A stretch of 62,441 nucleotides of DNA, taken from IMG/VR virus record IMGVR_UViG_3300015371_000032, positions 1 to 62,441 of that record. One strand, given 5' to 3'. Below the pieces are notes generated by a model, which made no database searches, was not told the DNA's origin, and saw only the letters and a list, made by a program, of their open reading frames with translations. Source of the DNA: a virus. How positions within the stretch are numbered: the stretch's first letter is position 1; each line of letters begins with the position of its first letter. Made by a program: the position numbers and the translations under genes. Positions 1-62,441 of this stretch are shown one piece after another.

Positions 1-83
1 CAGATACCGTGCTCGTCCTCCCCGCACGTCACGTCGGCTACCGCCGAGGAGGTCGAGTCGTAGTGTGCGAGCGCACCTCGCAC
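1..83. repeat. Terminal direct repeat, left copy
   Basis: These 83 bases are identical to the last 83 of the window. The reading frame of the MuF-protease gene continues across the join, so the unit closes to about 62,358 bp. Either assembly overlap of a circular or permuted genome, or a true short terminal redundancy, would give this. The cut within a coding region favours the former. Confidence 0.95.
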
Positions 84-2138
84 TCCGAGACGCGGAGCAG
101 CGTGACCGCCGCCCAGGCTGATCTGCCCCACCGGGACCTCTCCCTCGTCGGTGAGGACGACACCGCTGTTGAGGAACATCGAGTAGTTCTTCTCGCTGCG
201 CGGCGGAGCGGTGCAGACGTTGTTCGCGAGCATCCCGTCCAGGTGGCAGGACTCCCACTCCGCGATGTGCCCGTAGACCCGACCCTCGTCGGTCACCTTC
301 AACGGCGTGACCTCGGAGAACTCCGGGTTCTTGAACCAGGCAGCGGGCGCGGACAGGCCCACGCTGGCGACCAGACTGATCGCCTCGGCAGGCTCACCGT
401 CCGCGAACGGCAGGGTCTCCGCTCCGACCGGACGACCGGGCCAGAAGCCCAGCGCGTCGTAGTGCCGGTTCGCGCAGTAGCCGTTGAGGTACTGCGGCTT
501 CACGTACTTCGCGACCTGCAACCGGCAGCGGTTGAAGTCACCGGGCGAGCCCCAGCCGATCTTCGCGGCACCCGGACCCTTGGTCCAGTAGTCGCGGAGC
601 CGGTCGGTGTCCACCGGGTGCGTGAGCCAGCCCGGCCCGTCCTCGGTCTTACCGGGGGCCACGTCGATGAACTGCTCGATATCCGACCAGCCCGTACCGA
701 GGGTGATCCCGTCGAGGGTGCCGGTGGTGATGAGCCCCGGCTGGTACGTGGTGCCGTTCGTGGTGTTCGTGAACGACAGCCGCATCTTGTCCAGCGCAGC
801 AGCCATGCTCGGCACCGTGGCGTCGTCGGTCTCGTCCAGGCACTCGCCGGTCTTGGGGTCGCGGTTCTTGCACTCGTCGTCGGATACGTCCGACTTCTCC
901 TTGTCGGTGGCGGGGCGCTGCCAGGGGGCCTCACCGAGCGCGACCCACGCCTCCGCGAACGCGGGGATGGGCACGATGCACGCCGAGCAGACCCGCGCCG
1001 AGGTGAACACCACGGTCTCGGAGTCCTCGTCCATCTCGAACACCGAGTCGTCGGCATCGACGGAGACGCCGAAGCGCCCGAAGTCTGCGAGCAGGCCGAC
1101 CACCTCGTCCGCCTCGGGGGAGGTGCGGAAGTGCCCGGAGGCCTGCATCTGTCCGTCCACCATCTCGGCGGACTCGATCATGGCGACCACGACGTTGCCC
1201 TTGTGGCCGTCGTCGCTGATCTTCTGCCAGGTCAGCGGCAGCGGGAGTTCTCGGGTGGACAGGGCTCCCTTGGCGAACTTCCGTCCGTCACCGGACCGAA
1301 TCTCCTCGGGAGCGAGGATGCCGTGCCACGGCACCCCGGCTGCGTCGTCGGTCATCTCGACTCCTTCGTCTTCCATCGCCCACGATTCGGGGAGACTCAC
1401 GTCTGGGCATCCCAGGGAACTCTTGCGGCTGCGGATATGCGCCTTCGCCTTCGCCGGGTCCTTCGCCCGTCCGATCGCCTGGATCGCGTTGCGGAGGTCC
1501 TGACAGTCCTCGATGGGGAACGACCCGTCCGGGAGGGTGTTCGCCTTCTTCCGCTGCTCGGGGGTGTAGTCCTTGAACTCGGTCACGGCGTTCTCCTTGA
1601 ACTCGGATGCGAGCACAGGACGCAGCACGCACCGGCAGTTGATCCACAACTCGATGGGCGCTCGGGTGTCCCCGGGCGCGATCATCGCCACCCCGTCTAC
1701 GTCGTAGGGTTCACCGATCGGGCGCACCTGTCCATCGGTGGAGCGGTGTGCGGGCCGCACGTCGTTGTCGTGCATCGTGACCCACTCCAAGAACAGGTCG
1801 TCCTCGTCGTCACGGGCAGCCTGGATCGTGGCCGCGTTGATCGCCGCGACCGCGAGCATGGTGGCGACCCGCTGTGCGTTGCTGTCCTTCTTGGTCCGGT
1901 TGATCGCGTTCCATGCCAGGCGACGGAACGCCCGGATGCTCGGGTCACCCTCACCACCCTCAGCCCGGTAGGTCTCCTCGTAGATGCGGACCACTTCGTC
2001 CAAGGTGTCGTTGAGCCAGCCCTTGCCGGAGACGTGCGCGAGCATCTCCTCGACGTAGGGGAGCAGGTCCGCGATCGCCGCGTCCTGGGCCTTCCGCCGC
2101 GAGGTGGCGAACTCCTGGGTCGAGGCGAACAGTCTCAC
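1..2138 (-). CDS. MuF-like / capsid maturation protease fusion, N-terminal part (runs off left edge)
   Basis: This GTG-start gene overlaps the portal stop (GTGA) and stays open to base 1. It continues as the segment ending at 62007, giving about 829 residues in all. Residues 1-180 look like a phage Mu gpF head-morphogenesis domain: TMHDNDVRPAHRSTDGQ near residue 120 and INCRCVLRPV near 165 are typical. From about 270 (VPWHGILAPEE) the sequence resembles phage prohead protease/capsid-associated regions. VYGHIAEWESCH, near 620, is a motif I associate with actinophage capsid-operon proteins. The inferred role is head assembly: packaged MuF protein plus cleavage of the capsid scaffold. I could not assign the protease catalytic residues. 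Its position just after the portal is canonical. Confidence 0.8.
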   Translation of the reverse strand, partial: MRLFASTQEFATSRRKAQDAAIADLLPYVEEMLAHVSGKGWLNDTLDEVVRIYEETYRAEGGEGDPSIRAFRRLAWNAINRTKKDSNAQRVATMLAVAAINAATIQAARDDEDDLFLEWVTMHDNDVRPAHRSTDGQVRPIGEPYDVDGVAMIAPGDTRAPIELWINCRCVLRPVLASEFKENAVTEFKDYTPEQRKKANTLPDGSFPIEDCQDLRNAIQAIGRAKDPAKAKAHIRSRKSSLGCPDVSLPESWAMEDEGVEMTDDAAGVPWHGILAPEEIRSGDGRKFAKGALSTRELPLPLTWQKISDDGHKGNVVVAMIESAEMVDGQMQASGHFRTSPEADEVVGLLADFGRFGVSVDADDSVFEMDEDSETVVFTSARVCSACIVPIPAFAEAWVALGEAPWQRPATDKEKSDVSDDECKNRDPKTGECLDETDDATVPSMAAALDKMRLSFTNTTNGTTYQPGLITTGTLDGITLGTGWSDIEQFIDVAPGKTEDGPGWLTHPVDTDRLRDYWTKGPGAAKIGWGSPGDFNRCRLQVAKYVKPQYLNGYCANRHYDALGFWPGRPVGAETLPFADGEPAEAISLVASVGLSAPAAWFKNPEFSEVTPLKVTDEGRVYGHIAEWESCHLDGMLANNVCTAPPRSEKNYSMFLNSGVVLTDEGEVPVGQISLGGGHAAPRLGVRGALAHYDSTSSAVADVTCGEDEHGI

Positions 2139-3889
2139 CGGGTCGCCTCCAACCACTTCGCGAGCCGGTCACGGGTGTGGAACGCCTGCTCAGCCATGAG
2201 CGCGCGGCAGTAGGAGTCGAGCACCTCGACGGTCTTGTCCACGTCCGCGAGCCCGTCGAGCACCTGAGGCGCGCACGACCAGGCGTCTTCGAGGAACATG
2301 CTGGCGTCGCCGTTGGCCTGGTACAGCGTGTGCATCTCGTAGGCGGGGATGCCCGGAGGCTTCACGCCCTGCTTCTGCCTGATCCGGTTCCCCGCACGTT
2401 CGAGAGCCCGGAACACGAGCGCATCACTGGCGGCGACCAAGGCTTCCTCGCCGGGCGTACGAGGGCGGGTGGGGTGGTCGTCCAGCGAGGGATCGGGGCG
2501 AGCCTCGCGTGGCGTCGCGGCTTGCAGCACCGGCCCGAGGGCCACACCCAGGGCGGCCAGGGCAGCACCCACCTGCTCCGGGGTAGCGGAGCCCGAAGCG
2601 ACCTTGCGCAGCAGCCACAGGTGGAACTCGTCCTCCTTCGGAAGATCGTCTACGTCGAAGCCGTTCTCGGTGAGCAGCGTCTCGGCGGAGAGCAGACCCC
2701 GGTCGTACAACTCGAAGGCTTCCTTGCTCCGGTCGGGGCGCAGCCGGAGGGCGGAGGTGTCGTAGGCCACGAACTCCGGCGCACCCTCGCTCAGCAGCGG
2801 GCGGAGGTAGCCGATGGTCAGCGCGTTACAGATGAGTTCCAGCATCGGCTCGATGTGGAACTTGATCGTGGACTCCTCGATCTGCCAGGCACCCCAATGC
2901 GACACGCCGTTGGAGTTGCCGCCCCCGGTGCCCGCGTTGCTGGACATGCCGAGCACCTGCTCACGGGGCAGGTCCATGCCGTCCGCGAACCGACCGATCG
3001 CCTCCTTGCGCATCTCCAACGCGCTGCTGTCCAACTCCGACCAGAAGTGCATCAACTTCGCCTTGTCGATGCTGTCGTCGGGGGCAGTCACCACGATGGG
3101 CACCATCGCGCTGGGCGACTCGGGGTTGGTGATCGGGGTGAGCATCGCGTCGGCCAGGGTGAGCATGAACGAGTCGGCCTCGTTCGCGGTCACCTGGGGT
3201 GCGCCGTCTACTTCGGGAGGCGGCGGGAAACTCATGCCCTGGGGGAGCAGGAGCAGACCGGCTCCGGCGAGACGGCTGCTGGTCTGGGCGAAGATGTGCC
3301 GGGTCAGCCACTCGACCTCGGTGAGCACCGGCAGCAGGCTGCGCATCGGGGAGTCGGCTTCGATCCGCTTCGGCGGGAACGGGTTCCAGATGCGGATAAC
3401 CACGTCGTTGTCGGTGAGCGTCACGGGCGGGAGACCGTCGCCGTACACGATGGTCCAGGTGGTCCCGCTGACCTGCATCTCTAGGATGCTGACGATTTCC
3501 CAGGAGTCTCCCCCGTCCACCGCTCGCCCGACGAGGTAACACTCGCCCGCGATGGTGAGGTGGGTGCCGAGGGCTTCGAGCATCTGCGCCTGGCCGTCCT
3601 TGCCGTTGAACAGGTCAGCAAGGATTTCCACGGCGGGACCTGTGGTCACATCGACGGGACCTTTGCGCATCTTCTTCTGGACCTTCAAGACGGCACGGGA
3701 AAGCGCCTGTCCGAAGAACTTCGCGGCGAACCTCGCCTCGCCACAGATCGCGTAGTGCCGATAGCACTCGCGCTGCCAGTCCTGATTCGGCTGGTAGATA
3801 CGCGCTGCCTTGCCCGAGTAACGCACCGCTGAGGCGACGAGAGAGGTCGTCGGAATGACGACAGGCTGCTTACGCGGGGTACGGGGCAT
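2135..3889 (-). CDS. Portal protein
   Basis: A 584-residue protein lying between the terminase region and the MuF-protease gene, the normal place for the portal. Length and content fit the actinophage siphovirus portal family: an N-terminal YRHYAICGEARF region, a central LTEVEWLTRHIFAQTSSR helix, a tunnel-loop-like GMDLPREQVLGMSSN segment and a charged C-terminus. It should form the dodecameric ring at the capsid vertex through which DNA is packaged and to which the neck attaches. The start ATG at 3889 is preceded by AGGAGAGCC. The stop overlaps the next gene's GTG by one shared GTGA. No disruption is seen. Confidence 0.85.
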   Translation of the reverse strand: MPRTPRKQPVVIPTTSLVASAVRYSGKAARIYQPNQDWQRECYRHYAICGEARFAAKFFGQALSRAVLKVQKKMRKGPVDVTTGPAVEILADLFNGKDGQAQMLEALGTHLTIAGECYLVGRAVDGGDSWEIVSILEMQVSGTTWTIVYGDGLPPVTLTDNDVVIRIWNPFPPKRIEADSPMRSLLPVLTEVEWLTRHIFAQTSSRLAGAGLLLLPQGMSFPPPPEVDGAPQVTANEADSFMLTLADAMLTPITNPESPSAMVPIVVTAPDDSIDKAKLMHFWSELDSSALEMRKEAIGRFADGMDLPREQVLGMSSNAGTGGGNSNGVSHWGAWQIEESTIKFHIEPMLELICNALTIGYLRPLLSEGAPEFVAYDTSALRLRPDRSKEAFELYDRGLLSAETLLTENGFDVDDLPKEDEFHLWLLRKVASGSATPEQVGAALAALGVALGPVLQAATPREARPDPSLDDHPTRPRTPGEEALVAASDALVFRALERAGNRIRQKQGVKPPGIPAYEMHTLYQANGDASMFLEDAWSCAPQVLDGLADVDKTVEVLDSYCRALMAEQAFHTRDRLAKWLEATR

Positions 3890-3945
3890 GGCTCTCCTCG
3901 TGCTCGGACTCAGGGTAGACCATCACTTGCGCACCAAGGGGGGAG

Positions 3946-4302
3946 TCATTCCGGCTGGTCGTAGGCCACGATCATCGAGGAGATGTAGGAGAACCCCCAG
4001 ATGCCGTTGACGGTGGCCCACCAGAACGCACTGGACCAGGGGTCGGACCAGTCGGAGTCGGGGAGGGCGAAGAAGGCCCAGAGGAACACGCCGAGCGCGA
4101 GGTAGGGAGCGGCGCAGAAGGGACAGTGGATCAACTTGCCCCAGCCCTCATCCCCGAACCGGGCGTCCCACTTGTCCCGCACCCACACCATCGGGGGGTA
4201 TTCATCGAAACCGATGAGGCGTGCGGTACGGGCCACGGAGAGAATCCCGATCAGCACCACCGCACCGAAGGGAGTGCTGATGTGCACCGCTTCCGGGATC
4301 AT
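3946..4302 (-). CDS. Small membrane protein between terminase and portal
   Basis: A 118-residue protein with a hydrophobic N-terminal segment (FGAVVLIGILSVA), a middle segment APYLALGVFLWAFFAL and a third near the C-terminus. A CPFC motif lies just before the second segment. It resembles the DUF1360-like membrane proteins encoded next to actinophage terminase genes. The function is not known; a host-membrane role is inferred only from topology. A palindromic regulatory site lies 14 nt before its ATG. Confidence 0.65.
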   Translation of the reverse strand: MIPEAVHISTPFGAVVLIGILSVARTARLIGFDEYPPMVWVRDKWDARFGDEGWGKLIHCPFCAAPYLALGVFLWAFFALPDSDWSDPWSSAFWWATVNGIWGFSYISSMIVAYDQPE

Positions 4303-4316
4303 TCCCCGCTCCGATC

Positions 4317-4329
4317 TTTAGTGACTAAA
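4317..4329. promoter_or_regulatory. Dispersed palindrome TTTAGTGACTAAA
   Basis: A symmetric copy. It supplies the TAG stop of the large terminase gene on the minus strand and sits 14 nt before the next start codon at 4302. Confidence 0.85.
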
Positions 4330-5749
4330 CCACTCGGAGGTGCCGGTTCGTCGGTGCCTGCCTCCCCCTCAGCAACAGGTTCGGGTCACTGATCGAGGCG
4401 GGCATGACCCGCTTGGCGAGTTCCGTCGCACCGTGCACGAGCGCGTCCAGCCGGTTCGGGGAGTCGCTCTCCCCGGGCACCCACGATGTCAGTTCGTCTT
4501 CGAGGGCAGCAAGGTCACCACGCTGACCGACATGGAACACCCGGCCCTTCTCGTAGAGGGCGACGATGGGTTCGGCACGGATCGCCTTACCTCGCCGGGA
4601 CTGCACGGGAATGATGCGGGCACCCTTGTGCCCCGCGTTCTCTAGAACGAAGCGCACCATGTCGTTACCGAAGTTCTTCTCAGGCACGATCGCGTCAGCG
4701 TGGAAGTCCTCGTACTGCTGGTTCGCCATGCTGCCCCACCGCTCAGGCGAATACTTGTCGGTGTAGTCACCCAGCACGTAGAGGCACTTGTCGAACCCGA
4801 TGCCGATGACGACGATCCCGGTCTCGTCGGACTTCTTGTTGACTGTTCCAGCCGGGTCCACCGCAACGACGATGCGCTGCAACTCGGGAGCCTCATCAAT
4901 CCACTGGAACATGTCCCAGGTCCAGAGCGCACCTTCCACGTCTTCGAGAAGTTCCCCGTGCAACTCCTGCTTGCCGAGGCGAGTGCCCTCGTAGCGGTCG
5001 ATCACGATGCTCTTGTAGGTGTCCGCGAGGTTCTGAATGTTCGCGTAGGTCGAGACCCGGTGCACCACGGTGTCGTCGGCCTTCAACAGCGACTTCATCC
5101 ACTTCGTCGGCTTCGGCGTGGTGGTCGCGACGATCTTCGGCTGGATCGTCTTACCTCCCCAGCCCTCCTTGATGCGCAGACCGAACAGGGCGTTGTCCCA
5201 GACCTCCTCCACGGAGGGGTAGTGGGCCGGTTCGTCGGCCCAGATGAAGCCGGACTGCGGTCCGCGCAGCCGGTCGGGCTCCTCGGCGCTGAATCCCTGC
5301 GCTACGCACCCGTTGGGCCAGGTCAACTTCTTCTTCGACGGCTCCCAGAGCGGTCGAGCGTCCGGGGAGGCGGTCGCGAGGATGCCGGAGACGCCCTCCA
5401 CCATCGTTTCGCGCAGGTCGGGGCCGGTGGGGGCGATCAGGATGATGCGGGGCACGATCTTGGTGATACGGTGCGTGACTTCTGACCCCGTGCGGGTCTT
5501 TCCCGAGCCTCGACCGCCGCTGAGGAGCCAGGTGAGCCAGTTCCCGGACCAGACCGGAGGCCGTTGGTCGGGTCGGGCGTGCTCGAAGTCCCAGGAGTCG
5601 TGCGGATGACCGTCACAGGCGACCTGGGGGCAGTAGAACGGACGCCAGGGGGTGCGTTCGCGCTCTTTGAGCAGTTCCAGAGCCCGTTCCTGAACCTCGG
5701 GCTTCCAGAACCGGAACTCATCGAGACCGGATTCCGGGGTATCTGTCAT
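4325..5749 (-). CDS. terL: Terminase large subunit
   Basis: A 474-residue DNA-packaging motor. The N-terminal ATPase has a Walker A (LSGGRGSGKT, about residues 76-85) and a Walker B followed by the catalytic acid (GFIWADEP, about 167-174). The C-terminal RNase H-like nuclease shows VVAVDPAGT, the acidic IVPEKNFGND block and SPNRLDALVHG carrying the last metal-binding Asp. Length and domain order are normal for a TerL that cuts and pumps DNA through the portal. The stop codon TAG lies inside a copy of the dispersed palindrome. The small-subunit candidate lies upstream at 6290-6835. Confidence 0.93.
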   Translation of the reverse strand: MTDTPESGLDEFRFWKPEVQERALELLKERERTPWRPFYCPQVACDGHPHDSWDFEHARPDQRPPVWSGNWLTWLLSGGRGSGKTRTGSEVTHRITKIVPRIILIAPTGPDLRETMVEGVSGILATASPDARPLWEPSKKKLTWPNGCVAQGFSAEEPDRLRGPQSGFIWADEPAHYPSVEEVWDNALFGLRIKEGWGGKTIQPKIVATTTPKPTKWMKSLLKADDTVVHRVSTYANIQNLADTYKSIVIDRYEGTRLGKQELHGELLEDVEGALWTWDMFQWIDEAPELQRIVVAVDPAGTVNKKSDETGIVVIGIGFDKCLYVLGDYTDKYSPERWGSMANQQYEDFHADAIVPEKNFGNDMVRFVLENAGHKGARIIPVQSRRGKAIRAEPIVALYEKGRVFHVGQRGDLAALEDELTSWVPGESDSPNRLDALVHGATELAKRVMPASISDPNLLLRGRQAPTNRHLRVV

Positions 5750-5869
5750 ACTCTGGCCCCGATCGGGTAGGTTTGGGGGGGTCCAGCAGCAGGGGGGATT
5801 GCCACTGGACCCAGAGGTGGCGGGTGAGTCCAGGGGGCATGGGACTCAGGGGGACCGCTACCTCACAAA

Positions 5870-6019
5870 TCACTTTATCCCGACCAGGCACCGGCTCCGG
5901 TGCTTGACGAAGCACGGACCGCACCACCAGCCGCCGTGCAGACGGTGGGCATGGGTGCCTGGGAGCAGGTACAGACCGCACCCGCCCGCGCACTTTGCCG
6001 CATACCGCACCTTTGCCAC
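5870..6019 (-). CDS. Tiny zinc-ribbon-like protein upstream of terL
   Basis: A 49-codon frame starting GTG at 6019 (or GTG 6010). It contains CAGGCGLYLLPG and WWCGPCFVKHRSRC, that is CxxxC and CxxC pairs followed by His and Cys, typical of a zinc knuckle. It fills the gap between the 88-residue gene and terL. A competing frame over the same bases is arginine-rich and less protein-like. Packaging-region zinc miniproteins are common in phages, but the function is unknown. Confidence 0.45.
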   Translation of the reverse strand: MAKVRYAAKCAGGCGLYLLPGTHAHRLHGGWWCGPCFVKHRSRCLVGIK

Positions 6020-6051
6020 ACACAAAGCGTACCCGTAACTTACGGTTTACT

Positions 6052-6318
6052 TCACTTCACTTCCTCTGCGGGTCGCCGGTCCGGCCCCATCAGCATCGCG
6101 GCCCTCGATCGGGGCGGCGGGAGGTGGGAGAGCAGCGTGTCCAGCGGCATGTCGAGGTCGCGAGCCAGCGCCTCACACACGGCGCGCTGAATGTAGACCG
6201 TGTTCGACTCACACCCCGTCTCGGTACATGCCCGATAGATCAGGGACGGCATCTCTGCCGAGGTGACGAACTGAATCTTGGCCCGGAACTCATTGAGCCG
6301 ATGCGGCATCCGGCTCAT
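6052..6318 (-). CDS. Hypothetical protein downstream of small terminase
   Basis: An 88-residue protein whose start (ATG 6318, or ATG 6309) overlaps the end of the terminase small-subunit candidate. It contains RLNEFRAKIQFVTSAEMPSL and VYIQRAVCEALARDLDMPLD. The latter helix arrangement resembles a ribbon-helix-helix-like DNA-binding fold, but I do not recognise the family. Co-expression with the terminase genes is likely from the tight overlap. Confidence 0.6.
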   Translation of the reverse strand: MSRMPHRLNEFRAKIQFVTSAEMPSLIYRACTETGCESNTVYIQRAVCEALARDLDMPLDTLLSHLPPPRSRAAMLMGPDRRPAEEVK

Positions 6319-6835
6319 CCTCCACGTTGATGACCTCGGCCTCGAAGATATCGGCCTCCTCTAGCACCGGCACCGAGGCGGTGACGACGCGCGTGACCCA
6401 CTTCTCCAACTCCACCTGGGTCGGGGAGTGCACCACGTACTCGGCGGGTGCGTCCAGCCCGTACAGTCGGGCGTGCCGGTCGATGATCTGCCGGGCACGG
6501 TCCACCGCAGGCAGGTGATCGGGATGCTCGGGGTTGACCGCCTTCGACCACACGCTGCGTAGGAGGCGGTCGAGTCGCTGACCGGCGAGGGTGCGCATGA
6601 ACTTCTGGCCCTCCTCGGTCTTCAACTCCTTCTCCAAGGAGTTCTCGACGGCGACGAGTGCGGCACGGGGGGTGGGGTAGCCGATCACCTCGGCTACCTC
6701 AGCCCAATCCGCCCCGGCCTTGCGCAACTGGATCGCGGCGTGTGCCTTGCGGTCTCGGGCACGAGCAACAGCAGACCCACCTCGGGAACTGTCGTCGCTG
6801 ACCCCGGTGGGTTCAGAGGAGTCCTGGTGCATCAT
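6290..6835 (-). CDS. Terminase small subunit candidate
   Basis: A 181-residue protein one gene cluster upstream of terL. After a polar N-terminus, residues 25-60 (AAIQLRKAGADWAEVAEVIGYPTPRAALVAV) read as a helix-turn-helix of the kind that recognises the packaging site. A helical region follows (LAGQRLDRLLRSVWSKA, VDRARQIIDRHARLYGLDAP), typical of small-terminase oligomerisation domains in actinophages. Identification rests on this architecture and on position. It would bind the packaging site and load TerL. Confidence 0.7.
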   Translation of the reverse strand: MMHQDSSEPTGVSDDSSRGGSAVARARDRKAHAAIQLRKAGADWAEVAEVIGYPTPRAALVAVENSLEKELKTEEGQKFMRTLAGQRLDRLLRSVWSKAVNPEHPDHLPAVDRARQIIDRHARLYGLDAPAEYVVHSPTQVELEKWVTRVVTASVPVLEEADIFEAEVINVEDEPDAASAQ

Positions 6836-6852
6836 GCGACTACGCTACCGCC

Positions 6853-6987
6853 GTGCGGGGGAGACCGAGTGAATGGTGCGCGGTCGGGCTGGCGTTGATC
6901 GGCTTCTGGGCGTTCGTCTGGTTCGGCTCGCACGCGGTCGCGGAGGCAATCGTGGGGATCGTTGAGTCAATCCACGCAAAGGTTTAG
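6853..6987 (+). CDS. Possible 44-residue single-pass membrane protein
   Basis: A GTG-start frame divergent from the small-terminase gene. It encodes a central hydrophobic stretch (VGLALIGFWAFVWFG) and ends exactly at the TAG of a palindromic site. No good ribosome site is visible before it and it runs against the local gene direction, so it may be chance. A stop codon at the palindrome is seen in several other genes here. Confidence 0.35.
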   Translation: MRGRPSEWCAVGLALIGFWAFVWFGSHAVAEAIVGIVESIHAKV

Positions 6988-6995
6988 TCACTAAA
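6983..6995. promoter_or_regulatory. Dispersed palindrome TTTAGTCACTAAA
   Basis: A symmetric copy between the small-terminase gene and the ParB-like gene; it contains the stop codon of the candidate frame at 6853. Confidence 0.8.
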
Positions 6996-7030
6996 GACTA
7001 CGGGCAGAAAGACACCAGAGTGGTTGCAGC

Positions 7031-7064
7031 CCCCTGGTCAGGCTCTCGGGTACCCGGCCAGGGG
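7031..7064 (-). terminator. Stem-loop after the ParB-like gene
   Basis: Arms CCCCTGG and CCAGGGG enclose a loop that itself contains the palindrome CGGGTACCCG. It lies directly beyond the ParB-like stop codon. There is no U-tract, so an intrinsic terminator is likely but not certain. Confidence 0.5.
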
Positions 7065-7065
7065 A

Positions 7066-7683
7066 CTACCCTCCCCATCCTGCCAGACGCATGAGCAACT
7101 CGATACGTTGCCAGTCGTTGTCGGCTTCCCGAGTCAGGTACATGAACTCCCGCATGACGTGCGGGGGCAGGCGGACGGTGAACGTCGGCCAGGTGCCGTA
7201 CTCATCGGTGTCCAGGGGGATCGCGTCGAGGGCGCGCAGGGTCTCGATATCGGCCTCGGTGAGTCCGGTGCCGACCTCGGGGTCGGGTAACTCGTTGAGG
7301 ATCGCGAGGAGCAGCCCACGGTCGGGCTGAGCGAGGCGGGCTATCTCGTTGTCGCCCACCATCTGTCGCTTCGCCTCGTCGTCGTTCCAGTCCGCAGGCA
7401 CCACCGGGATGACCTCGGCCCCCATCTCCTTGCAGGCCAGCCAGGTGTGGTTGCCGGAGGTGATGAGGCCGGTGGACTCCTGGACCTGCACAGGCCGGTA
7501 CATGCCGACCGCCTGGATGGACTCGATGATCCGGTCCACGTCGCCGTTGTTGTAGTTGAACGGGGCGGGCTGGATGGAGTCGATGGGCACCATGAGCGGC
7601 GCGAGAGCAGCGTGGAAGCGGACCCGCCCGGAGCGCAGGTAGCCGTCCTCGGTGTCTTGCAGGTGGGTCACTGAGTGACTCAC
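7066..7683 (-). CDS. ParB-like nuclease-domain protein
   Basis: A 205-residue protein starting GTG at 7683, overlapping the upstream stop (GTGA). The N-terminal half shows the ParB/sulfiredoxin-fold pattern: VPIDSIQPAPFNYNNGDVDR, then VGMYRPVQVQE, ITSGNHTWLACKEMGAEVIP and QMVGDNEIARLAQPD. Such domains occur in phage proteins with nuclease, CTP-binding or modification roles. The lack of a ParA partner argues against genome partitioning. The C-terminus (FTVRLPPHVMREFMYL) is predicted helical. It lies just upstream of the terminase genes, which would suit a packaging or DNA-modification role, but that is inference. Confidence 0.75.
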   Translation of the reverse strand: MSHSVTHLQDTEDGYLRSGRVRFHAALAPLMVPIDSIQPAPFNYNNGDVDRIIESIQAVGMYRPVQVQESTGLITSGNHTWLACKEMGAEVIPVVPADWNDDEAKRQMVGDNEIARLAQPDRGLLLAILNELPDPEVGTGLTEADIETLRALDAIPLDTDEYGTWPTFTVRLPPHVMREFMYLTREADNDWQRIELLMRLAGWGG

Positions 7684-8432
7684 TTCTCTCCGCGCAACGT
7701 GGCTGCAACCTTGGAGCGGACCTTGACCCGGAAGGTCACGCCGTAGGCGTCGTGGTCGGCGGGGTTCTCGGGGATGACCTCCTGCTTGACCAGCCGCAGG
7801 TAGGGCTTGTCGCGGAACCACACATGGTCGATGTGACGCTTGTCGTGGGTGTCGGGCCAGGGCTTGCCGAACTCCATCGCGGTCTCGTCCATCCGCTTGC
7901 GTAGCGGTGCGAGGTTGTTGTGGTCGGGCTCCATGTTGAAGTCGCCCACCGTGAAGCAGGCGTACTTCGGGTGGTCGTCCAGGATGCGGCAGGTGCGGCG
8001 GATATCCTCCTCGGCCTCCTTGTCGCGGCGCGGGTTCTGGATGGAGGCGACGAGGTGCTTGACCGCGAACCAGTAGCGGCGGCGGGTCACGGTGTCCAGC
8101 GCGGTGGCCCACAGCATGTAGCGGTCGTACTGCCGGTCGGGTCCGGCACCGGGTCCGACGTAGCCGCCCTCGTTCATCAGGTACCAGTGGGCTCCCACGT
8201 CGCTGAACCGCTGCTTGTTGAGCACCAGCGCGATGCGCTTCTGGTTCATCTCCTTGGAGTAGAGGACGTGGAACTTCTGCCGCAGCGCGCGCATCATCCC
8301 GTCCCGGGCACCGGTCTCGCACAGCCCGAGCGCGTCGTAGTCCTCCATCAACTTCAAGGTCTTGCGGATCGCCTCGGCGTCGCTGTCCGGCCCGATGTTG
8401 TAGGTCGCGACTCGCAGCGTGGCCTCGGTCAT
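7680..8432 (-). CDS. Endonuclease/exonuclease/phosphatase (EEP, DNase I-fold) protein
   Basis: A 250-residue protein starting ATG at 8432 in an ATGA overlap. All recognisable EEP blocks are present: ATYNIGPD (Asn), LGLCETGA (catalytic Glu), KRIALVLN, FTVGDFNMEPDHN (Asp/Asn pair), DKRHIDHVWF (Asp-His) and a final ADHD. The superfamily includes DNases, sphingomyelinases and phosphatases, so the substrate cannot be read from sequence. It is the third gene of an overlapping set with two glycan-hydrolase-like proteins. A second EEP gene lies at 40707-41423. Confidence 0.8.
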   Translation of the reverse strand: MTEATLRVATYNIGPDSDAEAIRKTLKLMEDYDALGLCETGARDGMMRALRQKFHVLYSKEMNQKRIALVLNKQRFSDVGAHWYLMNEGGYVGPGAGPDRQYDRYMLWATALDTVTRRRYWFAVKHLVASIQNPRRDKEAEEDIRRTCRILDDHPKYACFTVGDFNMEPDHNNLAPLRKRMDETAMEFGKPWPDTHDKRHIDHVWFRDKPYLRLVKQEVIPENPADHDAYGVTFRVKVRSKVAATLRGEK

Positions 8433-9445
8433 GCGTTCGCCTTCGTCATGGACGCCTGGTACGCAGCGGTGGCCTTGGGGAACTGCTTGCCGTCGGTCCT
8501 CGGCGGGGTGGTGATCGCGTGGTCCTTGTCCCGGACCCGGTTGAAGAACGTCGCGAACTTCCAGGTGATGCCCTTGTCCTTGGCGATCGCCGCGAACTGT
8601 GCCGGGAGGTCGGTGAAGAACTTGGCGCAGGCGTCGTCCCCGAAGTCGATATCCATGCCGTACTCCCCGAGCGCGAGCGGGATACCGGACAGCATCGGCT
8701 GGGCCTTGATCCAGTCGATATCGGCGTTGCAGATCGAGGCGAGGGTCTGGGTGCCCGAGGTGTTCGCGTAGGGGTCCCAGGTCATGATCTTCGGCTTGAC
8801 CTTGAACTGGTCCGCGACCTGCTTCTCCTTCGCCCGGTCGTAGCCGACGATCCAGTAGGTCGTGAGGACCTTGGAGTTCTTGGCGTGCATCTTCTCGAAG
8901 AAGGTGTTCATCGCCTTGCCGATGGTGGTGAAGTCGGCGGACGGCCCGGTGATCGCGCCCTGGTTGACCTGACCCACGGCCTCGGCCAGCAGGCTGCCGA
9001 CCACGAAGGTGCCCGCAGGGGCGGCGTCTGCGCACTCACTGAGCCGCGTCACGTACTGGTCCAGCCAGTCGAGGCTGGCCTGTACGCCGTTGGCGATCCC
9101 CGCGAGGTGCTGGGTGCCCTTGGCGGTCAGCGTCATGGCGACGTACTTGCCCGCCTTCACGTCGGTCTTGGCGCTGGCCCAGGTGTTGTTCCCGGAGCCC
9201 AACTGATTCGGCTGCACGTAGTAGTTCGCGCCGCCGACGTTCTTCCAGCCGTAGTCGTCGTCACGGTAGACGCCGAGTCGGGGCACGGAGGTGGGGGTGG
9301 GCGGCTGGACCGGAGGGTACTTCTCCTTGTACGCCTCGAACTCGGCTTCCAGGGCGTTGTAGTCGTTCTGGCAGCGGACGAGCGCCGCCTCAGTCTTGTT
9401 GGCCTCGGCCTGTGCGGTCGCGAGGGCATCGTCCAGGGCAGTCAT
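8429..9445 (-). CDS. Glycoside-hydrolase-like (TIM-barrel, clan GH-A type) protein with shared N-terminal coiled coil
   Basis: A 338-residue protein; the start ATG at 9445 overlaps the preceding stop (ATGA). Residues 1-45 (LDDALATAQAEANKTEAALV and on to YEKYPP-like residues) are a coiled-coil module shared with the genes at 9442 and 60888. After a proline linker, the remainder has an alternating strand/helix pattern and a late IPLALGEYGMD, which resembles the nucleophile-Glu strand of clan GH-A enzymes (GH26/GH5 types). TWDPYANTSG and FFNRVRDK would be neighbouring strands. The likely role is breakdown of host surface polysaccharide. The family call is tentative; the shared module is certain. 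Confidence 0.6.
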   Translation of the reverse strand: MTALDDALATAQAEANKTEAALVRCQNDYNALEAEFEAYKEKYPPVQPPTPTSVPRLGVYRDDDYGWKNVGGANYYVQPNQLGSGNNTWASAKTDVKAGKYVAMTLTAKGTQHLAGIANGVQASLDWLDQYVTRLSECADAAPAGTFVVGSLLAEAVGQVNQGAITGPSADFTTIGKAMNTFFEKMHAKNSKVLTTYWIVGYDRAKEKQVADQFKVKPKIMTWDPYANTSGTQTLASICNADIDWIKAQPMLSGIPLALGEYGMDIDFGDDACAKFFTDLPAQFAAIAKDKGITWKFATFFNRVRDKDHAITTPPRTDGKQFPKATAAYQASMTKANA

Positions 9446-10341
9446 GCTTGCTTCCATGTCTTGTAGGACTTCACCTTGACCTGTGTCTGAGTCCAGGTGG
9501 AGGGGGGGTTGGGCACGACCTGGGTGGTGGCACCTGATCCGATCTGCAACGTGATCCTCGGATACCACGTCCGATCCTTGGCCTCCATGATCCGGTTCCA
9601 CCAGGACTTGTCGGCGGGACCGAAGGTGCAGATGAGGCGCTTGTCGATCCACACGCTGATCTTCCCGGGGACCTTCTCGATCGTGTAGGTGTGCTCGACG
9701 TTCGGGTCGTACCAGGGGTTGTCGCGCAGGATCAGCGGCTTCTTCGCGGAGTCCTGCGTGGCCCCGTACTCGTTGTGCATGGTGATCGCGACCCGACGCT
9801 GGTCGCCGGACCACATGCCGCCCATCCACTCCATCACGTCGATTTCCCCGTTGGAGCCGTCGCCGCCTGTGTTGGGGCGGAACCACAGCAGGCAGGGCCA
9901 GATACCGGACTGGTCGGTGAAGGTGCCGGTCACCTCGGCGCGGAAGTAGTTCGGCAGCACGAGTTCCTTCACGCCCTTGCCGTGTATCTCGGCGGAGGTG
10001 AAGGGCCTGCTGTACCCGGTCTCCCGCTTCCCGATCAGGATGAGTCCGGGTTGATTCACCAGGACGTTCTTCTTCAAGTTGACGGAGTTGTCGTTGCCCT
10101 GGGTCTGGTTGTCGTAGGCAAGGAACGGCGCGAGAGAAGTGAAGGCAGTCTGGGTGAACAGACTCCACCCCGACTGGTCGGGTGGCTGGTCGGGTGGCGT
10201 GGTGACGGGCGGGTACTGCGCCTTGTACGTCTCGTATTCAGTTTGAAGAGCGGTGTAGTTCTGCTGACAACGGAGGAGGGCTTCCTCGATCTTGTTGGCC
10301 TCGGTGACCGCGAGAGCGAGGGCGTCATCCAGGTCGGTCAT
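9442..10341 (-). CDS. GH16-like glycan hydrolase with shared N-terminal coiled coil
   Basis: A 299-residue protein. Residues 1-45 (DDALALAVTEANKIEEALLR through YETYKAQYPP) match the module of the next gene and of the lyase-like gene at 60888. The catalytic part looks like a concanavalin-type GH16 domain: GEIDVMEWMG, near residue 145, carries the ExDxxE pattern with both acids and Asp intact. RVAITMHNEYG, HTYTIEKVPGKISVWID and the C-terminal strands fit the beta-jelly roll. It would cleave beta-glycans in the cell envelope or capsule. Whether it is a virion protein or released is not shown. Its start ATG is overlapped by the end of the preceding tiny gene. Confidence 0.72.
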   Translation of the reverse strand: MTDLDDALALAVTEANKIEEALLRCQQNYTALQTEYETYKAQYPPVTTPPDQPPDQSGWSLFTQTAFTSLAPFLAYDNQTQGNDNSVNLKKNVLVNQPGLILIGKRETGYSRPFTSAEIHGKGVKELVLPNYFRAEVTGTFTDQSGIWPCLLWFRPNTGGDGSNGEIDVMEWMGGMWSGDQRRVAITMHNEYGATQDSAKKPLILRDNPWYDPNVEHTYTIEKVPGKISVWIDKRLICTFGPADKSWWNRIMEAKDRTWYPRITLQIGSGATTQVVPNPPSTWTQTQVKVKSYKTWKQA

Positions 10342-10519
10342 TACTCATCTCCCCAGCGACCCCGTGGACTTGGAGGTGGGCGCGTGCCTCAGTATGTGCT
10401 GACGCTACGGAGTCTGCCACCCCGATCGGCCCGCAGACGCGACATGAGAGCAACCAGCACTCGGCGTGTTTCAGCCCATCTACGGTGGCATCGGGGTCGG
10501 GTTTAGTCACCAAACTCAC
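10325..10519 (-). CDS. Small CxxC/HxxH protein whose codons contain a palindromic site
   Basis: A 64-residue frame starting GTG at 10519, coupled to the previous gene by GTGA and preceded by GGAGGG. Residues 2-6 (SLVTK) are encoded by the dispersed palindrome. It contains HAECWLLSCRVCG and AHTEARAHLQVH, giving Cys and His pairs suited to zinc binding. It overlaps the start of the GH16-like gene by 17 nt. The function is unknown. Confidence 0.55.
   Translation of the reverse strand: MSLVTKPDPDATVDGLKHAECWLLSCRVCGPIGVADSVASAHTEARAHLQVHGVAGEMSNDRPG
10502..10514 (+). promoter_or_regulatory. Dispersed palindrome TTTAGTCACCAAA
   Basis: This copy lies inside the first codons of the 10325-10519 gene and is reversed relative to that gene's direction. 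Confidence 0.8.
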
Positions 10520-10629
10520 CCCTCCGTCTCCCTGTCGGGACGGTAGATGAGACCCGGGACGGGAGACTGCTCCCATCCGTCAGGGAGAGGAGCGGCCTCC
10601 GGGACAGACACCCAGAGTTCTCTGTTCAC
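10516..10629 (-). CDS. 37-residue hypothetical protein
   Basis: A GTG start at 10629 overlaps the upstream stop (GTGA) and its own stop overlaps the next GTG (GTGA). The product, VNRELWVSVPEAAPLPDGWE followed by QSPVPGLIYR, is rich in Trp and Pro and reads as a real short protein. The chained overlaps on both sides are the main evidence. The function is unknown. Confidence 0.5.
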   Translation of the reverse strand: MNRELWVSVPEAAPLPDGWEQSPVPGLIYRPDRETEG

Positions 10630-10751
10630 CAGAGCAGGCGGATCACATCAGGGTCGTTGTCGGCGCGGTTGAGGAGGGCGAACAGCACCCAGACCACCAC
10701 GATGAGGACAACCAGCGCGATCAACAGTCGGATGAGACCTTCACTATTCAT
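10626..10751 (-). CDS. 41-residue single-pass membrane protein
   Basis: ATG at 10751 overlaps the end of the preceding gene by 8 nt. The protein is almost one transmembrane helix (LIRLLIALVVLIVVVWVLF) followed by a short charged tail. It could be a holin-like or lysis accessory protein, but its place beside depolymerase-like genes is the only support. It is too short for family assignment. Confidence 0.55.
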   Translation of the reverse strand: MNSEGLIRLLIALVVLIVVVWVLFALLNRADNDPDVIRLLW

Positions 10752-10935
10752 GGCCGAGTCCTTCCACTCTTGCTACGTCATCAGTGTGACCGATGCTGCA
10801 CGCCACGGATAGGTGCACGGTTTCAACCGCGATGCTCGGGTGGCTGGCGAGGAGTTCCTCCACCATCTGTGCCCACTCCGCCGAGGTCGGTGTCTTCTGA
10901 TTCTTGATCGCCCGAGTCGTCGTGTAAACGATCAT
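10744..10935 (-). CDS. 63-residue hypothetical protein
   Basis: ATG at 10935 has CAGGACC upstream. The product includes TSAEWAQMVEELLASHPSIA and VHLSVACSIGHTDDVARV, a plausible small alpha/beta protein. It overlaps the next gene by 8 nt. A second frame (10823-11023) competes for part of the same bases; I prefer this one because the downstream coupling is clear. Confidence 0.5.
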   Translation of the reverse strand: MIVYTTTRAIKNQKTPTSAEWAQMVEELLASHPSIAVETVHLSVACSIGHTDDVARVEGLGHE

Positions 10936-11023
10936 GGTCCTGATTATGGTCCTGGGTGGCACCGAGGATCGCGACGATGAGTTCGACAGCCTGTGATGCG
11001 CCGGTACTCGGGCCGTTGGTCAC
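10823..11023 (-). CDS. Alternative 66-residue frame after the beta-helix gene
   Basis: A GTG at 11023 is coupled to the beta-helix gene's stop (GTGA). The first 20 residues (QAVELIVAILGATQDH) look protein-like; the rest is Asp/Gly-rich and overlaps the 10744-10935 gene in another frame. It would fill an otherwise empty 85-nt gap. Both genes may exist, or only one. Confidence 0.3.
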   Translation of the reverse strand: MTNGPSTGASQAVELIVAILGATQDHNQDHDRLHDDSGDQESEDTDLGGVGTDGGGTPRQPPEHRG

Positions 11024-11964
11024 AGGGACTCGATTCCGTTGTATCGACCGGAGGAGAGCAACTGTCCCTTGCTGGCCCCGTCCCACCACACGTTGCCCCG
11101 GTTTCCCCCCGTGCCGTCGAGCCCGTCGAAGGTTCCCGCTCCGGGCAACTTCCTGATCCAGTAGCGGTTCGCGGTGGCGGTGGAGAACTGGTTGTACTCG
11201 ATGGTGCCGGTGATGCCCTCGTGCAAGTAGATGTGGGCGGAGCCGCCCTTGAACCACGAGGAGGCGACCTTCACGGTCTTGTCGGCGGGGAACTTCGGGT
11301 TGATGTTGCACCACACGATGCCGGACCCGGCCATGTCTCCGGTGCCGCGACCGTCGGGCATGGGCTGGGAGCCGGGGGCGAGTTGGGCGGTGATATCGAA
11401 CAGGCAGCCGGACAGGCTGGCCTTGCGCCCGAAGTGGTGCTGCCAGCAGTCGAAGTGGGAGCCTTCGTCGCCGTGGTAGGGGTCGGGGCGGGTGTAGAGC
11501 CCGGAGGTGAAGATGATGGTCTCCCCGATGAAGTCCACGTCGGCGGAGCCGTCGGTGGGGGCCACGGTGTCGATGCCGTCGCAGCCTCCGGTGATGACGC
11601 CGCCCCGCAGGGTCATCCGGTGTCCGCCCATGACGCCGTTGCGGTAGGCGTGGGGGCGCTGGGGGCGTATCTCGAAGTTCTCCAAGGTGAGTCGCCCGGT
11701 GCCGGTGTGCTTGTTCCGCGAGTGGATGCAGCCGACGTTGCCGGTGGGGACGTGGGGGCCACCCCGGAGCAGCACGTTGCGCCCGTAGACGCCCTCGACC
11801 AACTTGTCGGCGTACTTCATCTCCCCGTACACGATCCTGTCACTCAGGTCGGTGCCGTCCGGGATGGTCACGGTCTTGGTGGAGGGTGAGTTGTAATCAC
11901 GTAATCGTGACTCATCCGTGACTCCGGCGTTGACGCCGCGCACGGGGAACGGGAAATCAGGCAT
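11020..11964 (-). CDS. Right-handed beta-helix protein (tailspike or pectate-lyase-like)
   Basis: A 314-residue protein with the repeating short-strand pattern of parallel beta-helices: KTVTIPDGTDLSDRIVYG, YGRNVLLRGGPHVPTG, GRLTLENFEIRP, HRMTLRGGVITGGCDGID, KVASSWFKGGSAHIYLHEG. Such folds are used by phage tailspikes and depolymerases that bind or cut polysaccharides. The early line VNAGVTDESRLRDYNSPSTK resembles the entry to pectate-lyase-fold phage proteins. No catalytic set could be assigned. It lacks the coiled-coil module found on neighbouring enzymes. A palindromic site lies 20 nt before the ATG. Confidence 0.65.
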   Translation of the reverse strand: MPDFPFPVRGVNAGVTDESRLRDYNSPSTKTVTIPDGTDLSDRIVYGEMKYADKLVEGVYGRNVLLRGGPHVPTGNVGCIHSRNKHTGTGRLTLENFEIRPQRPHAYRNGVMGGHRMTLRGGVITGGCDGIDTVAPTDGSADVDFIGETIIFTSGLYTRPDPYHGDEGSHFDCWQHHFGRKASLSGCLFDITAQLAPGSQPMPDGRGTGDMAGSGIVWCNINPKFPADKTVKVASSWFKGGSAHIYLHEGITGTIEYNQFSTATANRYWIRKLPGAGTFDGLDGTGGNRGNVWWDGASKGQLLSSGRYNGIESL

Positions 11965-11984
11965 GGGCTGAGACTAACGGAATC

Positions 11985-11997
11985 TTTAGTGACTAAA
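11985..11997. promoter_or_regulatory. Dispersed palindrome TTTAGTGACTAAA
   Basis: The best dyad in the window: symmetry extends to 19 bp (11982-12000). It lies 20 nt before the beta-helix gene start. Confidence 0.85.
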
Positions 11998-12029
11998 GAT
12001 CATCTTGATCCGGGAAGTTCTCGGGGAGT

Positions 12030-12224
12030 TCACTCCGATCCTGACTCGGGCAACTTCCACCCATTGACGGACGCGAGGTCGGAGCGCCAGGCGTGGACCT
12101 CGTACTTGATCTTCCCGGACATGGTGAGGCAGGGCTCCCCGGGACCGGCACCGCACTGTTCACAGGGGTACTCCATCGCGACCGCACGCCAGGGCAGCAG
12201 GTGCGGCACCTCGAACCGCTCCAT
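12030..12224 (-). CDS. Small Cys-rich zinc-finger protein (CxxCGAxPGxxC type)
   Basis: A 64-residue protein, ATG at 12224 overlapping the previous stop. It contains CEQCGAGPGEPCLTMSG followed by HAWR, the zinc-finger pattern widespread in actinobacterial and actinophage small proteins and usually taken as nucleic-acid binding. Its exact role is unknown. Confidence 0.65.
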   Translation of the reverse strand: MERFEVPHLLPWRAVAMEYPCEQCGAGPGEPCLTMSGKIKYEVHAWRSDLASVNGWKLPESGSE

Positions 12225-12487
12225 CAGAACTCGATCCCAGGTGAGGGTGGGGGGAGGGGATCGACCCACTCGATGTGCGTGGACCCGTTGTGTCCGTGCA
12301 GGTGCTCGACGTTCTCGATGTGGGGGTGCATGACGGTGGTCGGCTCGATGGTCCCCCACGGGTGCTCGACCGGACCCTTCCAGCGCATGACCACGGTGCC
12401 GTCGCTGAACACGACACCTTCGGCTACGTCACCTGTCCCGGAGAGGCCGGTCACGTCCTCGTCGCGGCGGAGTACGAATCGGTGCAT
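12224..12487 (-). CDS. Conserved actinophage protein of unknown function
   Basis: An 87-residue protein. TGLSGTGDVAEGVVFSDGTV, VVMRWKGPVEHPWGTIEP and VEHLHGHNGSTHIEWVD form a pattern I recognise from many short actinophage proteins, with no known role. It sits between a ribbon-helix-helix gene and a zinc-finger gene in one overlapping run, implying co-expression. Confidence 0.65.
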   Translation of the reverse strand: MHRFVLRRDEDVTGLSGTGDVAEGVVFSDGTVVMRWKGPVEHPWGTIEPTTVMHPHIENVEHLHGHNGSTHIEWVDPLPPPSPGIEF

Positions 12488-12488
12488 G

Positions 12489-12671
12489 TCAGAACCTCTG
12501 CTCTCGGGCGGCGAGCCGGTTCTCGAACTTGCTCTGGTCCGCCGACGCGACTTCCAGCGCGGTGCGGATCACCTCGCTGATGGTCAGGTTGTAGTCCTTG
12601 GCGAGCGCCTCTAGGTAGGCCCGCCCGTTCTCGTTCACCATGATGGCGAGTCGCTTGTTCTTATTCGTCAT
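12489..12671 (-). CDS. Ribbon-helix-helix DNA-binding protein
   Basis: A 60-residue protein: RLAIMVNENGRAYLEALAKD is the beta strand and first helix and NLTISEVIRTALEVASAD the second helix of a CopG/Arc-like fold. Proteins of this size usually dimerise and bind inverted repeats as repressors. It is the second gene of the leftward unit, next to the divergent control region, so control of the arms is a reasonable guess. Confidence 0.7.
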   Translation of the reverse strand: MTNKNKRLAIMVNENGRAYLEALAKDYNLTISEVIRTALEVASADQSKFENRLAAREQRF

Positions 12672-12713
12672 GGTGCGAAGGCTACCAGACTTCTTCGCAC
12701 TCTGCGAATGCTC

Positions 12714-12923
12714 TCAGTCGTCTGCCAGGAGAGCGGGCACGTCGATCACCGACCAGCCCGGCACGCTCAGACCTTCCTTCCTGGCCCGCAGCAGCAGCCA
12801 CCGTAGGAACGCGGAACGGTCCATCTCACCCCTCCTCGCATCCATGTCCGCCGCCTCCTCATTACTCAGCCTTACCGCGACGACCACCGGTCTCCCACCG
12901 GGTGTCTGCCTGCTGCGACCCAT
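12714..12923 (-). CDS. Ribbon-helix-helix DNA-binding protein, first gene of leftward arm
   Basis: A 69-residue protein. VVVAVRLSNEEAADMDARRG and DRSAFLRWLLLRARKEG give the strand-helix-helix of the Arc/CopG class, preceded by a basic N-terminus (MGRSRQTPGGRP). ATG 12923 has GAGGAGACTG upstream. As the first gene beside the divergent region it is a candidate regulator, possibly of the nearby palindromes. Its target is not shown. Confidence 0.7.
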   Translation of the reverse strand: MGRSRQTPGGRPVVVAVRLSNEEAADMDARRGEMDRSAFLRWLLLRARKEGLSVPGWSVIDVPALLADD

Positions 12924-12959
12924 GCTCAGTCTCCTCGGAACGGGGAACTACTCGACTCA

Positions 12960-12987
12960 GGGTTACCCACCACCTCCACCCTGACAA
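12960..12987 (-). promoter_or_regulatory. Candidate leftward promoter
   Basis: Reading leftward, TTGTCA and TAACCC are separated by 16 nt, about 35 nt before the first leftward gene. The -10 match is poor, so this is a suggestion only. Confidence 0.35.
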
Positions 12988-13160
12988 CCCCCAGGTGTAA
13001 ACGGTACAAACCCGGAAATGCGGTGCATCTACAAGGCCGACTAGCGCCTCCTACGGAGTCCCGCGTGGGGGAGTAGCCCGTGTGGGGGGTGTCGGCATAG
13101 CCCTTTGTGACTATGCGCGGGTGGTGGCGGGTAGCCCTAGTGGACTACCTATGACTACTC

Positions 13161-13173
13161 TTTAGTGACCAAA
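13161..13173 (+). promoter_or_regulatory. Dispersed palindrome TTTAGTGACCAAA
   Basis: The first of a close pair in the divergent region, about 40 nt upstream of the rightward -35. Confidence 0.85.
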
Positions 13174-13175
13174 GA

Positions 13176-13188
13176 TTTAGTCACTGTG
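13176..13188 (+). promoter_or_regulatory. Degenerate second palindrome TTTAGTCACTGTG
   Basis: It starts 15 nt after the previous copy; the left half-site is intact and the right half diverged. Tandem spacing of about 1.5 helical turns could allow cooperative binding. Confidence 0.55.
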
Positions 13189-13214
13189 CCACCCTATCCG
13201 ACTACTGATTCCGC

Positions 13215-13243
13215 TTGCCCGAACTGACCAGACGCGATAGGCT
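13215..13243 (+). promoter_or_regulatory. Rightward promoter of the divergent region
   Basis: TTGCCC (13215-13220), a 17-nt spacer and TAGGCT (13238-13243) match the -35/-10 style of the two strong promoters at 21259 and 30161. Initiation near 13250 would give a long leader containing a hairpin and a palindromic site before the gene at 13521. Confidence 0.6.
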
Positions 13244-13290
13244 AGGGCTACGCCCAGCCGGGAACGAGACGCAGAGAGGAGTGAGCCCGC

Positions 13291-13313
13291 ACGCGCGCGA
13301 TGGTCGCGCGCGT
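13291..13313. repeat. Perfect 10-bp GC-rich hairpin in leader
   Basis: ACGCGCGCGA and TCGCGCGCGT flank the 3-nt loop TGG. It falls in the predicted leader of the first rightward transcript. Confidence 0.75.
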
Positions 13314-13426
13314 GGTCCGTGGCTAACTAAATAGATTACGCGCGTGCGCTCTAGCGCAGCCGGGACCTGCCGTCAGGCAGTAGCCGCATCCCCGCACGCC
13401 TCCTCCACCGATCCCGGTGGTCCGTC

Positions 13427-13439
13427 TTTGGTCACTAAA
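13427..13439 (-). promoter_or_regulatory. Dispersed palindrome TTTGGTCACTAAA
   Basis: A copy with the variant half-site on the left, 81 nt before the helix-turn-helix gene. Confidence 0.8.
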
Positions 13440-13520
13440 GACTGACTCGCCGGGACCCCATCCCACAGAGGTGGGGCAGGTGGCGCACCTACCTACGGGT
13501 GCGCAGATTGGAGAACAACT

Positions 13521-14117
13521 ATGGACGTCAAGACCTTCAAGGCAGAGGTCCGGTCCATCTTCCGTGCGGCTCAGGCCGTGGACAAGAAGGTCGGCGAACT
13601 CCGTGTCCGTCGTGCCCGCAACGTCTACGCCGGGATCACCGAGGGGATGGTCGGCGCGAACGGGGCCTACCCGACGCAGAAGGCCTACGCCGAGGCGCTC
13701 GGCGTGAAGGAGTCCAACATGGTGTCGCTGAAGCGGCTGGGCAAGGCCCTGGTCGTCATCGGCTGCGACCCTTCCGACCCGCTCTGGGGCCGTCTGTCCG
13801 ACAAGGCAGGCACCAAGGAGGTCGGCAAGGCGATCGACGCTGAGAACGCGACGCCGGAGTCGGTGTACGCCGTGCTCACCGAGACGTTCGGCCCTGACGG
13901 TCGGCGCATCTCCGGTGGCACCGGTCAGGGCAGCGACGCCAACAACGGCAGCGGCGACACGCCGGTGTCCGGTGCGGTGGCGAAGATGGACAAGGGTCTG
14001 GCCCTGGTCCGCGACGCGATCAAGGAGGGTCTGCCGGAGGAGGCGACCCGGACCCTGCTCAACGCCCTGGCGAACATCGCCGCCGAGGCGCAGGAGGCCG
14101 CTCGACAGAGCGCCTGA
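13521..14117 (+). CDS. Helix-turn-helix regulator candidate, first gene of rightward arm
   Basis: A 198-residue protein, ATG with GGAGAACAACT upstream. Residues about 48-80 (AYPTQKAYAEALGVKESN, then VSLKRLGKALVVIG) look like a helix-turn-helix. The N-terminus is basic and helical (FKAEVRSIFRAAQAVDKK). A Gly/Asn-rich linker near residue 135 leads to a helical C-terminus (LLNALANIAAEAQEAARQ). The gene stands alone: a promoter and palindrome lie before it, and a strong terminator and two palindromes after it. That isolation and the flanking sites make it the leading candidate for the palindrome-binding factor, by inference. Confidence 0.65.
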   Translation: MDVKTFKAEVRSIFRAAQAVDKKVGELRVRRARNVYAGITEGMVGANGAYPTQKAYAEALGVKESNMVSLKRLGKALVVIGCDPSDPLWGRLSDKAGTKEVGKAIDAENATPESVYAVLTETFGPDGRRISGGTGQGSDANNGSGDTPVSGAVAKMDKGLALVRDAIKEGLPEEATRTLLNALANIAAEAQEAARQSA

Positions 14118-14124
14118 TCCCCAC

Positions 14125-14158
14125 GACACCCCCACCTGCTCGGGCAGGTGGGGGTGTC
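14125..14158. terminator. Strong 15-bp stem-loop terminator
   Basis: A perfect inverted repeat of 15 bp (GACACCCCCACCTGC and its complement) with loop TCGG, 8 nt after the helix-turn-helix gene. It ends that unit; there is no U-run but the stem is very stable. Confidence 0.8.
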
Positions 14159-14173
14159 TGCGCGTCTCGGGTC

Positions 14174-14186
14174 TTTGGTGACTAAA
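14174..14186 (-). promoter_or_regulatory. Dispersed palindrome TTTGGTGACTAAA
   Basis: A reversed copy just after the terminator; the first of a pair 25 nt apart. Confidence 0.8.
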
Positions 14187-14198
14187 GAGTTCGGGCTC

Positions 14199-14211
14199 TT
14201 TGGTGACTAAA
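14199..14211 (-). promoter_or_regulatory. Dispersed palindrome TTTGGTGACTAAA
   Basis: The second of the pair, 25 nt after the first and 50 nt before the next gene; same orientation. Confidence 0.8.
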
Positions 14212-14261
14212 GATTCCGAGGCGTACCGAGTAAACGAAACGAGTGAGAGGGAGGTCAATCA

Positions 14262-14417
14262 ATGAACCTCAACGAAGACCCCTGGGCGATCGACCCGGAC
14301 AAGTTCGGGCTGTTGCTCAACCGCATCAGTGAGGACCCTGACGACTGCGGGTGCGACACCTGCACCTTCGTCAACCTCATCCCTTCAATGCTTGACGCGG
14401 AAGGAGTGGAGCCGTGA
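14262..14417 (+). CDS. 51-residue acidic hypothetical protein
   Basis: ATG 14262 follows GAGGGAGGTCA, a good ribosome site. The product is acidic (NEDPWAIDPDKFGLLLNRI) with a CGCDTC cluster near the C-terminus. Its stop overlaps the next GTG (GTGA), so both are translated together. The family is not recognised. Confidence 0.6.
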   Translation: MNLNEDPWAIDPDKFGLLLNRISEDPDDCGCDTCTFVNLIPSMLDAEGVEP

Positions 14418-14551
14418 AGCACGCCTATCAATGCCTCGCGTGCAACGTCTGGATCAAGTACGGCGTGCACCCCGTCATGCGGCGGTGCGAGACCTGCCAG
14501 GTCTGGACGCATGAGGCACGGTGCTGCGGCACCGAGACCACGAAGCACTGA
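14414..14551 (+). CDS. 45-residue zinc-ribbon protein
   Basis: GTG 14414 is coupled to the previous gene. CLAC and CETC, 20 residues apart, form a clear zinc ribbon (YQCLACNVWIKYG, RRCETCQVWTHEARCC). A terminator hairpin follows directly. Nucleic-acid or protein binding is likely; the function is unknown. Confidence 0.65.
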   Translation: MKHAYQCLACNVWIKYGVHPVMRRCETCQVWTHEARCCGTETTKH

Positions 14552-14581
14552 CAAGCCCCCGCCACCGTGCGGGGGCTTTGT
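14551..14581 (+). terminator. Intrinsic-type terminator
   Basis: AAGCCCCCGC and GCGGGGGCTT pair across a 6-nt loop, then TTTGT. It starts at the stop codon of the zinc-ribbon gene. Confidence 0.75.
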
Positions 14582-14594
14582 CATGCCCTCAGTC

Positions 14595-14607
14595 TTTAGT
14601 CACTAAA
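14595..14607. promoter_or_regulatory. Dispersed palindrome TTTAGTCACTAAA
   Basis: A symmetric copy between a terminator and the next promoter (-35 at 14650), placed upstream of that promoter. Confidence 0.85.
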
Positions 14608-14649
14608 GGTAAGGGCCAGTCTCAACGGTCAGTCCGGCGTCTCAGCAAG

Positions 14650-14678
14650 TAGACGGAATGTCCGAAATGTGATAGGAT
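14650..14678 (+). promoter_or_regulatory. Rightward promoter with extended -10
   Basis: TAGACG, a 17-nt spacer and TAGGAT preceded by TG (TGATAGGAT). It drives the gene run starting at 14787. Confidence 0.6.
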
Positions 14679-14692
14679 GTACGTAGTACATC
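14676..14692. promoter_or_regulatory. Operator-like dyad at the transcription start
   Basis: GATGTAC-GTA-GTACATC, perfect 7-bp arms, overlaps the end of the -10 and the predicted start site. It differs from the dispersed palindrome, suggesting a second regulator. Confidence 0.5.
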
Positions 14693-14697
14693 AGCAA

Positions 14698-14733
14698 GAT
14701 CGGCACCGCCTCAGACCCCGGCGCGTGCCGATC
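14698..14733 (+). other. Leader stem-loop
   Basis: GATCGGCAC and GTGCCGATC, perfect 9-bp arms with an 18-nt loop, lie between the promoter and the palindrome at 14752. Confidence 0.6.
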
Positions 14734-14751
14734 GTCCATCTCAACGGCGTC

Positions 14752-14764
14752 TTTAGTCACCAAA
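14752..14764 (+). promoter_or_regulatory. Dispersed palindrome TTTAGTCACCAAA
   Basis: In the leader, 22 nt before the GTG at 14787, with AAAGGAG between. Confidence 0.85.
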
Positions 14765-14786
14765 GACGTAGCAAAGGAGTAGAACG

Positions 14787-15215
14787 GTGAACGTCCTGGT
14801 CACCATGACGGTCCCCAGCATGGGCTTCTTGTCCAAGCGGAAGACCTCACTCGGCACCAAGGTGCCGAACCGCACGGTGCGCTCGCTGCGCACCCTGCTC
14901 GCGGATCGGCGTCACGCCGATTACGACGTGAAGTTCAAGGTCGAGGCGCTCCTCGACGCGGACTCCACCCCGACCCCGGAAGACGACCTCCGTCCCGGGG
15001 TCATTCTCACGCTCCGGCAACTCGTTGTCCTGGGTGTCACCCGTGCCCACCTCGTCCAGCCCGGTGGCTCGGACGATTGGGCCATGCTCACCCTGTCGCG
15101 TCAGTCCATCCCGAACGAGGAGTGGACCGAGAACGACTGGAACGTCTGGCTGCACAACGAGCGGCGTGAGCCCTGGCGGGTCGGCGTCCGCATCGGTCAG
15201 GACTACGACCGATGA
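14787..15215 (+). CDS. Hypothetical early protein (142 aa)
   Basis: A GTG start with AAAGGAG 8 nt upstream, first gene of the run under the 14650 promoter. The product is a mixed alpha/beta protein with VRSLRTLLADRRHADYDVKF and a Trp-rich end (NDWNVWLHNERREPWRVGV). I do not recognise the family. It overlaps the next gene by ATGA, so a polycistronic message is expected. Confidence 0.6.
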   Translation: MNVLVTMTVPSMGFLSKRKTSLGTKVPNRTVRSLRTLLADRRHADYDVKFKVEALLDADSTPTPEDDLRPGVILTLRQLVVLGVTRAHLVQPGGSDDWAMLTLSRQSIPNEEWTENDWNVWLHNERREPWRVGVRIGQDYDR

Positions 15216-15514
15216 CCGGGGTCAACCTGCCCGTGACGCTGCACGGGCGGATGCGGCGTGCGTTCGAGGCGACCGGGCAGACCCGGCTCACGAAGACGTG
15301 GGTCCGGGAGTACCTGCGCACCGCTGACCTCGGCGTCGTCCTGTTCCGCAACGAGGCCACGCAGTTCTTCCCCGGCACCTACGTCGGGGCTGCGCTGGCG
15401 GTCGCGAACGACCTGACGTTGGAGGTCCACGACGACCTCTCGCGCAGCGTGGCGATGGTCAACTTCCAGTTGGTGCGCCGTGACGGCACCGACATTCAGG
15501 CGGTCGTCCGATGA
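15212..15514 (+). CDS. Hypothetical early protein (100 aa)
   Basis: ATG 15212 overlaps the previous stop (ATGA). The N-terminal half is basic and helical (HGRMRRAFEATGQTRLTKTW, VREYLRTADLG); the C-terminal half is beta-rich (LEVHDDLSRSVAMVNFQLV). The role is unknown. Confidence 0.6.
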   Translation: MTGVNLPVTLHGRMRRAFEATGQTRLTKTWVREYLRTADLGVVLFRNEATQFFPGTYVGAALAVANDLTLEVHDDLSRSVAMVNFQLVRRDGTDIQAVVR

Positions 15515-15768
15515 GCGGCCAGTCTTTAGTCACCAAAGACGGGATCGAGGTCGCCCTCGACTACGCCCTGAACAACAAGGTCACCGTTGACCTGCGTACC
15601 CGCTCGGGCTACATGTTCGAGGGGGTCACGATCACGGGCAAGGAGGACCGGGCGGTCGAGGTGCGTGCCCTGGTGCACCGAGGTGCGGGCGGTTCGGACA
15701 AGCCCCGCCGCTCGGCCCGTCTGTTCGTCGTGTCCATCGACTCGATCGAGTGGGTGTCGAAGTCATGA
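15511..15768 (+). CDS. Small beta-rich protein carrying a palindrome in its 5' codons
   Basis: 85 residues; ATG overlaps the previous stop. Codons 5-9 (SLVTK) are the dispersed palindrome, so the site lies inside the coding region. Downstream, VALDYALNNKVTVDLRTRSG and GVTITGKEDRAVEVRALVH suggest a small beta-barrel of the Sm/Hfq-like type, but this is only a pattern impression. Coupled to the next gene by ATGA. Confidence 0.55.
   Translation: MSGQSLVTKDGIEVALDYALNNKVTVDLRTRSGYMFEGVTITGKEDRAVEVRALVHRGAGGSDKPRRSARLFVVSIDSIEWVSKS
15525..15537 (+). promoter_or_regulatory. Dispersed palindrome TTTAGTCACCAAA (within coding sequence)
   Basis: Inside the first ten codons of the 15511 gene, where it encodes LVTK. 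Confidence 0.8.
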
Positions 15769-15950
15769 CCATCCACTTGTTCAAGGGCAAGACGTGCATC
15801 GACGCACGCAATCCTTCGCGGACCAAGGAGGAAGCGGTCGCCAAGGCTCGCAACATCATGAACCTTGACCTCATGCTCGGGGTGCGCTCGACCATCCTGG
15901 TCGTGGACACCGCGAGTCAGACGGTGCTCGCGGAAGTGAAGCCGTCATGA
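15765..15950 (+). CDS. 61-residue hypothetical protein
   Basis: ATG 15765 overlaps the previous stop. KTCIDARNPSRTKEEAVAKA and VRSTILVVDTASQTVLAEV suggest a small alpha/beta protein. Its stop overlaps the next ATG. The family is not recognised. Confidence 0.55.
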   Translation: MTIHLFKGKTCIDARNPSRTKEEAVAKARNIMNLDLMLGVRSTILVVDTASQTVLAEVKPS

Positions 15951-16117
15951 CGTGCCAGTGGTGCGGTGGTCCGGCCACCCATCGGATCGTCTCCGTCGTT
16001 CTCGATGAGGTCAAGGAGTCGTTCTGGTGCGAGACGCACTCGGCCCTCGCTGACCGTGGCCTGCGCTCAAAGAGGGCGCAGGGCTACGGCGGGGCATGGC
16101 GGGTGGTGCCGCTGTAA
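15947..16117 (+). CDS. 56-residue zinc-binding miniprotein
   Basis: ATG 15947 overlaps the previous stop (ATGA). CQWCGGPATH and WCETHSALADRG supply CxxC plus CxxH, the pattern of treble-clef or zinc-ribbon miniproteins. It is the last gene of the overlapping set before a palindromic site. The function is unknown. Confidence 0.6.
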   Translation: MTCQWCGGPATHRIVSVVLDEVKESFWCETHSALADRGLRSKRAQGYGGAWRVVPL

Positions 16118-16133
16118 CTCCACCGCTTCACCG

Positions 16134-16146
16134 TTTAGTCACCAAA
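16134..16146 (+). promoter_or_regulatory. Dispersed palindrome TTTAGTCACCAAA
   Basis: Intergenic, 35 nt before the GTG at 16182. Confidence 0.85.
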
Positions 16147-16181
16147 GATGCGACGGCTCAGCCGTCAAGAAAGGGAACACC

Positions 16182-16568
16182 GTGAAACTCCGACTCAACG
16201 ACCTCGGCATGGTGGGCGCGTGCCTCGCGTCCGTCGCCGTCATGGTCATCGCAGGTCCCGCGCTGCGGGACGGTGGCCCGACTGCGCAGGCAGCGGACAC
16301 CCAACCCCAGCACCAGACCGAGCGACCCAGCATGTACCACGAGCCCTACGGCGGCTGCAAGGAAGCGCCGGGCTACCCGTTCAGCGACGGGTGGTGGTCG
16401 TGCCTGCGGGCGCACCACCTGCCGCACCCGTTCACGCTGGTCAGCGTCGGGACGGAGCGGGACACCGACGGCAAGCGGCACCCGGACTGCCTGCTCTACA
16501 TCAGCAACCAGGCTCCGTGGCAGGGCACGCTCGGCTGCGGCGACGGGTACATGGGGGCGGCACGATGA
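16182..16568 (+). CDS. Predicted exported protein
   Basis: 128 residues, GTG with AAAGGGA upstream. The N-terminus is a signal peptide: KLRLND, the hydrophobic MVGACLASVAVMVIAGPAL, then a possible AQA cleavage site near residue 37. The mature part has four Cys (GGCKEAPGYPF, WWSCLRAHH, PDCLLY, LGCGDGY), perhaps two disulfides. An exported early protein could alter the host surface, for example in superinfection exclusion; that is inference. Confidence 0.6.
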   Translation: MKLRLNDLGMVGACLASVAVMVIAGPALRDGGPTAQAADTQPQHQTERPSMYHEPYGGCKEAPGYPFSDGWWSCLRAHHLPHPFTLVSVGTERDTDGKRHPDCLLYISNQAPWQGTLGCGDGYMGAAR

Positions 16569-16723
16569 AGCGCCTCATCACCGTCCAGTTCAAGGCGGAC
16601 GTGACGCCCGAGGAGGATGCGGACCTGCTCGCCACGGTCGAGCGGTTCCTGACCCACGCGATCATGTTCGTGCCGCCTGCCAACCAGGCCGAGGTTCTCT
16701 CGGTCACGGTCGAGGACCTCTGA
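16565..16723 (+). CDS. 52-residue hypothetical protein
   Basis: ATG 16565 overlaps the previous stop. RLITVQFKADVTPEEDADLL and QAEVLSVTVEDL frame a helix, so a ferredoxin-like mini-domain is plausible. Its stop touches the next ATG (TGATG). Confidence 0.55.
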   Translation: MKRLITVQFKADVTPEEDADLLATVERFLTHAIMFVPPANQAEVLSVTVEDL

Positions 16724-16941
16724 TGCGGCGCGAGCCAGTGATGGTGTGGCACGGCGGCGGGCAGATCACGCCCGGTGGCGGCACGCCCTGGTGTGGGCCG
16801 GGGCACCACGCGGTGCAGGACGGGACGCGCTGGCGTCTGGTCCCTGCGTCGCTGACCAAGCGCAAGACGTGGCGCTACGACTCGGCGTCGGCAGCCTCGA
16901 TCGTGGCGTGCGAGGAGCACCAGCCGGAGGCCACGCCATGA
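16723..16941 (+). CDS. 72-residue hypothetical protein
   Basis: The start overlaps the upstream stop (TGATG). Trp- and Gly-rich beginning (MVWHGGGQITPGGGTPWCG), one Cys-His cluster (CGPGHH) and a later CEEH, so possible zinc binding. Coupled by ATGA to the next gene. Confidence 0.5.
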   Translation: MRREPVMVWHGGGQITPGGGTPWCGPGHHAVQDGTRWRLVPASLTKRKTWRYDSASAASIVACEEHQPEATP

Positions 16942-17093
16942 ACGGGGCGGTCGGTCCTCGTTCGTGGCGGGGGTTCAGCCTCGGTGGTCTCGGTCGCCGT
17001 ACCTGCGGGTACTGCGGCTGGGGCTGGTGGCACCGAGCCTCCTGCCCCATCGGCTACCGCCACCGCCGTGCCATGCGACGGTCCCTGCGGTAG
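16938..17093 (+). CDS. 51-residue basic zinc-knuckle protein
   Basis: ATG 16938 overlaps the previous stop. RRTCGYCGWGWWHRASCPIG gives CxxC with downstream His and Cys; the rest is highly basic (YRHRRAMRRSLR). Nucleic-acid binding is plausible. Confidence 0.5.
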   Translation: MNGAVGPRSWRGFSLGGLGRRTCGYCGWGWWHRASCPIGYRHRRAMRRSLR

Positions 17094-17118
17094 CCGGAAT
17101 CTAGTAAGTCGGGTAATC

Positions 17119-17131
17119 TTTAGTCACCAAA
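17119..17131 (+). promoter_or_regulatory. Dispersed palindrome TTTAGTCACCAAA
   Basis: Dyad symmetry extends to 21 bp with one mismatch. It precedes a highly structured non-coding stretch. Confidence 0.85.
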
Positions 17132-17154
17132 GATTAGCCCGGTCAACGCAGTCG

Positions 17155-17308
17155 TCCGCACGTCCCTTGGACCCGAGACCCGGGGGCGTGCGGACCCTGG
17201 GCTGACCGGTCAGCCCATCGGGGAGACCCCTTCCATATTGGGGGGAACGGGGTCTCCCCACCTTGAAGTGGTGGCACCGCCCCGGGTGGGGCAGGGCGGT
17301 GCCACCAC
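17155..17308 (+). ncRNA. Series of four stem-loops upstream of a tiny lysine-rich gene
   Basis: Four consecutive inverted repeats: TCCGCACG/CGTGCGGA (17155-17194), the 18-bp palindrome at 17199-17216, GGGGAGACCCC/GGGGTCTCCCC (17220-17259) and a perfect 15-bp arm pair at 17268-17282 and 17294-17308. No gene fits here. It could be a structured leader, a small RNA or an origin-type element; the sequence alone does not decide. Confidence 0.5.
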
Positions 17309-17358
17309 GCCGTCGCACACCAATGAGAACCAGAGAGCAAGGAAAGGAGGTGGGGAGC

Positions 17359-17481
17359 ATGGCAGCGAAGAAGAAGGCCGAGTCCACGGAGTCGATCGAC
17401 ACGCTGGTCAAGAAGGTCACCAAGGCCGTCGGCAGCGCGAAGCGTTCCCTGACGGCGCAGGCCAAGAAGAAGGAGGCGTGA
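17359..17481 (+). CDS. 40-residue lysine-rich protein between hairpins
   Basis: ATG 17359 has the very strong ribosome site AAAGGAGGT 8 nt upstream. The product (MAAKKKAESTESIDTLVKKV and TKAVGSAKRSLTAQAKKKEA) is an amphipathic basic helix. Stem-loops lie on both sides. The strong translation signal suggests abundant product; nucleic-acid binding is inferred from charge alone. Confidence 0.6.
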   Translation: MAAKKKAESTESIDTLVKKVTKAVGSAKRSLTAQAKKKEA

Positions 17482-17507
17482 CCGCCCCCACGGGGGACAA
17501 GGCAGCC

Positions 17508-17545
17508 GGGTGGTGGCTCCGTCGGGGAAGGCGGGGCCACCACCC
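17508..17545 (+). other. Stem-loop after the lysine-rich gene
   Basis: Perfect 10-bp arms, GGGTGGTGGC and GCCACCACCC. The arms resemble the GTGGTGGC/GCCACCAC part of the upstream 17268-17308 hairpin, so pairing across the gene is also possible. It may act as a terminator. Confidence 0.55.
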
Positions 17546-17566
17546 CCACTCATGTTGAAGGAGAAG

Positions 17567-17579
17567 TTTGGTGACTAAA
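17567..17579 (-). promoter_or_regulatory. Dispersed palindrome TTTGGTGACTAAA
   Basis: A reversed copy, 24 nt before the GTG at 17604. Confidence 0.8.
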
Positions 17580-17603
17580 GACCAGACTAGAGAGGAAACA
17601 CCA

Positions 17604-17969
17604 GTGTCCACTGACACAACCACCCTGCCCGACGTGGCGAGTCTGCACCCCACCGCTGTGCAGGCGATCGCCAAGGGCGAGGTTGACCCACCGAAGAAGG
17701 AGCGCAAGCGCCGCGACCGAGGACACCGTTCCTCGCGGGTGCGGACCAACGCTTCGATCTACGACGCCATGACCGAGGAGGTCGCAGTCCGGGTACGAGC
17801 ACTCGACCCGGACCTTCGTCATGTCCAGGTGGTCTCGCCCACCAACGTCATCATCTGGAACCACCCGGCACCGTGGCCGCTGGACGTGCCGCCGCCGACC
17901 AAGCGCCGTGTGATGGGGGCCAAGCCACCCGGCACGGTCGTCATCCCCGTCATCGAGGACCAGCCATGA
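17604..17969 (+). CDS. Hypothetical early protein (121 aa)
   Basis: I chose GTG 17604, after AGAGAGGA, over an upstream GTG inside the palindrome. The product has a basic middle (KKERKRRDRGHRSSRVR) and a Pro-rich end (HPAPWPLDVPPPTKRRV), suggesting a nucleic-acid contact. Coupled to the next gene (ATGA). The family is unknown. Confidence 0.6.
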   Translation: MSTDTTTLPDVASLHPTAVQAIAKGEVDPPKKERKRRDRGHRSSRVRTNASIYDAMTEEVAVRVRALDPDLRHVQVVSPTNVIIWNHPAPWPLDVPPPTKRRVMGAKPPGTVVIPVIEDQP

Positions 17970-18202
17970 ACAAGTGCCCGGAGAAAGTGGAGCAGGCCGC
18001 AGCCCTGATGCGTCTGGTGTTCGAGGAGAACCCGGGCGTCCGCATGACGCGCAGAGAGGTCGAGGCGTGCGTGCCCGTCGAGGGGTTCTCGGTGTCCACC
18101 CGTCAGCGGGCGCTGTGGACTCTCGCGAACAGGCGCGTCATCCAGTTCGTGAGCACCGACGGTGCGGGGCCGGACCTCTGGTGGATCGGGGACCAGTCAT
18201 GA
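17966..18202 (+). CDS. Winged-helix-like small protein
   Basis: 78 residues, ATG overlapping the previous stop. KVEQAAALMRLVFEENPGVR, MTRREVEACV and RQRALWTLANRRVIQFVST follow a helix-helix-helix-wing pattern of winged helix-turn-helix proteins. A DNA-binding role is inferred. The stop overlaps the next ATG. Confidence 0.5.
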   Translation: MNKCPEKVEQAAALMRLVFEENPGVRMTRREVEACVPVEGFSVSTRQRALWTLANRRVIQFVSTDGAGPDLWWIGDQS

Positions 18203-18825
18203 TCCCCGAGCGGCTCGCCTCACTCGCAGAGTTCACCCCGTGGGGCAGCATCCGCAGCGGCATGGGCAAGCAGGTCGGTGCGGTGGAGCCGTTCCTCGGT
18301 GCGTACCTCGTGCTCACCCAGGGCAAGGTGCGCTGGATCGGGGCGAGCATCGACGTGTCGGCACGGCTCGACTTCTACGTTGACGTGCGTCACTCGTTCC
18401 GTACCCCGGTGGTGCTGGGCGTGGTCCAGGAACGGCTCCCGTTGTGGGGTGTGGACCACGACGCAGCCGATGACCGGCACCTCGTCACGGCCAAGCGCAT
18501 CTACCGCAGGAGCGACAAGTTCCCGCCACCCGACCGGCTGCTCCCGTGGCTGGACGTGGAGACCTGGCTGGCCGAGGACACCGAGGTGTTCGTGGCGCAC
18601 ACCGAGCAGCCAGAGTTGCTGCGGCAAAGCCTCCTGGTCATGGCGCAGAACCTGCGGCTCCCGTTGTGGAACCGCGAGGTCTTCGTGACTCGGCGCGCTG
18701 GCAACCAGTGGGTGCCGGTGGCTCCGCTGCCGGACTACCTCGACCCGACGTTCGGGCTGCGGGTCGAGGCCCCCACCGAGGGGGGCAAGGTCATCCACGT
18801 TGACTTCGGGAGACGCCGTGCCTAG
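18199..18825 (+). CDS. Hypothetical protein with a possible GIY-YIG-like start (208 aa)
   Basis: ATG 18199 overlaps the previous stop. GAYLVLTQGKVRWIGASIDV followed by SARLDFYVDVRH is loosely like the core of GIY-YIG proteins, but the canonical motif is not clear, so I do not assign the family. The rest is mixed (LPWLDVETWLAEDTEVFVAH). The C-terminal end is basic (VDFGRRRA). Confidence 0.55.
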   Translation: MIPERLASLAEFTPWGSIRSGMGKQVGAVEPFLGAYLVLTQGKVRWIGASIDVSARLDFYVDVRHSFRTPVVLGVVQERLPLWGVDHDAADDRHLVTAKRIYRRSDKFPPPDRLLPWLDVETWLAEDTEVFVAHTEQPELLRQSLLVMAQNLRLPLWNREVFVTRRAGNQWVPVAPLPDYLDPTFGLRVEAPTEGGKVIHVDFGRRRA

Positions 18826-19099
18826 GCGGCAGGGTCCGGGCAAGGCAGGCGACTACGAGTGGGACGACGAGCGAGGTGTCCGCATCTACACCATCCTCGA
18901 CGTGCGCTTGGAGATTCCCCTGACACCGTGGTGTGACTGCCCGAAGGTGGGCTTCGGTTTCACCAAGCGCGACGACGGGGTGTGGGTGCGGCCCTGCTGT
19001 ATGCGTCGTGAGAAGGGAGCGTGGTTGAAGTTCCACGAGAAGCCGATACCGCATGACTATTTAGTCACCAAAGAGAGAGAGAAGAAGGAGCAGCCGTGA
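18818..19099 (+). CDS. 93-residue protein with Cys pairs
   Basis: GTG 18818 overlaps the previous gene by 8 nt. Basic start (PRRQGPGKAGDY), then WCDCPKVGFGF and RPCCMRREKG, possible zinc ligands. The palindrome lies near its 3' end and encodes LVTK in the C-terminal tail. Coupled to the next gene by GTGA. Confidence 0.6.
   Translation: MPRRQGPGKAGDYEWDDERGVRIYTILDVRLEIPLTPWCDCPKVGFGFTKRDDGVWVRPCCMRREKGAWLKFHEKPIPHDYLVTKEREKKEQP
19060..19072 (+). promoter_or_regulatory. Dispersed palindrome TTTAGTCACCAAA (within coding sequence)
   Basis: Within the last codons of the 18818 gene, 23 nt before the next start at 19096. Confidence 0.8.
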
Positions 19100-19620
19100 A
19101 CCGTAAGCGCACGAAGCGTGCCCCGTACATCAGGCACGACGACCACGACCACCCGAAGACCTCGTGGTGGTACAAGAAGTGCCGCGCCTACATGCAGGAG
19201 CATGACGGGGAGCCGCGTGTCGCAACCGAGGAGGAGTGGGCAGCGCACCGTGAGTCCGGCACGCCGGAGATGACGCCTAAGGATCAGCCTCCGGTCCCGA
19301 ACAAGGCGACGTTGGAGACACTCACCGAGGGCGAGCCCGAGGCTGAGCCTGACGAGGAGCCGGAGGAGGAGACCGAGCCGGACGAGGAGGAGACCGAGGA
19401 GGAGGAGCCGGACCACAAGGACCCGGTAGTCACCGTGCCGCCTGGGTCCATCGGTGTGTCCGCTCTGCGTGCGCTGATCCAGGCACTCGAAGGGATCGAG
19501 GAGTACGTCGATGGGGCGGGCGACCTCGAACTCGCGACGCTCGCCCTGACCATCGAGGACGTGCCGGTCAAGGCGCAGTTCTCGGCGGAGACGGGGTGGT
19601 CGGTGATGCTCCGTGGCTGA
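19096..19620 (+). CDS. Acidic protein with Glu/Asp/Pro-rich linker
   Basis: 174 residues. Basic N-terminus (RKRTKRAPYIRHDDHDH), a very acidic central linker (residues about 75-110, mainly E, D, P and T) and a folded C-terminus (VSALRALIQALEGIEEYVDG, LELATLALTIEDVPVKAQF). The layout suggests two domains tethered by a charged linker. The function is not recognised; it overlaps the next gene by 8 nt. Confidence 0.55.
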   Translation: MNRKRTKRAPYIRHDDHDHPKTSWWYKKCRAYMQEHDGEPRVATEEEWAAHRESGTPEMTPKDQPPVPNKATLETLTEGEPEAEPDEEPEEETEPDEEETEEEEPDHKDPVVTVPPGSIGVSALRALIQALEGIEEYVDGAGDLELATLALTIEDVPVKAQFSAETGWSVMLRG

Positions 19621-19948
19621 CCTACCGGGGCGTGCCGTGATCGCCCAAGAGTGGGAGTTCCACAACCCAGACGGGGAGGAGGAGGGAACGGCAACCCTCC
19701 TCCTCCTCGACCCCGCAGCACAGACGCCCGCTGGCAAGACTCAGTGGGTGGTGCTGTACCTCATCATCGGGCAGGGCATGGCGCTCTGTCCGGTCAGCAA
19801 GGAGGGGGTCGTCATCCCGTTCTTCCGCATCCAGCGGTCGGACGTGAACAGCGTCACCGACTTCATGCGTGCGGTCGGTTACGAAGTCCTGGACATTCCT
19901 CTCAGTGAGGCTGTCATCACCATCGAGGGAGAGGTAAACCTCAACTAA
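19613..19948 (+). CDS. Hypothetical protein (111 aa)
   Basis: GTG 19613 overlaps the preceding gene. Mainly beta: ATLLLLDPAAQTPAGKTQWV, VLYLIIGQGMALCPVSKEGV, VIPFFRIQRSDVN. The family is unknown. The next gene's ATG overlaps the stop codon region. Confidence 0.55.
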   Translation: MADLPGRAVIAQEWEFHNPDGEEEGTATLLLLDPAAQTPAGKTQWVVLYLIIGQGMALCPVSKEGVVIPFFRIQRSDVNSVTDFMRAVGYEVLDIPLSEAVITIEGEVNLN

Positions 19949-20128
19949 ATGCGCACTGTAGTCCTTCTGCTATCTGGATTAGTGACCGTGATCCTGGCCT
20001 GGTTCATGCTCATCGTCACTCTCGCACTCATCAGTGCAGTCGGGCCGTGGGAAATAGCCCTCGCCATGATTCTCAGCGTGATGACAGGCGCCCTGCTTGT
20101 CACCATCCTCAACGACAGAATGCTTTAG
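19949..20128 (+). CDS. 59-residue two-helix membrane protein
   Basis: ATG 19949 directly follows the previous stop. Two hydrophobic stretches (VVLLLSGLVTVILAWFMLIV and IALAMILSVMTGALLVTIL) form a helical hairpin. The stop TAG lies inside the palindrome at 20124. Small two-helix phage proteins can be holins or anti-host membrane factors; no specific support here. Confidence 0.6.
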   Translation: MRTVVLLLSGLVTVILAWFMLIVTLALISAVGPWEIALAMILSVMTGALLVTILNDRML

Positions 20129-20136
20129 TCACCAAA
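20124..20136 (+). promoter_or_regulatory. Dispersed palindrome TTTAGTCACCAAA
   Basis: Provides the stop codon of the membrane protein and lies 17 nt before the next ATG. Confidence 0.85.
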
Positions 20137-20153
20137 GAAAGAGAGGCATTTCG

Positions 20154-20384
20154 ATGAACGTTCAGCAGGCCGTGGAGGCGGTCAAGAAGTACGCCCTCGA
20201 ACACTACGAGGACGGAGGGTGGGACGTGATCGTGGAGTGCTGGGAGGACGAGCAGATCGAGTCCTACCTGTTCACCACCGACGAGGGTCCGGCCACTGAG
20301 GAGGAGGCGATCGCCATGTTCGCCAAGGGCGTCGTCTCGGTGTGGGCGGACCGACAGGCAGACGCGCGGAACAGCGCGTTCTAA
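20154..20384 (+). CDS. Acidic hypothetical protein (76 aa)
   Basis: ATG 20154 after GAGAGGC. VQQAVEAVKKYALEHYEDGG, WDVIVECWEDEQIESYLF and EEAIAMFAKGVVSVWAD suggest a compact alpha/beta fold. The family is not recognised. Confidence 0.6.
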   Translation: MNVQQAVEAVKKYALEHYEDGGWDVIVECWEDEQIESYLFTTDEGPATEEEAIAMFAKGVVSVWADRQADARNSAF

Positions 20385-20402
20385 CAAGAGAAGGAGCAAC
20401 CG

Positions 20403-20918
20403 ATGTTAAGAAAGGCAGCCGTCCTCGTGGCGGCATCGCTCATCATGCTGGGACTGAGTTCCCCACCTGCGTTGGCGTGGGGTGACCAGGACAAGTGCAC
20501 CGCCGCGAACAAGGCGCGGGCCACGAACGACTGGAACGTCTTCCTGTTCCACAAGATCAGGGTCTACGAGGTGGTGTGCGCGCACAGTCCGCACGACCCG
20601 CTGTGGTTGCTGTGGACGAGCAAGCCGGATATCTCGTTCCCATCCAGGCTGCCGGGCAACGAGTCGCTGACCGTGACCAACGACCCGGACGTGACGAAGG
20701 TGTGGCGTTGGGAAACCAACGATGCAGCGGACGGCAAGGCGTACGCGGTGCGCTACTCGTTCACCGTCCGCCAGTGCGTGAGCGGAACACCGCTGTGTTC
20801 CAACCTCGACTTCCTGTTCTACGTGAACACGTCGTTGGGTGGGTTCACCCGCATCTGCATCGACAAGACCGGTGACAACACCTGCGACGAGCGCAAGTTC
20901 TGGACGTGGGACGAGTGA
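20403..20918 (+). CDS. Predicted secreted protein (171 aa)
   Basis: A clear signal peptide: MLRKAAVLVAASLIMLGLSS then PPALA, with cleavage before WGDQD. The mature part has paired Cys (KCTAAN, VVCAHS, RQCVSGTPLCSN, RICIDK, NTCDER) and many aromatic residues, a small disulfide-stabilised exported domain. An early gene for a secreted protein suggests action at the host surface or on competing phages; this is inference. It is followed by three tiny membrane-type genes. Confidence 0.65.
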   Translation: MLRKAAVLVAASLIMLGLSSPPALAWGDQDKCTAANKARATNDWNVFLFHKIRVYEVVCAHSPHDPLWLLWTSKPDISFPSRLPGNESLTVTNDPDVTKVWRWETNDAADGKAYAVRYSFTVRQCVSGTPLCSNLDFLFYVNTSLGGFTRICIDKTGDNTCDERKFWTWDE

Positions 20919-21019
20919 GACTCACGGTCAACAACGTCATCCGGCTGGTGCTGCTGGTCGTCATCATCCTCGCCGCGTTCTGGGGTGCGTACTCCCTGTT
21001 CGCGTGGTTCACCGGGTGA
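20915..21019 (+). CDS. 34-residue single-pass membrane protein
   Basis: GTG 20915 overlaps the secreted-protein stop (GTGA). The core is VIRLVLLVVIILAAFWGAYS, one transmembrane helix. Coupled to the next frame by TGATG. Possibly part of a small membrane set with its neighbours. Confidence 0.5.
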   Translation: MRLTVNNVIRLVLLVVIILAAFWGAYSLFAWFTG

Positions 21020-21117
21020 TGGTCGTGCTGGCGGCTGGGCCCCACGGGTGGGGCGACTGGCTCATGCTCGGGTTCTTCTCCATCGCTGCGCTGTGCTTCA
21101 TCAGCGACCAGAGGTGA
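21019..21117 (+). CDS. 32-residue membrane protein
   Basis: ATG 21019 overlaps the previous stop (GTG 21016 is an alternative). GDWLMLGFFSIAALCFISD is one hydrophobic segment. Very short; support comes from the overlap chain. Confidence 0.4.
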   Translation: MVVLAAGPHGWGDWLMLGFFSIAALCFISDQR

Positions 21118-21120
21118 GCA

Positions 21121-21222
21121 ATCAAGCCCGACCATGACGCCTGGATAGTGGCGGCTGCCTACATCGTGCTCGTCCTCGTCATGTACGGGGCGTCGATGTG
21201 GGCAGCCTTCCACTCTCCCTGA
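21121..21222 (+). CDS. Possible 33-residue membrane protein with non-standard start
   Basis: The frame reads IKPDHDAWIVAAAYIVLVLV then MYGASMWAAFHSP. A ribosome-like GAGGTGAG precedes ATC 21121, but no ATG, GTG or TTG is in frame before GTG 21148. Either a rare ATC start, a shorter 24-residue product, or no gene. Confidence 0.25.
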   Translation: MKPDHDAWIVAAAYIVLVLVMYGASMWAAFHSP

Positions 21223-21258
21223 TCCATCCTGATCCCACTAAAGAGGGTAAGTTAAGCG

Positions 21259-21287
21259 TTGCCAAAGTAAAGAAAGTTTGATAAGAT
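21259..21287 (+). promoter_or_regulatory. Strong rightward promoter, copy A
   Basis: TTGCCA, a 17-nt AT-rich spacer (AAGTAAAGAAAGTTTGA) and TAAGAT. The -35 and spacer are identical to those of the promoter at 30161. Confidence 0.8.
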
Positions 21288-21295
21288 AGGCGTAG

Positions 21296-21345
21296 CCGAT
21301 CGGGTGGTGGTCAAGGGTGCGACGCTGACGCCGCCACCCGGTCGG
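21296..21345 (+). other. 5'-end leader stem-loop
   Basis: CCGATCGGGTGG pairs with CCACCCGGTCGG (12 bp, one G-U) across 26 nt. It starts at about the predicted transcription start, so the message would begin with this hairpin. Confidence 0.6.
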
Positions 21346-21351
21346 CCTCTC

Positions 21352-21364
21352 TTTAGTCACCAAA
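21352..21364 (+). promoter_or_regulatory. Dispersed palindrome TTTAGTCACCAAA
   Basis: After the leader hairpin and 25 nt before the ATG at 21390. Confidence 0.85.
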
Positions 21365-21389
21365 GACTTCCAACCATGAGGAGCCAGAA

Positions 21390-21641
21390 ATGAGTAGTGA
21401 CTCACCCGGGGCGAAGATCATTCCTCTGTTCAAAGAGGACGTGTCCCGTGCAGACCGAGTACGTAAGAAGCCGTTCGCAGAAGGGACGGCGGTCACGGAC
21501 CTATTGTCCGAAGACCTACAGGAATCCATCGCGGACGTACAACACAGCCTTGACCAGTTATACCTGGCCGAGAGTGTTGCCGAGTTCGTGGCGGAGGTGA
21601 ACCGCATACGCGCCGAGGTCAAGAGGTGGCCGCGTGGCTAG
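21390..21641 (+). CDS. Hypothetical helical protein (83 aa)
   Basis: First gene after the strong promoter at 21259; ATG preceded by GAGGAGCC. Mostly helical (DLLSEDLQESIADVQHSLDQ, LYLAESVAEFVAEVNRIRAE), probably a short coiled coil. The promoter predicts high expression. The family is unknown. It overlaps the next gene by 8 nt. Confidence 0.6.
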   Translation: MSSDSPGAKIIPLFKEDVSRADRVRKKPFAEGTAVTDLLSEDLQESIADVQHSLDQLYLAESVAEFVAEVNRIRAEVKRWPRG

Positions 21642-21822
21642 GCCTAGGAGACCCAAGCGTCATCTCATCAAGTCCACACGCGGTCGTCGCACCGCGTGTG
21701 GACTAGTCGATCCACCGCTGTGGACCCGCGACCCAGCAGAAGTCACATGCGGTGGGTGCCGTCGATCGGTTGAAATGGCCGATGCACTCATCTTGAAATC
21801 CCGATCCCGAAACAACCGATGA
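21634..21822 (+). CDS. Basic 62-residue zinc-ribbon protein
   Basis: GTG 21634. Basic N-terminus (ARPRRPKRHLIKSTRGRR), then a single CGL and CGGCRR; three Cys plus a His may bind zinc. A nucleic-acid role is plausible. The stop is just before the palindrome at 21824. Confidence 0.55.
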   Translation: MARPRRPKRHLIKSTRGRRTACGLVDPPLWTRDPAEVTCGGCRRSVEMADALILKSRSRNNR

Positions 21823-21823
21823 G

Positions 21824-21836
21824 TTTAGTCACCAAA
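21824..21836 (+). promoter_or_regulatory. Dispersed palindrome TTTAGTCACCAAA
   Basis: 12 nt before the ATG at 21849. An in-frame upstream ATG at 21819 would read through the site as SLVTKE but has a worse ribosome site. Confidence 0.85.
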
Positions 21837-21848
21837 GAGAGGGAACGC

Positions 21849-23039
21849 ATGACAACCGCCACACCGGAGACAGGCACGGTGCTCACCACCCGTGCTGATA
21901 TCGAGGCCCTTCCCAACGGGACTCGTCTCCGCAACACCAACAACCACAACCTCTACGTGAAGGTCCCCAACGGCCTGCACCGAGAGGGGCATCGCCTGCT
22001 CCCGTTCTCGCGTGTCGTGGAGGACGGTCGGTACCGCATCGAGAATGACTCGTTCTCGATGGACGGCATCAACGACGAGACTCCGACTCCTCCGTTGGAG
22101 TCGCTCTCGATGTATCAGCAGCGGTTCCAGACGACGATCATCGCGTCGGCTGACCATGCCGGTATCGGACGGAGCACGGTGGAGGAGGCGTTCGATTCTC
22201 TCGGGATCAGTGAGCGGTTCCCGCTGGGTGTGGGCATGGTCGTGTGCCACTACGACGGCGACCTGATGCAGATGCTGCCGAACGGGGTGCTGATCGAGTC
22301 GGGTCGGAACCCGGCGAACTACGGGAACTACGGCGTCTACACCAAGCGCAACGGACGGTGGGTGCGGAAGTTGGGCGGCGGTCCGATGGAGGGGCGGTCG
22401 CTGTCCGCGAACATCAGGGTGCTGGGTCTGCCGGGCACCCCGCCACAGCCGGACTGGCTGCGTGAGGAGTGGACGCCGGACACCCCGCGTCTGATCCACG
22501 AGTTCAAGCAGAAGGCGTGGATCGTCGGTGCGGATCACAAGGCGCGGCATCGGTGGTGCTCGGAGTACGAGTCGTCCATGTCTCGTGCGGACGTGAGCGA
22601 GGTCAGGGACTTCGACCCTGCGCTGCTCATCACCACGGCGGAGGCTATCTCTGCGTTGGAGGAGGGCACGATCGTGCGCCTCACCTCGCGGCGAGAGTCG
22701 GTGATCTACCTGCGTGACAACCGGTCGGTGAACCCGGCGCGCACGGTGCGGCTGGGTGGCAGCCTGCCCGGGTCGTGGACACGGGGTCCGGTCGAGGTGG
22801 TGCGGCGTCCGGGTCAGCGCCTGAACGTCAAGGTGCTCTCGCACACGGAGATGGAGGGGATGCCGGTCGGCACCATGTTGCAGGACAGGGGCAACGCGAC
22901 GCGGTGGACTCGGGACTACCACACCGACAACTCCGGGCGTGTCTACTGGTTCGAGGGGACGCGGCGTGCCTACGCCTACTCGTCCTCAGATTTCGGAATC
23001 GGCAATCTCTACTACACGAAGATCGGAGAAACAGAGTGA
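21849..23039 (+). CDS. Early protein with repeated L-x-x-LPxGT modules (396 aa)
   Basis: I chose ATG 21849 (GAGAGGGA upstream). The protein contains at least three copies of a short motif: DIEALPNGTRLRN (about residue 17), AISALEEGTIVRL (about 265) and EMEGMPVGTMLQD (about 332). Each is followed by strands and often a W/Y-containing turn (ATRWTRDYHTDNSGRVYWF). Such LPxGT segments recur in actinophage early proteins, but no function is known. The 24185 gene begins with a related segment. Confidence 0.6.
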   Translation: MTTATPETGTVLTTRADIEALPNGTRLRNTNNHNLYVKVPNGLHREGHRLLPFSRVVEDGRYRIENDSFSMDGINDETPTPPLESLSMYQQRFQTTIIASADHAGIGRSTVEEAFDSLGISERFPLGVGMVVCHYDGDLMQMLPNGVLIESGRNPANYGNYGVYTKRNGRWVRKLGGGPMEGRSLSANIRVLGLPGTPPQPDWLREEWTPDTPRLIHEFKQKAWIVGADHKARHRWCSEYESSMSRADVSEVRDFDPALLITTAEAISALEEGTIVRLTSRRESVIYLRDNRSVNPARTVRLGGSLPGSWTRGPVEVVRRPGQRLNVKVLSHTEMEGMPVGTMLQDRGNATRWTRDYHTDNSGRVYWFEGTRRAYAYSSSDFGIGNLYYTKIGETE

Positions 23040-23326
23040 CACAGCACACGTTGTCCGAAGTGCTCGATGACTTCTCGTTTGCGGAAGGGGTGCGGCCTGC
23101 GTTGGAGTCCGCGCTCCTCGCCCGCGAGGACGAAATGGCCGACGAGTTGCGCATGGCCGGGATGAACCTCGGTGCCATGCCGGAACTCGTGGCCGAGGCG
23201 ATCGCGGAAATCGGGATCGGCACCCCGCCTGCACCGGAGATGCGGGAACTCATCCATCAGCAGTTCCACGCACGGATGGAGTGGTTGCAGGAGCAGTTCC
23301 GGCAGCAGGGTGGAGACGGTGGCTGA
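23036..23326 (+). CDS. Helical hypothetical protein (96 aa)
   Basis: GTG 23036 overlaps the previous stop (GTGA). Amphipathic helices (LSEVLDDFSFAEGVRPALES, ALLAREDEMADELRMAG, HARMEWLQEQFRQQ) suggest a small helical bundle. The family is unknown; it overlaps the next gene by 8 nt. Confidence 0.6.
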   Translation: MTQHTLSEVLDDFSFAEGVRPALESALLAREDEMADELRMAGMNLGAMPELVAEAIAEIGIGTPPAPEMRELIHQQFHARMEWLQEQFRQQGGDGG

Positions 23327-23645
23327 CGTTCACCCGATGCCGCCGTGGCTCACGGCAAAGGTGGAGTCGAGGCTCGCTGAACTTGCGTTCGCAGCGGGCC
23401 TCGACCCTGCTCTGCTCGCGGACAAGCCCATCATCATGACCACCTTGACCGAGCCGGAGGAGGACACCAAGGAGGCGGTCGATGTATGGGAGCGGACCTG
23501 CGACAAGTGCGGCAGGTACATACCAGAGAACGGGGAGGAGATGTTCTACACGGGACAGATCATGCAGGAGTTGCTGGGCCGTCCCGTGCTCATCATGTTC
23601 GGCGTCTGTGACAGGTGCCGGATCGAAGATACCGGTGACGTTTAG
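23319..23645 (+). CDS. Zinc-ribbon protein (108 aa)
   Basis: GTG 23319. TCDKCGRYIPENGEEMFYTG and FGVCDRCR give two CxxC pairs about 36 residues apart, a classic zinc ribbon. The N-terminal half is helical (KVESRLAELAFAAGLDPALL). The stop TAG is inside the palindrome at 23641. The role is unknown. Confidence 0.65.
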   Translation: MADVHPMPPWLTAKVESRLAELAFAAGLDPALLADKPIIMTTLTEPEEDTKEAVDVWERTCDKCGRYIPENGEEMFYTGQIMQELLGRPVLIMFGVCDRCRIEDTGDV

Positions 23646-23653
23646 TCACCAAA
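23641..23653 (+). promoter_or_regulatory. Dispersed palindrome TTTAGTCACCAAA
   Basis: Supplies the stop codon of the zinc-ribbon gene and lies 40 nt before the next ATG. Confidence 0.85.
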
Positions 23654-23693
23654 CCCACAACAGGTGCAGCACGACAGCACCGAAAGGAACGAC

Positions 23694-24146
23694 ATGAAGA
23701 AGGCACACATCATCACCGACCGCGAGGCAGAGGTCGGTCAACTCGCCTACACGCTGTGCGGGCAGGAGAAGCAGGTCAAGGTTCTGTGGGCCAACGTGCC
23801 CGAGGACAAGCCGGTCTGCCGCAAGTGCCTGGACCGTGCGGTCGAGGTGATGGACGACGCGAACCGGATGCTCGACAAGATCGAGCGGGGCACCAGCCTC
23901 GCTGCGGACGGGCTGCGCATCATCGCTCGGACGCTGGGTGACGAGGCCACGGAGTTGAACATGGTCAACGCCGAGGTCAGGGAGTTCCAGGACCGGCTGG
24001 CCGAGGATGCCGAGGAGGCGGAGGAGGAGGAGCGCCGTCAGCGCACCTGCACCTGCACCTGGAACAGCGCCGAGGAGAGGGAGCCCAACATCATGTGCCC
24101 GATCCACGGTGGCGAGGACACGGTGAAGGCGACCGCTGAGGACTGA
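23694..24146 (+). CDS. Cys-rich protein with acidic coiled segment (150 aa)
   Basis: ATG 23694 after GAAAGGAAC. It starts like a small zinc domain (AYTLCGQEKQ, PVCRKCLDRAVEVMDDANR), then a helix (REFQDRLAEDAEEAEEEERR) and a C-terminal CTCTW plus CPIHGG cluster. Two zinc sites joined by a coiled coil are plausible. The family is not recognised. Confidence 0.6.
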   Translation: MKKAHIITDREAEVGQLAYTLCGQEKQVKVLWANVPEDKPVCRKCLDRAVEVMDDANRMLDKIERGTSLAADGLRIIARTLGDEATELNMVNAEVREFQDRLAEDAEEAEEEERRQRTCTCTWNSAEEREPNIMCPIHGGEDTVKATAED

Positions 24147-24148
24147 TC

Positions 24149-24161
24149 TTTAGTCACCAAA
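24149..24161 (+). promoter_or_regulatory. Dispersed palindrome TTTAGTCACCAAA
   Basis: Intergenic, 23 nt before the ATG at 24185. Confidence 0.85.
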
Positions 24162-24184
24162 GAGAGGCGAGCAGAGAGGCGAGC

Positions 24185-25060
24185 ATGACTATCTCAACGA
24201 TGGAGCAACTCGCTGGCCTGTCGCCGGGCACCACCATCCAGGTGGTTCCGGCGACGACCAGCAACGAGTGGGTGCGGACCGAGGACGGGTTCCAGCAGGG
24301 CGAGTTCACGCTCTCGGTGGACAAGTTCTCGGGCGACGTGTCGCAGAACCGGATACGCAAGGTCGTGGCCTGGGCTGCGGGCATGTGGTCGCGCGACGGC
24401 AACGACCACTACTACCTGATCGAGCAGCAGGACAACGGCGGGTGGATCGCCTGTCGTGTCCGGGGTGCCCTCTACTACGGGCTCTCCCTGTTCAACGGTC
24501 CTCCTCCGGGGGAGCCGATCGAGGGTCCGGGGTGGGAGCCCAGCGAGAAGGAGTCGCTGGCGACGGTGGTGCAGCAGCACCTCATCACCTACAAGGCGAT
24601 GGTCGATGCTTCGACGCAGCGGGATGCCGCTGTGCAGGAGCGCGAGCAGGCGGTCGCGGAAATCACCAACTACAAGATGCTCGTGGAACGCACGCTGCAT
24701 CCGCTGTACGACCGGGAGAAGGTGAGCGAGGCCGACATGGACGAGGCCTTGCACGCTCTCGGTGTGCGCAGGCCTGACCCGAAGGAGACGGTCACCGTGC
24801 TGGTGCACGGGCGGTCGATCATGACGTTGGATTCCGTGCTGAAATCCGACGCCTTGCCGGAGGTGACGCTGCGCGGCAACGACTCGCAGGTCTACGTGTA
24901 TTGGGACAAGGAGGTGAAGGTGACCTTCCGCTGCCCGGAGAACCGGCACCCGTGTCAGCGGGTGTCGCGCCCGATGGTCGTGGAGGAACTCACGAAGGCG
25001 GGGCTCACCAACGTCCAGTCCATGACGCTCGACGTGCTGACCTGCACACGACACGAATGA
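24185..25060 (+). CDS. Early protein related in its N-terminus to the LPxGT-repeat protein (291 aa)
   Basis: ATG 24185. Residues 5-20 (TMEQLAGLSPGTTIQVV) match the repeated module of the 21849 protein. A beta-rich part with WSRDGNDHYYLIEQQDNGGW follows, then a helical stretch (ASTQRDAAVQEREQAVAEIT) and a C-terminal domain with VTFRCPENRHPC. Probably a modular scaffold or adaptor; the function is unknown. Confidence 0.55.
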   Translation: MTISTMEQLAGLSPGTTIQVVPATTSNEWVRTEDGFQQGEFTLSVDKFSGDVSQNRIRKVVAWAAGMWSRDGNDHYYLIEQQDNGGWIACRVRGALYYGLSLFNGPPPGEPIEGPGWEPSEKESLATVVQQHLITYKAMVDASTQRDAAVQEREQAVAEITNYKMLVERTLHPLYDREKVSEADMDEALHALGVRRPDPKETVTVLVHGRSIMTLDSVLKSDALPEVTLRGNDSQVYVYWDKEVKVTFRCPENRHPCQRVSRPMVVEELTKAGLTNVQSMTLDVLTCTRHE

Positions 25061-25075
25061 GAGAGGAGTGGGGGG

Positions 25076-25507
25076 ATGGAAGTCGCAACCGCCGTGCGTC
25101 TGGTGCACGGGCTGGTGTTCTTCCCGGGGTTCAAGTTCACCGCCCGGGACCACACCGCTAGGTTCGAGGGAACCATCATGGTCCGGGTGGACTACGACGC
25201 CTTCAACACCGACCGCGAGGCATTCCACATGTCGGCGGGCGGGTACGACGAGGCGATCAAGACGAGGGCGGAGTTCCCGATCATGGTCGGGGACCTCAAC
25301 ACCGACCTTCGCCTGTACCGAAGGCTGTTCTGCTGCCTCATGTCGCTGTACGAGCACGAGGCACGGGAGGCGCTGCGCGTGGGGGAGACCCTGTGGGCAC
25401 CGTTCCACCCGCACAACCAGGGCGGCATCATCCGGTGGAACGAGACGCAGGACGAGGTGGAGAACATGCGTGTCCTCCGCACCGACCTGACGTTCGGCAT
25501 CGGGTAA
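25076..25507 (+). CDS. Hypothetical early protein (143 aa)
   Basis: ATG 25076 after GAGAGGAGTGGGGGG, a good ribosome site. Beta-rich start (VRLVHGLVFFPGFKFTARDH) and a helical middle (LRLYRRLFCCLMSLYEHEAR). Last gene before a structured non-coding stretch. The family is unknown. Confidence 0.55.
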   Translation: MEVATAVRLVHGLVFFPGFKFTARDHTARFEGTIMVRVDYDAFNTDREAFHMSAGGYDEAIKTRAEFPIMVGDLNTDLRLYRRLFCCLMSLYEHEAREALRVGETLWAPFHPHNQGGIIRWNETQDEVENMRVLRTDLTFGIG

Positions 25508-25890
25508 CCAGTCGTCCGTCCGGGGGTGTCTCCGCCTTTCTTTCCCCCGGGCGGGCCGGGCGTTCATGGTCGCGTCGGCTGAGAGGCATGTGCGGTAGGG
25601 GTTACCGCACCCTCCCTCCTCTCAGCGCACAACGACGCGGGGTGACAGATGCAAGCGGACCCCAGGTGGACTCGCAACCCTCCCTTAGCGCGAGTCCCTC
25701 CCACGCCTGGGTGCACCGCCTCTCTCTGGGGGTAGGCCTGCTGGGTCCAAACCGGCAGACACCGCCCCACGCCCCCTCATTTCACACGGAAGGGGGCTTG
25801 CCCGAAGCAGCATTATGTTGTAGTGTCGACAAGACAAGGCAAGATAAGACTACCGAAGTCTATCTTTAGTCACCAAAGAAGGAGCAACCT
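25508..25890. other. Structured non-coding region
   Basis: About 380 nt without a credible gene. It holds a nested hairpin (outer arms GCTGAGAGG/CCTCTCAGC, inner arms GTGCGGTA/TACCGCAC, 25578-25626), an 8-bp pair GGACTCGC/GCGAGTCC (25668-25697) and a terminator-like GCCCCCT/AGGGGGC (25771-25797). A weak promoter (TTGTAG-17-AAGATA, 25818-25846) and a palindromic site follow. A small RNA or an origin is possible. Confidence 0.5.
25865..25877 (+). promoter_or_regulatory. Dispersed palindrome TTTAGTCACCAAA
   Basis: 13 nt before the TTG start at 25891, with AAGGAG between. Confidence 0.85.
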
Positions 25891-26262
25891 TTGAGCACCA
25901 TCCGACAGGTAGTAACAGACAGCCTCAGCCGGGCGGGGTACAGCCAGTACCTCTCCTACGCGGAGCCCGTGATCGGGGCACTCGACGCCAGGGAGACGCA
26001 GATCAAGGAGGGGCTCCGCTCCTTCGCTGCGGACCAGGGTCTCCGGCAGGAGCAGATCGACCGGGTGTTCATCCAGGTCGGGCTGGACGAGCAGCCGCAG
26101 GTCATGGCGTCGAGCCAGCAGCCGGGTGGGGTGCAGCGCAGCGACGCACCCGCACCGGAGGGTGAGCCCTCCCTGGCCGACGTGATGCGGGAGGTCCAGC
26201 AGATCGGGCAGCGCATGGAGAACCTCGCGCAGCAGGCCCAGAGGTACGGCATCAACGTGTGA
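25891..26262 (+). CDS. Helical hypothetical protein with TTG start (123 aa)
   Basis: AGAAGGAGCAACC directly before TTG 25891 decides the start. N-terminal half: RQVVTDSLSRAGYSQYLSYA, LRSFAADQGLRQEQIDRVFI. C-terminal coiled coil: ADVMREVQQIGQRMENLAQQ. A Gln/Pro-rich linker joins them. Followed by a stable terminator. The function is unknown. Confidence 0.6.
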   Translation: MSTIRQVVTDSLSRAGYSQYLSYAEPVIGALDARETQIKEGLRSFAADQGLRQEQIDRVFIQVGLDEQPQVMASSQQPGGVQRSDAPAPEGEPSLADVMREVQQIGQRMENLAQQAQRYGINV

Positions 26263-26270
26263 TCCACGCA

Positions 26271-26318
26271 GGGGCGGGGGGCAAGGCCGAGAGGAAGCGG
26301 CTAACGACCCCCCGTCCC
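26271..26318 (+). terminator. Terminator stem-loop
   Basis: GGGGCGGGGGG pairs with CCCCCCGTCCC (11 bp, one G-U), with an inner GCCG/CGGC stem, directly after the 25891 gene. The rest of the 150-nt gap shows only AT-richer sequence leading to the next ribosome site. Confidence 0.65.
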
Positions 26319-26414
26319 TGTGTCCTACTCCCCCTTCTTCCTCACTGACTTACCTGAGCACCGAACCTAACTAGTGGCAGACATGACTGCTGAATGTAAA
26401 CGGAGGTAATACCC

Positions 26415-26711
26415 GTGGATGAAACCGCCCTGTCATGGGAGGACCCACCCCTGCGGACGCGCTACGACTGGAACGCGATCGCCGCAGAACTCACGAAGCG
26501 GCCCGGTGAGTGGGCCAAGGTCTTCGAGAATGACCGCAAGTCTCTCGCGGTCGCGATCCGTGTGAGCGGAATCTCTGCACTCCTCCCCGCCAATGGGTTC
26601 GAGGTACGCACCCGCAACAACACGAAGGACACCCCACCTCTCTGCACCATGTATCTGCGGTACAACCCTGCCCTGGACCAGCGTGTCCCGGCGAGTTCGG
26701 AGGAGAAGTAG
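26415..26711 (+). CDS. Hypothetical protein upstream of SSB (98 aa)
   Basis: GTG 26415 after GGAGGTAAT. Contains YDWNAIAAELTKRPGEWAKV, SLAVAIRVSGISALLPANGF and MYLRYNPALDQRV. The N-terminal pattern resembles small actinophage proteins that sit beside replication genes. Its stop is immediately followed by the SSB start, so they are co-translated. Confidence 0.6.
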   Translation: MDETALSWEDPPLRTRYDWNAIAAELTKRPGEWAKVFENDRKSLAVAIRVSGISALLPANGFEVRTRNNTKDTPPLCTMYLRYNPALDQRVPASSEEK

Positions 26712-27155
26712 ATGCTGCCCATCATCACCGGGGAGTTCCGGGTCACCAAGGACCCCGATCTGAGGTACTCTCCCTCAGGTGTAGCCGTGGCAACGGTGCG
26801 TGCCGTGGCTAACAAGCAGAAGAAGAACGAGAAGGGAGAGTGGGTAGACGACAAGGAGTGCTGGGTCACCATCAAGGCGTTCAACCGCATCGCTGAGAAC
26901 GTGGCCGAGTCGTTCGAGAAGAAGGACATTATCTTCGTCACCGGCAAGTTGGAGACGGAGGAGTGGGAGGACAAGGACGGGAACAAGCGCACGTCGGTCA
27001 ACCTCATCGCTGATTCCGTCGGTCCTTCGATCCGCTGGTCTGCCGCACACGTACAGCGCACCGAGCGGGGGACCAGCAAGACAGAGAAGGCGGTCTCTGA
27101 CTCCACGTTCGAGACCGCACCACCCACCCAACAGGATGACGACCCTCCCTTCTGA
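26712..27155 (+). CDS. ssb: Single-stranded DNA-binding protein
   Basis: 147 residues with a complete OB fold: ITGEFRVTKDPDLRYSPSGV, AVATVRAVANK, ECWVTIKAFNRIAENVAESF, DIIFVTGKLETEEWEDKDGN and RTSVNLIADSVGPSIRW. The disordered tail ends DDDPPF, the acidic tip used by bacterial SSBs to recruit partners. It coats ssDNA during replication and recombination and would act with the primase-helicase, annealing protein and nuclease encoded downstream. Confidence 0.93.
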   Translation: MLPIITGEFRVTKDPDLRYSPSGVAVATVRAVANKQKKNEKGEWVDDKECWVTIKAFNRIAENVAESFEKKDIIFVTGKLETEEWEDKDGNKRTSVNLIADSVGPSIRWSAAHVQRTERGTSKTEKAVSDSTFETAPPTQQDDDPPF

Positions 27156-27161
27156 GGGAAG

Positions 27162-27174
27162 TTTAGTCACCAAA
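27162..27174 (+). promoter_or_regulatory. Dispersed palindrome TTTAGTCACCAAA
   Basis: Just after the SSB stop and 15 nt before the GTG at 27190. Confidence 0.85.
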
Positions 27175-27189
27175 GATAAGGAGTAGTAA

Positions 27190-27426
27190 GTGGCTACTGA
27201 GGACGAGGGCACGAACGAGCGGGCCAACGCACTACGCAAGGCGTACGGCCAGGCCACCGCTCGACTGCGTGGCGAGCACCGCGAGGAGTTCGACCAGTTC
27301 TATGCGGAGGCGGCGAAGGAGTTGGGCGTGGACTACAAGCCCCGCCCTACCGCTGAGCAGAAGGCTGAGGAGACGTTCGAGGCGCTGTTGGAGGAGTACC
27401 CCCACCTGCGCGACAAGATCGCCTGA
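27190..27426 (+). CDS. Small helical protein after SSB (78 aa)
   Basis: GTG 27190 after AAGGAGTAGTAA. Charged helices (TNERANALRKAYGQATARLR, REEFDQFYAEAAKELGVDYK, AEETFEALLEEYPHLRDK). Likely a small partner protein of the replication set. Followed by a 12-bp stem-loop terminator. Confidence 0.6.
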   Translation: MATEDEGTNERANALRKAYGQATARLRGEHREEFDQFYAEAAKELGVDYKPRPTAEQKAEETFEALLEEYPHLRDKIA

Positions 27427-27434
27427 GAACGAAG

Positions 27435-27467
27435 GGGACCGGCCCGCAAGGCAGACGGGCCGGTCCC
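27435..27467 (+). terminator. Perfect 12-bp terminator stem-loop
   Basis: GGGACCGGCCCG and CGGGCCGGTCCC flank a 9-nt loop, 8 nt after the stop. It ends the SSB unit. Confidence 0.75.
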
Positions 27468-27554
27468 AGGGGCCTCAACGACGGAGCAACCGAAGTAGGA
27501 GTGCCGGTGTCAAGGGTACCAAGAACCTAGACTAGTCCACTTCGGGACAGTCTG

Positions 27555-27563
27555 TGGTATAGT
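27555..27563 (+). promoter_or_regulatory. Extended -10 promoter
   Basis: TGGTATAGT (TGN plus TATAGT). No convincing -35 is seen. It lies 68 nt before the ATG at 27631. Confidence 0.55.
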
Positions 27564-27579
27564 GTCCTGCACATGAATG

Positions 27580-27610
27580 CCCCCGCACCTGCGGTCAACA
27601 GGTCGGGGGC
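27580..27610 (+). other. Leader stem-loop
   Basis: GCCCCCG-C-ACCTG pairs with CAGGT-CGGGGGC between the promoter and the gene. It repeats the promoter-hairpin-gene layout seen at 14650 and 21259 but without the palindrome. Confidence 0.5.
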
Positions 27611-27630
27611 CGGAGAGAACGGACCTCTCA

Positions 27631-27870
27631 ATGAGAGATACTACCCGGAAGTCGGGCAGGTTGAGCACTCCAACGCTCCCGCCCGAGGTCAGAAAGTTCA
27701 TCGACCACCACGTCACCTCACGCTGGGACGTGCCCGAGGGTGACTGCCCCGTCTGCCACAGGACGTTGCACCCTGTCGCTGTGTTTACAGTCAGGGACAA
27801 GGTGGTCTGGTGGATGAAGTGTCCCGTCCATCGAGACCAAGACTTCGGTATGCCCGGGGACCACCCGTGA
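27631..27870 (+). CDS. Zinc-binding protein (79 aa)
   Basis: ATG 27631. GDCPVCHRTLHPVAVFTVRD and WWMKCPVHRDQD give CxxC and CxxH, a treble-clef type zinc site. N-terminus basic and helical. Coupled to the next gene by GTGA. The role is unknown. Confidence 0.6.
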   Translation: MRDTTRKSGRLSTPTLPPEVRKFIDHHVTSRWDVPEGDCPVCHRTLHPVAVFTVRDKVVWWMKCPVHRDQDFGMPGDHP

Positions 27871-28094
27871 GCAAGGCCGGACGGTACGGACCTTCGACGC
27901 TGCACCGCATCCCGGTGCGGACGATGAAGGCACGGGCTCGACTGTGGTGCCGCAAGTGCAGGCACTCGATCTACCCGGGCGAGTGGATACGCCTCGGTGG
28001 TTCGTGGGCTGAGCACAAGGACAGGTGTCCCGACCCGATGGAGGCAGCACGCGCTTCCCTCGAACGTGACGCCCGGAAGCGGGGTCGCCGCTGA
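27867..28094 (+). CDS. Basic zinc-binding protein (75 aa)
   Basis: GTG 27867 overlaps the previous stop. LWCRKCRHSIYPGEWIRLGG plus HKDRCPDP gives CxxC, His and Cys. The C-terminus is Arg/Lys-rich (ERDARKRGRR). DNA or RNA binding is likely. Confidence 0.55.
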   Translation: MSKAGRYGPSTLHRIPVRTMKARARLWCRKCRHSIYPGEWIRLGGSWAEHKDRCPDPMEAARASLERDARKRGRR

Positions 28095-28275
28095 TCTAGG
28101 GGCTGACGCCGACCGGGCAACCCGCGTGCCTGCCGTGATCTGACCAGGGCTGAACCGACCCTGGCCCCGACCCGGAGAACAGCGGTCTCCCCGTTCCTAT
28201 GGGAGTGGTATGCCCACCCCCAGAAACCTGATCTTTAGTCACCAAACCTCCTCCTAGACCCCGAGAGAAGTCAGC
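28095..28275. other. Intergenic gap before the primase-helicase gene
   Basis: About 180 nt with a small hairpin CCAGGG/CCCTGG (28144-28164) and one palindromic site; no gene or clear promoter seen. Confidence 0.5.
28234..28246 (+). promoter_or_regulatory. Dispersed palindrome TTTAGTCACCAAA
   Basis: 29 nt before the primase-helicase ATG at 28276. Confidence 0.85.
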
Positions 28276-29835
28276 ATGACGACGAGCACGGCGTTCCTCA
28301 GAGTCACCGACGCACTCACCACGAACGGGAGTTCATCGCGAAACGTGAGGCAGCGGCACGGTGAGTACCAGTGTCCGGCTCACGAGGACCGGAACCCGTC
28401 GCTCGCGGTCGATGACCGAGGGGATCGGGCGGTGGTCTACTGCCACGCCGGGTGTCACACCGAGGACGTGATGCGCGCGCTGGGGTTGGAGTTGTCGGAC
28501 CTGTTCGACGGTGAGCCCGACCAAGAGCACGCGGTGCCGATTAAGTCCTACGTCTATCGCGGCACCAACGGCGAGGTCCGGTTCATCGTGGACCGGTACT
28601 GGCCCAAGACGTTCCGGCAGCGCAGGCCCGGCGCGGAGGTGGGGGACCGCACCGGGATCGGGGGAGCCGACCCGATCCTGTACCGCGCACCCGAGGTGTG
28701 GCAGGCGATGCGACAGGGCGGCTGCGTCGTCTACCTCGTGGATGGTGAGAAGGACGTGGAGACCGCTGAACGCCACGGCCTGATCGCGACCTGCCCGCCC
28801 GGGTTCGGGAAGCGGTGGCGCTCCTCGTACACCTCGTTCCTACGGCACGCGGCGAAGGTCGTCATCGTCGCGGACCAAGACCTCATCAAGCCGAACGGCG
28901 AGTTGGGCAAGGGCCAGGCGTTCGCGATGGAGGCGCGCATGGCGTTGAAGGCAGCCGGGGTGAGCGTGCGGATCGTGGCCCCCGCTGTCGGCAAGGACCT
29001 GACCGACCACTTCGACGGCGGCTACGACGAGGGCGACTTCATCCCCGAGCCGACCGCCACGTTCCGCCCTCGCGGGATGCGGGCGTGTGACCTGATGGAG
29101 AAAGAGTTCGAGGAGGTGGCGTTCGCGGTGGACAGGATTCTCCCTGCCGGGCTGACGATCTTCGCCGGATCACCCAAGGCGGGGAAGTCCTGGGTCGCGC
29201 TCGACCTGTGCCTCGCGGTCGCGCTCGGTGGGCCGACGCTCTCGCACTTGAAGACCAGCCAGGGCTGCGCCCTGTACCTCGCGAGGGAGGACACCTACCG
29301 CCGCTTGCAGTCGCGGATGAGTTTCATCATGGGCGGCGAGCGGACTGGACCGGCGTGTCTCGAACTCATCCCCCAGGAGCACGACTGGCCGGGTGGTGAG
29401 GAGGGGCTGGCGTACCTGACCGAGTGGGCCGAGGAGTGCGGAGACCCGCGCATCGTGGTCCTCGACACCATCGCGAAGGTCGAACCGGAGATGGGCGAGG
29501 ACCGCTACCGGGGTGCGTACACCGGCAACTACTCGATGATGAGCCGCTACAAGACATGGGCCGACCAGCACAACTGCGCTGTGGTCGCGGTCCACCACGA
29601 CAGGAAGCAGGCACCAACGAAGCCGGGCAACGAGGGCTCGATGGACACCGATCCGTTCACCCGAATCAGCGGGACGCGGGGGCTGACCGGGGCAGCGGAC
29701 ACCCTGTGGTTCTTGGAGACGGTGCGCGGCAAGGGCGAGGGCTACCTGCACATCACCGGGCGTGACGTAGTAGAGCAGACCATCGACTTGCGCAAGGTCG
29801 GACCCCTGTGGAGTGCGATGAACTATCCAGAGTAG
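28276..29835 (+). CDS. Primase-helicase (CHC2-like zinc, TOPRIM, RecA-like ATPase)
   Basis: 519 residues. N-terminus: a zinc motif YQCPAHEDRNPSL with VVYCHAGC. Middle: TOPRIM-type VYLVDGEKDVETAE (Glu) and KVVIVADQD (DxD) with GKDLTDHFDGG. C-terminal: RecA/RepA-like ATPase with Walker A FAGSPKAGKSW (about residue 300) and Walker B RIVVLDTIAK, plus AVVAVHHDRK as sensor. The arrangement fits phage proteins that unwind DNA and prime replication. No phage DNA polymerase was seen, so host polymerase is probably recruited. An HNH gene follows. Confidence 0.85.
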   Translation: MTTSTAFLRVTDALTTNGSSSRNVRQRHGEYQCPAHEDRNPSLAVDDRGDRAVVYCHAGCHTEDVMRALGLELSDLFDGEPDQEHAVPIKSYVYRGTNGEVRFIVDRYWPKTFRQRRPGAEVGDRTGIGGADPILYRAPEVWQAMRQGGCVVYLVDGEKDVETAERHGLIATCPPGFGKRWRSSYTSFLRHAAKVVIVADQDLIKPNGELGKGQAFAMEARMALKAAGVSVRIVAPAVGKDLTDHFDGGYDEGDFIPEPTATFRPRGMRACDLMEKEFEEVAFAVDRILPAGLTIFAGSPKAGKSWVALDLCLAVALGGPTLSHLKTSQGCALYLAREDTYRRLQSRMSFIMGGERTGPACLELIPQEHDWPGGEEGLAYLTEWAEECGDPRIVVLDTIAKVEPEMGEDRYRGAYTGNYSMMSRYKTWADQHNCAVVAVHHDRKQAPTKPGNEGSMDTDPFTRISGTRGLTGAADTLWFLETVRGKGEGYLHITGRDVVEQTIDLRKVGPLWSAMNYPE

Positions 29836-29844
29836 GAGCAGCCG

Positions 29845-30147
29845 TTGGGCACAGTATTCACCTCGCAGGTATGTCACTACTGCGGGGGCAAGGCAGAGTC
29901 GGAAGATCACATCGTCCCGCGCGCGATCCTCCCCAAGCCGCAGTCTCGACTCCCGTACTGGTTCCGAGAACTCAACGTGGTGCCCTGCTGCAAGACGTGC
30001 AACAACTACAAGGGCGCGAACCGGAGCGACTGTGAGTGCGGTCAGTGTCGAGGTGCGTGGGGAGCGGCGACCGCGAGGTTCATTATGCCGGAGTACCGCG
30101 AGAGACCGCGCGCAACAGTCAAGGTACTCCGCAGTCCGGCAGAATAA
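29845..30147 (+). CDS. HNH endonuclease-like protein with TTG start
   Basis: About 100 residues; AGGAGCAGCC immediately precedes TTG 29845. HNH signature: VCHYCGGKAESEDHIVPRA (zinc CxxC and EDHIVPR), NVVPCCKTCNNYKG (second CxxC with Asn-Asn) and a third CECGQC pair. It could be a homing nuclease, or a packaging or resolution nuclease. It has a home in the replication cluster. Confidence 0.8.
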   Translation: MGTVFTSQVCHYCGGKAESEDHIVPRAILPKPQSRLPYWFRELNVVPCCKTCNNYKGANRSDCECGQCRGAWGAATARFIMPEYRERPRATVKVLRSPAE

Positions 30148-30160
30148 AGTAAAGAAACCA

Positions 30161-30189
30161 TTGCCAAAGTAAAGAAAGTTTGATAGAAT
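30161..30189 (+). promoter_or_regulatory. Strong rightward promoter, copy B
   Basis: TTGCCA, the same 17-nt spacer as the 21259 promoter, then TAGAAT. An AAAGTAAAGAAA direct repeat precedes it (30146-30157) and overlaps its spacer (30166-30177). Confidence 0.8.
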
Positions 30190-30243
30190 AGGGTTAGTTC
30201 GGTAGGGGTATGTCTCCTCTCGGGCTCCCTTCTTAGGCCAGGG

Positions 30244-30256
30244 TTTAGTCACCAAA
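30244..30256 (+). promoter_or_regulatory. Dispersed palindrome TTTAGTCACCAAA
   Basis: 55 nt after the 30161 promoter's -10 and 23 nt before GTG 30280. Confidence 0.85.
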
Positions 30257-30279
30257 GATTGATCGAGGGAGCAACCATC

Positions 30280-30762
30280 GTGACCCACATGGGCTTCGAG
30301 TCCACCCAAGAACTGCAAGCATTTCTCCGCCAAGCCAACCGCATCGCCAACGAGATGCTCGCGCCTGAACAGCGCGAACTCACCTACGGCTCCTGCTGGA
30401 TCAGGTTCCTCGGGACCGGCAGGCAGATGGAGTTCGGCAGAGTGATCCGCCAAGAGGAAGTCACCCTCCTCATGGACGAGACCACTGTCGGGAACGTAGT
30501 CGAGAAGCGGGAAGCCGCTGAGGAGATAGCCCTCGGCATCCAGTACGGCTACCTGTACGGCTGGGTCTTCGACCGCCAGCGACCTCGCGGAGAACTCGCG
30601 ATCACCCACAAGTTGCACGTCTGGCCGATCAGCCTCGACACCCTAGAGGAAGCCGCCATGTTCCGGTGGCGGTACGAACTGTTCCGCCTCGACACCAAGA
30701 TCGAGATACAGAAGGCCCAAACACAACTGCGACACCACCTCAGGAGCAACGACCGTGCATGA
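30280..30762 (+). CDS. Hypothetical early protein (160 aa)
   Basis: I chose GTG 30280 because GAGGGAG lies 8 nt before it; TTG 30259 is in frame but poorly placed. Helical N-terminus (TQELQAFLRQANRIANEMLA), beta middle (SCWIRFLGTGRQMEFGRVIR) and helical C-terminus (RWRYELFRLDTKIEIQKAQT). First gene after a strong promoter. The family is unknown. Confidence 0.6.
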   Translation: MTHMGFESTQELQAFLRQANRIANEMLAPEQRELTYGSCWIRFLGTGRQMEFGRVIRQEEVTLLMDETTVGNVVEKREAAEEIALGIQYGYLYGWVFDRQRPRGELAITHKLHVWPISLDTLEEAAMFRWRYELFRLDTKIEIQKAQTQLRHHLRSNDRA

Positions 30763-31969
30763 TGCATCGACCTTCACCAAGGACCTCATCCCCGAAGCAC
30801 TCGGCAAGGAGGTGAAGGAGGTCGTCACCATCGCGGTAGCCCTCGGCTGGAAGATGCACGTCACGTCCAACAACTCTGTGGCGATCGTGTCCTACGACGA
30901 GCGCAAGAAGCACCACTTCTCCGTTGGTGGTCGCTCCACCCACAACTTCAACCGCATCCATCGTGACGTGTTGAAGTTTGCCGAGCCAGAGAAGTTGCTT
31001 CTGGCTGACTCCCTTGCCGGGATCAAGATGCCGAGGAACGTACCCGGGGGGAAGGAAGCGGCACGGTTTGCCGCCGACCTAGCAGCGGTCATGCTGCCGC
31101 TGGTGGGGGACGAGGGCACCTTCGTGGACCATCGGCCTGAGATTGCCCAGGCTGAGGCGGAGGAGGAGCAGCGCAAGATCGTGGCACGGCAACGGCGAGA
31201 GCAGCGCGAGCGCGAGGCAGAGCAAGCGCGGCACGAAGCCCAGGAGCGGGCGAGGCAGATCGCTCAGGAGGCGGCACAGGCGGCGAGGCAGGCAGCGGCG
31301 GAGGAAGACGCGGCTTTAGTGACCAAAGAGGAGGAGAGCGCAGAGCGGCACATCGTCAGCGAGAAGCCGATGGTCGCGAAGGGCGGGGAGAAGCGGGCGT
31401 ATGAGTCCTACACCGCGATCGAGCGGCTGTGGAGCGACGGCACGAAGGACTGGAAGTGTCCCGAGTGCGACTACACGTCCAGCAAGAGCCGAGGTTCCGT
31501 CCCTGCCCACTGGTCCAAGGTGCACAGCAGCGGCAGCGGCACCAGACCACACCCGACGTTCTTCGAGGCAGACGTACCCGACGCCCGGGTCTACGCCCCG
31601 AGACAGACCAGGGTCGAGGCCCTGGCGCAGACCATCGGAGAGATGATGAAGACCGGGGAGACTGACCCGGAGGTCATCGCCCGGACGGCACTGACCTGGG
31701 TGCACGAGAACAGCAAGCACGCAACACCGCTGGCAGCAGAGCGGGAGGAGTTGACCCCGGAGGACACGCTCAACCGGATCAGGACCCTGCTCGACCAGGG
31801 CGTCTACGACCAGCAGCAGAAGCGGATCGAGGCACTAGAGGAGCATGTGCTGACCGCAGAGGCAGAGGCAAGAGAGGCACGCGAAAGCGCCGAGCGGGCA
31901 CGCGAGACGCTGCGCGCCTTCACTGAGTTGGCGACCGAGTTCGCCAGTGGACACCCGGAGGCGTCATGA
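30755..31969 (+). CDS. Multidomain coiled-coil and zinc-finger protein (404 aa)
   Basis: GTG 30755. Residues 15-70 (VTIAVALGWKMHVTSNNSVA, KKHHFSVGGRSTHNFNRIHR) look like a small HicA-like fold, a tentative similarity. A long Arg/Glu/Ala coiled coil (about 125-185) contains the palindrome as codons for LVTK. Then a C2H2-like finger WKCPECDYTSSKSRG ending HWSKVH, and a final coiled coil (LEEHVLTAEAEAREARESAE). The structure suggests a DNA-bound scaffold. The function is unknown. Confidence 0.6.
   Translation: MHDASTFTKDLIPEALGKEVKEVVTIAVALGWKMHVTSNNSVAIVSYDERKKHHFSVGGRSTHNFNRIHRDVLKFAEPEKLLLADSLAGIKMPRNVPGGKEAARFAADLAAVMLPLVGDEGTFVDHRPEIAQAEAEEEQRKIVARQRREQREREAEQARHEAQERARQIAQEAAQAARQAAAEEDAALVTKEEESAERHIVSEKPMVAKGGEKRAYESYTAIERLWSDGTKDWKCPECDYTSSKSRGSVPAHWSKVHSSGSGTRPHPTFFEADVPDARVYAPRQTRVEALAQTIGEMMKTGETDPEVIARTALTWVHENSKHATPLAAEREELTPEDTLNRIRTLLDQGVYDQQQKRIEALEEHVLTAEAEAREARESAERARETLRAFTELATEFASGHPEAS
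31315..31327 (+). promoter_or_regulatory. Dispersed palindrome TTTAGTGACCAAA (within coding sequence)
   Basis: Deep inside the 30755 gene, far from any start codon; it encodes LVTK in the coiled coil. Confidence 0.75.
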
Positions 31970-32265
31970 TCCCCTTCCTGGTGGTGCTGCTCGCCTTCGG
32001 TATCGGCGTGCTCGTCGGGTTCTGGGCGTGCGCGGTGGTGGCGTCGCGCACCATCCACCGCTTGCAGACGGAGCGCCACGGGATGCCGCTGGTTCCGTCC
32101 GGCAAGGCAGAGATGTTCGTGCAGATGCGCGACGGAAGCCTCCGGTCCTCGGACTGGTTGGAGGATCACGTCCTCGGCTACCTCACGGTGCCGTTCGAGG
32201 ACGCGACCCTCAACGACATGATGGACGCCTATGACCAATGGAAGGAGCGGAGCAACCACCACTGA
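31966..32265 (+). CDS. Membrane-anchored protein (99 aa)
   Basis: ATG overlaps the previous stop. One N-terminal helix (FLVVLLAFGIGVLVGFWACA), then a soluble domain (EMFVQMRDGSLRSSDWLEDH, TVPFEDATLNDMMDAYDQW). Likely type I or N-in anchor; the function is unknown. The stop lies at the palindrome variant at 32265. Confidence 0.6.
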   Translation: MIPFLVVLLAFGIGVLVGFWACAVVASRTIHRLQTERHGMPLVPSGKAEMFVQMRDGSLRSSDWLEDHVLGYLTVPFEDATLNDMMDAYDQWKERSNHH

Positions 32266-32277
32266 TTAGTCACTAAA
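32265..32277. promoter_or_regulatory. Palindrome variant ATTAGTCACTAAA
   Basis: One mismatch to the consensus, 14 nt before the ATG at 32292. Confidence 0.75.
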
Positions 32278-32291
32278 CGACAGGAGCAACG

Positions 32292-32666
32292 ATGGACACC
32301 ATCACCGTGAACAAGGCAGAACTCATCAAGACCTTGGAGGAGAACCGGACCGAGCACCGATCCATCTTCGAGGAAGCCCAGGCCGTGTACCGGGAGCGAG
32401 TCATCCACGAACTCGACCGTCATCTACGTGACGCCCGCGAGGGGCGGAAGATCAGTCGCTACGTCAGCCTGCCAGAGCCGGAGGACCACACCAGGGACTT
32501 CGACACCGCAATCGCCATGCTGAACTGGCACACCGAGGACACGGTGGACCTCACCCTGAGGGAGTTCGCGCAGTACGTCGAGAACAAGTGGACGTGGCGT
32601 GAGTCGTTCCGGGCGAACACCATGTCGTACAGCCAGCGGCTCGACGCTGCCGAGTACGACGAGTAG
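32292..32666 (+). CDS. Hypothetical helical protein (124 aa)
   Basis: ATG 32292 after AGGAGCAACG. Helical and charged (KTLEENRTEHRSIFEEAQAV, HELDRHLRDAREGRKISRYV), with a C-terminal LREFAQYVENKWTWRESFRA. The family is not recognised. Confidence 0.6.
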   Translation: MDTITVNKAELIKTLEENRTEHRSIFEEAQAVYRERVIHELDRHLRDAREGRKISRYVSLPEPEDHTRDFDTAIAMLNWHTEDTVDLTLREFAQYVENKWTWRESFRANTMSYSQRLDAAEYDE

Positions 32667-32677
32667 AGAGAGGAGTC

Positions 32678-33118
32678 ATGCCGAATCCGATTCAGAGAAT
32701 CCGCATCGTCATCCGCAACATCACCCGATACAACACCTCACAGGAAGTGACAGAACAGTTGTCTGAACTCACTGATGCAGTAGAGGCCCTGACCGCTGCC
32801 GTGGACTCACTCACGGGCAACGTGGGCAACAACACCGCCGAGTTGGAGCAGGCTCTCGCAGACGCGAAGCAGGCTCTCGAAGACGCCAACCTCGCAGATG
32901 CAGTCGAGGACGAGGCGTTCCAGGAGACCATCAACAACTTGCAGGCACAGTTGGACGCCGCGTTCAACGACGCCTCGCAGGCTGTGGACGGGATCAAGGA
33001 GAACATCGACAAGATCAAGGCCGTGACCCAGCAGGCGAACGACGACCCGGAGACCCCGGTCGAGGTGCCTGACGAGGGGACACCTGCTGAGGGCTCCGAG
33101 GAGCAGAACCAGCAGTAA
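32678..33118 (+). CDS. Coiled-coil protein (146 aa)
   Basis: ATG after GAGAGGAGTC. Long heptad stretches (EQLSELTDAVEALTAAVDSL, NTAELEQALADAKQALEDAN, LDAAFNDASQAVDGIKENID) and a disordered acidic tail (PVEVPDEGTPAEGSEE). It may oligomerise; no enzymatic motif. The function is unknown. Confidence 0.6.
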   Translation: MPNPIQRIRIVIRNITRYNTSQEVTEQLSELTDAVEALTAAVDSLTGNVGNNTAELEQALADAKQALEDANLADAVEDEAFQETINNLQAQLDAAFNDASQAVDGIKENIDKIKAVTQQANDDPETPVEVPDEGTPAEGSEEQNQQ

Positions 33119-33129
33119 CGCCCTCACTC

Positions 33130-33468
33130 ATGGGGAACCCCATACCTCCCAGGTCTCGCTTCATCGTGACGGCGCGAGAAGGACGGCGCTGTCTCCGTTG
33201 CGGGGCCTGGGGGGGAGAGTGGCACCACCGTCGAGGACGGGCGGTGCGCGACCAGCACACCCACTGTCCATGCAACGGGGTGCTGCTGTGCACGACCTGT
33301 CATGAGTGGGTGCACCGTCACCCGTTCGACGCACGCAGCACGGGGCTGATCGTCTCCCGTGCCGAGGACTACCCAGGGGTGGTTCCGGTGACCGCCTACT
33401 ACGGCACGCTCCGCTTGGAGTGTGACGGCAACTTCCAGTATGTGCACGAGGAGGGATATGGAACCTGA
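33130..33468 (+). CDS. HNH endonuclease-like protein
   Basis: 112 residues. CLRCGAWGGEWHHRRGRAVR (CxxC and HH), CPCNGVLLCTTCHEWVHRHP (Asn, CxxC and the final HxxxH) complete the HNH/zinc fold typical of phage HNH proteins with nicking or cutting activity. Second HNH gene of the window; free-standing, so a homing role cannot be excluded. Overlaps the next ATG. Confidence 0.8.
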   Translation: MGNPIPPRSRFIVTAREGRRCLRCGAWGGEWHHRRGRAVRDQHTHCPCNGVLLCTTCHEWVHRHPFDARSTGLIVSRAEDYPGVVPVTAYYGTLRLECDGNFQYVHEEGYGT

Positions 33469-33601
33469 CGCCGAAGCGGCATACCTGGCCTGGTGCCGGG
33501 AGAACCGCTTCGACCCCGAGGACGTAGCCACGGCGGTGGAGTACGAAGCAGCGTACTCAGAAGGTTTAGGCACTAAAGACAACAACGAGGAGCAACCGTG
33601 A
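33458..33601 (+). CDS. 47-residue acidic protein
   Basis: ATG 33458 within the HNH gene's last codons, after GAGGAGGG. EAAYLAWCRENRFDPEDVAT and AVEYEAAYSEG are helical. A diverged palindrome (TTTAGGCACTAAA) lies in its 3' codons and is read as LGTK. The stop overlaps the next GTG (GTGA). Confidence 0.55.
   Translation: MEPDAEAAYLAWCRENRFDPEDVATAVEYEAAYSEGLGTKDNNEEQP
33565..33577. promoter_or_regulatory. Palindrome variant TTTAGGCACTAAA (within coding sequence)
   Basis: One change at the sixth base; 20 nt before the GTG at 33598. Confidence 0.7.
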
Positions 33602-34065
33602 GTAAGTTCACCGAGAAGATGCACAGCATCATCCGGTCCCGGGAGGTGCGGACCATCCCCGTCCTGCCGGTCAAGGTGGGCGGCGAGAAGCCCACCGTGG
33701 TGTGGACCAAGACGAGGGACCACGACCTCATCACCATCCCGGAGGTCAAGGCCGGGGTCATGCTGCTGGACAAGGTGAAGCCTGGCTGGGAGCAGAGGAT
33801 CAACGTCGAGACCCTCAATCTGGAAAGCGCGATGGAGTGCGTGCTCGGCCAGTTGTACGGGTCGTACGCCGATGGGCTCTCCGCTCTGTGGCCCCGTCAG
33901 CAGGTCGGCTGGCAGCGCCTGTCGTGGAGTTCCTACGACGAGTGGGACCAGATGGCCGAGGCACACGGCTTCGAGGCACCACTCGGAGACCGTTGCACGC
34001 GACGGTGCGTGCTCGCTCAGGAGTGGAAGCGACACGTCCTGCGCAAGCAGTACGTGAGTGCGTGA
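33598..34065 (+). CDS. Hypothetical early protein (155 aa)
   Basis: GTG 33598 after GAGGAGCAACC. Contains HSIIRSREVRTIPVLPVKVG, a WEQRINVETLNLESAMECVL region and LGQLYGSYADGLSALWPRQQ, with a final RCTRRCVLAQEWKRH. The LGQLYG-xYxxG segment is common to small actinophage proteins of unknown function. Coupled to the next gene. Confidence 0.6.
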   Translation: MSKFTEKMHSIIRSREVRTIPVLPVKVGGEKPTVVWTKTRDHDLITIPEVKAGVMLLDKVKPGWEQRINVETLNLESAMECVLGQLYGSYADGLSALWPRQQVGWQRLSWSSYDEWDQMAEAHGFEAPLGDRCTRRCVLAQEWKRHVLRKQYVSA

Positions 34066-34295
34066 AGGCGTTCGCCTACCTCATCCCCACCCTGGTTCTC
34101 CTGGCGATCGGCTATGCAGCCGGTCGCTGGGGGGCCAGGCGTGGGGGCCTGGAACGGGCTGACCGCGAGGAACTCAAAGGGCTGCGCGATCTGCGCTCCT
34201 GGCTCATCGGCGCAACTGCCGAACATCAACTCTTGGGCGACGACTTCGCCTTCATCGTGGGACGGAAACTGGATGCGTACTTCAAGAAGGATTGA
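34062..34295 (+). CDS. Membrane-anchored protein (77 aa)
   Basis: GTG 34062 overlaps the previous stop (GTGA). One N-terminal helix (FAYLIPTLVLLAIGYAAGRW), then a basic cytosolic helix (RADREELKGLRDLRSWLIG). The function is unknown. Confidence 0.55.
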   Translation: MKAFAYLIPTLVLLAIGYAAGRWGARRGGLERADREELKGLRDLRSWLIGATAEHQLLGDDFAFIVGRKLDAYFKKD

Positions 34296-34431
34296 GAAGC
34301 GGACCGGGATCACCGGCTTCGTGCACGTCGAGGATGGACGCAGGTGCACGCTGGTCACCGCTGGTCGCTGGATATTTCTCGGTGACCACGGCTGGGAAGA
34401 CTGCGACCGTGACCACGCGGGCGTCCAGTGA
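34273..34431 (+). CDS. 52-residue hypothetical protein
   Basis: ATG 34273 overlaps the previous gene by 23 nt. ITGFVHVEDGRRCTLVTAGR, WIFLGDHGWEDCDRDH is a compact beta protein with two Cys and two His. The stop overlaps the next GTG (GTGA). The family is unknown. Confidence 0.5.
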   Translation: MRTSRRIEKRTGITGFVHVEDGRRCTLVTAGRWIFLGDHGWEDCDRDHAGVQ

Positions 34432-35417
34432 GGGGGCCGAGGCGTGCGCCTGTGGATGCGGGTGCGAGCCCGACGGCGACTGGCACTGGTCCCAGCAACC
34501 GTGGTGCCCGTGCGTGGCGCAGGGCTGTCCTTGCGTTACTGATCGTCCTGGGTCTCCTGTTGAGCGGGTGCGGGTACTCGGTGCCGTCCGACATGGTGGC
34601 AGTCGAGGTGGGGGCCGGGCCGTTTGAGGCCAGCAAGATCAAGGGCTGCAAGGAACCCGCTGATCGTGGCTTCTGGTCCAACGACGACTACCGCTACTTC
34701 CCCACCAGCGAGCGGGAGTGGGACGCCACCGGGCAGCCGGGCTCAGACTCGGGCAGGTTCACCTCGGTGACCGACGACAACGTGGAGATGTACGTGCCGG
34801 TCACGGTGCGCTTCACGTTGAAGACCGACTGCGCCACCTTGAAGGACTTCTACGCCCGCTACGGCAGGCGGTACAACGTGGAGTTCAAGAACGACGGGAC
34901 GTTCGAGTCCACCGGGGCGAACTACAACGAGGGCTGGCTGACCCTGCTGCGCAAGTTGGTGGCCGACCCCACCGACGCCACCGTGGACAGGATCATCCAG
35001 GGCTACAAGTGGAGGGACGTGTGGTCGAACCCAGAGACCAAGACCGCGATCGAGAAGGCGCTGGACGACAGCCTCTCCGGTGACTTCTCCCTCTTGACCC
35101 AGGTCACCAACGGCAAGTCGTACTTCGACGGGATCAGTGTGATCGTGGGACAACCAGCCCCGGTCAGAAAGGAACTCGCAGAGGCCGTGGCGACCGAACA
35201 GGAGAACGTCGCCAAGGCACAGTCAGCAGAGGCCGAGGCACGGGCGGGCATCGCCCAGGCCAAGGCTGAGACCGCCAAGGCGAAGGCGGAAGCCGCGAAG
35301 CAGAGGGCAGAAATCTCCGGCTACGGCTCAGTGGAGAACTACCTGAAAGCCCTGCTCATCGAGGGCGGCGGTAACCCGTTCCAGCCGACCTACATCGTGG
35401 GAGGGACAAAGCCCTAG
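34428..35417 (+). CDS. SPFH/band-7-like lipoprotein
   Basis: 329 residues from GTG 34428; inner starts are possible. A hydrophobic segment (AVLALLIVLGLLLSGCG) ends in a lipobox LLSGC, so the mature protein would be lipidated at Cys and anchored outside the membrane. It continues as an SPFH (prohibitin/band 7) domain: NVEMYVPVTVRFTLKTDCAT, LLRKLVADPTDATVDRIIQG, SYFDGISVIVGQPAPV. The long coiled coil EAEARAGIAQAKAETAKAKA follows, then the typical end NPFQPTYIVGG. Such proteins form large membrane rings. In an early phage region it could shield the membrane or block other phages; that is inference. Confidence 0.75.
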   Translation: MRGPRRAPVDAGASPTATGTGPSNRGARAWRRAVLALLIVLGLLLSGCGYSVPSDMVAVEVGAGPFEASKIKGCKEPADRGFWSNDDYRYFPTSEREWDATGQPGSDSGRFTSVTDDNVEMYVPVTVRFTLKTDCATLKDFYARYGRRYNVEFKNDGTFESTGANYNEGWLTLLRKLVADPTDATVDRIIQGYKWRDVWSNPETKTAIEKALDDSLSGDFSLLTQVTNGKSYFDGISVIVGQPAPVRKELAEAVATEQENVAKAQSAEAEARAGIAQAKAETAKAKAEAAKQRAEISGYGSVENYLKALLIEGGGNPFQPTYIVGGTKP

Positions 35418-35491
35418 TGCTCCTGGGATTCGCGATGTTCTGCTACATCGTCGCGGCGGCACTCATCGCCGTCGCTCTCGATAGGAGGTGA
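35417..35491 (+). CDS. 24-residue membrane peptide
   Basis: GTG 35417 overlaps the previous stop (TAGTG). LLGFAMFCYIVAAALIAVAL is one transmembrane helix. Adjacent to the SPFH lipoprotein, so perhaps a small partner; support is only the overlap and hydrophobicity. Confidence 0.4.
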   Translation: MLLGFAMFCYIVAAALIAVALDRR

Positions 35492-35495
35492 TGAC

Positions 35496-35540
35496 GTGCG
35501 GGAGGGTCTGGTGCAGGGGAAGACACTGACCCTCCCGCAC
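35496..35540. terminator. Bidirectional terminator between converging genes
   Basis: A perfect 13-bp inverted repeat, GTGCGGGAGGGTC and GACCCTCCCGCAC, with a 19-nt loop. It lies between the rightward set ending at 35491 and a leftward gene ending at 35543. Confidence 0.75.
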
Positions 35541-35542
35541 AC

Positions 35543-35719
35543 CTACGAGCACTTACAACCCTTGGCGTAGGGGTTCGGCTTCGCCAGCGCCGCCTTGCGG
35601 GCCTTCCGCGAGAGCCGAGCGGAGCGGGCCGACTGGTTCTTCGGCAGCGCCTTCTTCGGCGGTGTCTTCTTGGGCGGGGTGTTCGCCCGGATCGTCTTCC
35701 CCCCACACTTGCAGGCCAT
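35543..35719 (-). CDS. Basic Cys-rich small protein on the opposite strand (58 aa)
   Basis: ATG 35719 directly after the previous leftward stop. CKCGGKTIRANTPPKK at the start and YAKGCKCS at the end give two CxC pairs around a Lys/Arg/Ala-rich core (SARSARLSRKARKAALAK). It resembles small basic proteins of phage head regions. The role is unknown. Confidence 0.6.
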   Translation of the reverse strand: MACKCGGKTIRANTPPKKTPPKKALPKNQSARSARLSRKARKAALAKPNPYAKGCKCS

Positions 35720-35720
35720 G

Positions 35721-36011
35721 TCAGCCGGTCCTATACGCGGTCGAGGTGGGGTCCATCCGGTCACCCCAACGCACGGTCCTCCCGCGCTTCTGGTTCTCCT
35801 GACGGGTGAAAGCCAGGACCCGCTTCTTCGCGTAGGGACCGGCGAGGATCGCACTCTGTAGTCGGCCTTGGAGCCGCGCGTTGTAGTACGTCTTGGCGAA
35901 CTCTGTTTCGAGTTCTGAGGTCACCGCTTCCTTGACCCCACTCAGCCAGAGCAGTCGCTCGATGGGGTCCGAGGGCGCTTCGTTCAAGTTCAGGATGGAC
36001 ACGGAATCCAC
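35721..36011 (-). CDS. Hypothetical protein on the opposite strand (96 aa)
   Basis: ATG 36011. It begins DSVSILNLNEAPSDPIERLL, then WLSGVKEAVTSELETEFAKT and YYNARLQGRLQSAILAG, and a basic C-terminus. The pattern LSGVKE-x-V-x-x-EL with a helical middle resembles small proteins found beside actinophage structural genes. Together with the next gene it forms a two-gene leftward island within the rightward arm. Confidence 0.6.
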   Translation of the reverse strand: MDSVSILNLNEAPSDPIERLLWLSGVKEAVTSELETEFAKTYYNARLQGRLQSAILAGPYAKKRVLAFTRQENQKRGRTVRWGDRMDPTSTAYRTG

Positions 36012-36047
36012 ACTACCCTATCTGGGGATAGTGTGGTAGGCTATCCC
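36008..36047. promoter_or_regulatory. Overlapping alternative dyads between divergent genes
   Basis: CCACACTA/TAGTGTGG (36008-36036) and GGGATAG/CTATCCC (36025-36047) share bases 36029-36031, so only one hairpin or operator state can form at a time. They lie over the start of the leftward 36011 gene and the promoter-like TGGTAGGCT. Confidence 0.5.
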
Positions 36048-36098
36048 GTACGGGGGTAGTTCAGAGGCGAAGTGTCGGTGGCCCGTGCCAGGGTCGGC

Positions 36099-36111
36099 TT
36101 TAGTCACCAAA
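36099..36111 (+). promoter_or_regulatory. Dispersed palindrome TTTAGTCACCAAA
   Basis: 11 nt before the annealing-protein GTG at 36123, with GAGGAGCAACC between. Confidence 0.85.
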
Positions 36112-36122
36112 GAGGAGCAACC

Positions 36123-36755
36123 GTGTCCATCAGCGCAGACCAGTACGAAGTCCTCATGCGTCCCCTCCGGGGAACCCGCATCGCCAAGCGCGAGCAGGGC
36201 GGCAAGGAACTGTCCTACCTCGAATCGTGGGACGTGCGAGCCCACCTCATCCGGGTCTTCGGCTTCGGCAACTTCGACGCTCAGGTGATCGAGTACCACC
36301 ACGTCGCTGACCGCTCCTACATGGGCGGGCGCGACAAGGACAAGGAGATGGTCGAGGTCATCTACTCCGCCCGGGTCACGCTCCACCTGCGTGACGCCGA
36401 GCAGAGCCCGCTCGCCACCTATACCGAGTGCGCGGTGGGCTCCGAGTCCGGCCCCGCCTACATGCTGGGCGACCTCCACGACAACGCCTTGAAGACCGCC
36501 GCCTCGGACGCCTTGAAGCGGTGCGCGATCAACCTGGGTTCACAGTTCGGCCTCGGCCTCTACGACAAGGGCTCCACCCGCGAGGTGGTCAGGAGCACCG
36601 TCGTCGTCCCCGAGGGCTACGAGAAGCCAGACCCCGAGGCAGAGGCGATCAAGAACGTGGAGCACGCAGTCGGTGGACAGGTCATTCAGGAGGGCGACAG
36701 TGAGCAGGGCACGCCGAGCCAGGAGGAGAGCGAGACGGCTGCTGCGAGCGCATGA
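36123..36755 (+). CDS. Rad52-like single-strand annealing protein
   Basis: 210 residues, GTG with GAGGAG upstream. Shows the Rad52/Rad22 family core: DQYEVLMRPLRGTRIAKREQ, LSYLESWDVRAHLIRVFGFG, FDAQVIEYHHVADRSYM, YSARVTLHLRD and the hallmark TAASDALKRCAINLGSQFGL. The C-terminus is acidic and disordered. It anneals complementary ssDNA in recombination-dependent replication, probably with SSB and the nuclease at 37104. Confidence 0.88.
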   Translation: MSISADQYEVLMRPLRGTRIAKREQGGKELSYLESWDVRAHLIRVFGFGNFDAQVIEYHHVADRSYMGGRDKDKEMVEVIYSARVTLHLRDAEQSPLATYTECAVGSESGPAYMLGDLHDNALKTAASDALKRCAINLGSQFGLGLYDKGSTREVVRSTVVVPEGYEKPDPEAEAIKNVEHAVGGQVIQEGDSEQGTPSQEESETAAASA

Positions 36756-36791
36756 TCGGGGTGCAACGGACCGTCACAACAAGGGCGTCTC

Positions 36792-36962
36792 ATGGGACAA
36801 GAAGCAGAAGCGACTCAACGACAAGAAGACCCGCACGCAGGGTGCGCCTGGACGCGGGTCTGGGACTCGCCCCCGGTCAAGTTCCACGGGTTCACGGGGT
36901 GGGCGTACGAGTGCGAGCACGGCGAGGTCAGGTACCGGATCGAGGAGGCCTCCCGTGGTTGA
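36792..36962 (+). CDS. 56-residue hypothetical protein
   Basis: ATG 36792. Two other frames overlap it, but only this one is rich in aromatic and structured residues (CAWTRVWDSPPVKFHGFTGW, AYECEHGEVRYRIEEA), with a possible CxH zinc site. The others are Arg/Ser/Gly low-complexity. The stop overlaps the next GTG. Confidence 0.5.
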   Translation: MGQEAEATQRQEDPHAGCAWTRVWDSPPVKFHGFTGWAYECEHGEVRYRIEEASRG

Positions 36963-37107
36963 GCAGTTGTGGTGCTTCGAGCCTGGGGAGCGGTTCATGA
37001 CGCTCTCCGAGAACGGTGCCCCGCTGATCTGGAAGGTCGATGACGAGGGCTACATCACCCAGGAGCCCCTGGTCTGGACCGACCAGATCATCGAGGAGAA
37101 GCCGTGA
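36955..37107 (+). CDS. 50-residue hypothetical protein
   Basis: GTG 36955 overlaps the previous stop. VEQLWCFEPGERFMTLSENG, APLIWKVDDEGYITQEPLVW: a small beta protein of unknown function. Coupled (GTGA) to the nuclease gene. Confidence 0.5.
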   Translation: MVEQLWCFEPGERFMTLSENGAPLIWKVDDEGYITQEPLVWTDQIIEEKP

Positions 37108-38051
37108 ACGCGGACACGCTGGGCAAGGAGGTCTACGCCGCGATCCAGGAGTCGTCACGGCGTAGCCCTCGCTCCCTGCAAGCAGCAGAGTTCCGGGCCG
37201 GTATCTCCGACCTGGGGTTCTGCTCAGAGCGGACCCGGCGCTTCCTGGATCAGCAGGTGCCCGGCGACACCGACCACCTCAGCGCCTTCATCGGCACCGC
37301 GATCGGGGACCACGTAGAGCAGGCGGTACTCCGCCAGTGGGACAACGCGATCCGCCAGGCCGAGGTGTACGTGGACCTCATCGGGGACTCCGGGTCGTAC
37401 CGACTGGCCGGACACCCGGACATGATCCTCCCCGACGAGGGCGTGCTCATCGACTTCAAGACCGACTACGGGCTGACCACGATCCGGCGCACCGGCCCCA
37501 ACCAGCAGCAGCAGTTCCAGCGTCACTGTTACGCGAAGGGGGCGTGGGACGCCGGGTACTTCCCGATGCCGCTGGACGAGGTGCAGGTCGCGAACGTGTG
37601 GATCGACCGGGCTGCGATCGACAAGGGCGTGCATGTCCAGATGGAGCCCTACTCCGAGCAGGTCGTCATCGACGCGGGATTCTGGCTGGACGACGTGGTG
37701 TACGCCTACCTCCACGACGAGGAGGCGAAGAAGGAGCCACCGCGCGACATGTGCGCGGTGATCTGCGGGTTCTACGACGTGTGCCGTGCCCACGACACCG
37801 ACGTGGAGGGCCTGCTCACAGACCCGGTAACGCTCAATGCGGTCGCGATGTACCGAGAAGGGATCGACCTAGAGAAGCAGGGCAGGCGGTTGAAGGACGA
37901 GGCGAAGCAGCACCTCGTCGGGATCAAGGGCAGCACCGGGGAGTTCATGGTGCGCTGGACCCACATCAACGAGACCGTCATCCCTGAGACCGAGCGTGCG
38001 GCCTACGACAAGTTGGAGGTCCGCACGATGCCGAAGCGAAGGAGCAACTGA
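37104..38051 (+). CDS. Cas4/RecB-like PD-(D/E)XK nuclease
   Basis: 315 residues. RAGISDLGFCSERTRRFLDQ at the start, then GTAIGDHVEQAVL, and the catalytic core LAGHPDMILPDEGVLIDFKT (Asp, then D-x-K in DFKT) followed by QQQFQRHCYAKGAWDAGY. This is the core order of phage PD-(D/E)XK exonucleases. A Cys and two more at FCSER and MCAVICGFYDVC may form an iron-sulfur cluster as in Cas4. Beside a Rad52-like gene, it probably resects ends for annealing. The family name is tentative; the fold is likely. Confidence 0.8.
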   Translation: MNADTLGKEVYAAIQESSRRSPRSLQAAEFRAGISDLGFCSERTRRFLDQQVPGDTDHLSAFIGTAIGDHVEQAVLRQWDNAIRQAEVYVDLIGDSGSYRLAGHPDMILPDEGVLIDFKTDYGLTTIRRTGPNQQQQFQRHCYAKGAWDAGYFPMPLDEVQVANVWIDRAAIDKGVHVQMEPYSEQVVIDAGFWLDDVVYAYLHDEEAKKEPPRDMCAVICGFYDVCRAHDTDVEGLLTDPVTLNAVAMYREGIDLEKQGRRLKDEAKQHLVGIKGSTGEFMVRWTHINETVIPETERAAYDKLEVRTMPKRRSN

Positions 38052-38293
38052 TGCGCTGGTTCCGCAGGCGGGCCGACCGACCGCCACCCCAGGAAATCTG
38101 GGTGATCCTCTACGACCACACCGGCACCCAGATCGGGGACCCGCGCCCCATCGTGCTGAACCCGGTCGGACCAGACCACTGGCAGAAGAAGGAAGTGGAG
38201 TTCCCGGGTGTCGATGAGACAGAGGTCGGGAGCATGAGGATCGTGGACTCAGACGGCAACGTCCATGAGGCACAGATCGTCCGTCATCTTTAG
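38051..38293 (+). CDS. Hypothetical protein (80 aa)
   Basis: ATG 38051 overlaps the previous stop. A basic N-terminus (RWFRRRADRPPPQEIWVILY), then beta-rich TGTQIGDPRPIVLNPVGPDH and SMRIVDSDGNVHEAQIV. The stop TAG lies in the palindrome at 38289. The family is unknown. Confidence 0.55.
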   Translation: MRWFRRRADRPPPQEIWVILYDHTGTQIGDPRPIVLNPVGPDHWQKKEVEFPGVDETEVGSMRIVDSDGNVHEAQIVRHL

Positions 38294-38301
38294 TCACCAA
38301 A
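38289..38301 (+). promoter_or_regulatory. Dispersed palindrome TTTAGTCACCAAA
   Basis: Gives the stop of the 38051 gene and lies 9 nt before ATG 38311. Confidence 0.85.
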
Positions 38302-38310
38302 GAGGCGCGC

Positions 38311-38646
38311 ATGGAGCACCGGATCACCTACATCGAACTCGGGCCGTTCGAGCACGCGGTCCGGTGTTCCTGCCGCAAGTGGGCACCACCCCAGGTGGCC
38401 TATCGCACCGCGCAAATGGCGGAGGACGAGGGCATCAAGCACCTCCGCATGGTCGAGCGTGCCCGCTACCACCTGCGGCAAGCCCGCCAGCCCTCTCTTA
38501 CGGCGATACGCGACTACTACGTCGAGCGGGCAGGGGACCCCGAGACGCCCCCGGAAGTCCGAGGACTGTGGCAGCGGCTGGCTGACGAAATCTCGCACCG
38601 ACTCAACGACGGTGTGCCTACCGAAGAACAGGGCAGTCTGTTCTAA
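38311..38646 (+). CDS. Hypothetical early protein (111 aa)
   Basis: ATG 38311. Contains EHAVRCSCRKWAPPQVAYRT (CxC), HLRMVERARYHLRQARQPSL and VRGLWQRLADEISHRLNDG, helical. Similar in feel to other arm-end proteins but not assignable. Confidence 0.55.
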   Translation: MEHRITYIELGPFEHAVRCSCRKWAPPQVAYRTAQMAEDEGIKHLRMVERARYHLRQARQPSLTAIRDYYVERAGDPETPPEVRGLWQRLADEISHRLNDGVPTEEQGSLF

Positions 38647-38653
38647 TCAACCC

Positions 38654-39076
38654 ATGAGACTCCCGTACGCAGCCAAGCAACTCATCAAGCAGGTCCAGGC
38701 CGAGTGGGAGGACGTGACCGTCACCGCCTCCAACCCCGACGGACTCGGTGTCACCCGCACCATCACCTTCGACACCGCCACCTCGGCGCTGCTCGAACCC
38801 CTGCTCACCGCGATCAAGGACCCCCGCATCGAGAGCATGTCCGACGACGAGGGTCATCTGACGATCAACTTCGTGCCGACCGCCAAGGCGGATGACCGCT
38901 CCGCGTTCCCCCTCATCGCGGCCAAGGTCGTGAACGACTACAAGGCTCCACCCCGCCCGATGTACCCCCCGGGTGAGTTCGAGGGCGACGAGTTAGTAGA
39001 GGACAGCCTCAACGACAGCGGTGACGGTGACCCCGGTGTAGAGGGCTCCGGTGTCGAGACGACGAGCAACCCCTGA
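38654..39076 (+). CDS. Last rightward gene (140 aa), overlapping a leftward gene
   Basis: ATG 38654. KQLIKQVQAEWEDVTVTASN, RTITFDTATSALLEPLLTAI and LTINFVPTAKADDRSAFP suggest a compact alpha/beta protein with an acidic tail. Its last 84 nt overlap the 3' end of the leftward 38993 gene on the other strand; no terminator separates them. Confidence 0.6.
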   Translation: MRLPYAAKQLIKQVQAEWEDVTVTASNPDGLGVTRTITFDTATSALLEPLLTAIKDPRIESMSDDEGHLTINFVPTAKADDRSAFPLIAAKVVNDYKAPPRPMYPPGEFEGDELVEDSLNDSGDGDPGVEGSGVETTSNP

Positions 39077-39916
39077 GATGATCCCGGACCCAGGCTGGAC
39101 CGTACAGTGCCAGCCGGTCGTGCCGGTGGGCTGCACGTACACGCTGAGCACCCCGGAGTAGTCCGTCAGGTCCCCTGAGGGGATCACCACGAAGGCTCCG
39201 GTGCCGTCTGTGGTCGCGCTCACCTGCGCGATGTACCGAGTGGTCGCCCCGCCCGCGTACGGCCCGGAGAGCGCCAGCAGTTGCCCAGGACGCACGTCCA
39301 TGCCGATGCCGCCCGTGACCGGGACATGCTCGGTGCCGTCGAAGTACCACAGGATCGACGGGTCGTCTTGCAGGATCGTGACCGCACCCGCCGCCACCGC
39401 AGGAGACGCAGCCGCCCGCGCCGCCTCATTCGCGAAGGGACGCAGGATGCGGTTCAGGCCAGCGTCCGACAGGCCGATCCCCGAGCCGGTGACCCTGATG
39501 TACCGGGCAGCCTCACCGACCGCCACCAGCGGGTCCCCACCGGAGCCGTCCCCATCGAGCCCGTTCGATGAGAGCACAGCCCCCGGGGTCGCGGTCGCAG
39601 CCGGACCGGAGACCCACTCCCCTGCCACGTCATCCCAGGTGACCACATCACCCGGGTTGGGTGAGGCGGCGTTCACGTCAGGCAGATCGTCCAGGCGCGC
39701 GGTCGCCGCGTAGTCCACGCGCAGCACCCACGGCTGATCCAGCGTGCCCACCCCGAACAGGGACAGGTCGAACGTGGTGGTGTCCTCGGTGCTCAGCGCC
39801 GTCGTAGCGTTGAACACGAACGGGTCCTGGGCTGTTCCCGACCCACTGACCTCGACCTGGCGACCTGCCTCCACCTTGCAGGCGCAGGTCCCGGCGCTTC
39901 CGCAACAACGTGCCAT
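38993..39916 (-). CDS. Minor tail protein (307 aa)
   Basis: ATG 39916 directly follows the previous gene. It begins MARCCGSAGTCACKVEAGRQ, a Cys-rich head paralogous to the next-upstream protein, followed by VEVSGSGTAQDPFVFNATTA. Repeated short beta strands, Gly/Thr/Ser-rich linkers and TGWHCTVQPGSGIISG suit a fibre or tail-tip protein. Last gene of the leftward arm. Confidence 0.65.
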   Translation of the reverse strand: MARCCGSAGTCACKVEAGRQVEVSGSGTAQDPFVFNATTALSTEDTTTFDLSLFGVGTLDQPWVLRVDYAATARLDDLPDVNAASPNPGDVVTWDDVAGEWVSGPAATATPGAVLSSNGLDGDGSGGDPLVAVGEAARYIRVTGSGIGLSDAGLNRILRPFANEAARAAASPAVAAGAVTILQDDPSILWYFDGTEHVPVTGGIGMDVRPGQLLALSGPYAGGATTRYIAQVSATTDGTGAFVVIPSGDLTDYSGVLSVYVQPTGTTGWHCTVQPGSGIISGVARRLDTGALYTGVTVTAVVEAVLY

Positions 39917-39924
39917 GACCCCTC

Positions 39925-40614
39925 CTACGCCGCTGACCTGATGAGGAAGTTGATCGCCACGAACGGTGGGCGATTCTCGACCGGCGTAGCCGAGCCGGTA
40001 CTACCCGAGTTCCCCGTGAACGCCGGGTGGGTGTGACTCCCCGCGTTGGCGATAGCCGCGCCCGAGGTTCCACCCGTCGCAGCGGCGGTGCCCTGCGGGA
40101 TGCTGTTGTTGCTGCCACCTGTCGCGGTGGAGCGGTCCAACTGGTGATCGTGGTCGCCTGCCGCACCGTGGCTGTGGTCGATCGTGTGCGTGTGCGCCGG
40201 GAGGTTCGCCGTCGCCAGCGTCGTACTCGCCGCACCTCCCTGGGTGCCTCGCGGTGCTGTACCGCTGGTGCCCATCGGGAACACGCCCGCCATGTTCGGC
40301 AAGTTGAAGGTAGCCGACCCGTCGCCCGCGCCGTAGGAAGTGCCGATCACCGCGAACAAGTCACTGTAAACCGACCGGCTCACCGCACGTCCGTCACAGA
40401 ACAGCCACCCGCTCGGCTCCGCGCTGCCACCGAACATGATGACCTCGCCCACGATCCGGTCAACGAGTTCGATGCCCTCGCCTTCGAGGATGACCTGGGT
40501 GGCGGCAGAGATGCTGTACGGGTTGGTCCGGGTGCCGCTTCCACTGATAGCGACGTTCTCACCTGCGACGACCACGCACGAGCACTGGTCGGAGGCGCAT
40601 CCGCAGCGCACCAT
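39925..40614 (-). CDS. Tail collar-domain fibre protein (229 aa)
   Basis: I chose ATG 40614 (AGGAG 5 nt upstream) because it gives MVRCGCASDQCSCVVVAGEN, a head paralogous to the 38993 gene. A collar domain follows: EPSGWLFCDGRAVSRSVYSD, YGAGDGSATFNLPNMAGVFP and NRPPFVAINFLIRS (about residues 60-229), the same fold as at the end of the 1303-residue protein. A likely tail-tip/fibre component. Confidence 0.78.
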   Translation of the reverse strand: MVRCGCASDQCSCVVVAGENVAISGSGTRTNPYSISAATQVILEGEGIELVDRIVGEVIMFGGSAEPSGWLFCDGRAVSRSVYSDLFAVIGTSYGAGDGSATFNLPNMAGVFPMGTSGTAPRGTQGGAASTTLATANLPAHTHTIDHSHGAAGDHDHQLDRSTATGGSNNSIPQGTAAATGGTSGAAIANAGSHTHPAFTGNSGSTGSATPVENRPPFVAINFLIRSAA

Positions 40615-40657
40615 CGCGTCTCCTAACAGGTTCACACTGTCTGGGCTCCGGGACTTC

Positions 40658-40670
40658 TTTAGTCACTAAA
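40658..40670. promoter_or_regulatory. Dispersed palindrome TTTAGTCACTAAA
   Basis: A symmetric copy between two leftward genes, 43 nt before ATG 40614. Confidence 0.8.
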
Positions 40671-40706
40671 GGGTCCTGGCCGTCTTGCTGGACAGCAGCG
40701 TACCGC

Positions 40707-41423
40707 CTATCCGGTCCTCTCGACGTTGAACCAGACCGGCTCATGGTCGGAACCCTCGCGGATTTCTAGGTCCTTGCCGATGTTCACGACCTTCACGAAC
40801 CGGTTTGTCACGGGGTAGTCGATATCTCCGTGTCCGGCGAGTTTCCCCGTAGGCCAAGCCTGACCACGTACCTGCTTCGCGATCCACCCAGGAGCCCAGC
40901 GCCCCAACGTACGAGGCGACTCGTTCCAGTCACCAGCGACGAGGCGGGGTTCCTCGTCAGCCAGGAAGGAGCGGACCTTTCGAGCGCACGCGCGGTAGTC
41001 GTCCACCCGCTCAGGAGGACCCTCGGGAGGACGGTTCGGACCATCCCAGGTGATCGGGGTGGGCATGTGTACTGATGCCACTCGTAACCACTCGACGGTG
41101 ACCCGGGGTATCTCAGGGGGTACGTGAGTGTCACCTTCGACAGTGACCCACCCATCCCCGAACTCGGCATACGCAGGGTTGCGAGCAGGGACTCCTGGAC
41201 GTACCAGGATCGCGGTATCTCCACGACCCTGCTTGCCCGGCCACGCAGCCGCGAACACGCGGCACCAGTCCGCTGCCTCAAAGGTGTCCCGGTACATCTT
41301 GAACTCCTGCACACAGCAGAAGGCTAATCGGTGCCGGTCCATGAAACGCTCAACCTCACCGAGCACGACACGCGGGGGACGTGTGTTCTCCACGTTGAAA
41401 GTTCCCCCACGCAGGATAGTCAT
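40707..41423 (-). CDS. Second EEP-family (DNase I-fold) protein
   Basis: 238 residues. Blocks: RGGTFNVENTR, CCVQEFKMY, DTAILVRPGV, RVASVHMPT, EPRLVAGDWNE (Asp/Asn), GHGDIDYPV and EGSDHEPVWF (final Asp-His). All catalytic positions of the family are present. It shares little sequence with the one at 7680. Placed among fibre genes, it may be a virion enzyme acting on host DNA or phospholipids; substrate not shown. Confidence 0.78.
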   Translation of the reverse strand: MTILRGGTFNVENTRPPRVVLGEVERFMDRHRLAFCCVQEFKMYRDTFEAADWCRVFAAAWPGKQGRGDTAILVRPGVPARNPAYAEFGDGWVTVEGDTHVPPEIPRVTVEWLRVASVHMPTPITWDGPNRPPEGPPERVDDYRACARKVRSFLADEEPRLVAGDWNESPRTLGRWAPGWIAKQVRGQAWPTGKLAGHGDIDYPVTNRFVKVVNIGKDLEIREGSDHEPVWFNVERTG

Positions 41424-41432
41424 GACCGAATC

Positions 41433-44400
41433 CTAAGTCTTGATGATGTAGTTGACGGTCATGTAGGCGTGCGCGATTCCCGTATTGAGAGCAGAGGCGT
41501 CACCAGTGACACCACCGTGTGCGTGTCCCTGGTACGACGAGTACCGGGCGGCGTTGTTACCCCCGGTGTTGGGGGTCTGCCACGCATCGGAGGCAGTCGA
41601 TGCCGACTGGCCGGTAATGTCGTGGTGGTGAGTGTGCTGGAACCGCGACTCACGCAGCGCAGCAGTCATCGCCAAGTCGCTGTCACCCAGCGCATCACCG
41701 TAGGTCACCGCACCCGGGTTGTAGCCCAGCGCGAACCTGCCCTTGAAGTCCGGCAGACGGAAGTTTCCCGCTGGGATCGTCAGCCCCTCATTGAACGTCG
41801 TGCCTAGCACCGCCGCCAGCGTCGGATAGTCCGCGACCAGTTTGTTGCTCCCGTCGCACAGCAGCCACCCGACAGGCGGCGTGTTCGTGGGCCACATCAT
41901 CATGCAGCCCGGAGGGATCAGCCCGTCGATCCGCGCCGTCCCGTCCCCACCGAGGTAGGTCTGCGGCTTCGTCGTCTCCGCCGACCGCACCGCCTGAGAG
42001 TGGATATCCGCAGGAGCCGACGCCGGGTAGTTCGTGTCCACCGGAGGGTTCGTACCCGAGGTCGCCACCGAGGTCAGCGTGAGACTCGTCGTCGTCGTCG
42101 GAGTGGGTGCACCCGAGATGAGGCCCTTGCCGACGTTGTAGTGCTGCAAGATGCGGGCTGCGCTCAGCGCCGTGCCGTAGATCGCGACCTCATCAATGCG
42201 TCCGTCGAACCACTGTGTATAGGGGGCACCGAGGTTGTTGCCGCCGAAGGACGAGCCGATCGCGATATCACTGGTGCCCCCGTACACACCAGCCTGGCCC
42301 GGAGTCGCAGTCGAGACCTCGACACCGTTGAGGTAAATCTTCACGGTGGTCGTGTCCCAGCGCGCCACGACGTGCGTCGCCTGACCCACCACCACGCTGC
42401 CTGCCGGAGTCAGCGCGATCCCGATAGGCCCAGCGGCATTGGGCTGCCAGGAGAGCAACTCGATCTGACTGCCGTTACGCCGGAGTTGGAACGCGCGGTT
42501 ACCCAGCGTGTCCCGGTCCACGATGTTGCCGATACCTGACACGGTGTCCGCCGTGAACCACGCCTCGACCGTGAACGCGGTCGGGGTCGCGGTCATCCAC
42601 GTCCCATAGGGGATGCGCATGTAGTCGTTCACGCCGTCGAAGTCCACGGCCTTGTTCGCGTCTCCGGTGAGCAGACCGGTGGCGTTCAGGCCAGGTGAGC
42701 CGCTGTAGGTGCCGCCTCGGTTGTTCCCCGAGGAGTCCGCAGCCGCCGTTCCGCTGGTCTCACCCAGCCGCCAGTAGGCCAGCGGGGTGTCGGCCAGCAC
42801 GGTGTCGCTGTAGACAGGCGCACCCGTACCCGGAGGCTGCAACCACATGGCGGTACGGGCAGGCTCACTGGTGCCGGTGCCGATGTAGAAGCCGAGCGCG
42901 TTCGACCCGGACGGGATCACCTCCTTGGAGGAGAGCACCACCTGGGCGCGACGCTTCATCGTGAACTGGTACTTCTGGCTCGGCGCAGTCTCGTAGGGAC
43001 CGCCCGTGGCACGCCACGTCTGGTTCAGCCACCACGTCTGACCCAGGACGGAGGAGCCCGTCCCCGACCACATGATGTTGGTGTACCGGTTGACGTTGAT
43101 CTTGCTGTCAGCGAAGCCCGAGAACTTGTTCTGCCGCCACTCACTTCCCGTCCAGTAGAGCGGAGCGTTCTTCCCGTCGATGAGGGTCCACTCGTAGTTG
43201 CCGTCGCGTGTCAGCGTCGTCCCCGACACGGCATAGACACGGGCCAGGTAGACACCCGTCGCCTTGTTCGATCCGACGATGATGTGCCGCACCACCGCAC
43301 CACCGAGCAACGGGTCGTTGTCGGAGGTCTTGTGGATGACGTAGCCCTCCATGAACAGGTCGCTGTCACCCCACGACCCGGTGGGGTCCATCTGCGACCC
43401 AGCAGCGTAGAGCAGGTTGGTGGTGTTGAACCGGTAGATGTTCACGTCGCCGGGACTGGCGGTGCCAGAGTCCTTGTGACGAGCCACAAACAGGTTGGTG
43501 CCGTCGGTGGAGAGGTAGCACGCGCTGTTCCAGTCGAACTTGTCCTGGCCGACCTGACACTGTGTGGTCAGGTCCCAGGAGCCCGAACCGACCGGGCTTC
43601 TCACCAGCGTCCAGTATCCAGGCAGGCTGCTGCCGTCCTGGATACAGGTCAACCAGAAGTAGTTCGAGCCGATGCGGACCACACCACCAGTCCCGACGTG
43701 CCGGGGATACGTCGCACCTCCCGTGTAGACAGGACCCATCAACTTCGTGGAGGCACCGCCCGCCAGTGGCACCGACCAGAATCCTTGACCGAGGCTCTTG
43801 TTGACGGTCATGTCCACCACGTCGTAGAGCAGGTTCGTGCCGTCCCGGTAGGCACCACCCATCGGCGGTGGCTCACCACCGCTGCGGAACCACGGCAGCG
43901 TGAAGTTCAGCGAGGCGTCGTAGCCCACCGTGGCGGTCGGCGTGTTCGGCGGCTGCTGACCCGAGGAGAGCAGGAAGTCAGCACCAGCACCCATCGTCTG
44001 CGCAGGCGTGGTGCTCGGCGCAATCGGGTCGTTGACCAGGAGCCCACCGGTCACGGTGAGCGTGTTCATGGTGGCGTTGCCGGTGAACTGCGCAGGCTCG
44101 CCCTCGGTGGTCGGCAACGAGACCGTGGCGTCCCCGCCAGCGGAGAGCAACTTGATCCCGGACTGGTCGATGGTGACGCGCCGGGTCCCCACCGGGCCGG
44201 TGGTGAGCGTGGCCGAGATGGTCAGATCGCTGGTGATCGTGCTGGCCGTGATCTGGTCGGCGTCGATGCTGCCGAAGTAGCCGTACTCGGAACTAATCTC
44301 CGCGTTCTGCGCGCGGTACAGCGAGGCCCCTGTGGAGACTCCGCTGTAGGCAGCCGCAGGGCCGTCCTCGTCACGCGCCAAGGTGCGCACGTAGTAGACG

Positions 44401-45344
44401 ATCGGGTTCGCGATGAATCCCAGGTCGTCCATGACGCCGTACTGCAACGGGTTGCCCGCCCCGTCCACACGCAACGTGACCTGGGTAGCCTCCGTGGTCG
44501 CCACGAGGTCACCAGGCGTCGGAGTGAATCCCGAGTCGGTGGACAGGTACACCTCGTAGGTCACCGGGTCGCGGTTCTCCACCGGAGACCAGCGCACATG
44601 CAGGATGCCCACACCACCGGTCACGGTGGGTGTGGGGGAGTGGTCCGGCACAAGGTCGTCGGTGGCGACCCCGCCGATGCCGGTATCCACGTAGAGTTTG
44701 GTGACTAAATCTCCGGCATCGACCGGAGCACCGCCGTTGATGACCCGGTGCCCCGCCATGTCCACGTCGCCGTCAGGCGCGTCCAGAGCGTTGAGGTGAA
44801 TCTCGGCGTGTGCGGCATCGTCATGGTCAGGGTTGCCGTGGTGGTGGTCCGCACGGCTCGCCAGCGGGGAGGTGCCGTTGGCGGGATCGGTCCCGAACAC
44901 CACCTCTGGTGCGACCGGACCGAAGCCGATTTCCCCGCTACTACCGCTATCGGCCAGCAACTCCCATCCGCTGAACTCGGGGGTGGTTCCCCCGGTGCGC
45001 ATCGTCCGCGTGTAGGTCCGCACCGGACCCGAGTCGGTGGCGTCGTGCGACCAGACTGTCTGCTGTCCCTCGCCGCCCTGGGTCATCAGCGTGAAGCCGA
45101 GGAAGGCCACCCCCTCCTCGGGCGTGTTCTCGGCCCCAGGGAAGGAATGGAACATGCCGTTGAAGTGGGTGGTCTCCTGGTTCCAATCCTGCACCTCGAC
45201 GGTGTACGACGCGATACCAGGACCGAGCAGGTCGGAGGCCTTGGAGATACGAGGACGGCGCTCCTCGTGCATGATGCGCTTCTCCTGCTGGCGCATCCAG
45301 TCATCAGCAGTCTCGACAACGCGCCAGTCCTTCGGGGTCGTCAT
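41433..45344 (-). CDS. Large tail fibre protein (1303 aa) with LamG-like and collar domains
   Basis: Early residues contain HHGNPDHDDAAHAEIHLNAL and a DLVTKLYVDTG segment typical of phage fibre shafts. A fibronectin-type block is seen near residue 230 (GILHVRWSPVENRDPVTYEV). From about 840, LADTPLAYWRLGETSGT and AFTVEAWFTADTV form a LamG/concanavalin-like domain. The C-terminus has a collar domain: CMMMWPTNTPPVGWLLCDGS, then GNFRLPDFKGRFALGYN. This is a receptor-binding or carbohydrate-binding fibre. The preceding gene overlaps by 4 nt. Confidence 0.82.
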   Translation of the reverse strand: MTTPKDWRVVETADDWMRQQEKRIMHEERRPRISKASDLLGPGIASYTVEVQDWNQETTHFNGMFHSFPGAENTPEEGVAFLGFTLMTQGGEGQQTVWSHDATDSGPVRTYTRTMRTGGTTPEFSGWELLADSGSSGEIGFGPVAPEVVFGTDPANGTSPLASRADHHHGNPDHDDAAHAEIHLNALDAPDGDVDMAGHRVINGGAPVDAGDLVTKLYVDTGIGGVATDDLVPDHSPTPTVTGGVGILHVRWSPVENRDPVTYEVYLSTDSGFTPTPGDLVATTEATQVTLRVDGAGNPLQYGVMDDLGFIANPIVYYVRTLARDEDGPAAAYSGVSTGASLYRAQNAEISSEYGYFGSIDADQITASTITSDLTISATLTTGPVGTRRVTIDQSGIKLLSAGGDATVSLPTTEGEPAQFTGNATMNTLTVTGGLLVNDPIAPSTTPAQTMGAGADFLLSSGQQPPNTPTATVGYDASLNFTLPWFRSGGEPPPMGGAYRDGTNLLYDVVDMTVNKSLGQGFWSVPLAGGASTKLMGPVYTGGATYPRHVGTGGVVRIGSNYFWLTCIQDGSSLPGYWTLVRSPVGSGSWDLTTQCQVGQDKFDWNSACYLSTDGTNLFVARHKDSGTASPGDVNIYRFNTTNLLYAAGSQMDPTGSWGDSDLFMEGYVIHKTSDNDPLLGGAVVRHIIVGSNKATGVYLARVYAVSGTTLTRDGNYEWTLIDGKNAPLYWTGSEWRQNKFSGFADSKINVNRYTNIMWSGTGSSVLGQTWWLNQTWRATGGPYETAPSQKYQFTMKRRAQVVLSSKEVIPSGSNALGFYIGTGTSEPARTAMWLQPPGTGAPVYSDTVLADTPLAYWRLGETSGTAAADSSGNNRGGTYSGSPGLNATGLLTGDANKAVDFDGVNDYMRIPYGTWMTATPTAFTVEAWFTADTVSGIGNIVDRDTLGNRAFQLRRNGSQIELLSWQPNAAGPIGIALTPAGSVVVGQATHVVARWDTTTVKIYLNGVEVSTATPGQAGVYGGTSDIAIGSSFGGNNLGAPYTQWFDGRIDEVAIYGTALSAARILQHYNVGKGLISGAPTPTTTTSLTLTSVATSGTNPPVDTNYPASAPADIHSQAVRSAETTKPQTYLGGDGTARIDGLIPPGCMMMWPTNTPPVGWLLCDGSNKLVADYPTLAAVLGTTFNEGLTIPAGNFRLPDFKGRFALGYNPGAVTYGDALGDSDLAMTAALRESRFQHTHHHDITGQSASTASDAWQTPNTGGNNAARYSSYQGHAHGGVTGDASALNTGIAHAYMTVNYIIKT
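44697..44709 (-). promoter_or_regulatory. Palindrome match TTTGGTGACTAAA inside fibre gene
   Basis: In the fibre gene it encodes LVTK of the conserved DLVTKLYVD motif. It may be chance codon use rather than a functional site. Confidence 0.5.
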
Positions 45345-48300
45345 CCCTCGCTCACCGCCAACGCCTCCGCATCTGGGTCATCGCCTGCGTTCGGGGCGGG
45401 ACTCATCGTGACCCGCACCGACTCGGAACTCCCCGCCACCTCCTCGACCGTGACCTCATCCAACTTCTGCCACTGTGCGAGTTCACGGCAGGTGGATCGT
45501 GCACGCAGCGGAATCCACACCCCCGGCACGAGGGACTGGAACGGCACCGGGGTGTCAGCGGTCAGCGCCGAGTTGTCCGGCACCCGCACCACCAGCGGCG
45601 TCGGCCACCGCTTCGCGATGCTGCGCTCAGCCTGCACCTCCAAGGTGCCCTCCAACTTCTCCCGTGCCTCACTGGTCAGGGTCTCCTCCGACCCGCTTCC
45701 CTCGGTCTCTCCATACGCCGAGGCCAACTGCTCCACGATCCCGTAGGGCGACAGCGGGTAGGGCAGGTTGCCCCGGTCCGCCATGCCGTAGATACCGGCG
45801 TTGTTGGTGACCCCGAACCCGGTCGCCAGCAGCATCCCGTACTCGGTGATGACCGGAGGGTCGTTGAAGTTCTCGTCGCGCATCTCCGGCAGCCGACCGA
45901 TCGGACGGTGCGTGTCCCACAGCAGGATGCGGCGACCGATAGCCACGTAGTCCAGGCCCGCTGTCGCAGCCAGGTCGTCAATCTCCTCCCACGCAGTCTT
46001 CGCGAAGTCAGGCTGTGCACGGGACTGACGTGCGTCGTCGGGGAAGTCGAACGAGGTGAGGTAGCCCAGCAGGTTCGGGTCGTCGGGAGCCAGCGCGTTC
46101 ATGATGATCCGCCGCGACCGCTCGACCACCGTGGCGACACCGACCTGCTCGCCGTTGATGATCCGGTAGGCGTCGTTGTAGCCCTGCCGCATGATGCGCC
46201 GGTACAGGTAGGCCAGCACGTCCTTGGCTTCGACCTCCACCGCATCGCGCATGTAGGTGATCCGCGTGATCGGCCCCTCCCACACCCGCACCCCGTCACG
46301 GAACACGACCAGTTCGTGCATCCAGCAGCGGGTCTCCGAGAGCAGCGCACAGCAGTCATCTCCGAAGCCCGAGGTGTCGATGATGCAGTTGGAGATATCG
46401 TCGCGCTTCCGGTTGTAGATGATGCGCGCGATCGGCGTGACCTCACCACGCGGGATCGTGCCGCCCCGGTCGTAGATGAACACCCGGTGAGTGCCACACC
46501 CCAGGTCTCCACTGATCGTGGTGTAGAGCGGGACGACAGCATCGGGCACCGCTGAGCCCGGTGTGGTGATCGTCCAGAACCTCGCGGACTCCGACCACTG
46601 AGACTCGTCCCCGTCGAGAGCATCGGTGGTGCGTGCCTGCCACTCGTAGTGGTAGCCCGGCACCAGCGTCTCCGGGGGCACCGTCCACCGCGAGTCCGAG
46701 CCCGGGTAGGACACGTCCCCGAACAAGGTGATCCACGACGCTGCGCCGATCACGCGGTAGCGCAGGTCCGCCGAGTGCTGGGTGTCGCCCTGCTGAGGGT
46801 CGCGGAACTCCCACTGGAAGGTGATCGGCTCCTCGGTCACCACCGCCATGTCCTCGGCGGGACTCAGAGGCCACGGTGGTGCTGCTGCTCCGGTGCAGAA
46901 GAACGAGCGGGTTTCCGAGAACGGACCCCACGCCTTCTGCGGGTCCTGGGTACGGACCTTCCACTCATAAGAGTTGTTCGCCAGGAACGCACCAGGGTCA
47001 GCGACCCACGTCTCGTCGTAGGTCTGGTACGTCACCGAGGTCCAGTCCGAGGCAGAATGCGACGGCGTACCGGCACGGCGGTACTTCAACTCGAACGACC
47101 GCTGGGTCGCGTGCTCAGGGTCGTCGGGGTCACGGTGGTTCCACTCGAACACCGCCGAGGACAACTCACTGAACTGCGCGTTGTCGCCCGGGGTGATGAG
47201 GGTGGGCTCCAACGGGTTGCGGTTCGTCCAGAACGTGACGCCGTTGTAGTTGGTGGAGAGCAGGCCCTTCTCGTCCTGGGCGTAGATACGGACGTGGTAC
47301 AGCGTGTTCTGGGTCAGCCCGTTCAGATCAACCTCGGCACGCCCGTGGTGCTTCTTGTTCTTCGGGGTGTGCGCCGGGTCCTTCTGCGGGATCAGCGGCG
47401 ACTTCACCGTCTGCGGGTTGGCGAAGTCACCGTTCGGTGCGTACTGCACCACGATGCGGACCTTCTGCTTGTTGTCCGGGTCGTGGATCGCGGCACTGAT
47501 GTGGACGTGTCCGGTGGACTGCGTGACGAACTCATCCACAGCATCCTTGCCGCCGATCTGGACGCTGCTCGGTGCGTTCGGCGGCTGGTTCGCCGGAGGC
47601 GGGGTCACCCAGGACAGCGACACCTTGCCGTTGCCGAGCGCCCCGACCCCCTGCGCGGAGGAGTACCCGGTCAGGCCGAGGCGAAAGTTGGAGCCACCGC
47701 CACCGCCACCGCCACCATGCTCGTCGTCCAGGCCAGCCTGCCCACCCCCTCCGGGGTAGTAGCCACCCCCTCCACCCCCACCCCCCCAGGTCCCCGGGAG
47801 GCCAGGTCCCCCACCCGCCCCACCCCGAGCGAGAATCTCGTTCTTGCCGCTGTTGCCGTCGTAGACAGAATCCAGCGACGAGGTGCCCTGGTTGCCGCCC
47901 TGAATCTGAGTGCCACCTGTGGCGTTCCCGGTGTCACCACCAGCCACGTTCGGGCAGCGACCCGACTCGCCCTCGATGTACCCACCGCCCGCGACGCCGG
48001 GGCAGCCAGCCTCTCCTACGTCGGCACCGCCACGACCCCCGATACCTGCGTCGCCGGAAGTCCCCCCGGCACCTCCGGCGACAGCCTTGATCGCGCCGGT
48101 CTTGGAGTTCGTGCGGATGACCGAGGCACCACCCCCGGAATATCCACCGGGGTGACCCCGCCCATCCCCACCAGCACCGCCTCCACCGAACGTGCCAGCG
48201 CCACCCGTGTTGCCGTTGTTGGCCTGGCCCTTCTGCCCGACCTGAATCCACAGCGTCTTGACCTGCTTGACGTTGACCTTGCCGGAGACCCGACCGCCTT

Positions 48301-48409
48301 CCGAGTCGCCAGACCCAGCGCCGTCGAGGGTCACATCGACCCACTCGACCTTCTTGGGCACGTCCCACTTCTGCCAGTCCCCGGTGTAGGAGAACGTCTT
48401 GTCAGGCAT
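45341..48409 (-). CDS. Minor tail protein with Gly-rich N-terminus and fibronectin repeats (1022 aa)
   Basis: I chose ATG 48409 (TGATG with the preceding stop). Residues 60-260 are Gly-rich, resembling tail-tip low-complexity regions. From about 290, three fibronectin-type III-like repeats are seen (PPNAPSSVQIGGKDA, TLITPGDNAQFSELSSAVFE, PPWPLSPAEDMAVVTEEPI). The C-terminal 400 residues (IARIIYNRKRDDISNCIIDT, RDAVEVEAKDVLAYLYRRIM) resemble the Gp37-like tail protein family. A central tail-tip/hub component is likely. Confidence 0.75.
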   Translation of the reverse strand: MPDKTFSYTGDWQKWDVPKKVEWVDVTLDGAGSGDSEGGRVSGKVNVKQVKTLWIQVGQKGQANNGNTGGAGTFGGGGAGGDGRGHPGGYSGGGASVIRTNSKTGAIKAVAGGAGGTSGDAGIGGRGGADVGEAGCPGVAGGGYIEGESGRCPNVAGGDTGNATGGTQIQGGNQGTSSLDSVYDGNSGKNEILARGGAGGGPGLPGTWGGGGGGGGYYPGGGGQAGLDDEHGGGGGGGGSNFRLGLTGYSSAQGVGALGNGKVSLSWVTPPPANQPPNAPSSVQIGGKDAVDEFVTQSTGHVHISAAIHDPDNKQKVRIVVQYAPNGDFANPQTVKSPLIPQKDPAHTPKNKKHHGRAEVDLNGLTQNTLYHVRIYAQDEKGLLSTNYNGVTFWTNRNPLEPTLITPGDNAQFSELSSAVFEWNHRDPDDPEHATQRSFELKYRRAGTPSHSASDWTSVTYQTYDETWVADPGAFLANNSYEWKVRTQDPQKAWGPFSETRSFFCTGAAAPPWPLSPAEDMAVVTEEPITFQWEFRDPQQGDTQHSADLRYRVIGAASWITLFGDVSYPGSDSRWTVPPETLVPGYHYEWQARTTDALDGDESQWSESARFWTITTPGSAVPDAVVPLYTTISGDLGCGTHRVFIYDRGGTIPRGEVTPIARIIYNRKRDDISNCIIDTSGFGDDCCALLSETRCWMHELVVFRDGVRVWEGPITRITYMRDAVEVEAKDVLAYLYRRIMRQGYNDAYRIINGEQVGVATVVERSRRIIMNALAPDDPNLLGYLTSFDFPDDARQSRAQPDFAKTAWEEIDDLAATAGLDYVAIGRRILLWDTHRPIGRLPEMRDENFNDPPVITEYGMLLATGFGVTNNAGIYGMADRGNLPYPLSPYGIVEQLASAYGETEGSGSEETLTSEAREKLEGTLEVQAERSIAKRWPTPLVVRVPDNSALTADTPVPFQSLVPGVWIPLRARSTCRELAQWQKLDEVTVEEVAGSSESVRVTMSPAPNAGDDPDAEALAVSEG

Positions 48410-49722
48410 CAGACCGCCCTGCCGTAGAGGGACAGGTCCACCACCGGAGGTGTCTGTGTCTCCGGCAGGTCGAGGGTGACCACGTACCCGAACCCACACG
48501 ACAGCAACGGCCACTCGAACGGCCTGCCGTCACTCTGGAACACCAGTGAGTCGGCGCGCACCTGAGTGCCTCCCGGGGCCTGCACCAGCACCCGCTGCTC
48601 GCTGGCATCGAAGATCAGCGTGTGGTCCTGGGGAACGTAGGACACGATGAGGTCGCCGCAGTAGGCGCACGGGTCATCAGAGATATCCCCGGTCAGGTAG
48701 GGGTCGGAGTAGAAGCGCAGGCGCAGGTTCCGCAACTCGTCGTCACGGGCGTGGATGGAGACCTTCGGGACCACCTCGCCCCACAGCGGAATGAACTGCT
48801 TGGGGATGGTGAACTGCCGACGCCGCCAGTTCGTCGGCGGGTCGTAGCAGCCGATCGGCACCGAGGGCGCGCTCGGGGGTGGCAGCACCGCAGGACACAG
48901 GGGGTCCACGACGGGCTCATAGGGCGGTGGAGCGCACGAATCGTCGTCGGGGTACATGTAGCCGTTGTCGTCTATGTAGCCGCCCTCAGGCACCTCTCCG
49001 CCCGCCCACGGCACCTCCACGCCCGGGTCGAGCAGCCCGCTGATGACCTCCACCTCGATGCCGAGTTCATAGGGCGATCCAGCCACGGCACTGAACGTGA
49101 CCGTCCACACCGCAGCACCATCGGAGGTGACCCGCTTGCTGGTCAGCGTGGGACCGCTGTTGAACACCACCTGACGCAGCGAGCGGTGGTAGTCGCTCAG
49201 GCACTCCTCCACGTCGAACGGGTTGGTGGGGTCTATGTCGGCCTCAGGGTCGGCGGAGAGGTAACACAGCGTGGCACCCGAGCAGCCGAGGAACGTCGGC
49301 GTGCAGGCGTTGCCGAGGAGCACCTGCTTCAACCACCGCATCCCGTAGTCGCACGCTGCATCGGACTCCCCGAACAGCACAGCGTTGAACACGATGGTCT
49401 TCATCGCGTTCCTGATCCTGCCCGGCGACCCACCATCGGTGATGTTCTCCACCGGCGCGGAGACACGCGGAGAGTTCTCGATGCCGTCCACGCCGAGCGG
49501 GTAGATGCCGTAGAACGAGTACGACTCGGGCTTGTCCGGGTCAGTCCACGGAGCGTCGTCCTGCATCGGCGTGTTGTAGGACTCGCCCAGCATCAGCGGC
49601 AGCGCCTCGTTGTTGTAGACAGGACGGAACCAGCCCAGCCCCGCGTTCTTCATGTACGCCTCGGTCCGCGCCACGTTGATGATGACGTTGCCGTCGTACT
49701 CGAAGTAGCCCTCCCAGGACAT
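48409..49722 (-). CDS. Distal tail-like protein (437 aa)
   Basis: ATG 49722. SWEGYFEYDGNVIINVARTE, YGIYPLGVDGIENSPRV and CGATLCYLSADPEADIDPTN-like parts resemble distal tail/minor tail proteins of actinophages. It directly follows the tape measure gene, the usual position. A palindromic site lies 16 nt before its ATG. Confidence 0.72.
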   Translation of the reverse strand: MSWEGYFEYDGNVIINVARTEAYMKNAGLGWFRPVYNNEALPLMLGESYNTPMQDDAPWTDPDKPESYSFYGIYPLGVDGIENSPRVSAPVENITDGGSPGRIRNAMKTIVFNAVLFGESDAACDYGMRWLKQVLLGNACTPTFLGCSGATLCYLSADPEADIDPTNPFDVEECLSDYHRSLRQVVFNSGPTLTSKRVTSDGAAVWTVTFSAVAGSPYELGIEVEVISGLLDPGVEVPWAGGEVPEGGYIDDNGYMYPDDDSCAPPPYEPVVDPLCPAVLPPPSAPSVPIGCYDPPTNWRRRQFTIPKQFIPLWGEVVPKVSIHARDDELRNLRLRFYSDPYLTGDISDDPCAYCGDLIVSYVPQDHTLIFDASEQRVLVQAPGGTQVRADSLVFQSDGRPFEWPLLSCGFGYVVTLDLPETQTPPVVDLSLYGRAV

Positions 49723-49738
49723 GACCGCCTCCTTCCTC

Positions 49739-49751
49739 TTTAGTCACTAAA
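49739..49751. promoter_or_regulatory. Dispersed palindrome TTTAGTCACTAAA
   Basis: A symmetric copy between the tape measure stop and the distal tail gene start. Confidence 0.82.
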
Positions 49752-49752
49752 G

Positions 49753-52700
49753 TCAGTAGCCCACGGCTGCCAGGTGGTTGATCGTCGCTGCCGCCACCGC
49801 ACGCGGGTCCGCACTCGGGCTCACTACCGTGATGCCGCCCACGTTCACCGTCTTCCCCGCCGCTGTAACCGGCGCAGTCGGGACAGCGCCCGTCGGTGGA
49901 GTCAGCGAGAACGCGGTGACCGCCACGTCCGTACCTGTCGGCGTGGTGAGCAGGCGAGTCTCGGGTCCCATGTCCGCGAGCGTGCGGCCACTGGCACCCC
50001 CACCACCACGACCGGGCGGGTTGCCGACCGTCTGGTAGTGCGTGGTGACGTAGATATCAACGCTCTTGTCGATGTTGTTTATCATCGACCGGACGCTCTC
50101 CATGACACCGAAGAAGCCACCCGCGTCAGCACCGACACTCGGAGACACCTTGCGTCGCCCGGTGCGGTCGAGGTCGTTGTTCAGGCCCTTCAACTTCCCC
50201 TGGAACTCGGAGTCCTTCAAGTCCGCCCTCGGCTCGATCTTCTTCTTGCCAGCCTTGTCTCCCTCGCTCTGCACCTTCTTCAAGTCACGCAGGGTTACGT
50301 CGATGCCGGTGGCCTTGATGATCGCCTCGACCTGCCGGTCGTTGAGGTCGTACTGCTTCTTCAACTTCTTCAACTGGTCAACGGTGGGCTTGTAGTTCAA
50401 CGTGGCAAGGCGCGTCTCGACCCTGCGCGGGACCTTCTTGATCCCGTCGCGCAGCAGTTGGATCGCCCTGCGGGACGGCTCGATCCCGGCGAGTTCCATC
50501 AGGGTGCGGACCTTCTTCGGCATCAGGTCGAACTTCCGCGTCACCTGCTGGATGCCCCTCAACGTGGCCGGAGCGCCGAGCGTGTCGATCTGGGTGACCA
50601 ACTTCTTCGGCCAGCCCTTCATCTTGTCCAGCACAGCCTGCGTCACCGGGATGGTCTTGCCGAGCGCCTGCGACATGCGGCCCGCCGACTCAGCGGCATC
50701 GTCCAACTTTCCCGCCTGGTCCTGTGCGGCCACGTTCACCTTGGCGATGTTGTCCGCCAACTTGAGCCACTTCTGCGCCTCCTGCGGGGAGGACGCGGCA
50801 GCGGCCTTGTCGTGGGCGAACTGCCACGCGGAGCCCAACTCCCGCAGCGACTTCTGGTTGCCGGAGGCGGCGCTGGTCACGAGGTCCAGCCCGATGCCCG
50901 CTTCCCGGGCGATATCGAGGATGCCGGACTTCTCCAAGGAGTTCGCGACGAGTTCCTTGGTGTTCTTCGTCATCGCCCCGGTCTGCTTGTCCAGGGATGC
51001 GGTGAGGGTGTCCACGCCGACAGCGGCGCTCTCGTTCTTGTGCATGAAGCCCATCAGCGCACCACCGGCAGCACCGATCGCTGCGCCCCACGGACCACCC
51101 ACGGAGAAGCCGATCGCGGCACCGGACAGCGTGGAGCCCAGCACCTTGACCTCACGGTTCGAGGACTGCAACGAGGTCATCAGACCCGCGAGGCCCGCCG
51201 TTCCACCGATGCTCTTGGCGGCGCTCTTGAAGGCGTTCATACGCCCCGGGGCATCCCCGAGCGAGGTCACCAGATCACCGATGCGCCCCTTGGTGGTGCT
51301 GATCGCGTTGTTGAACCGGGGGAACACGAACGCTGCCGCAGCCGCCGCGCTGACGACTTCCTGCATCGGCCCGCTGAGGTTGTTGAACAGGTCGGCCAGC
51401 GGCTTCAACAGTGTGGAGGTCGTCTTCAAGAGCGAGGAGAGACCCTCGAACGCGACCGTGATGAGGGTGCGTGTCCACTCGGAGTCAAGCACGTCGAACA
51501 GGCGACCGAGCCCGACGATGAGGTCACCGACGACCCCGGCGAACTTCTCGGCGTCCTTGAACCAGTTGCTCAGAATGTCGGGGTTGTCTTGGATCGCCTT
51601 GGTCCACCCCTCGATGCCGCGCGTCATCGAGTCGAAGATCGAGTCACCCGCCCGCGATCCTGCGGTGACAATCTCCCCGAGCAGGTCCCACACCGCCGCG
51701 AGGAACCCACCCAGGGAAGCGGCGGAGTCTGCGGCCTGAGCGAAGAACCGGTGCATCTCCTGGATGCCCCGAGGGGAGTTCGCCCACTTTGAGAACTCGC
51801 CCGACAGGTCCACCGCCCACTTCAAGAACCTGTCAGTGATAGGGATGAGTCCACGGAACACACCGAGCAGGCCGTCGAAGGTCTGACCGATGACGGTACC
51901 CACGCGGCGCACACTGTTGCCGAGGAACCCGAAGTGCTTCTCGTCGCCGTCGATCGCGTCCACGAACCGCGTCCACGCACCCCGCGCAGCCGTGGTCCTG
52001 AACACCCAGCGGTCCATCGCGTCCGCGACCGCCCGACCCGCGATCCGCATGAGCGGCTGTAGGTCATCGACCATGCTCTTGACCTGGCGCAGCACGTCCG
52101 CGAAGGAGTGCACCGCGTGGCTGTGGCTGTCATCGAACTGCGTGCGGTCGAACTGCAAGCCCTCCGCTGCGGCATCACCGAGGGACTTGAAGGACTTGCC
52201 GATTTCCTTGGCGACCGTCTTGCTCTCGCCTTCAAGGTTCTTGAAGCCGAGCACCAGTGCCGCCACCCAGCCCGCGAGCGGCACCAGCGCACCTGCCGCT
52301 GCACCGGCTGCACCGATCAGCCCCACCGTCAGCGAGGAGGCCAGCGCCGTGACCGCACCTGCGGCCAGCGACAGCAGCGAGACCAGTGGACCGATAACCC
52401 CGAACAGGCCGACCGCAGCAGCACCCATGCCGCCCAAGACCTTGATGAAGTCGGTCCCTAACTTCGCGAAGCCCGGCCCGATCCCCTGCGCGAAGGCCTC
52501 ACGCACACCCGCCGACCAGTTGAGGAACGCGCGTGCCGTCCGAGGCAGGATGCTGAACGCCAGGTTCGAGAGGTTCCGTGCGACCGAGCCGATGAAGTTG
52601 AGAAAGTCATTCCTCGATCCACGCCCGAAGCCCTTGCCGATCGCGTCACTCGCCAGGTCAACGCGGTGAATGAAGCCGTCAAGAAGGGGGTGAGTGCGCC

Positions 52701-53358
52701 GGAGCCGGTGCTCGGTGTCGTCCAACTTGTCGAGCCAAGCCTTGTTCTCCTCGCCCACGTCCGCGAGGCCCTGACGGATGCGCGTCAGGTCGAGCATCAA
52801 CTCCTTGCGACTACCCTCTCCACCCTTGCCCAGATCGCCCACGGAACGGGAGACCATCGTGAGTTCCTGGCGCAACTCCCTCAGGTCGTTGATACGGAGG
52901 CGCTCCGCGATCCGAGCCGCCTCGTTCTCGTCCTTCACAATGTCCCCGACGGCCTCCATGACGAGACCTCGGACGTTGGTGAGCCGTGCCTTCAACGCGG
53001 ACATGCTCATCCCGGACAGAATGTTCTGTTCCAGGTTGTGCCCGGCCCGGTCACCTGCCTCCCCGAAGGAGTCGTTCAGGCCCCTGCGGAACTCGATCCA
53101 CCCGTCCCCGGTGAGGAACTCGTTGATGAGGTCAATATCCGCAAGGCCCTTGGCGAGAGACTTCTGCAACTTGCCGGACTTGACCTGCTTCTGGATGCCC
53201 TTGTCGTAGGCGTCCCCGTACATCTTCGAGTGACGATCACCCGCGTGCTGTACGTCGTCGTCGGCATCCGCGAAGCCCTGCTTGATTTCCTCGTCCAGCC
53301 CAGAGCCGTCCGCGAAGATGCGGACGTAGGCCGCGCCGACGTTCTCACCGCGCAGCAT
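49753..53358 (-). CDS. Tape measure protein
   Basis: 1201 residues, the length ruler and DNA-channel protein of a long flexible tail. Helical throughout with hydrophobic mid segments (GMGAAAVGLFGVIGPLVSLL, LASSLTVGLIGAAGAAAGAL) typical of tape measures, Ala-rich coiled stretches and repeats near the C-terminus (KKVPRRVETRLATLNYKPTV). Its start overlaps the stop of the chaperone extension. At roughly 1.5 Å per residue the tail would be about 180 nm, a rough family-based guess. Confidence 0.92.
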   Translation of the reverse strand: MLRGENVGAAYVRIFADGSGLDEEIKQGFADADDDVQHAGDRHSKMYGDAYDKGIQKQVKSGKLQKSLAKGLADIDLINEFLTGDGWIEFRRGLNDSFGEAGDRAGHNLEQNILSGMSMSALKARLTNVRGLVMEAVGDIVKDENEAARIAERLRINDLRELRQELTMVSRSVGDLGKGGEGSRKELMLDLTRIRQGLADVGEENKAWLDKLDDTEHRLRRTHPLLDGFIHRVDLASDAIGKGFGRGSRNDFLNFIGSVARNLSNLAFSILPRTARAFLNWSAGVREAFAQGIGPGFAKLGTDFIKVLGGMGAAAVGLFGVIGPLVSLLSLAAGAVTALASSLTVGLIGAAGAAAGALVPLAGWVAALVLGFKNLEGESKTVAKEIGKSFKSLGDAAAEGLQFDRTQFDDSHSHAVHSFADVLRQVKSMVDDLQPLMRIAGRAVADAMDRWVFRTTAARGAWTRFVDAIDGDEKHFGFLGNSVRRVGTVIGQTFDGLLGVFRGLIPITDRFLKWAVDLSGEFSKWANSPRGIQEMHRFFAQAADSAASLGGFLAAVWDLLGEIVTAGSRAGDSIFDSMTRGIEGWTKAIQDNPDILSNWFKDAEKFAGVVGDLIVGLGRLFDVLDSEWTRTLITVAFEGLSSLLKTTSTLLKPLADLFNNLSGPMQEVVSAAAAAAFVFPRFNNAISTTKGRIGDLVTSLGDAPGRMNAFKSAAKSIGGTAGLAGLMTSLQSSNREVKVLGSTLSGAAIGFSVGGPWGAAIGAAGGALMGFMHKNESAAVGVDTLTASLDKQTGAMTKNTKELVANSLEKSGILDIAREAGIGLDLVTSAASGNQKSLRELGSAWQFAHDKAAAASSPQEAQKWLKLADNIAKVNVAAQDQAGKLDDAAESAGRMSQALGKTIPVTQAVLDKMKGWPKKLVTQIDTLGAPATLRGIQQVTRKFDLMPKKVRTLMELAGIEPSRRAIQLLRDGIKKVPRRVETRLATLNYKPTVDQLKKLKKQYDLNDRQVEAIIKATGIDVTLRDLKKVQSEGDKAGKKKIEPRADLKDSEFQGKLKGLNNDLDRTGRRKVSPSVGADAGGFFGVMESVRSMINNIDKSVDIYVTTHYQTVGNPPGRGGGGASGRTLADMGPETRLLTTPTGTDVAVTAFSLTPPTGAVPTAPVTAAGKTVNVGGITVVSPSADPRAVAAATINHLAAVGY

Positions 53359-53669
53359 CAGCGTGCCCCGTGCGCGAGCATCGCGGCCATGAAGGTGTCA
53401 GCGTCGGCTTGCAGTTCCGCCTCGGTCGGACCCCTGGACTTCGAGCCGGGGAGTGGGTCGTTCATCTGCTTGATCCACTCCTCTCTCTTGTCGTCCGGGA
53501 CTCTCTCTAGGCACCACGTCCACACGCAGTTCAGGAACCGGTGCGGGGGGAATCGGATCAGGTCAACGCTGGCGTAGTGGGCGTCGATTTCCGGCCACCG
53601 CTCCGCCGCGATGAGGTAGAGGCGGAGGGCGACCGGGTAGGGCGGGCGGACCACTCCTCGATCATCCAC
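53358..53669 (-). CDS. Tail assembly chaperone, frameshift extension part
   Basis: An open frame overlapping the end of the first chaperone gene in the -1 register, just before the tape measure gene. Product: VRPPYPVALRLYLIAAERWP, RFLNCVWTWCLERVPDDKRE. This is the usual G/GT arrangement: a ribosomal frameshift would join it to the 53558 protein. No canonical slippery heptamer was found in the overlap, so the site is undetermined. GTG 53669 could also start it independently. Confidence 0.7.
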   Translation of the reverse strand: MDDRGVVRPPYPVALRLYLIAAERWPEIDAHYASVDLIRFPPHRFLNCVWTWCLERVPDDKREEWIKQMNDPLPGSKSRGPTEAELQADADTFMAAMLAHGAR

Positions 53670-53959
53670 TCCATGATTTCCTGCACGTTCTCTAGACCGA
53701 ACGAGTCGTTGCGGTCCAGCAACTTACTGACGACGTAGTTGTGCGAGTCGTCATCGAGGACCGCGACGAAGAAGTTGATGACTCCCGCGATCTGCTCCTG
53801 GTTGTTGGAGTGCCGACTCGTAGAGGCCATGAGGACGGCGAGTTGTCCGTCCTGTGGGCGGTACGCCTTGCACATCACACCGTCCACCGAGAACTCCATT
53901 ACGCCGTCGTCGTCCTCCGGCTTCGCGGCTTCCTCGGCTGCGGTCACGAACTCCTTCAT
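53558..53959 (-). CDS. Tail assembly chaperone (G-type)
   Basis: 133 residues, ATG 53959 after GAGGGAGCAGC. Contains MEFSVDGVMCKAYRPQDGQL, IAGVINFFVAVLDDDSHNYV and ENVQEIMEWMIEEWSARPT; the last segment is typical of the end of actinophage G proteins. It should coat the tape measure during tail assembly. The product is extended by the -1 frame above. Confidence 0.82.
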   Translation of the reverse strand: MKEFVTAAEEAAKPEDDDGVMEFSVDGVMCKAYRPQDGQLAVLMASTSRHSNNQEQIAGVINFFVAVLDDDSHNYVVSKLLDRNDSFGLENVQEIMEWMIEEWSARPTRSPSASTSSRRSGGRKSTPTTPALT

Positions 53960-54038
53960 GCTGCTCCCTCTGTGACTAGTCCTGGCTCCATGATTTCTGT
54001 AATCGGGACTACTCGACACTGACCAGCGGGTCGGGGAG

Positions 54039-54051
54039 TTTGGTGACTAAA
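54039..54051 (-). promoter_or_regulatory. Dispersed palindrome TTTGGTGACTAAA
   Basis: Oriented with the leftward genes; about 80 nt before the chaperone gene start. Confidence 0.8.
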
Positions 54052-54055
54052 GACC

Positions 54056-54610
54056 TCAGTGGAACCGAGCCCGTGCGGCGATCGGGTACCAGCCGCGAAG
54101 CGAGGAGTGCCGGGCAGCGGTCGCCTCAGCCGCCCTGCCGAAGAAGTTCTGCGGCTCCTGACCCGAGACCCGCAGGGAGTACCGCTGCGCGTAGCCGTTG
54201 CCCTCCCGGACCCTCAGCATGTAGCCCTTCTCCCGGAGCCAGTCGAAGTTGAACTGAGACGTGTACGGCATCGACGGGTCCAGCAGCCCACCACGCGGGG
54301 CACGCAGGCCAGTGCGCTGCGTGAAGCGCCAGTAGCGGTTCGCGTAGATCGGGCCGGTGGTGCCACCCAGCACGAACAGGGTGTGCGGGGCGGTGGAGGA
54401 AATGACCGAATCGAGTTGCTTGGGTCCGACGCGGGTGACCTGTCCGGTGATCCCGGCACGGAGTTCACCGCTACGCACGGGGGCGAACCGCTTGGCGTTG
54501 CGGGTGAATCCACGCTCCGTGGCCTCCGCCCAGCGCCGGACGTTGCCGCCCGTGTTGAACATGACCGAGGCGTAGGTGACCACCACCATGCCGGAGGCGA
54601 GGCGTGCCAC
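54056..54610 (-). CDS. HK97 gp10-like neck protein
   Basis: 184 residues. FTRNAKRFAPVRSGELRAGI, VGPKQLDSVISSTAPHTLFV and ANRYWRFTQRTGL match the gp10/tail-completion pattern (basic residues then a G-rich loop). Third connector gene in this run. GTG 54610 overlaps the preceding stop. Confidence 0.72.
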   Translation of the reverse strand: MARLASGMVVVTYASVMFNTGGNVRRWAEATERGFTRNAKRFAPVRSGELRAGITGQVTRVGPKQLDSVISSTAPHTLFVLGGTTGPIYANRYWRFTQRTGLRAPRGGLLDPSMPYTSQFNFDWLREKGYMLRVREGNGYAQRYSLRVSGQEPQNFFGRAAEATAARHSSLRGWYPIAARARFH

Positions 54611-55089
54611 TAGAACGTCACCGCCAGCGTCCAGAAGCCGCCGAGCGCGTCACCCTGGGGACCGACCGGCGTGTAGGTGCCCATGATGTAGTCGAGCGCC
54701 TTCAACTCGTTGCAGCACAGGACGGCCTTGCGCATCGTCAGAATGTCCTTGCTCTGCTGGCGGGCAGCGGCGAGCACGTCCGCAGGAGGCGGTGCCTCAC
54801 CCCGGGTGTTCGGCATCGGCGCACACCGGATGATCCCGATTTCAATGTCGATACCGAGGCTGGCTCCACAGTTGTTCCGGGTCACGTCCGGCTGGCCTGC
54901 GGTCACCGAGGGATACGCCTGGGTCAGCCGCACATAAGCGGCACCACAGCGGTCGCTGCACTCTCCGGCGTACTCGGCCACGAACCCATCGCCGGGCATG
55001 ATTCCGCAGAAGCACAACTCCGGTGAGCCGTCGTCGTGAATCTGTGCGCACAGGCACTCAGCCAGGTCTTCGAGGAGCGGCTGGATCAT
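54610..55089 (-). CDS. Head-tail connector protein (159 aa)
   Basis: ATG 55089, 4 nt after the previous stop. Contains LEDLAECLCAQIHDDGSPEL, CGAAYVRLTQAYPSVTAGQP, IDIEIGIIRCAPMPNTRG and CCNELKALDYIMGTYTPVG, a pattern of actinophage neck proteins. Position between adaptor and gp10-like genes supports it. Confidence 0.65.
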   Translation of the reverse strand: MIQPLLEDLAECLCAQIHDDGSPELCFCGIMPGDGFVAEYAGECSDRCGAAYVRLTQAYPSVTAGQPDVTRNNCGASLGIDIEIGIIRCAPMPNTRGEAPPPADVLAAARQQSKDILTMRKAVLCCNELKALDYIMGTYTPVGPQGDALGGFWTLAVTF

Positions 55090-55093
55090 GGGC

Positions 55094-55978
55094 TCACCCC
55101 GTCCGGTAGCGAGGCTGCGCCATGTCCGGGGTGTAGACCCGGGTTGCACCGATCAGGCCCAGCGGGTTCCACAGCGCGATGTAGGCGTCCACCTCGCGGA
55201 TGCCGGTCAGCCCGCCCGGGAACGCCCCGGACGGAATCTCCATCGTGAGCCCCTGGCGGACCACCGTGGTCACGCCAGCCGGGAGGCGACAGGACTGTCC
55301 GCCACAGGCGCGGGCGTACTCGGCGCTGAGCACGCCCGCCGCGTAGGCACCGTTCGCGTCCACCGGGTAGGCGTTGAGGTAGGTCACCGCGAAGGTGCCG
55401 TCCTCGGTGTCCGCGAGCGCGAGGTTCTGGCTCGCCGGGAACGGGCACTCCTCGCTGGCCTGCCACACCAAGATGTTGCCGTTGTCGATCCGGTAGTTCT
55501 CCGGGTCGATCACGTCACCGTTGACCTTGACCTCCTCGACCCGGGTGACCGGAGCCGGGAGGGTCACCTCACAGGCGGTGGTGCACGAGCAGGGCGGGGC
55601 GCACCCGCAGGAGTTGATCCACGCCCCGCCCAGATTGAGGGGCGTGAAAGCCGGGGAGTAGTAGTAGAGAAGCGAGTGATACTCCCGTGCAGCACGTTGA
55701 GGCTTGCAGGGTCGGACCGTGATCGGGCAGGTCCCGACGCGGTAGCCGGTGAGACGAGCGAGGGTGGAGGACGCGAGTGCAACCGCGCGTGCCTTCACCT
55801 CCTCGTCGTAGGCGTCCCACTCCTCACCGAAGCAGGCCGGGTCTACAGGCCACGGGCAGCCCCCGTACCCAGGGACGCCAGACGGAGTGCCGGGCGTGCC
55901 GGGCGTGCCGGGCGGGGGGGCTGAGAGCGACACCGCGTCGAAGTCTTCGGGGGAGTAGTCGGGGGCGAAGGAGCCCAT
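55094..55978 (-). CDS. Head-to-tail adaptor (294 aa)
   Basis: A Pro/Gly-rich N-terminus with GTP repeats, then CFGEEWDAYDEEVKARAVAL, SSTLARLTGYRVGTCPITVR and a C-rich stretch (WINSCGCAPPCSCTTACEV). The end (FPGGLTGIREVDAYIALWNP, RVYTPDMAQPRYRTG) is typical of the actinophage head-tail adaptor. It bridges portal and neck. Confidence 0.7.
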   Translation of the reverse strand: MGSFAPDYSPEDFDAVSLSAPPPGTPGTPGTPSGVPGYGGCPWPVDPACFGEEWDAYDEEVKARAVALASSTLARLTGYRVGTCPITVRPCKPQRAAREYHSLLYYYSPAFTPLNLGGAWINSCGCAPPCSCTTACEVTLPAPVTRVEEVKVNGDVIDPENYRIDNGNILVWQASEECPFPASQNLALADTEDGTFAVTYLNAYPVDANGAYAAGVLSAEYARACGGQSCRLPAGVTTVVRQGLTMEIPSGAFPGGLTGIREVDAYIALWNPLGLIGATRVYTPDMAQPRYRTG

Positions 55979-55981
55979 AGG

Positions 55982-56431
55982 TCACGCCTCCCATTCACCT
56001 ACGATGACGACGGTCATGGAAGCCCCAGGCTGGGGGGCCGCTCCGTCTACCTCCTGGGCGACACCGTGAAGTGTGTACCGCTCGGAGCCAGCGGTCCACG
56101 GATCGGTGACCTTGAACACGAATGCAGCGTCGGTGCCCTGGTCTCGGACCCGGAGGAGAGTGCCAGGCTTGCCGAGCAGACCGTAGGGAGTGGCGACTCC
56201 CGTTCGGGTGGTGTTCGACAGCACCACGGTCGTCCCGGCCTCAGACCAGTCAGGTACGAATATCTGTCCCCAACTTACGGTGGCTTCCTCCCACCCGTAG
56301 GCGAACGGGTAGTCGGTGACGACCCAGGCGTGGTTCCACAGCGCAGTCACGACGGTGCGGAGGTCCGCAGCGGTGATGCCGCCTTCCTGGTTGTCGGGCA
56401 ACAGGTCCAGCAGATCGTCCAGCGAGGTCAC
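55982..56431 (-). CDS. Hypothetical structural protein (149 aa)
   Basis: GTG 56431. DLLPDNQEGGITAADLRTVV, TALWNHAW is a common entry for actinophage tail-region proteins, followed by a beta-rich body (VRDQGTDAAFVFKVTDPWT, GASMTVVIVGEWEA). Probably a virion protein; the role is unassigned. A terminator precedes it. Confidence 0.6.
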   Translation of the reverse strand: MTSLDDLLDLLPDNQEGGITAADLRTVVTALWNHAWVVTDYPFAYGWEEATVSWGQIFVPDWSEAGTTVVLSNTTRTGVATPYGLLGKPGTLLRVRDQGTDAAFVFKVTDPWTAGSERYTLHGVAQEVDGAAPQPGASMTVVIVGEWEA

Positions 56432-56480
56432 GGGTAACTCCTCTCCCGCCGCGTCATGTCACAGCCTCTCATGAGAAAGC

Positions 56481-56506
56481 CTCGGCCCCAGAGGGATAGG
56501 GCCGAG
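56481..56506 (-). terminator. Leftward terminator after the major tail gene
   Basis: CTCGGCCC and GGGCCGAG pair with a 10-nt loop; reading leftward, GCTTTCTC follows the stem. It would lower expression of the connector genes relative to the abundant tail protein. Confidence 0.65.
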
Positions 56507-56521
56507 ACTCTCTCACTCACC

Positions 56522-57409
56522 TCAGGGGTGAATCCCCGCGACCCAATCCGTCCCGTTCCAGTAGGCGTTGCTGCCGTCACTGAGCCGGACGTACTGACCA
56601 GCAGACCAGTCAGTGCTCGGGCTGGCCGTGATGCTGTCCATCTCGTCCACGCTGTCCGGCAGGTAGGAGTTTGCCGGAGTCGTCGTGCCCGGCGTTCCTG
56701 CGTTCGCGCCCGTCGCGGGCGTGCCCAACTCCACCGCACCACAGGACGACTCGGGCGGAGGCACCGTGGTCAGTTGCAGGTGCAGGTGGTCCTTGCTGTC
56801 GATCGGTTCGAGCAGCGGGCTCGCGGCGCTGGCGTCGTCACGCACCACGTCGTAGGGGCCGACGTTCCAGCCGGACCCGTCCTTGGAGCGGGCACCGGTC
56901 AGGGTGAAGTTCACCGCGCCGTTCTCCACCGTGAGGTCGCCCAGGGTGCCGCCCTTCACGAACGGGATCAGGAAGTACCCGTACGAGGCACCACCGGACT
57001 CGTCGCAGGCGGCGACCGGGACGTTGCTCCACAGTTCGAGCGCGAAGCCGGAGTCGTTGACGTTGACGCCCGAGTTGATGCGGAGGCCGACGGCATCCTC
57101 ACCGGCTGCGTCCATCACCACGTCCTGTCCGGTCATCAGCGAGAACAGTTCAGGGTCTACGCCACAGAACTGCACCTCGATGGTGTACCCGGTGAACTCC
57201 GGGGCGGGCTCGTCCATGACGCAAATCTTGCCCGCTGCGTTCGTCACGCTGATGGTCTCGCCCTCCTCGTTGTTGGCGGTGAGGGCGACCGAGATGAAGC
57301 CGTCGCTGACGGCCTGAGACGAGGCACCGAGGAGGACCTGGCCGCAGCCGTCCAACTTCGTGACCCGCATCACGCGCCCGCGAACGAGCGAGAAGCACTG
57401 ACTGGTCAT
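56522..57409 (-). CDS. Major tail protein candidate
   Basis: 295 residues. MRVTKLDGCGQVLLGASSQA, VTNAAGKICVMDEPAPEFTG and YTIEVQFCGVDPELFSLMTG are typical of actinophage major tail proteins, with an Ig-like or ornament domain at the C-terminus (about residues 210-295). It precedes a strong terminator, which fits high expression. Position between capsid genes and chaperones is usual. Confidence 0.78.
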   Translation of the reverse strand: MTSQCFSLVRGRVMRVTKLDGCGQVLLGASSQAVSDGFISVALTANNEEGETISVTNAAGKICVMDEPAPEFTGYTIEVQFCGVDPELFSLMTGQDVVMDAAGEDAVGLRINSGVNVNDSGFALELWSNVPVAACDESGGASYGYFLIPFVKGGTLGDLTVENGAVNFTLTGARSKDGSGWNVGPYDVVRDDASAASPLLEPIDSKDHLHLQLTTVPPPESSCGAVELGTPATGANAGTPGTTTPANSYLPDSVDEMDSITASPSTDWSAGQYVRLSDGSNAYWNGTDWVAGIHP

Positions 57410-57412
57410 GAT

Positions 57413-57652
57413 TTACTCCTGGGTCTCACTTGGTGCGGACTTCTTGGCTGCCGCCTTCTTCACGGGCTTCTTCTCCACGTTCTCGTCCCTGTTGTTCGAG
57501 AACGCCTTGTCGGCCACTTCCTGAGGCGCGAGGAAGTGGCCGGACCGGACCTCGACGCACGACTGGTCCTGGCCCAACTCCTCGGCGGCAGCGAGGAGCA
57601 GCGTCGCCTTCTCCGGTGCCATGCCCTCGAAGGGAATCTCGACCTTGCTCAC
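57413..57652 (-). CDS. Small Lys-rich tailed protein (79 aa)
   Basis: GTG 57652 overlaps the preceding stop (GTGA). A small folded start (VEIPFEGMAPEKATLLLAAA) and a basic tail (VEKKPVKKAAAKKSAPSET). It may be a minor head or tail accessory protein; no family recognised. Confidence 0.6.
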   Translation of the reverse strand: MSKVEIPFEGMAPEKATLLLAAAEELGQDQSCVEVRSGHFLAPQEVADKAFSNNRDENVEKKPVKKAAAKKSAPSETQE

Positions 57653-58458
57653 AGCGTCACCTTCACAGCAGCGGTGAAGCAGTCCACAGCCACGACGTAG
57701 GCACGCTCACCGAGTACGTACACGTCGTTCTCTGTCTGGTCGATCGCCTGCCTGACCTCGGCGGGACCACGGAGGACAAGCACCTCGCCCGTGGCGTAGA
57801 GCCACTTCGACCCGGCAGCAGCAGCGGCCCCGGTCGGACCGTTGTTCGGGTAGTCGTAGCCCGCACCTGCGACGACCTTGGAGCCCATCTTGGTCGTCAT
57901 CGTGTTGCCCTCGACCTTGATGACCTCGGTCTGCGCGAGCAGCGACGCGACCACGATCGGCAGGTGCAGGGTCGGCACGCCGACATACACCGAGGCGGCG
58001 TACGCCTCCAACTCGGCCAGTCCCCGCTGAGGGGTGACGGTGCCCGTAGGCGTCACGTCCTCAGCGGCCTCCCAGCCGTAGTCCGCGTCGGTGTTCTCGG
58101 TGAACCCGGTGTCCATGAGGCCGCGCTCGACCGCCGTGGACTCACCCGCCTCGAACACACGCTGGACCTCGGACTCCATCCGACCCAGGTCGAGGCCCAC
58201 GGCCTTGCACAGCACGCCACCATAAGCGGCGAACCGGAAGCCGTTGACCCACCCTGCTGCCTGGTCGAAGTCCTTGGTGTTGGGCGCACAGAAGTCGGCC
58301 TGAGCGCCGAACTTCATGCAGTTGTACGTGTCGTACAACGACTTGCCGTCCTGCCAGGCGATGCCGTCTCGCACCGTGGCTACGTCCAGCAGCGTCCCGA
58401 TACGCCGGGTCACTGTCGGTGCGACGGGGTAGGTAGCCGTAGTCACCATGTCCGCCAC
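57649..58458 (-). CDS. Virion protein downstream of the capsid gene (269 aa)
   Basis: ATG 58458. VTTATYPVAPTVTRRIGTLL, GRMESEVQRVFEAGESTAVE, VPTLHLPIVVASLLAQTEVI and KMGSKVVAGAGYDYPNNGP. The LHLPIVVASLL and GAGYDYP segments recall an HK97-fold capsid-related or decoration protein, but I am not certain. Together with the 569-residue precursor it may be a second capsid-type component. Confidence 0.6.
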   Translation of the reverse strand: MADMVTTATYPVAPTVTRRIGTLLDVATVRDGIAWQDGKSLYDTYNCMKFGAQADFCAPNTKDFDQAAGWVNGFRFAAYGGVLCKAVGLDLGRMESEVQRVFEAGESTAVERGLMDTGFTENTDADYGWEAAEDVTPTGTVTPQRGLAELEAYAASVYVGVPTLHLPIVVASLLAQTEVIKVEGNTMTTKMGSKVVAGAGYDYPNNGPTGAAAAAGSKWLYATGEVLVLRGPAEVRQAIDQTENDVYVLGERAYVVAVDCFTAAVKVTL

Positions 58459-58516
58459 CTCCCTTCTCTCAGCGGGTGGGGACCGGGGTGGCTACCGGTC
58501 CCCATCGCCACGTCGA

Positions 58517-60199
58517 TCAGGAGCAGGTGAGGTCCGCCGCACCAGTACGTCCAGCGTTGCAGATCGGCAGAGTCACGAGGTCTGCATCGAACTTCATCTT
58601 CGCGACGAGCAGACCCGACTCCACGAACATGCCGGTGTAGACGTTGACCGCCAGCGAGGCTGCGTCGTAGACCGTGCTGAGGTTGATGACGTCAGCCGTG
58701 CCCTTGACGAACGTGCCTGCCGGGTACATCAGCGCGTTGAACGTGGCCGGGTAGTCCTCGGCGCTCTCGTCCAGGCCCTGCCAGTCGTACACGAACTGCA
58801 CGTTGAGGTTGCGCGCCTTGAAGTAGGACTTGATGTTCGCGTCGGTGACAGCCGCCGCGTTGTCGAGCCCGGTACGTGCGGCCAGGTCGGCGCGGATCGC
58901 GGCCCGCACCCAGAACGGCACGATGACTTCCAGCGTGCGGCCCAGCGACAGGCGGTACTTCTGCCTGCGCTCCTCGGCCAGCAGTTCCAGACCGCCCAGG
59001 GTGTCGAGCGTGGTGGAGCCCAGCCCGGTGATGACCCGAGCGGCACCGGCAGCGGTGACCAGGCGGCTGATGACATTCGCGTTGACCCAATGCTGGTGCG
59101 CCACCAGAGTGCCGTCCACGAAGTTGCGGACGACCTCGGGGTACGCGGCGTTGGTGAGGATCGGGACCTTGATGCAGAGTCCCACCGCGTCCAGCCGGAC
59201 CTCAACGAAGTCGGGGCAGTCCACCTCGACACATGGCTTCGTGGTCCCGGCGATCGCCTGGGCCTCGGTCTGGATGAAGCCAGGGTTGGCGTAGAAGTCC
59301 GCGAAGGTCGGGGACTGTGCGTACCGGATGCCGCCACGACGGACCGCGACCTCGGGCAGCGAGACCATGCCCTCGTTGGTGGCGTCCTGCGACAAGTCGT
59401 AGACCGTCTCCGACGGTGCACACCAGCCACCGGCTGCCGTCAGCGACCCGTGGCCCTCGTCCGAGGAGAGGCGGGACTCGTCAGCCGCGTGCTGTAGGAC
59501 GCTCATCGCGTCGTCCATGCGGTCGATCACGAGGTCGTCCGGGAACGGGACCGTGAGCATCGCGGTGCCGAACTTCTGTAGGTTCTCGGTCTCCCCGTCG
59601 CCGGTCGGAGGCGCGAAGCCCCTCGCCTTGGCGATGACGGCCTTCGCCACGTCGGTGAGGCTTTCGAGGCCCTGACCGGTGGAGTAGCCGTCTACGTTCG
59701 CGGCAGCCCGCAGGGCCACCCGAGCGTTCTCGTTCTTCGGAGTCTCGGGACGCTTGGTCTTCGAGGCCAGCGCAGCGACACCCTTGGCGGCGGCACCCTC
59801 GGTGCCACCGTTCTCGCCGTCGTGTCCACCGCCACCCTCGGCAGGGGCCTCCTCGCCCGGAGGGACGACCTCGGCGTCGTCCTGCTTGGTCGTCTCCGAC
59901 GTAGCGTCGCCGGACCCGCCCTTGGTGGTCGCGTCGTTCACCTCGTCGGCGTCCGCCATGACCTTATCCTCGCCGTCCTCAGCGAAGGTCCGGTTGCGGA
60001 GAGCCTCGAACTTCGAGGTCTGCTCGCGGCGTGCGGCGAACTCGGCGTCGATCTTGTCGATATCGGCTGCCAGCGACTCGGCCTCGGCCACCTGTACGGA
60101 GGTGGGGGCTTCGAGAGCGACAAGCGCCTGGAAAGCGTCGTACTTCTCGGTGCGGAGAGTAGTGAGAGCCTCGGCAGAGAGGTTCTTCATGTCGTCCAC
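58517..60199 (-). CDS. Major capsid protein with N-terminal scaffold
   Basis: 560 residues from GTG 60199 (AGGAG 6 nt upstream). Residues 1-60 are an Ala/Glu-rich coiled coil (ESLAADIDKIDAEFAARREQ) and 60-150 a Gly/Asp-rich linker, a fused delta-scaffold domain removed at maturation. From about 190 a HK97-fold shell follows: DLVIDRMDDAMSVLQHAADE, TFADFYANPGFIQTEAQAI, VPILTNAAYPEVVRNFVDGT and VIVPFWVRAAIRADLAARTG. The protease is encoded at the other end of the gene run. Confidence 0.87.
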   Translation of the reverse strand: MDDMKNLSAEALTTLRTEKYDAFQALVALEAPTSVQVAEAESLAADIDKIDAEFAARREQTSKFEALRNRTFAEDGEDKVMADADEVNDATTKGGSGDATSETTKQDDAEVVPPGEEAPAEGGGGHDGENGGTEGAAAKGVAALASKTKRPETPKNENARVALRAAANVDGYSTGQGLESLTDVAKAVIAKARGFAPPTGDGETENLQKFGTAMLTVPFPDDLVIDRMDDAMSVLQHAADESRLSSDEGHGSLTAAGGWCAPSETVYDLSQDATNEGMVSLPEVAVRRGGIRYAQSPTFADFYANPGFIQTEAQAIAGTTKPCVEVDCPDFVEVRLDAVGLCIKVPILTNAAYPEVVRNFVDGTLVAHQHWVNANVISRLVTAAGAARVITGLGSTTLDTLGGLELLAEERRQKYRLSLGRTLEVIVPFWVRAAIRADLAARTGLDNAAAVTDANIKSYFKARNLNVQFVYDWQGLDESAEDYPATFNALMYPAGTFVKGTADVINLSTVYDAASLAVNVYTGMFVESGLLVAKMKFDADLVTLPICNAGRTGAADLTCS

Positions 60200-60272
60200 G
60201 GCTAACTCCTGGTGGCGTCGGATCACTTACGGTGAGTCGCGGGCACCAAGGCCTTTGGACGATCTGGGACTG

Positions 60273-60301
60273 ACCATAGCGCACGGTAGTCAGTTCAGGA
60301 A
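60273..60301 (-). promoter_or_regulatory. Candidate leftward capsid promoter
   Basis: Reading leftward, TTCCTG (60296-60301), a 17-nt spacer and TATGGT (60273-60278). It lies about 75 nt before the capsid start, in the 134-nt divergent gap with the amidase gene. Confidence 0.4.
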
Positions 60302-60333
60302 CAGTAACTCGTCCTCGTAGTAGCGTAGTCATC

Positions 60334-60891
60334 ATGCCGGATTTCAAGCCCCCGTCTCCTCCGTATCTCGGACCTGCGGCACACACCTCCGGTCCGGGGA
60401 ATAAGCCGATTAACCGCATCGTGATTCACTCCACGGTGTCGCCGTGCGTGGAAGGTGGAGCCCGGAGTATCGCGGCCTACTTCCGGTCATCGCGTTCGGG
60501 GGGCTCAGCGCACTACGTCGTAGACCCCGGTGAGGTCGTCCAGGTCGTCTACGACTCGATCATCGCGTGGCACGCGCCACCGAACACACACTCGCTCGGC
60601 ATCGAGATGTGTGAGTACCCCGCGCCGAACAAGTCGCGGTGGGGGAAGCCGAACCAGCAGGAGATGTTGAAGCGGACTGCTCGACTCACCGCGCAACTCT
60701 GCCTGGCCTACAACGTGCCGCCTCGCTTCGTCGGTGTCATCGGCCTACGCGCAGGTAGACGGGGAATCACCACACACAACATGGTCTCGAAGGCGTGGCA
60801 CCAGAGCACGCATTGGGACCCAGGTGGCTGGCCTCGTCGTGAGTTCATGCGGGAGGTCAGACGCATCGTCAAGCAGATGGAGGGCCGATGA
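60334..60891 (+). CDS. N-acetylmuramoyl-L-alanine amidase (endolysin)
   Basis: 185 residues, amidase_2/PGRP fold. RIVIHSTVSP (first zinc His), AWHAPPNTHSLGIEMCEYPA and THWDPGGWPRREF (second His and catalytic Asp region) are conserved. It cuts the MurNAc-L-Ala bond in peptidoglycan. No binding domain is seen, so a single-domain lysin, or one needing partners. It is rightward, opposite to surrounding late genes, and overlaps the lyase-like gene by 4 nt. Confidence 0.88.
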   Translation: MPDFKPPSPPYLGPAAHTSGPGNKPINRIVIHSTVSPCVEGGARSIAAYFRSSRSGGSAHYVVDPGEVVQVVYDSIIAWHAPPNTHSLGIEMCEYPAPNKSRWGKPNQQEMLKRTARLTAQLCLAYNVPPRFVGVIGLRAGRRGITTHNMVSKAWHQSTHWDPGGWPRREFMREVRRIVKQMEGR

Positions 60892-61808
60892 CGGCTGAGT
60901 TCGACAACGCGATCATTACCGCGCAGACCGAGTACGACAAGATGGAGTCCGCCTACGCTCAATCGAAGATCGACCTCGCCGTGTTGCAGCGTGAGTACGA
61001 CGCCTACAAGCAGGCGAACCCGCCCGCCGCCACGTTCGACGTGCTGATGGACGTGAACTTCGAGAAGTACCCGGCAGGTCCGTTCACTCGGCAAATGGCC
61101 CTAGAGACCTTCGGCAAGGGCACGACGTGGACCGGGGGCAGCGACGCCTACTGGCGCGACCATAACGTCACCATCAAGACGGTGGACGGCAAGGGCGTGC
61201 TGAGTGTGTTCATCCCGAAGAACACGATGGGCACCGCTGCGGCTCCGGCGTTCTCCTCGCCGCTGATCCGCGAGGTGGACGACCTGACGTTCTCGATGGA
61301 CTACCGGGTGACCGGGGGGTTCCTCCCGGATATCGGCGGGAAGTTGCCGGGCTTCGGCTCCACGAACGACCCGACGATGAGTCCTCCAACCGGAGGCGCG
61401 GAGCCGACGAACGGGAACTCATGTCGGCACATGTGGCACACGGTGAGCAACAAGCCTCCGGGCATTCTGAGCACGTACATCTACCACCCGAACACGACGA
61501 CCTCACAGTGGGGCGAGGACCTGTATCTCGACAAGGCGGCACGGATCGACGTGTGGGAGAACATCACCACCCGCGCGAAGAACAACACGCCTGGAAAGAA
61601 CGACGGGTTCTTGCAGTCGAGGATGAGCGCGCAGAACTGGTACATCAACCGCAGCGACTACCTGTGGCGTCCGGTGGCGACCCCGGCGTGGCGGTTCAAC
61701 CGGCTGGTGTTCTCGGTGTTCCGGGGCGGCAACACCCAGGATTGGGCCAGCGACCAGGACGCGACGATCCAGTTCAAGCGGTTCCTCATCACCACACCGA
61801 AGGTTTAG
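60888..61808 (+). CDS. Polysaccharide lyase-like protein with shared N-terminal coiled coil
   Basis: 306 residues; ATG overlaps the amidase stop. Residues 1-45 (FDNAIITAQTEYDKMESAYA to YDAYKQANPP) match the module on the 8429 and 9442 enzymes. The rest resembles family-14-type polysaccharide lyases: FSMDYRVTGGFLPDIGGKLP, GFGS, CRHMWHTVSNKPPGIL, TYIYHPNTTTSQWGEDLYL and WRFNRLVFSVFRGG. Family tentative. It ends at the TAG of the 61805 palindrome. Paired with the amidase, it may help to free progeny from capsule or wall. Confidence 0.7.
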   Translation: MTAEFDNAIITAQTEYDKMESAYAQSKIDLAVLQREYDAYKQANPPAATFDVLMDVNFEKYPAGPFTRQMALETFGKGTTWTGGSDAYWRDHNVTIKTVDGKGVLSVFIPKNTMGTAAAPAFSSPLIREVDDLTFSMDYRVTGGFLPDIGGKLPGFGSTNDPTMSPPTGGAEPTNGNSCRHMWHTVSNKPPGILSTYIYHPNTTTSQWGEDLYLDKAARIDVWENITTRAKNNTPGKNDGFLQSRMSAQNWYINRSDYLWRPVATPAWRFNRLVFSVFRGGNTQDWASDQDATIQFKRFLITTPKV

Positions 61809-61817
61809 TCACTAAAG
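61805..61817. promoter_or_regulatory. Dispersed palindrome TTTAGTCACTAAA
   Basis: A symmetric copy that provides the stop codon of the lyase-like gene and touches a terminator. Confidence 0.8.
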
Positions 61818-61821
61818 ACCG

Positions 61822-61858
61822 AGCCCCCCGGCCCTTCTCTAGAGGGTCGGGGGGCTCT
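61822..61858. terminator. Bidirectional terminator between converging genes
   Basis: GAGCCCCCCGGCCC pairs with GGGTCGGGGGGCTC (14 bp, one G-U), between the lyase-like gene and the leftward 61871 gene. Confidence 0.8.
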
Positions 61859-61870
61859 CCTTGTGTCCCG

Positions 61871-62017
61871 TCACGCAGCCTTGATCGTACCGCCGCCCGC
61901 ACGAATCTGCGCGGCCTTTGCCTCGACCTCGGTCCTGTACGTCTGGGTCACCCCGGTGGGCGAGGTGAACACGTAGGTCGTGCCAGCCTTGCCCTTCTTC
62001 CCGCAGTTACACGGCAC
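61871..62017 (-). CDS. 48-residue CxC protein of the head operon
   Basis: GTG 62017 overlaps the protease stop by 11 nt. It begins PCNCGKKGKAGTTYVFTSPT and continues GVTQTYRTEVEAKAAQIRAG. Short proteins of this CNCG..YVF..P.G....Y.T..EA pattern are conserved beside actinophage capsid genes. The function is unknown. Too short to be found by length-limited gene finding. Confidence 0.65.
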   Translation of the reverse strand: MPCNCGKKGKAGTTYVFTSPTGVTQTYRTEVEAKAAQIRAGGGTIKAA

Positions 62018-62441
62018 CTTCCGCTCCCTCTACTCGTGCACTCAGCGCGGCCAGCCTAGCCTTGCGCTCGGACAGTGAGACGACCTCGGCGGCGACGATC
62101 CGCGCCAGTGCCTCGTAGTCGATCCGCTCGTCGGGAGGCTCGGTGGGCTCTACGATCCCCGAAGCCACCAGGCTGATCTGGCGCTCGCCCGCTGCGGCGA
62201 TGCGCACGCGCGGGATGCCGAACCCAGGCACGTTGACGGCGAGCACCGCGATGAGTTCGAGGTTGCCGTCCACCGAGCGCCAGTCGCCTGAGACAGCCGA
62301 AGCCCGCAGGGCGGTGACCATCTCATCACTAGTACCCGGCCTCACCCACCCGGCGACCCAGATACCGTGCTCGTCCTCCCCGCACGTCACGTCGGCTACC
62401 GCCGAGGAGGTCGAGTCGTAGTGTGCGAGCGCACCTCGCAC
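62007..62441 (-). CDS. MuF-like / capsid maturation protease fusion, C-terminal part (runs off right edge)
   Basis: The end of the gene described at 1-2138, in the same frame after the 83-bp overlap is removed. The last 83 bases duplicate the left end, so this piece has no true start; a Met-like GTG at 62441 is internal. Ends VGHL-like strands then a helical tail (DYEALARIVAAEVVSLSERK), probably for capsid attachment. Confidence 0.75.
   Translation of the reverse strand: MRGALAHYDSTSSAVADVTCGEDEHGIWVAGWVRPGTSDEMVTALRASAVSGDWRSVDGNLELIAVLAVNVPGFGIPRVRIAAAGERQISLVASGIVEPTEPPDERIDYEALARIVAAEVVSLSERKARLAALSARVEGAEGAV
62359..62441. repeat. Terminal direct repeat, right copy
   Basis: Identical to bases 1-83. 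Confidence 0.95.

Follow-up and report, generated by a model that had tools for sequence, protein, structure and literature searches.

The window, i.e., the whole stretch of 62,441 nucleotides analysed here (IMG/VR record IMGVR_UViG_3300015371_000032), is a tailed-phage genome of the soil actinobacteria type. Among related viral contigs, identity to its portal protein reached 76%; with the portals of Arthrobacter and Microbacterium phages it was about 40%. The 83-bp ends of the record (1–83 and 62359–62441) were identical, indicating closure into a circle of about 62,358 bp. Three genes, P1, P2, and P3, encode putative glycan-active enzymes, the N-terminal segments of which are referred to as heads A, B, and C, respectively (Table 1). 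The sequence-only reading had placed the third gene far away from the other two and on the opposite strand. The strand was correct; the distance did not stand, because circular closure brings P3 to about 9 kb from the P2–P1 pair, across the junction.

Table 1. Coordinates of the head-bearing genes and neighbouring features in the window
Feature	Position	Strand	Description
ParB-like gene	7066..7671	-	phrog_8071 (1.2e-23); downstream edge of the P2–P1–EEP slot
EEP (endonuclease/exonuclease/phosphatase) protein	7680..8432	-	PF03372, 26.5 bits against a cut-off of 24.5; start overlaps P1 stop
P1	8429..9445	-	338 aa; putative TIM-barrel (GH-A-like) enzyme (motif LGEYG) behind the head and a proline-rich linker
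Head A	9308..9445	-	Codons 1–46 of P1: MTALDDALATAQAEANKTEAALVRCQNDYNALEAEFEAYKEKYPPV
P2	9442..10341	-	299 aa; GH16-like domain containing EIDVME (ExDxxE) behind the head and a proline-rich linker
Head B	10204..10341	-	Codons 1–46 of P2
Small CxxCG protein	10325..10510	-	61 aa; upstream edge of the P2–P1–EEP slot
Amidase_2 endolysin	60334..60891	+	PF01510 (1.6e-21); phrog_670 endolysin (2.9e-31); stop overlaps P3 start
P3	60888..61808	+	306 aa; PL14 (polysaccharide lyase family 14) domain behind the head and a short linker
Head C	60888..61028	+	Codons 1–47 of P3; one residue longer
Hairpin behind P3	61821..61857	+	-39.6 kcal/mol for 61800–61870, z -5.2; probable terminator between convergent units

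Cargo slots and enzymes

P2, P1, and the EEP gene were chained by ATGA stop–start overlaps, one of which joins the P2 stop to the P1 start, in a slot between the CxxCG gene and the ParB-like gene (slot 1). In five relatives a similar small CxxCG gene lay directly before ParB, indicating that slot 1 is empty there. In the related contig L004, the gene preceding ParB may encode a protein of the EEP type (Pfam E = 0.046), and no relative of the window's own EEP protein was found in viral contigs. The second slot separates the genes for the capsid maturation protein and the major capsid protein. In it the amidase endolysin gene and P3, again overlapping by ATGA, lie on the opposite strand, and the slot is closed by the hairpin. 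Genes for endolysins (amidase or M23), small membrane proteins, and EEP proteins occupied the same interval in relatives, frequently on the opposite strand; in the close relative L025, a small probable membrane protein followed the amidase at the position of P3. None of the three head-bearing genes was among the tail or receptor-binding genes, and their sites are lysis-type or pre-terminase slots. The slot contents in the window and its relatives indicated that these genes are accessory, largely lysis-type cargo and not tail genes.

The window's order of terminase, portal, capsid maturation, and major capsid protein was also present in the Arthrobacter phages BruhMoment and Tank, the Microbacterium phage OneinaGillian, and the Curtobacterium phage Sunfish, and a ParB-like gene precedes the terminases in BruhMoment and Sunfish as in the window. 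In these four phages there was neither a detectable head nor any of these glycanases, and a search of 50 related viral records, run with a positive control, yielded no head-bearing gene.

P3 matched PF21294 with 57.9 bits (cut-off 27) over profile positions 8–215 of 215 and the alginate lyase of PDB entry 5gmt with E = 1.4e-8. P2 fell just below the cut-off of PF00722 (E = 1.7e-4; 21.6 bits against 22) and matched GH16 chains in the PDB from 1.4e-4 (laminarinase, 5wut); the catalytic ExDxxE motif was read in its sequence as NGEIDVMEW. By these matches, P2 is a GH16-like protein and P3 a PL14 protein. For P1, which starts at the ATG at 9445 and not at the ORF start at 10168, the catalytic part had no family or sequence match in Pfam, NCBIfam, PHROG, or PDB. 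Its single-sequence structural model was poor (pLDDT 42), and Foldseek on this low-confidence model returned several barrels, all non-significant, with a GH5 endoglycoceramidase first (E = 0.1) and a GH53 galactanase among them. The name GH-A-like is thus an unproven reading of the LGEYG motif and of an alternating strand–helix pattern. The single-sequence model of P3 was unusable (pLDDT 30).

Neither P1 nor P3 had a relative in viral contigs, and P2 gave partial matches there of 32–35% identity over about 50 residues, with nothing better. No match to whole P1, P2, or P3 was found in cultured phages, and none to the catalytic part of P1 in plasmids. No sequence likeness was detected among the three catalytic parts, in agreement, at the sequence level, with the earlier view that they are unrelated. 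The GH16 and PL14 folds are both beta-jelly-rolls.

Homology and anatomy of the heads

The same helix of about 45 residues opens P1, P2, and P3, starting at residue 1 in each. The first 46–47 residues could be aligned with one single-residue indel, head A being 65% identical to head B and 43% to head C, and 15 columns were invariant in all three: M1, T2, D5, A7, A11, E14, K17, E19, A21, L32, E35, Y39, K40, P44, and P45. Local-alignment scores exceeded those of composition shuffles by 27 sd (A–B), 14 sd (A–C), and 12 sd (B–C). When a profile of two heads was used to find the third, head A was recovered with E = 1.4e-19, head B with 6.4e-18, and head C with 1.2e-7, and no ORF of the window other than the heads fell below E = 3 (the next ORF in the head C search had 7.7). 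Among 767 proteins of at least 150 aa, the combination of an amphipathic N-terminus, a Pro–Pro end, and a mutual match occurred in P1, P2, and P3 only.

Because coiled coils look alike among themselves, head C was also shuffled only within heptad classes, i.e., core or non-core positions. The real score was reached by 0 of 20,000 such shuffles and, when the MT start and PP end were fixed as well, by 1 of 20,000. Against 177,635 PDB sequences, the three-head profile gave weak, chance-level helix matches, the best with E = 0.03 (keratin and CCDC40), indicating that the likeness goes beyond generic coiled-coil similarity. That the likeness is merely that of any coiled coil was rejected on the leave-one-out profiles, the PDB search, and the heptad-class shuffles together. 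Heads A, B, and C are one homologous family, and the proposal of a single N-terminal module common to the three enzymes, aligning above generic coiled-coil similarity, was borne out. A resemblance to the N-terminal coiled coil of the major capsid protein was also rejected, as the head profile gave no match to that protein.

The module had sharp borders at the DNA level. Heads A and B were 74% identical across exactly the first 138 nt, and identity was at background before the ATG and again past about codon 50; the nucleotide differences favoured third codon positions (10, 8, and 18 at the first, second, and third). The sharp borders and the third-position bias indicated a discrete protein module under selection. 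A recent duplication of the whole P1 or P2 gene was contradicted by the confinement of identity to the first ~50 codons.

In each head, hydrophobic residues followed an unbroken 3–4 spacing over 12 successive a/d positions (LLAATLCYLFYY, LLAAILCYLYYY, and FIAYMYSLLYYN), with hydrophobic residues at 11, 12, and 10 of the 12 core positions, respectively. Ten of the 11 invariant helix residues lay on the a/d/e/g face (10 of 24 such positions, against 1 of 16 outward b/c/f positions; Fisher P = 0.027), so that conservation follows the helix-packing face. Single-sequence AlphaFold2 predicted head A as one helix spanning residues 2–42. The helix ends in Tyr-Lys-x-x-x-Pro-Pro, behind which heads A and B have a proline-rich linker. 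The heads were hydrophilic from residue 1, indicating that there is no signal peptide. From these features, the head of ~45 aa is probably coiled-coil-forming, and helix packing by it is likely. The g–e' pairs contain a conserved Glu–Glu clash (E14 and E19), and a parallel homodimer is therefore not clearly favoured. Ala and Tyr are abundant in the core, a composition that does not tell the oligomeric state.

A fourth head in another phage lineage

A degenerate DNA pattern for the head end (E-F/Y-D/E-x-Y-K-x-x-x-P-P) was scanned over 2.9 million viral contigs and gave a single match, in contig L123. The match lies at the N-terminal end of a 342-aa protein, MSHQEELSAQGATWDKADQDLALSISAYETLDAEFEAYKLANPPLPVDPPPVDPPPP; after the head come a proline-rich linker and an enzyme domain with a weak match to the GH26 endoglucanase H (E = 0.0024). 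The gene overlaps a sulfatase gene (PF00884, 1e-36), behind which comes the terminase gene; this terminase belongs to another family than that of the window and is 56% identical to Mementomorivirus terminases.

The profile of heads A, B, and C matched the L123 head with 22.8 bits (E = 5.8e-5 among 13,943 ORFs; next, 3.1). When the searched motif was kept fixed, 214 of 10,000 shuffles scored as high (P about 0.02), which makes the evidence beyond the motif moderate at the level of sequence. By our own estimate, about one chance match of the pattern could be expected in a collection of this kind, and weight is therefore carried by the position, linker, and enzyme type, which agree with the head family independently of the motif. 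We regard the L123 head as a member of the A/B/C family. A fourth head on another enzyme in another phage lineage indicates that the module is mobile, which supports the swappable module of the sequence-only reading; the trimerisation and the docking to virion or cell wall proposed there are candidate roles. No alignment was obtained between P1 and the L123 enzyme outside the head, so that a GH26-like barrel common to both would be a guess at the motif level.

When heads B, C, and D were compared by tblastn with 50,697 cultured phages, there was no match or E was at least 3, and head peptide patterns were not found in the viral contig and genome contig collections. A constant N-terminus with an exchangeable depolymerase is established for tail-attached enzymes, mostly of Klebsiella phages. 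The head family, its presence on glycanases of lysis slots, and its transfer between phage lineages did not turn up in any of the databases or papers searched, and a literature search for the exact combination gave no paper.

Possible roles of the head

The explanation that we prefer, with belief and doubt about evenly balanced, takes the head for a small mobile coiled coil that oligomerises leaderless glycanases, the enzymes being released at lysis as soluble depolymerases. Enzymes for extracellular polysaccharides that are unrelated in other respects would each start with an amphipathic helix of ~40 residues. By packing helix to helix, this segment would join two or more copies, and the oligomerised enzymes would gain multivalency or avidity on a polymeric glycan. 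Having no leader, the enzymes would be freed at lysis in soluble form and may then clear capsule, slime, or wall glycan of the host around the progeny. Soluble release at lysis is favoured by the position in lysis slots, the overlap with the endolysin and EEP genes, and the absence of a leader. An extra soluble depolymerase, released at lysis and sensitising neighbouring cells, has been proposed for KP36-like phages; unlike the window enzymes, those depolymerases have no recognisable N-terminal element (PMC6872550). The PL14-type lyases of chloroviruses (vAL-1 and domain 4 of A561L) are, like P3, virus-encoded and attack the host envelope (PMC8145301), but they differ from P3 in host and in architecture.

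A common interface on different cargo implies that the heads bind each other or one common partner. Self-association is the preferred reading; a common partner is what the main rival proposes, in which all three enzymes would be anchored by their helices to a single structural protein of the tail, neck, or capsid, giving interchangeable particle-borne depolymerases. The extreme N-terminal position of the head would suit such a virion anchor, as would the conserved interface on different catalytic domains. There is also precedent, as phage depolymerases are often parts of the virion with a conserved N-terminal anchor, and in Klebsiella phages short conserved peptides at the N-terminus (29 residues in KP32-like phages, and down to 7) have been proposed as the means by which a second depolymerase (receptor-binding protein) is attached to the first (PMC6872550). 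In addition, a virion-associated chlorovirus protein bears a PL14-like wall-degrading domain (PMC8145301). As in Klebsiella phages of the KP32, Menlow, and PhiK64-1 types, a short conserved N-terminus stands on several enzymes of one phage or phage group and the catalytic part is exchanged (PMC6872550). In the Klebsiella systems, however, the genes are tail genes and the common segment is proposed to attach the enzyme to the tail, whereas those of the window are in lysis-type or pre-terminase slots, and the window heads differ from the Klebsiella anchors in being a heptad helix on compact globular glycanases. The genes lie outside the tail region, overlap endolysin and EEP genes, and occupy slots that hold lysis genes in relatives, and relatives with homologous tails and phage heads have no head-bearing gene. 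The genome context is thus somewhat against virion docking, which we consider unlikely, although it ranks first among the rivals. If docking does occur, the head would mark an unrecognised attachment site. Compared with the tail-attached enzymes, the exchange of depolymerase activities is served here by a different, very short module, which has crossed phage lineages and is found on enzymes that, in actinobacteria-type phages, appear to be part of lysis.

Separate binding modules are common in endolysins and depolymerases, and the head might likewise be a targeting module for the surface of the host or for a polymer that the host secretes, oligomerisation being absent or secondary. Its occurrence on enzymes for different linkages would fit, but a single 40-residue helix with a regular heptad and a conserved a/d/e/g face is atypical for a carbohydrate-binding module, and we hold this role to be improbable. 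T4-type phages have N-terminal helical tags on unrelated cargo, and on the circular map the enzyme genes flank those for the phage head and for packaging; a capsid-loading tag, by which the enzymes would be packed inside the phage head and then injected in the manner of internal proteins that have N-terminal targeting sequences, is nevertheless very improbable, as the head profile resembles neither the major capsid protein nor any other window protein and glycanases are of no obvious use within the host cell.

Within the preferred reading of a lysis-released oligomerisation coiled coil, the one heptad register common to the heads makes mixed assemblies of different enzymes possible, and the charge pattern of the heads does not specify partners. 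In a bolder form, for which we see only a slim chance, the different glycanases of one phage would associate in mixed coiled-coil oligomers, i.e., a multi-enzyme depolymerase released at lysis and comprising the GH16 enzyme, the PL14 enzyme, and the third enzyme, with a sulfatase as neighbour in the second phage, and the head would be a plug-in connector moving between lineages. If the head is an oligomerisation connector, it would offer a compact means of making glycanases multivalent.

Genome ends and a repeated near-palindrome

The first 83 bp of the window (1-83) were identical to the last 83 bp (62359-62441), indicating that the record, though stored as linear, is probably a complete genome of approximately 62,358 bp that closes circularly. 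A 13-bp near-palindrome, TTTAGT(C/G)AC(C/T)AAA, occurred at 34 sites across the window, and a search of both strands allowing at most one mismatch gave 68 matches vs 0.05 expected. Called start codons lay no more than 40 nt downstream of half of the 34 sites, and the element recurred in a relative (G007/L018). Mycobacteriophages have similar elements, namely start-associated sequences or stoperators, for which we take PMC3203893 as a lead and not as a test.

Putative enzyme genes near ParB, terminase or lysis genes

Papain-like peptidase candidates were located upstream of ParB or terminase in three viral contigs; two (L029 and L123) had weak Pfam support, and the third (L006) was recognised by eye. 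This recurrence suggests that the region is a general slot for enzyme cargo. In L123, a contig of another phage lineage, a sulfatase gene overlapped the GH26-like gene bearing the N-terminal head of P1-P3, and among cultured phages the sulfatase had only distant matches, these coming from Campylobacter phages and fecal phage contigs.

A 314-aa protein encoded ahead of the P2-P1 slot of the window was without the head and gave no match in family searches; judged by eye, it may be a right-handed beta-helix. Endonuclease/exonuclease/phosphatase (EEP)-fold proteins were recurrent neighbours of endolysin and small membrane-protein genes in the phage group of the window. The match of the L004 candidate, positioned before ParB, was very weak (E 0.046).

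Features of the window and other viral contigs
Feature	Contig	Position	Remark
EEP-fold protein	window	7680-8432
EEP-fold protein	L022	5915-6673
EEP-fold protein	L026	6948-7541
EEP-fold candidate	L004	387-1100
314-aa protein	window	11020-11964	precedes P2-P1 slot
Near-palindrome, example sites	window	4317, 6983, 11985, 14752, 19060, 24149, 30244, 36099, 49739, 61804
Papain-like peptidase candidate	L029	55-714
Papain-like peptidase candidate	L006	4577-5257
Papain-like peptidase candidate	L123	1656-2330
Sulfatase gene	L123	3555-4811	PF00884, 1e-36

A portal relative in a Thermomicrobiales bin

A portal with 39% identity to that of the window phage was located at the end of contig L115, which was binned in a Thermomicrobiales (Chloroflexota) MAG; this may mean that a phage contig was binned wrongly or that the host range is wider.
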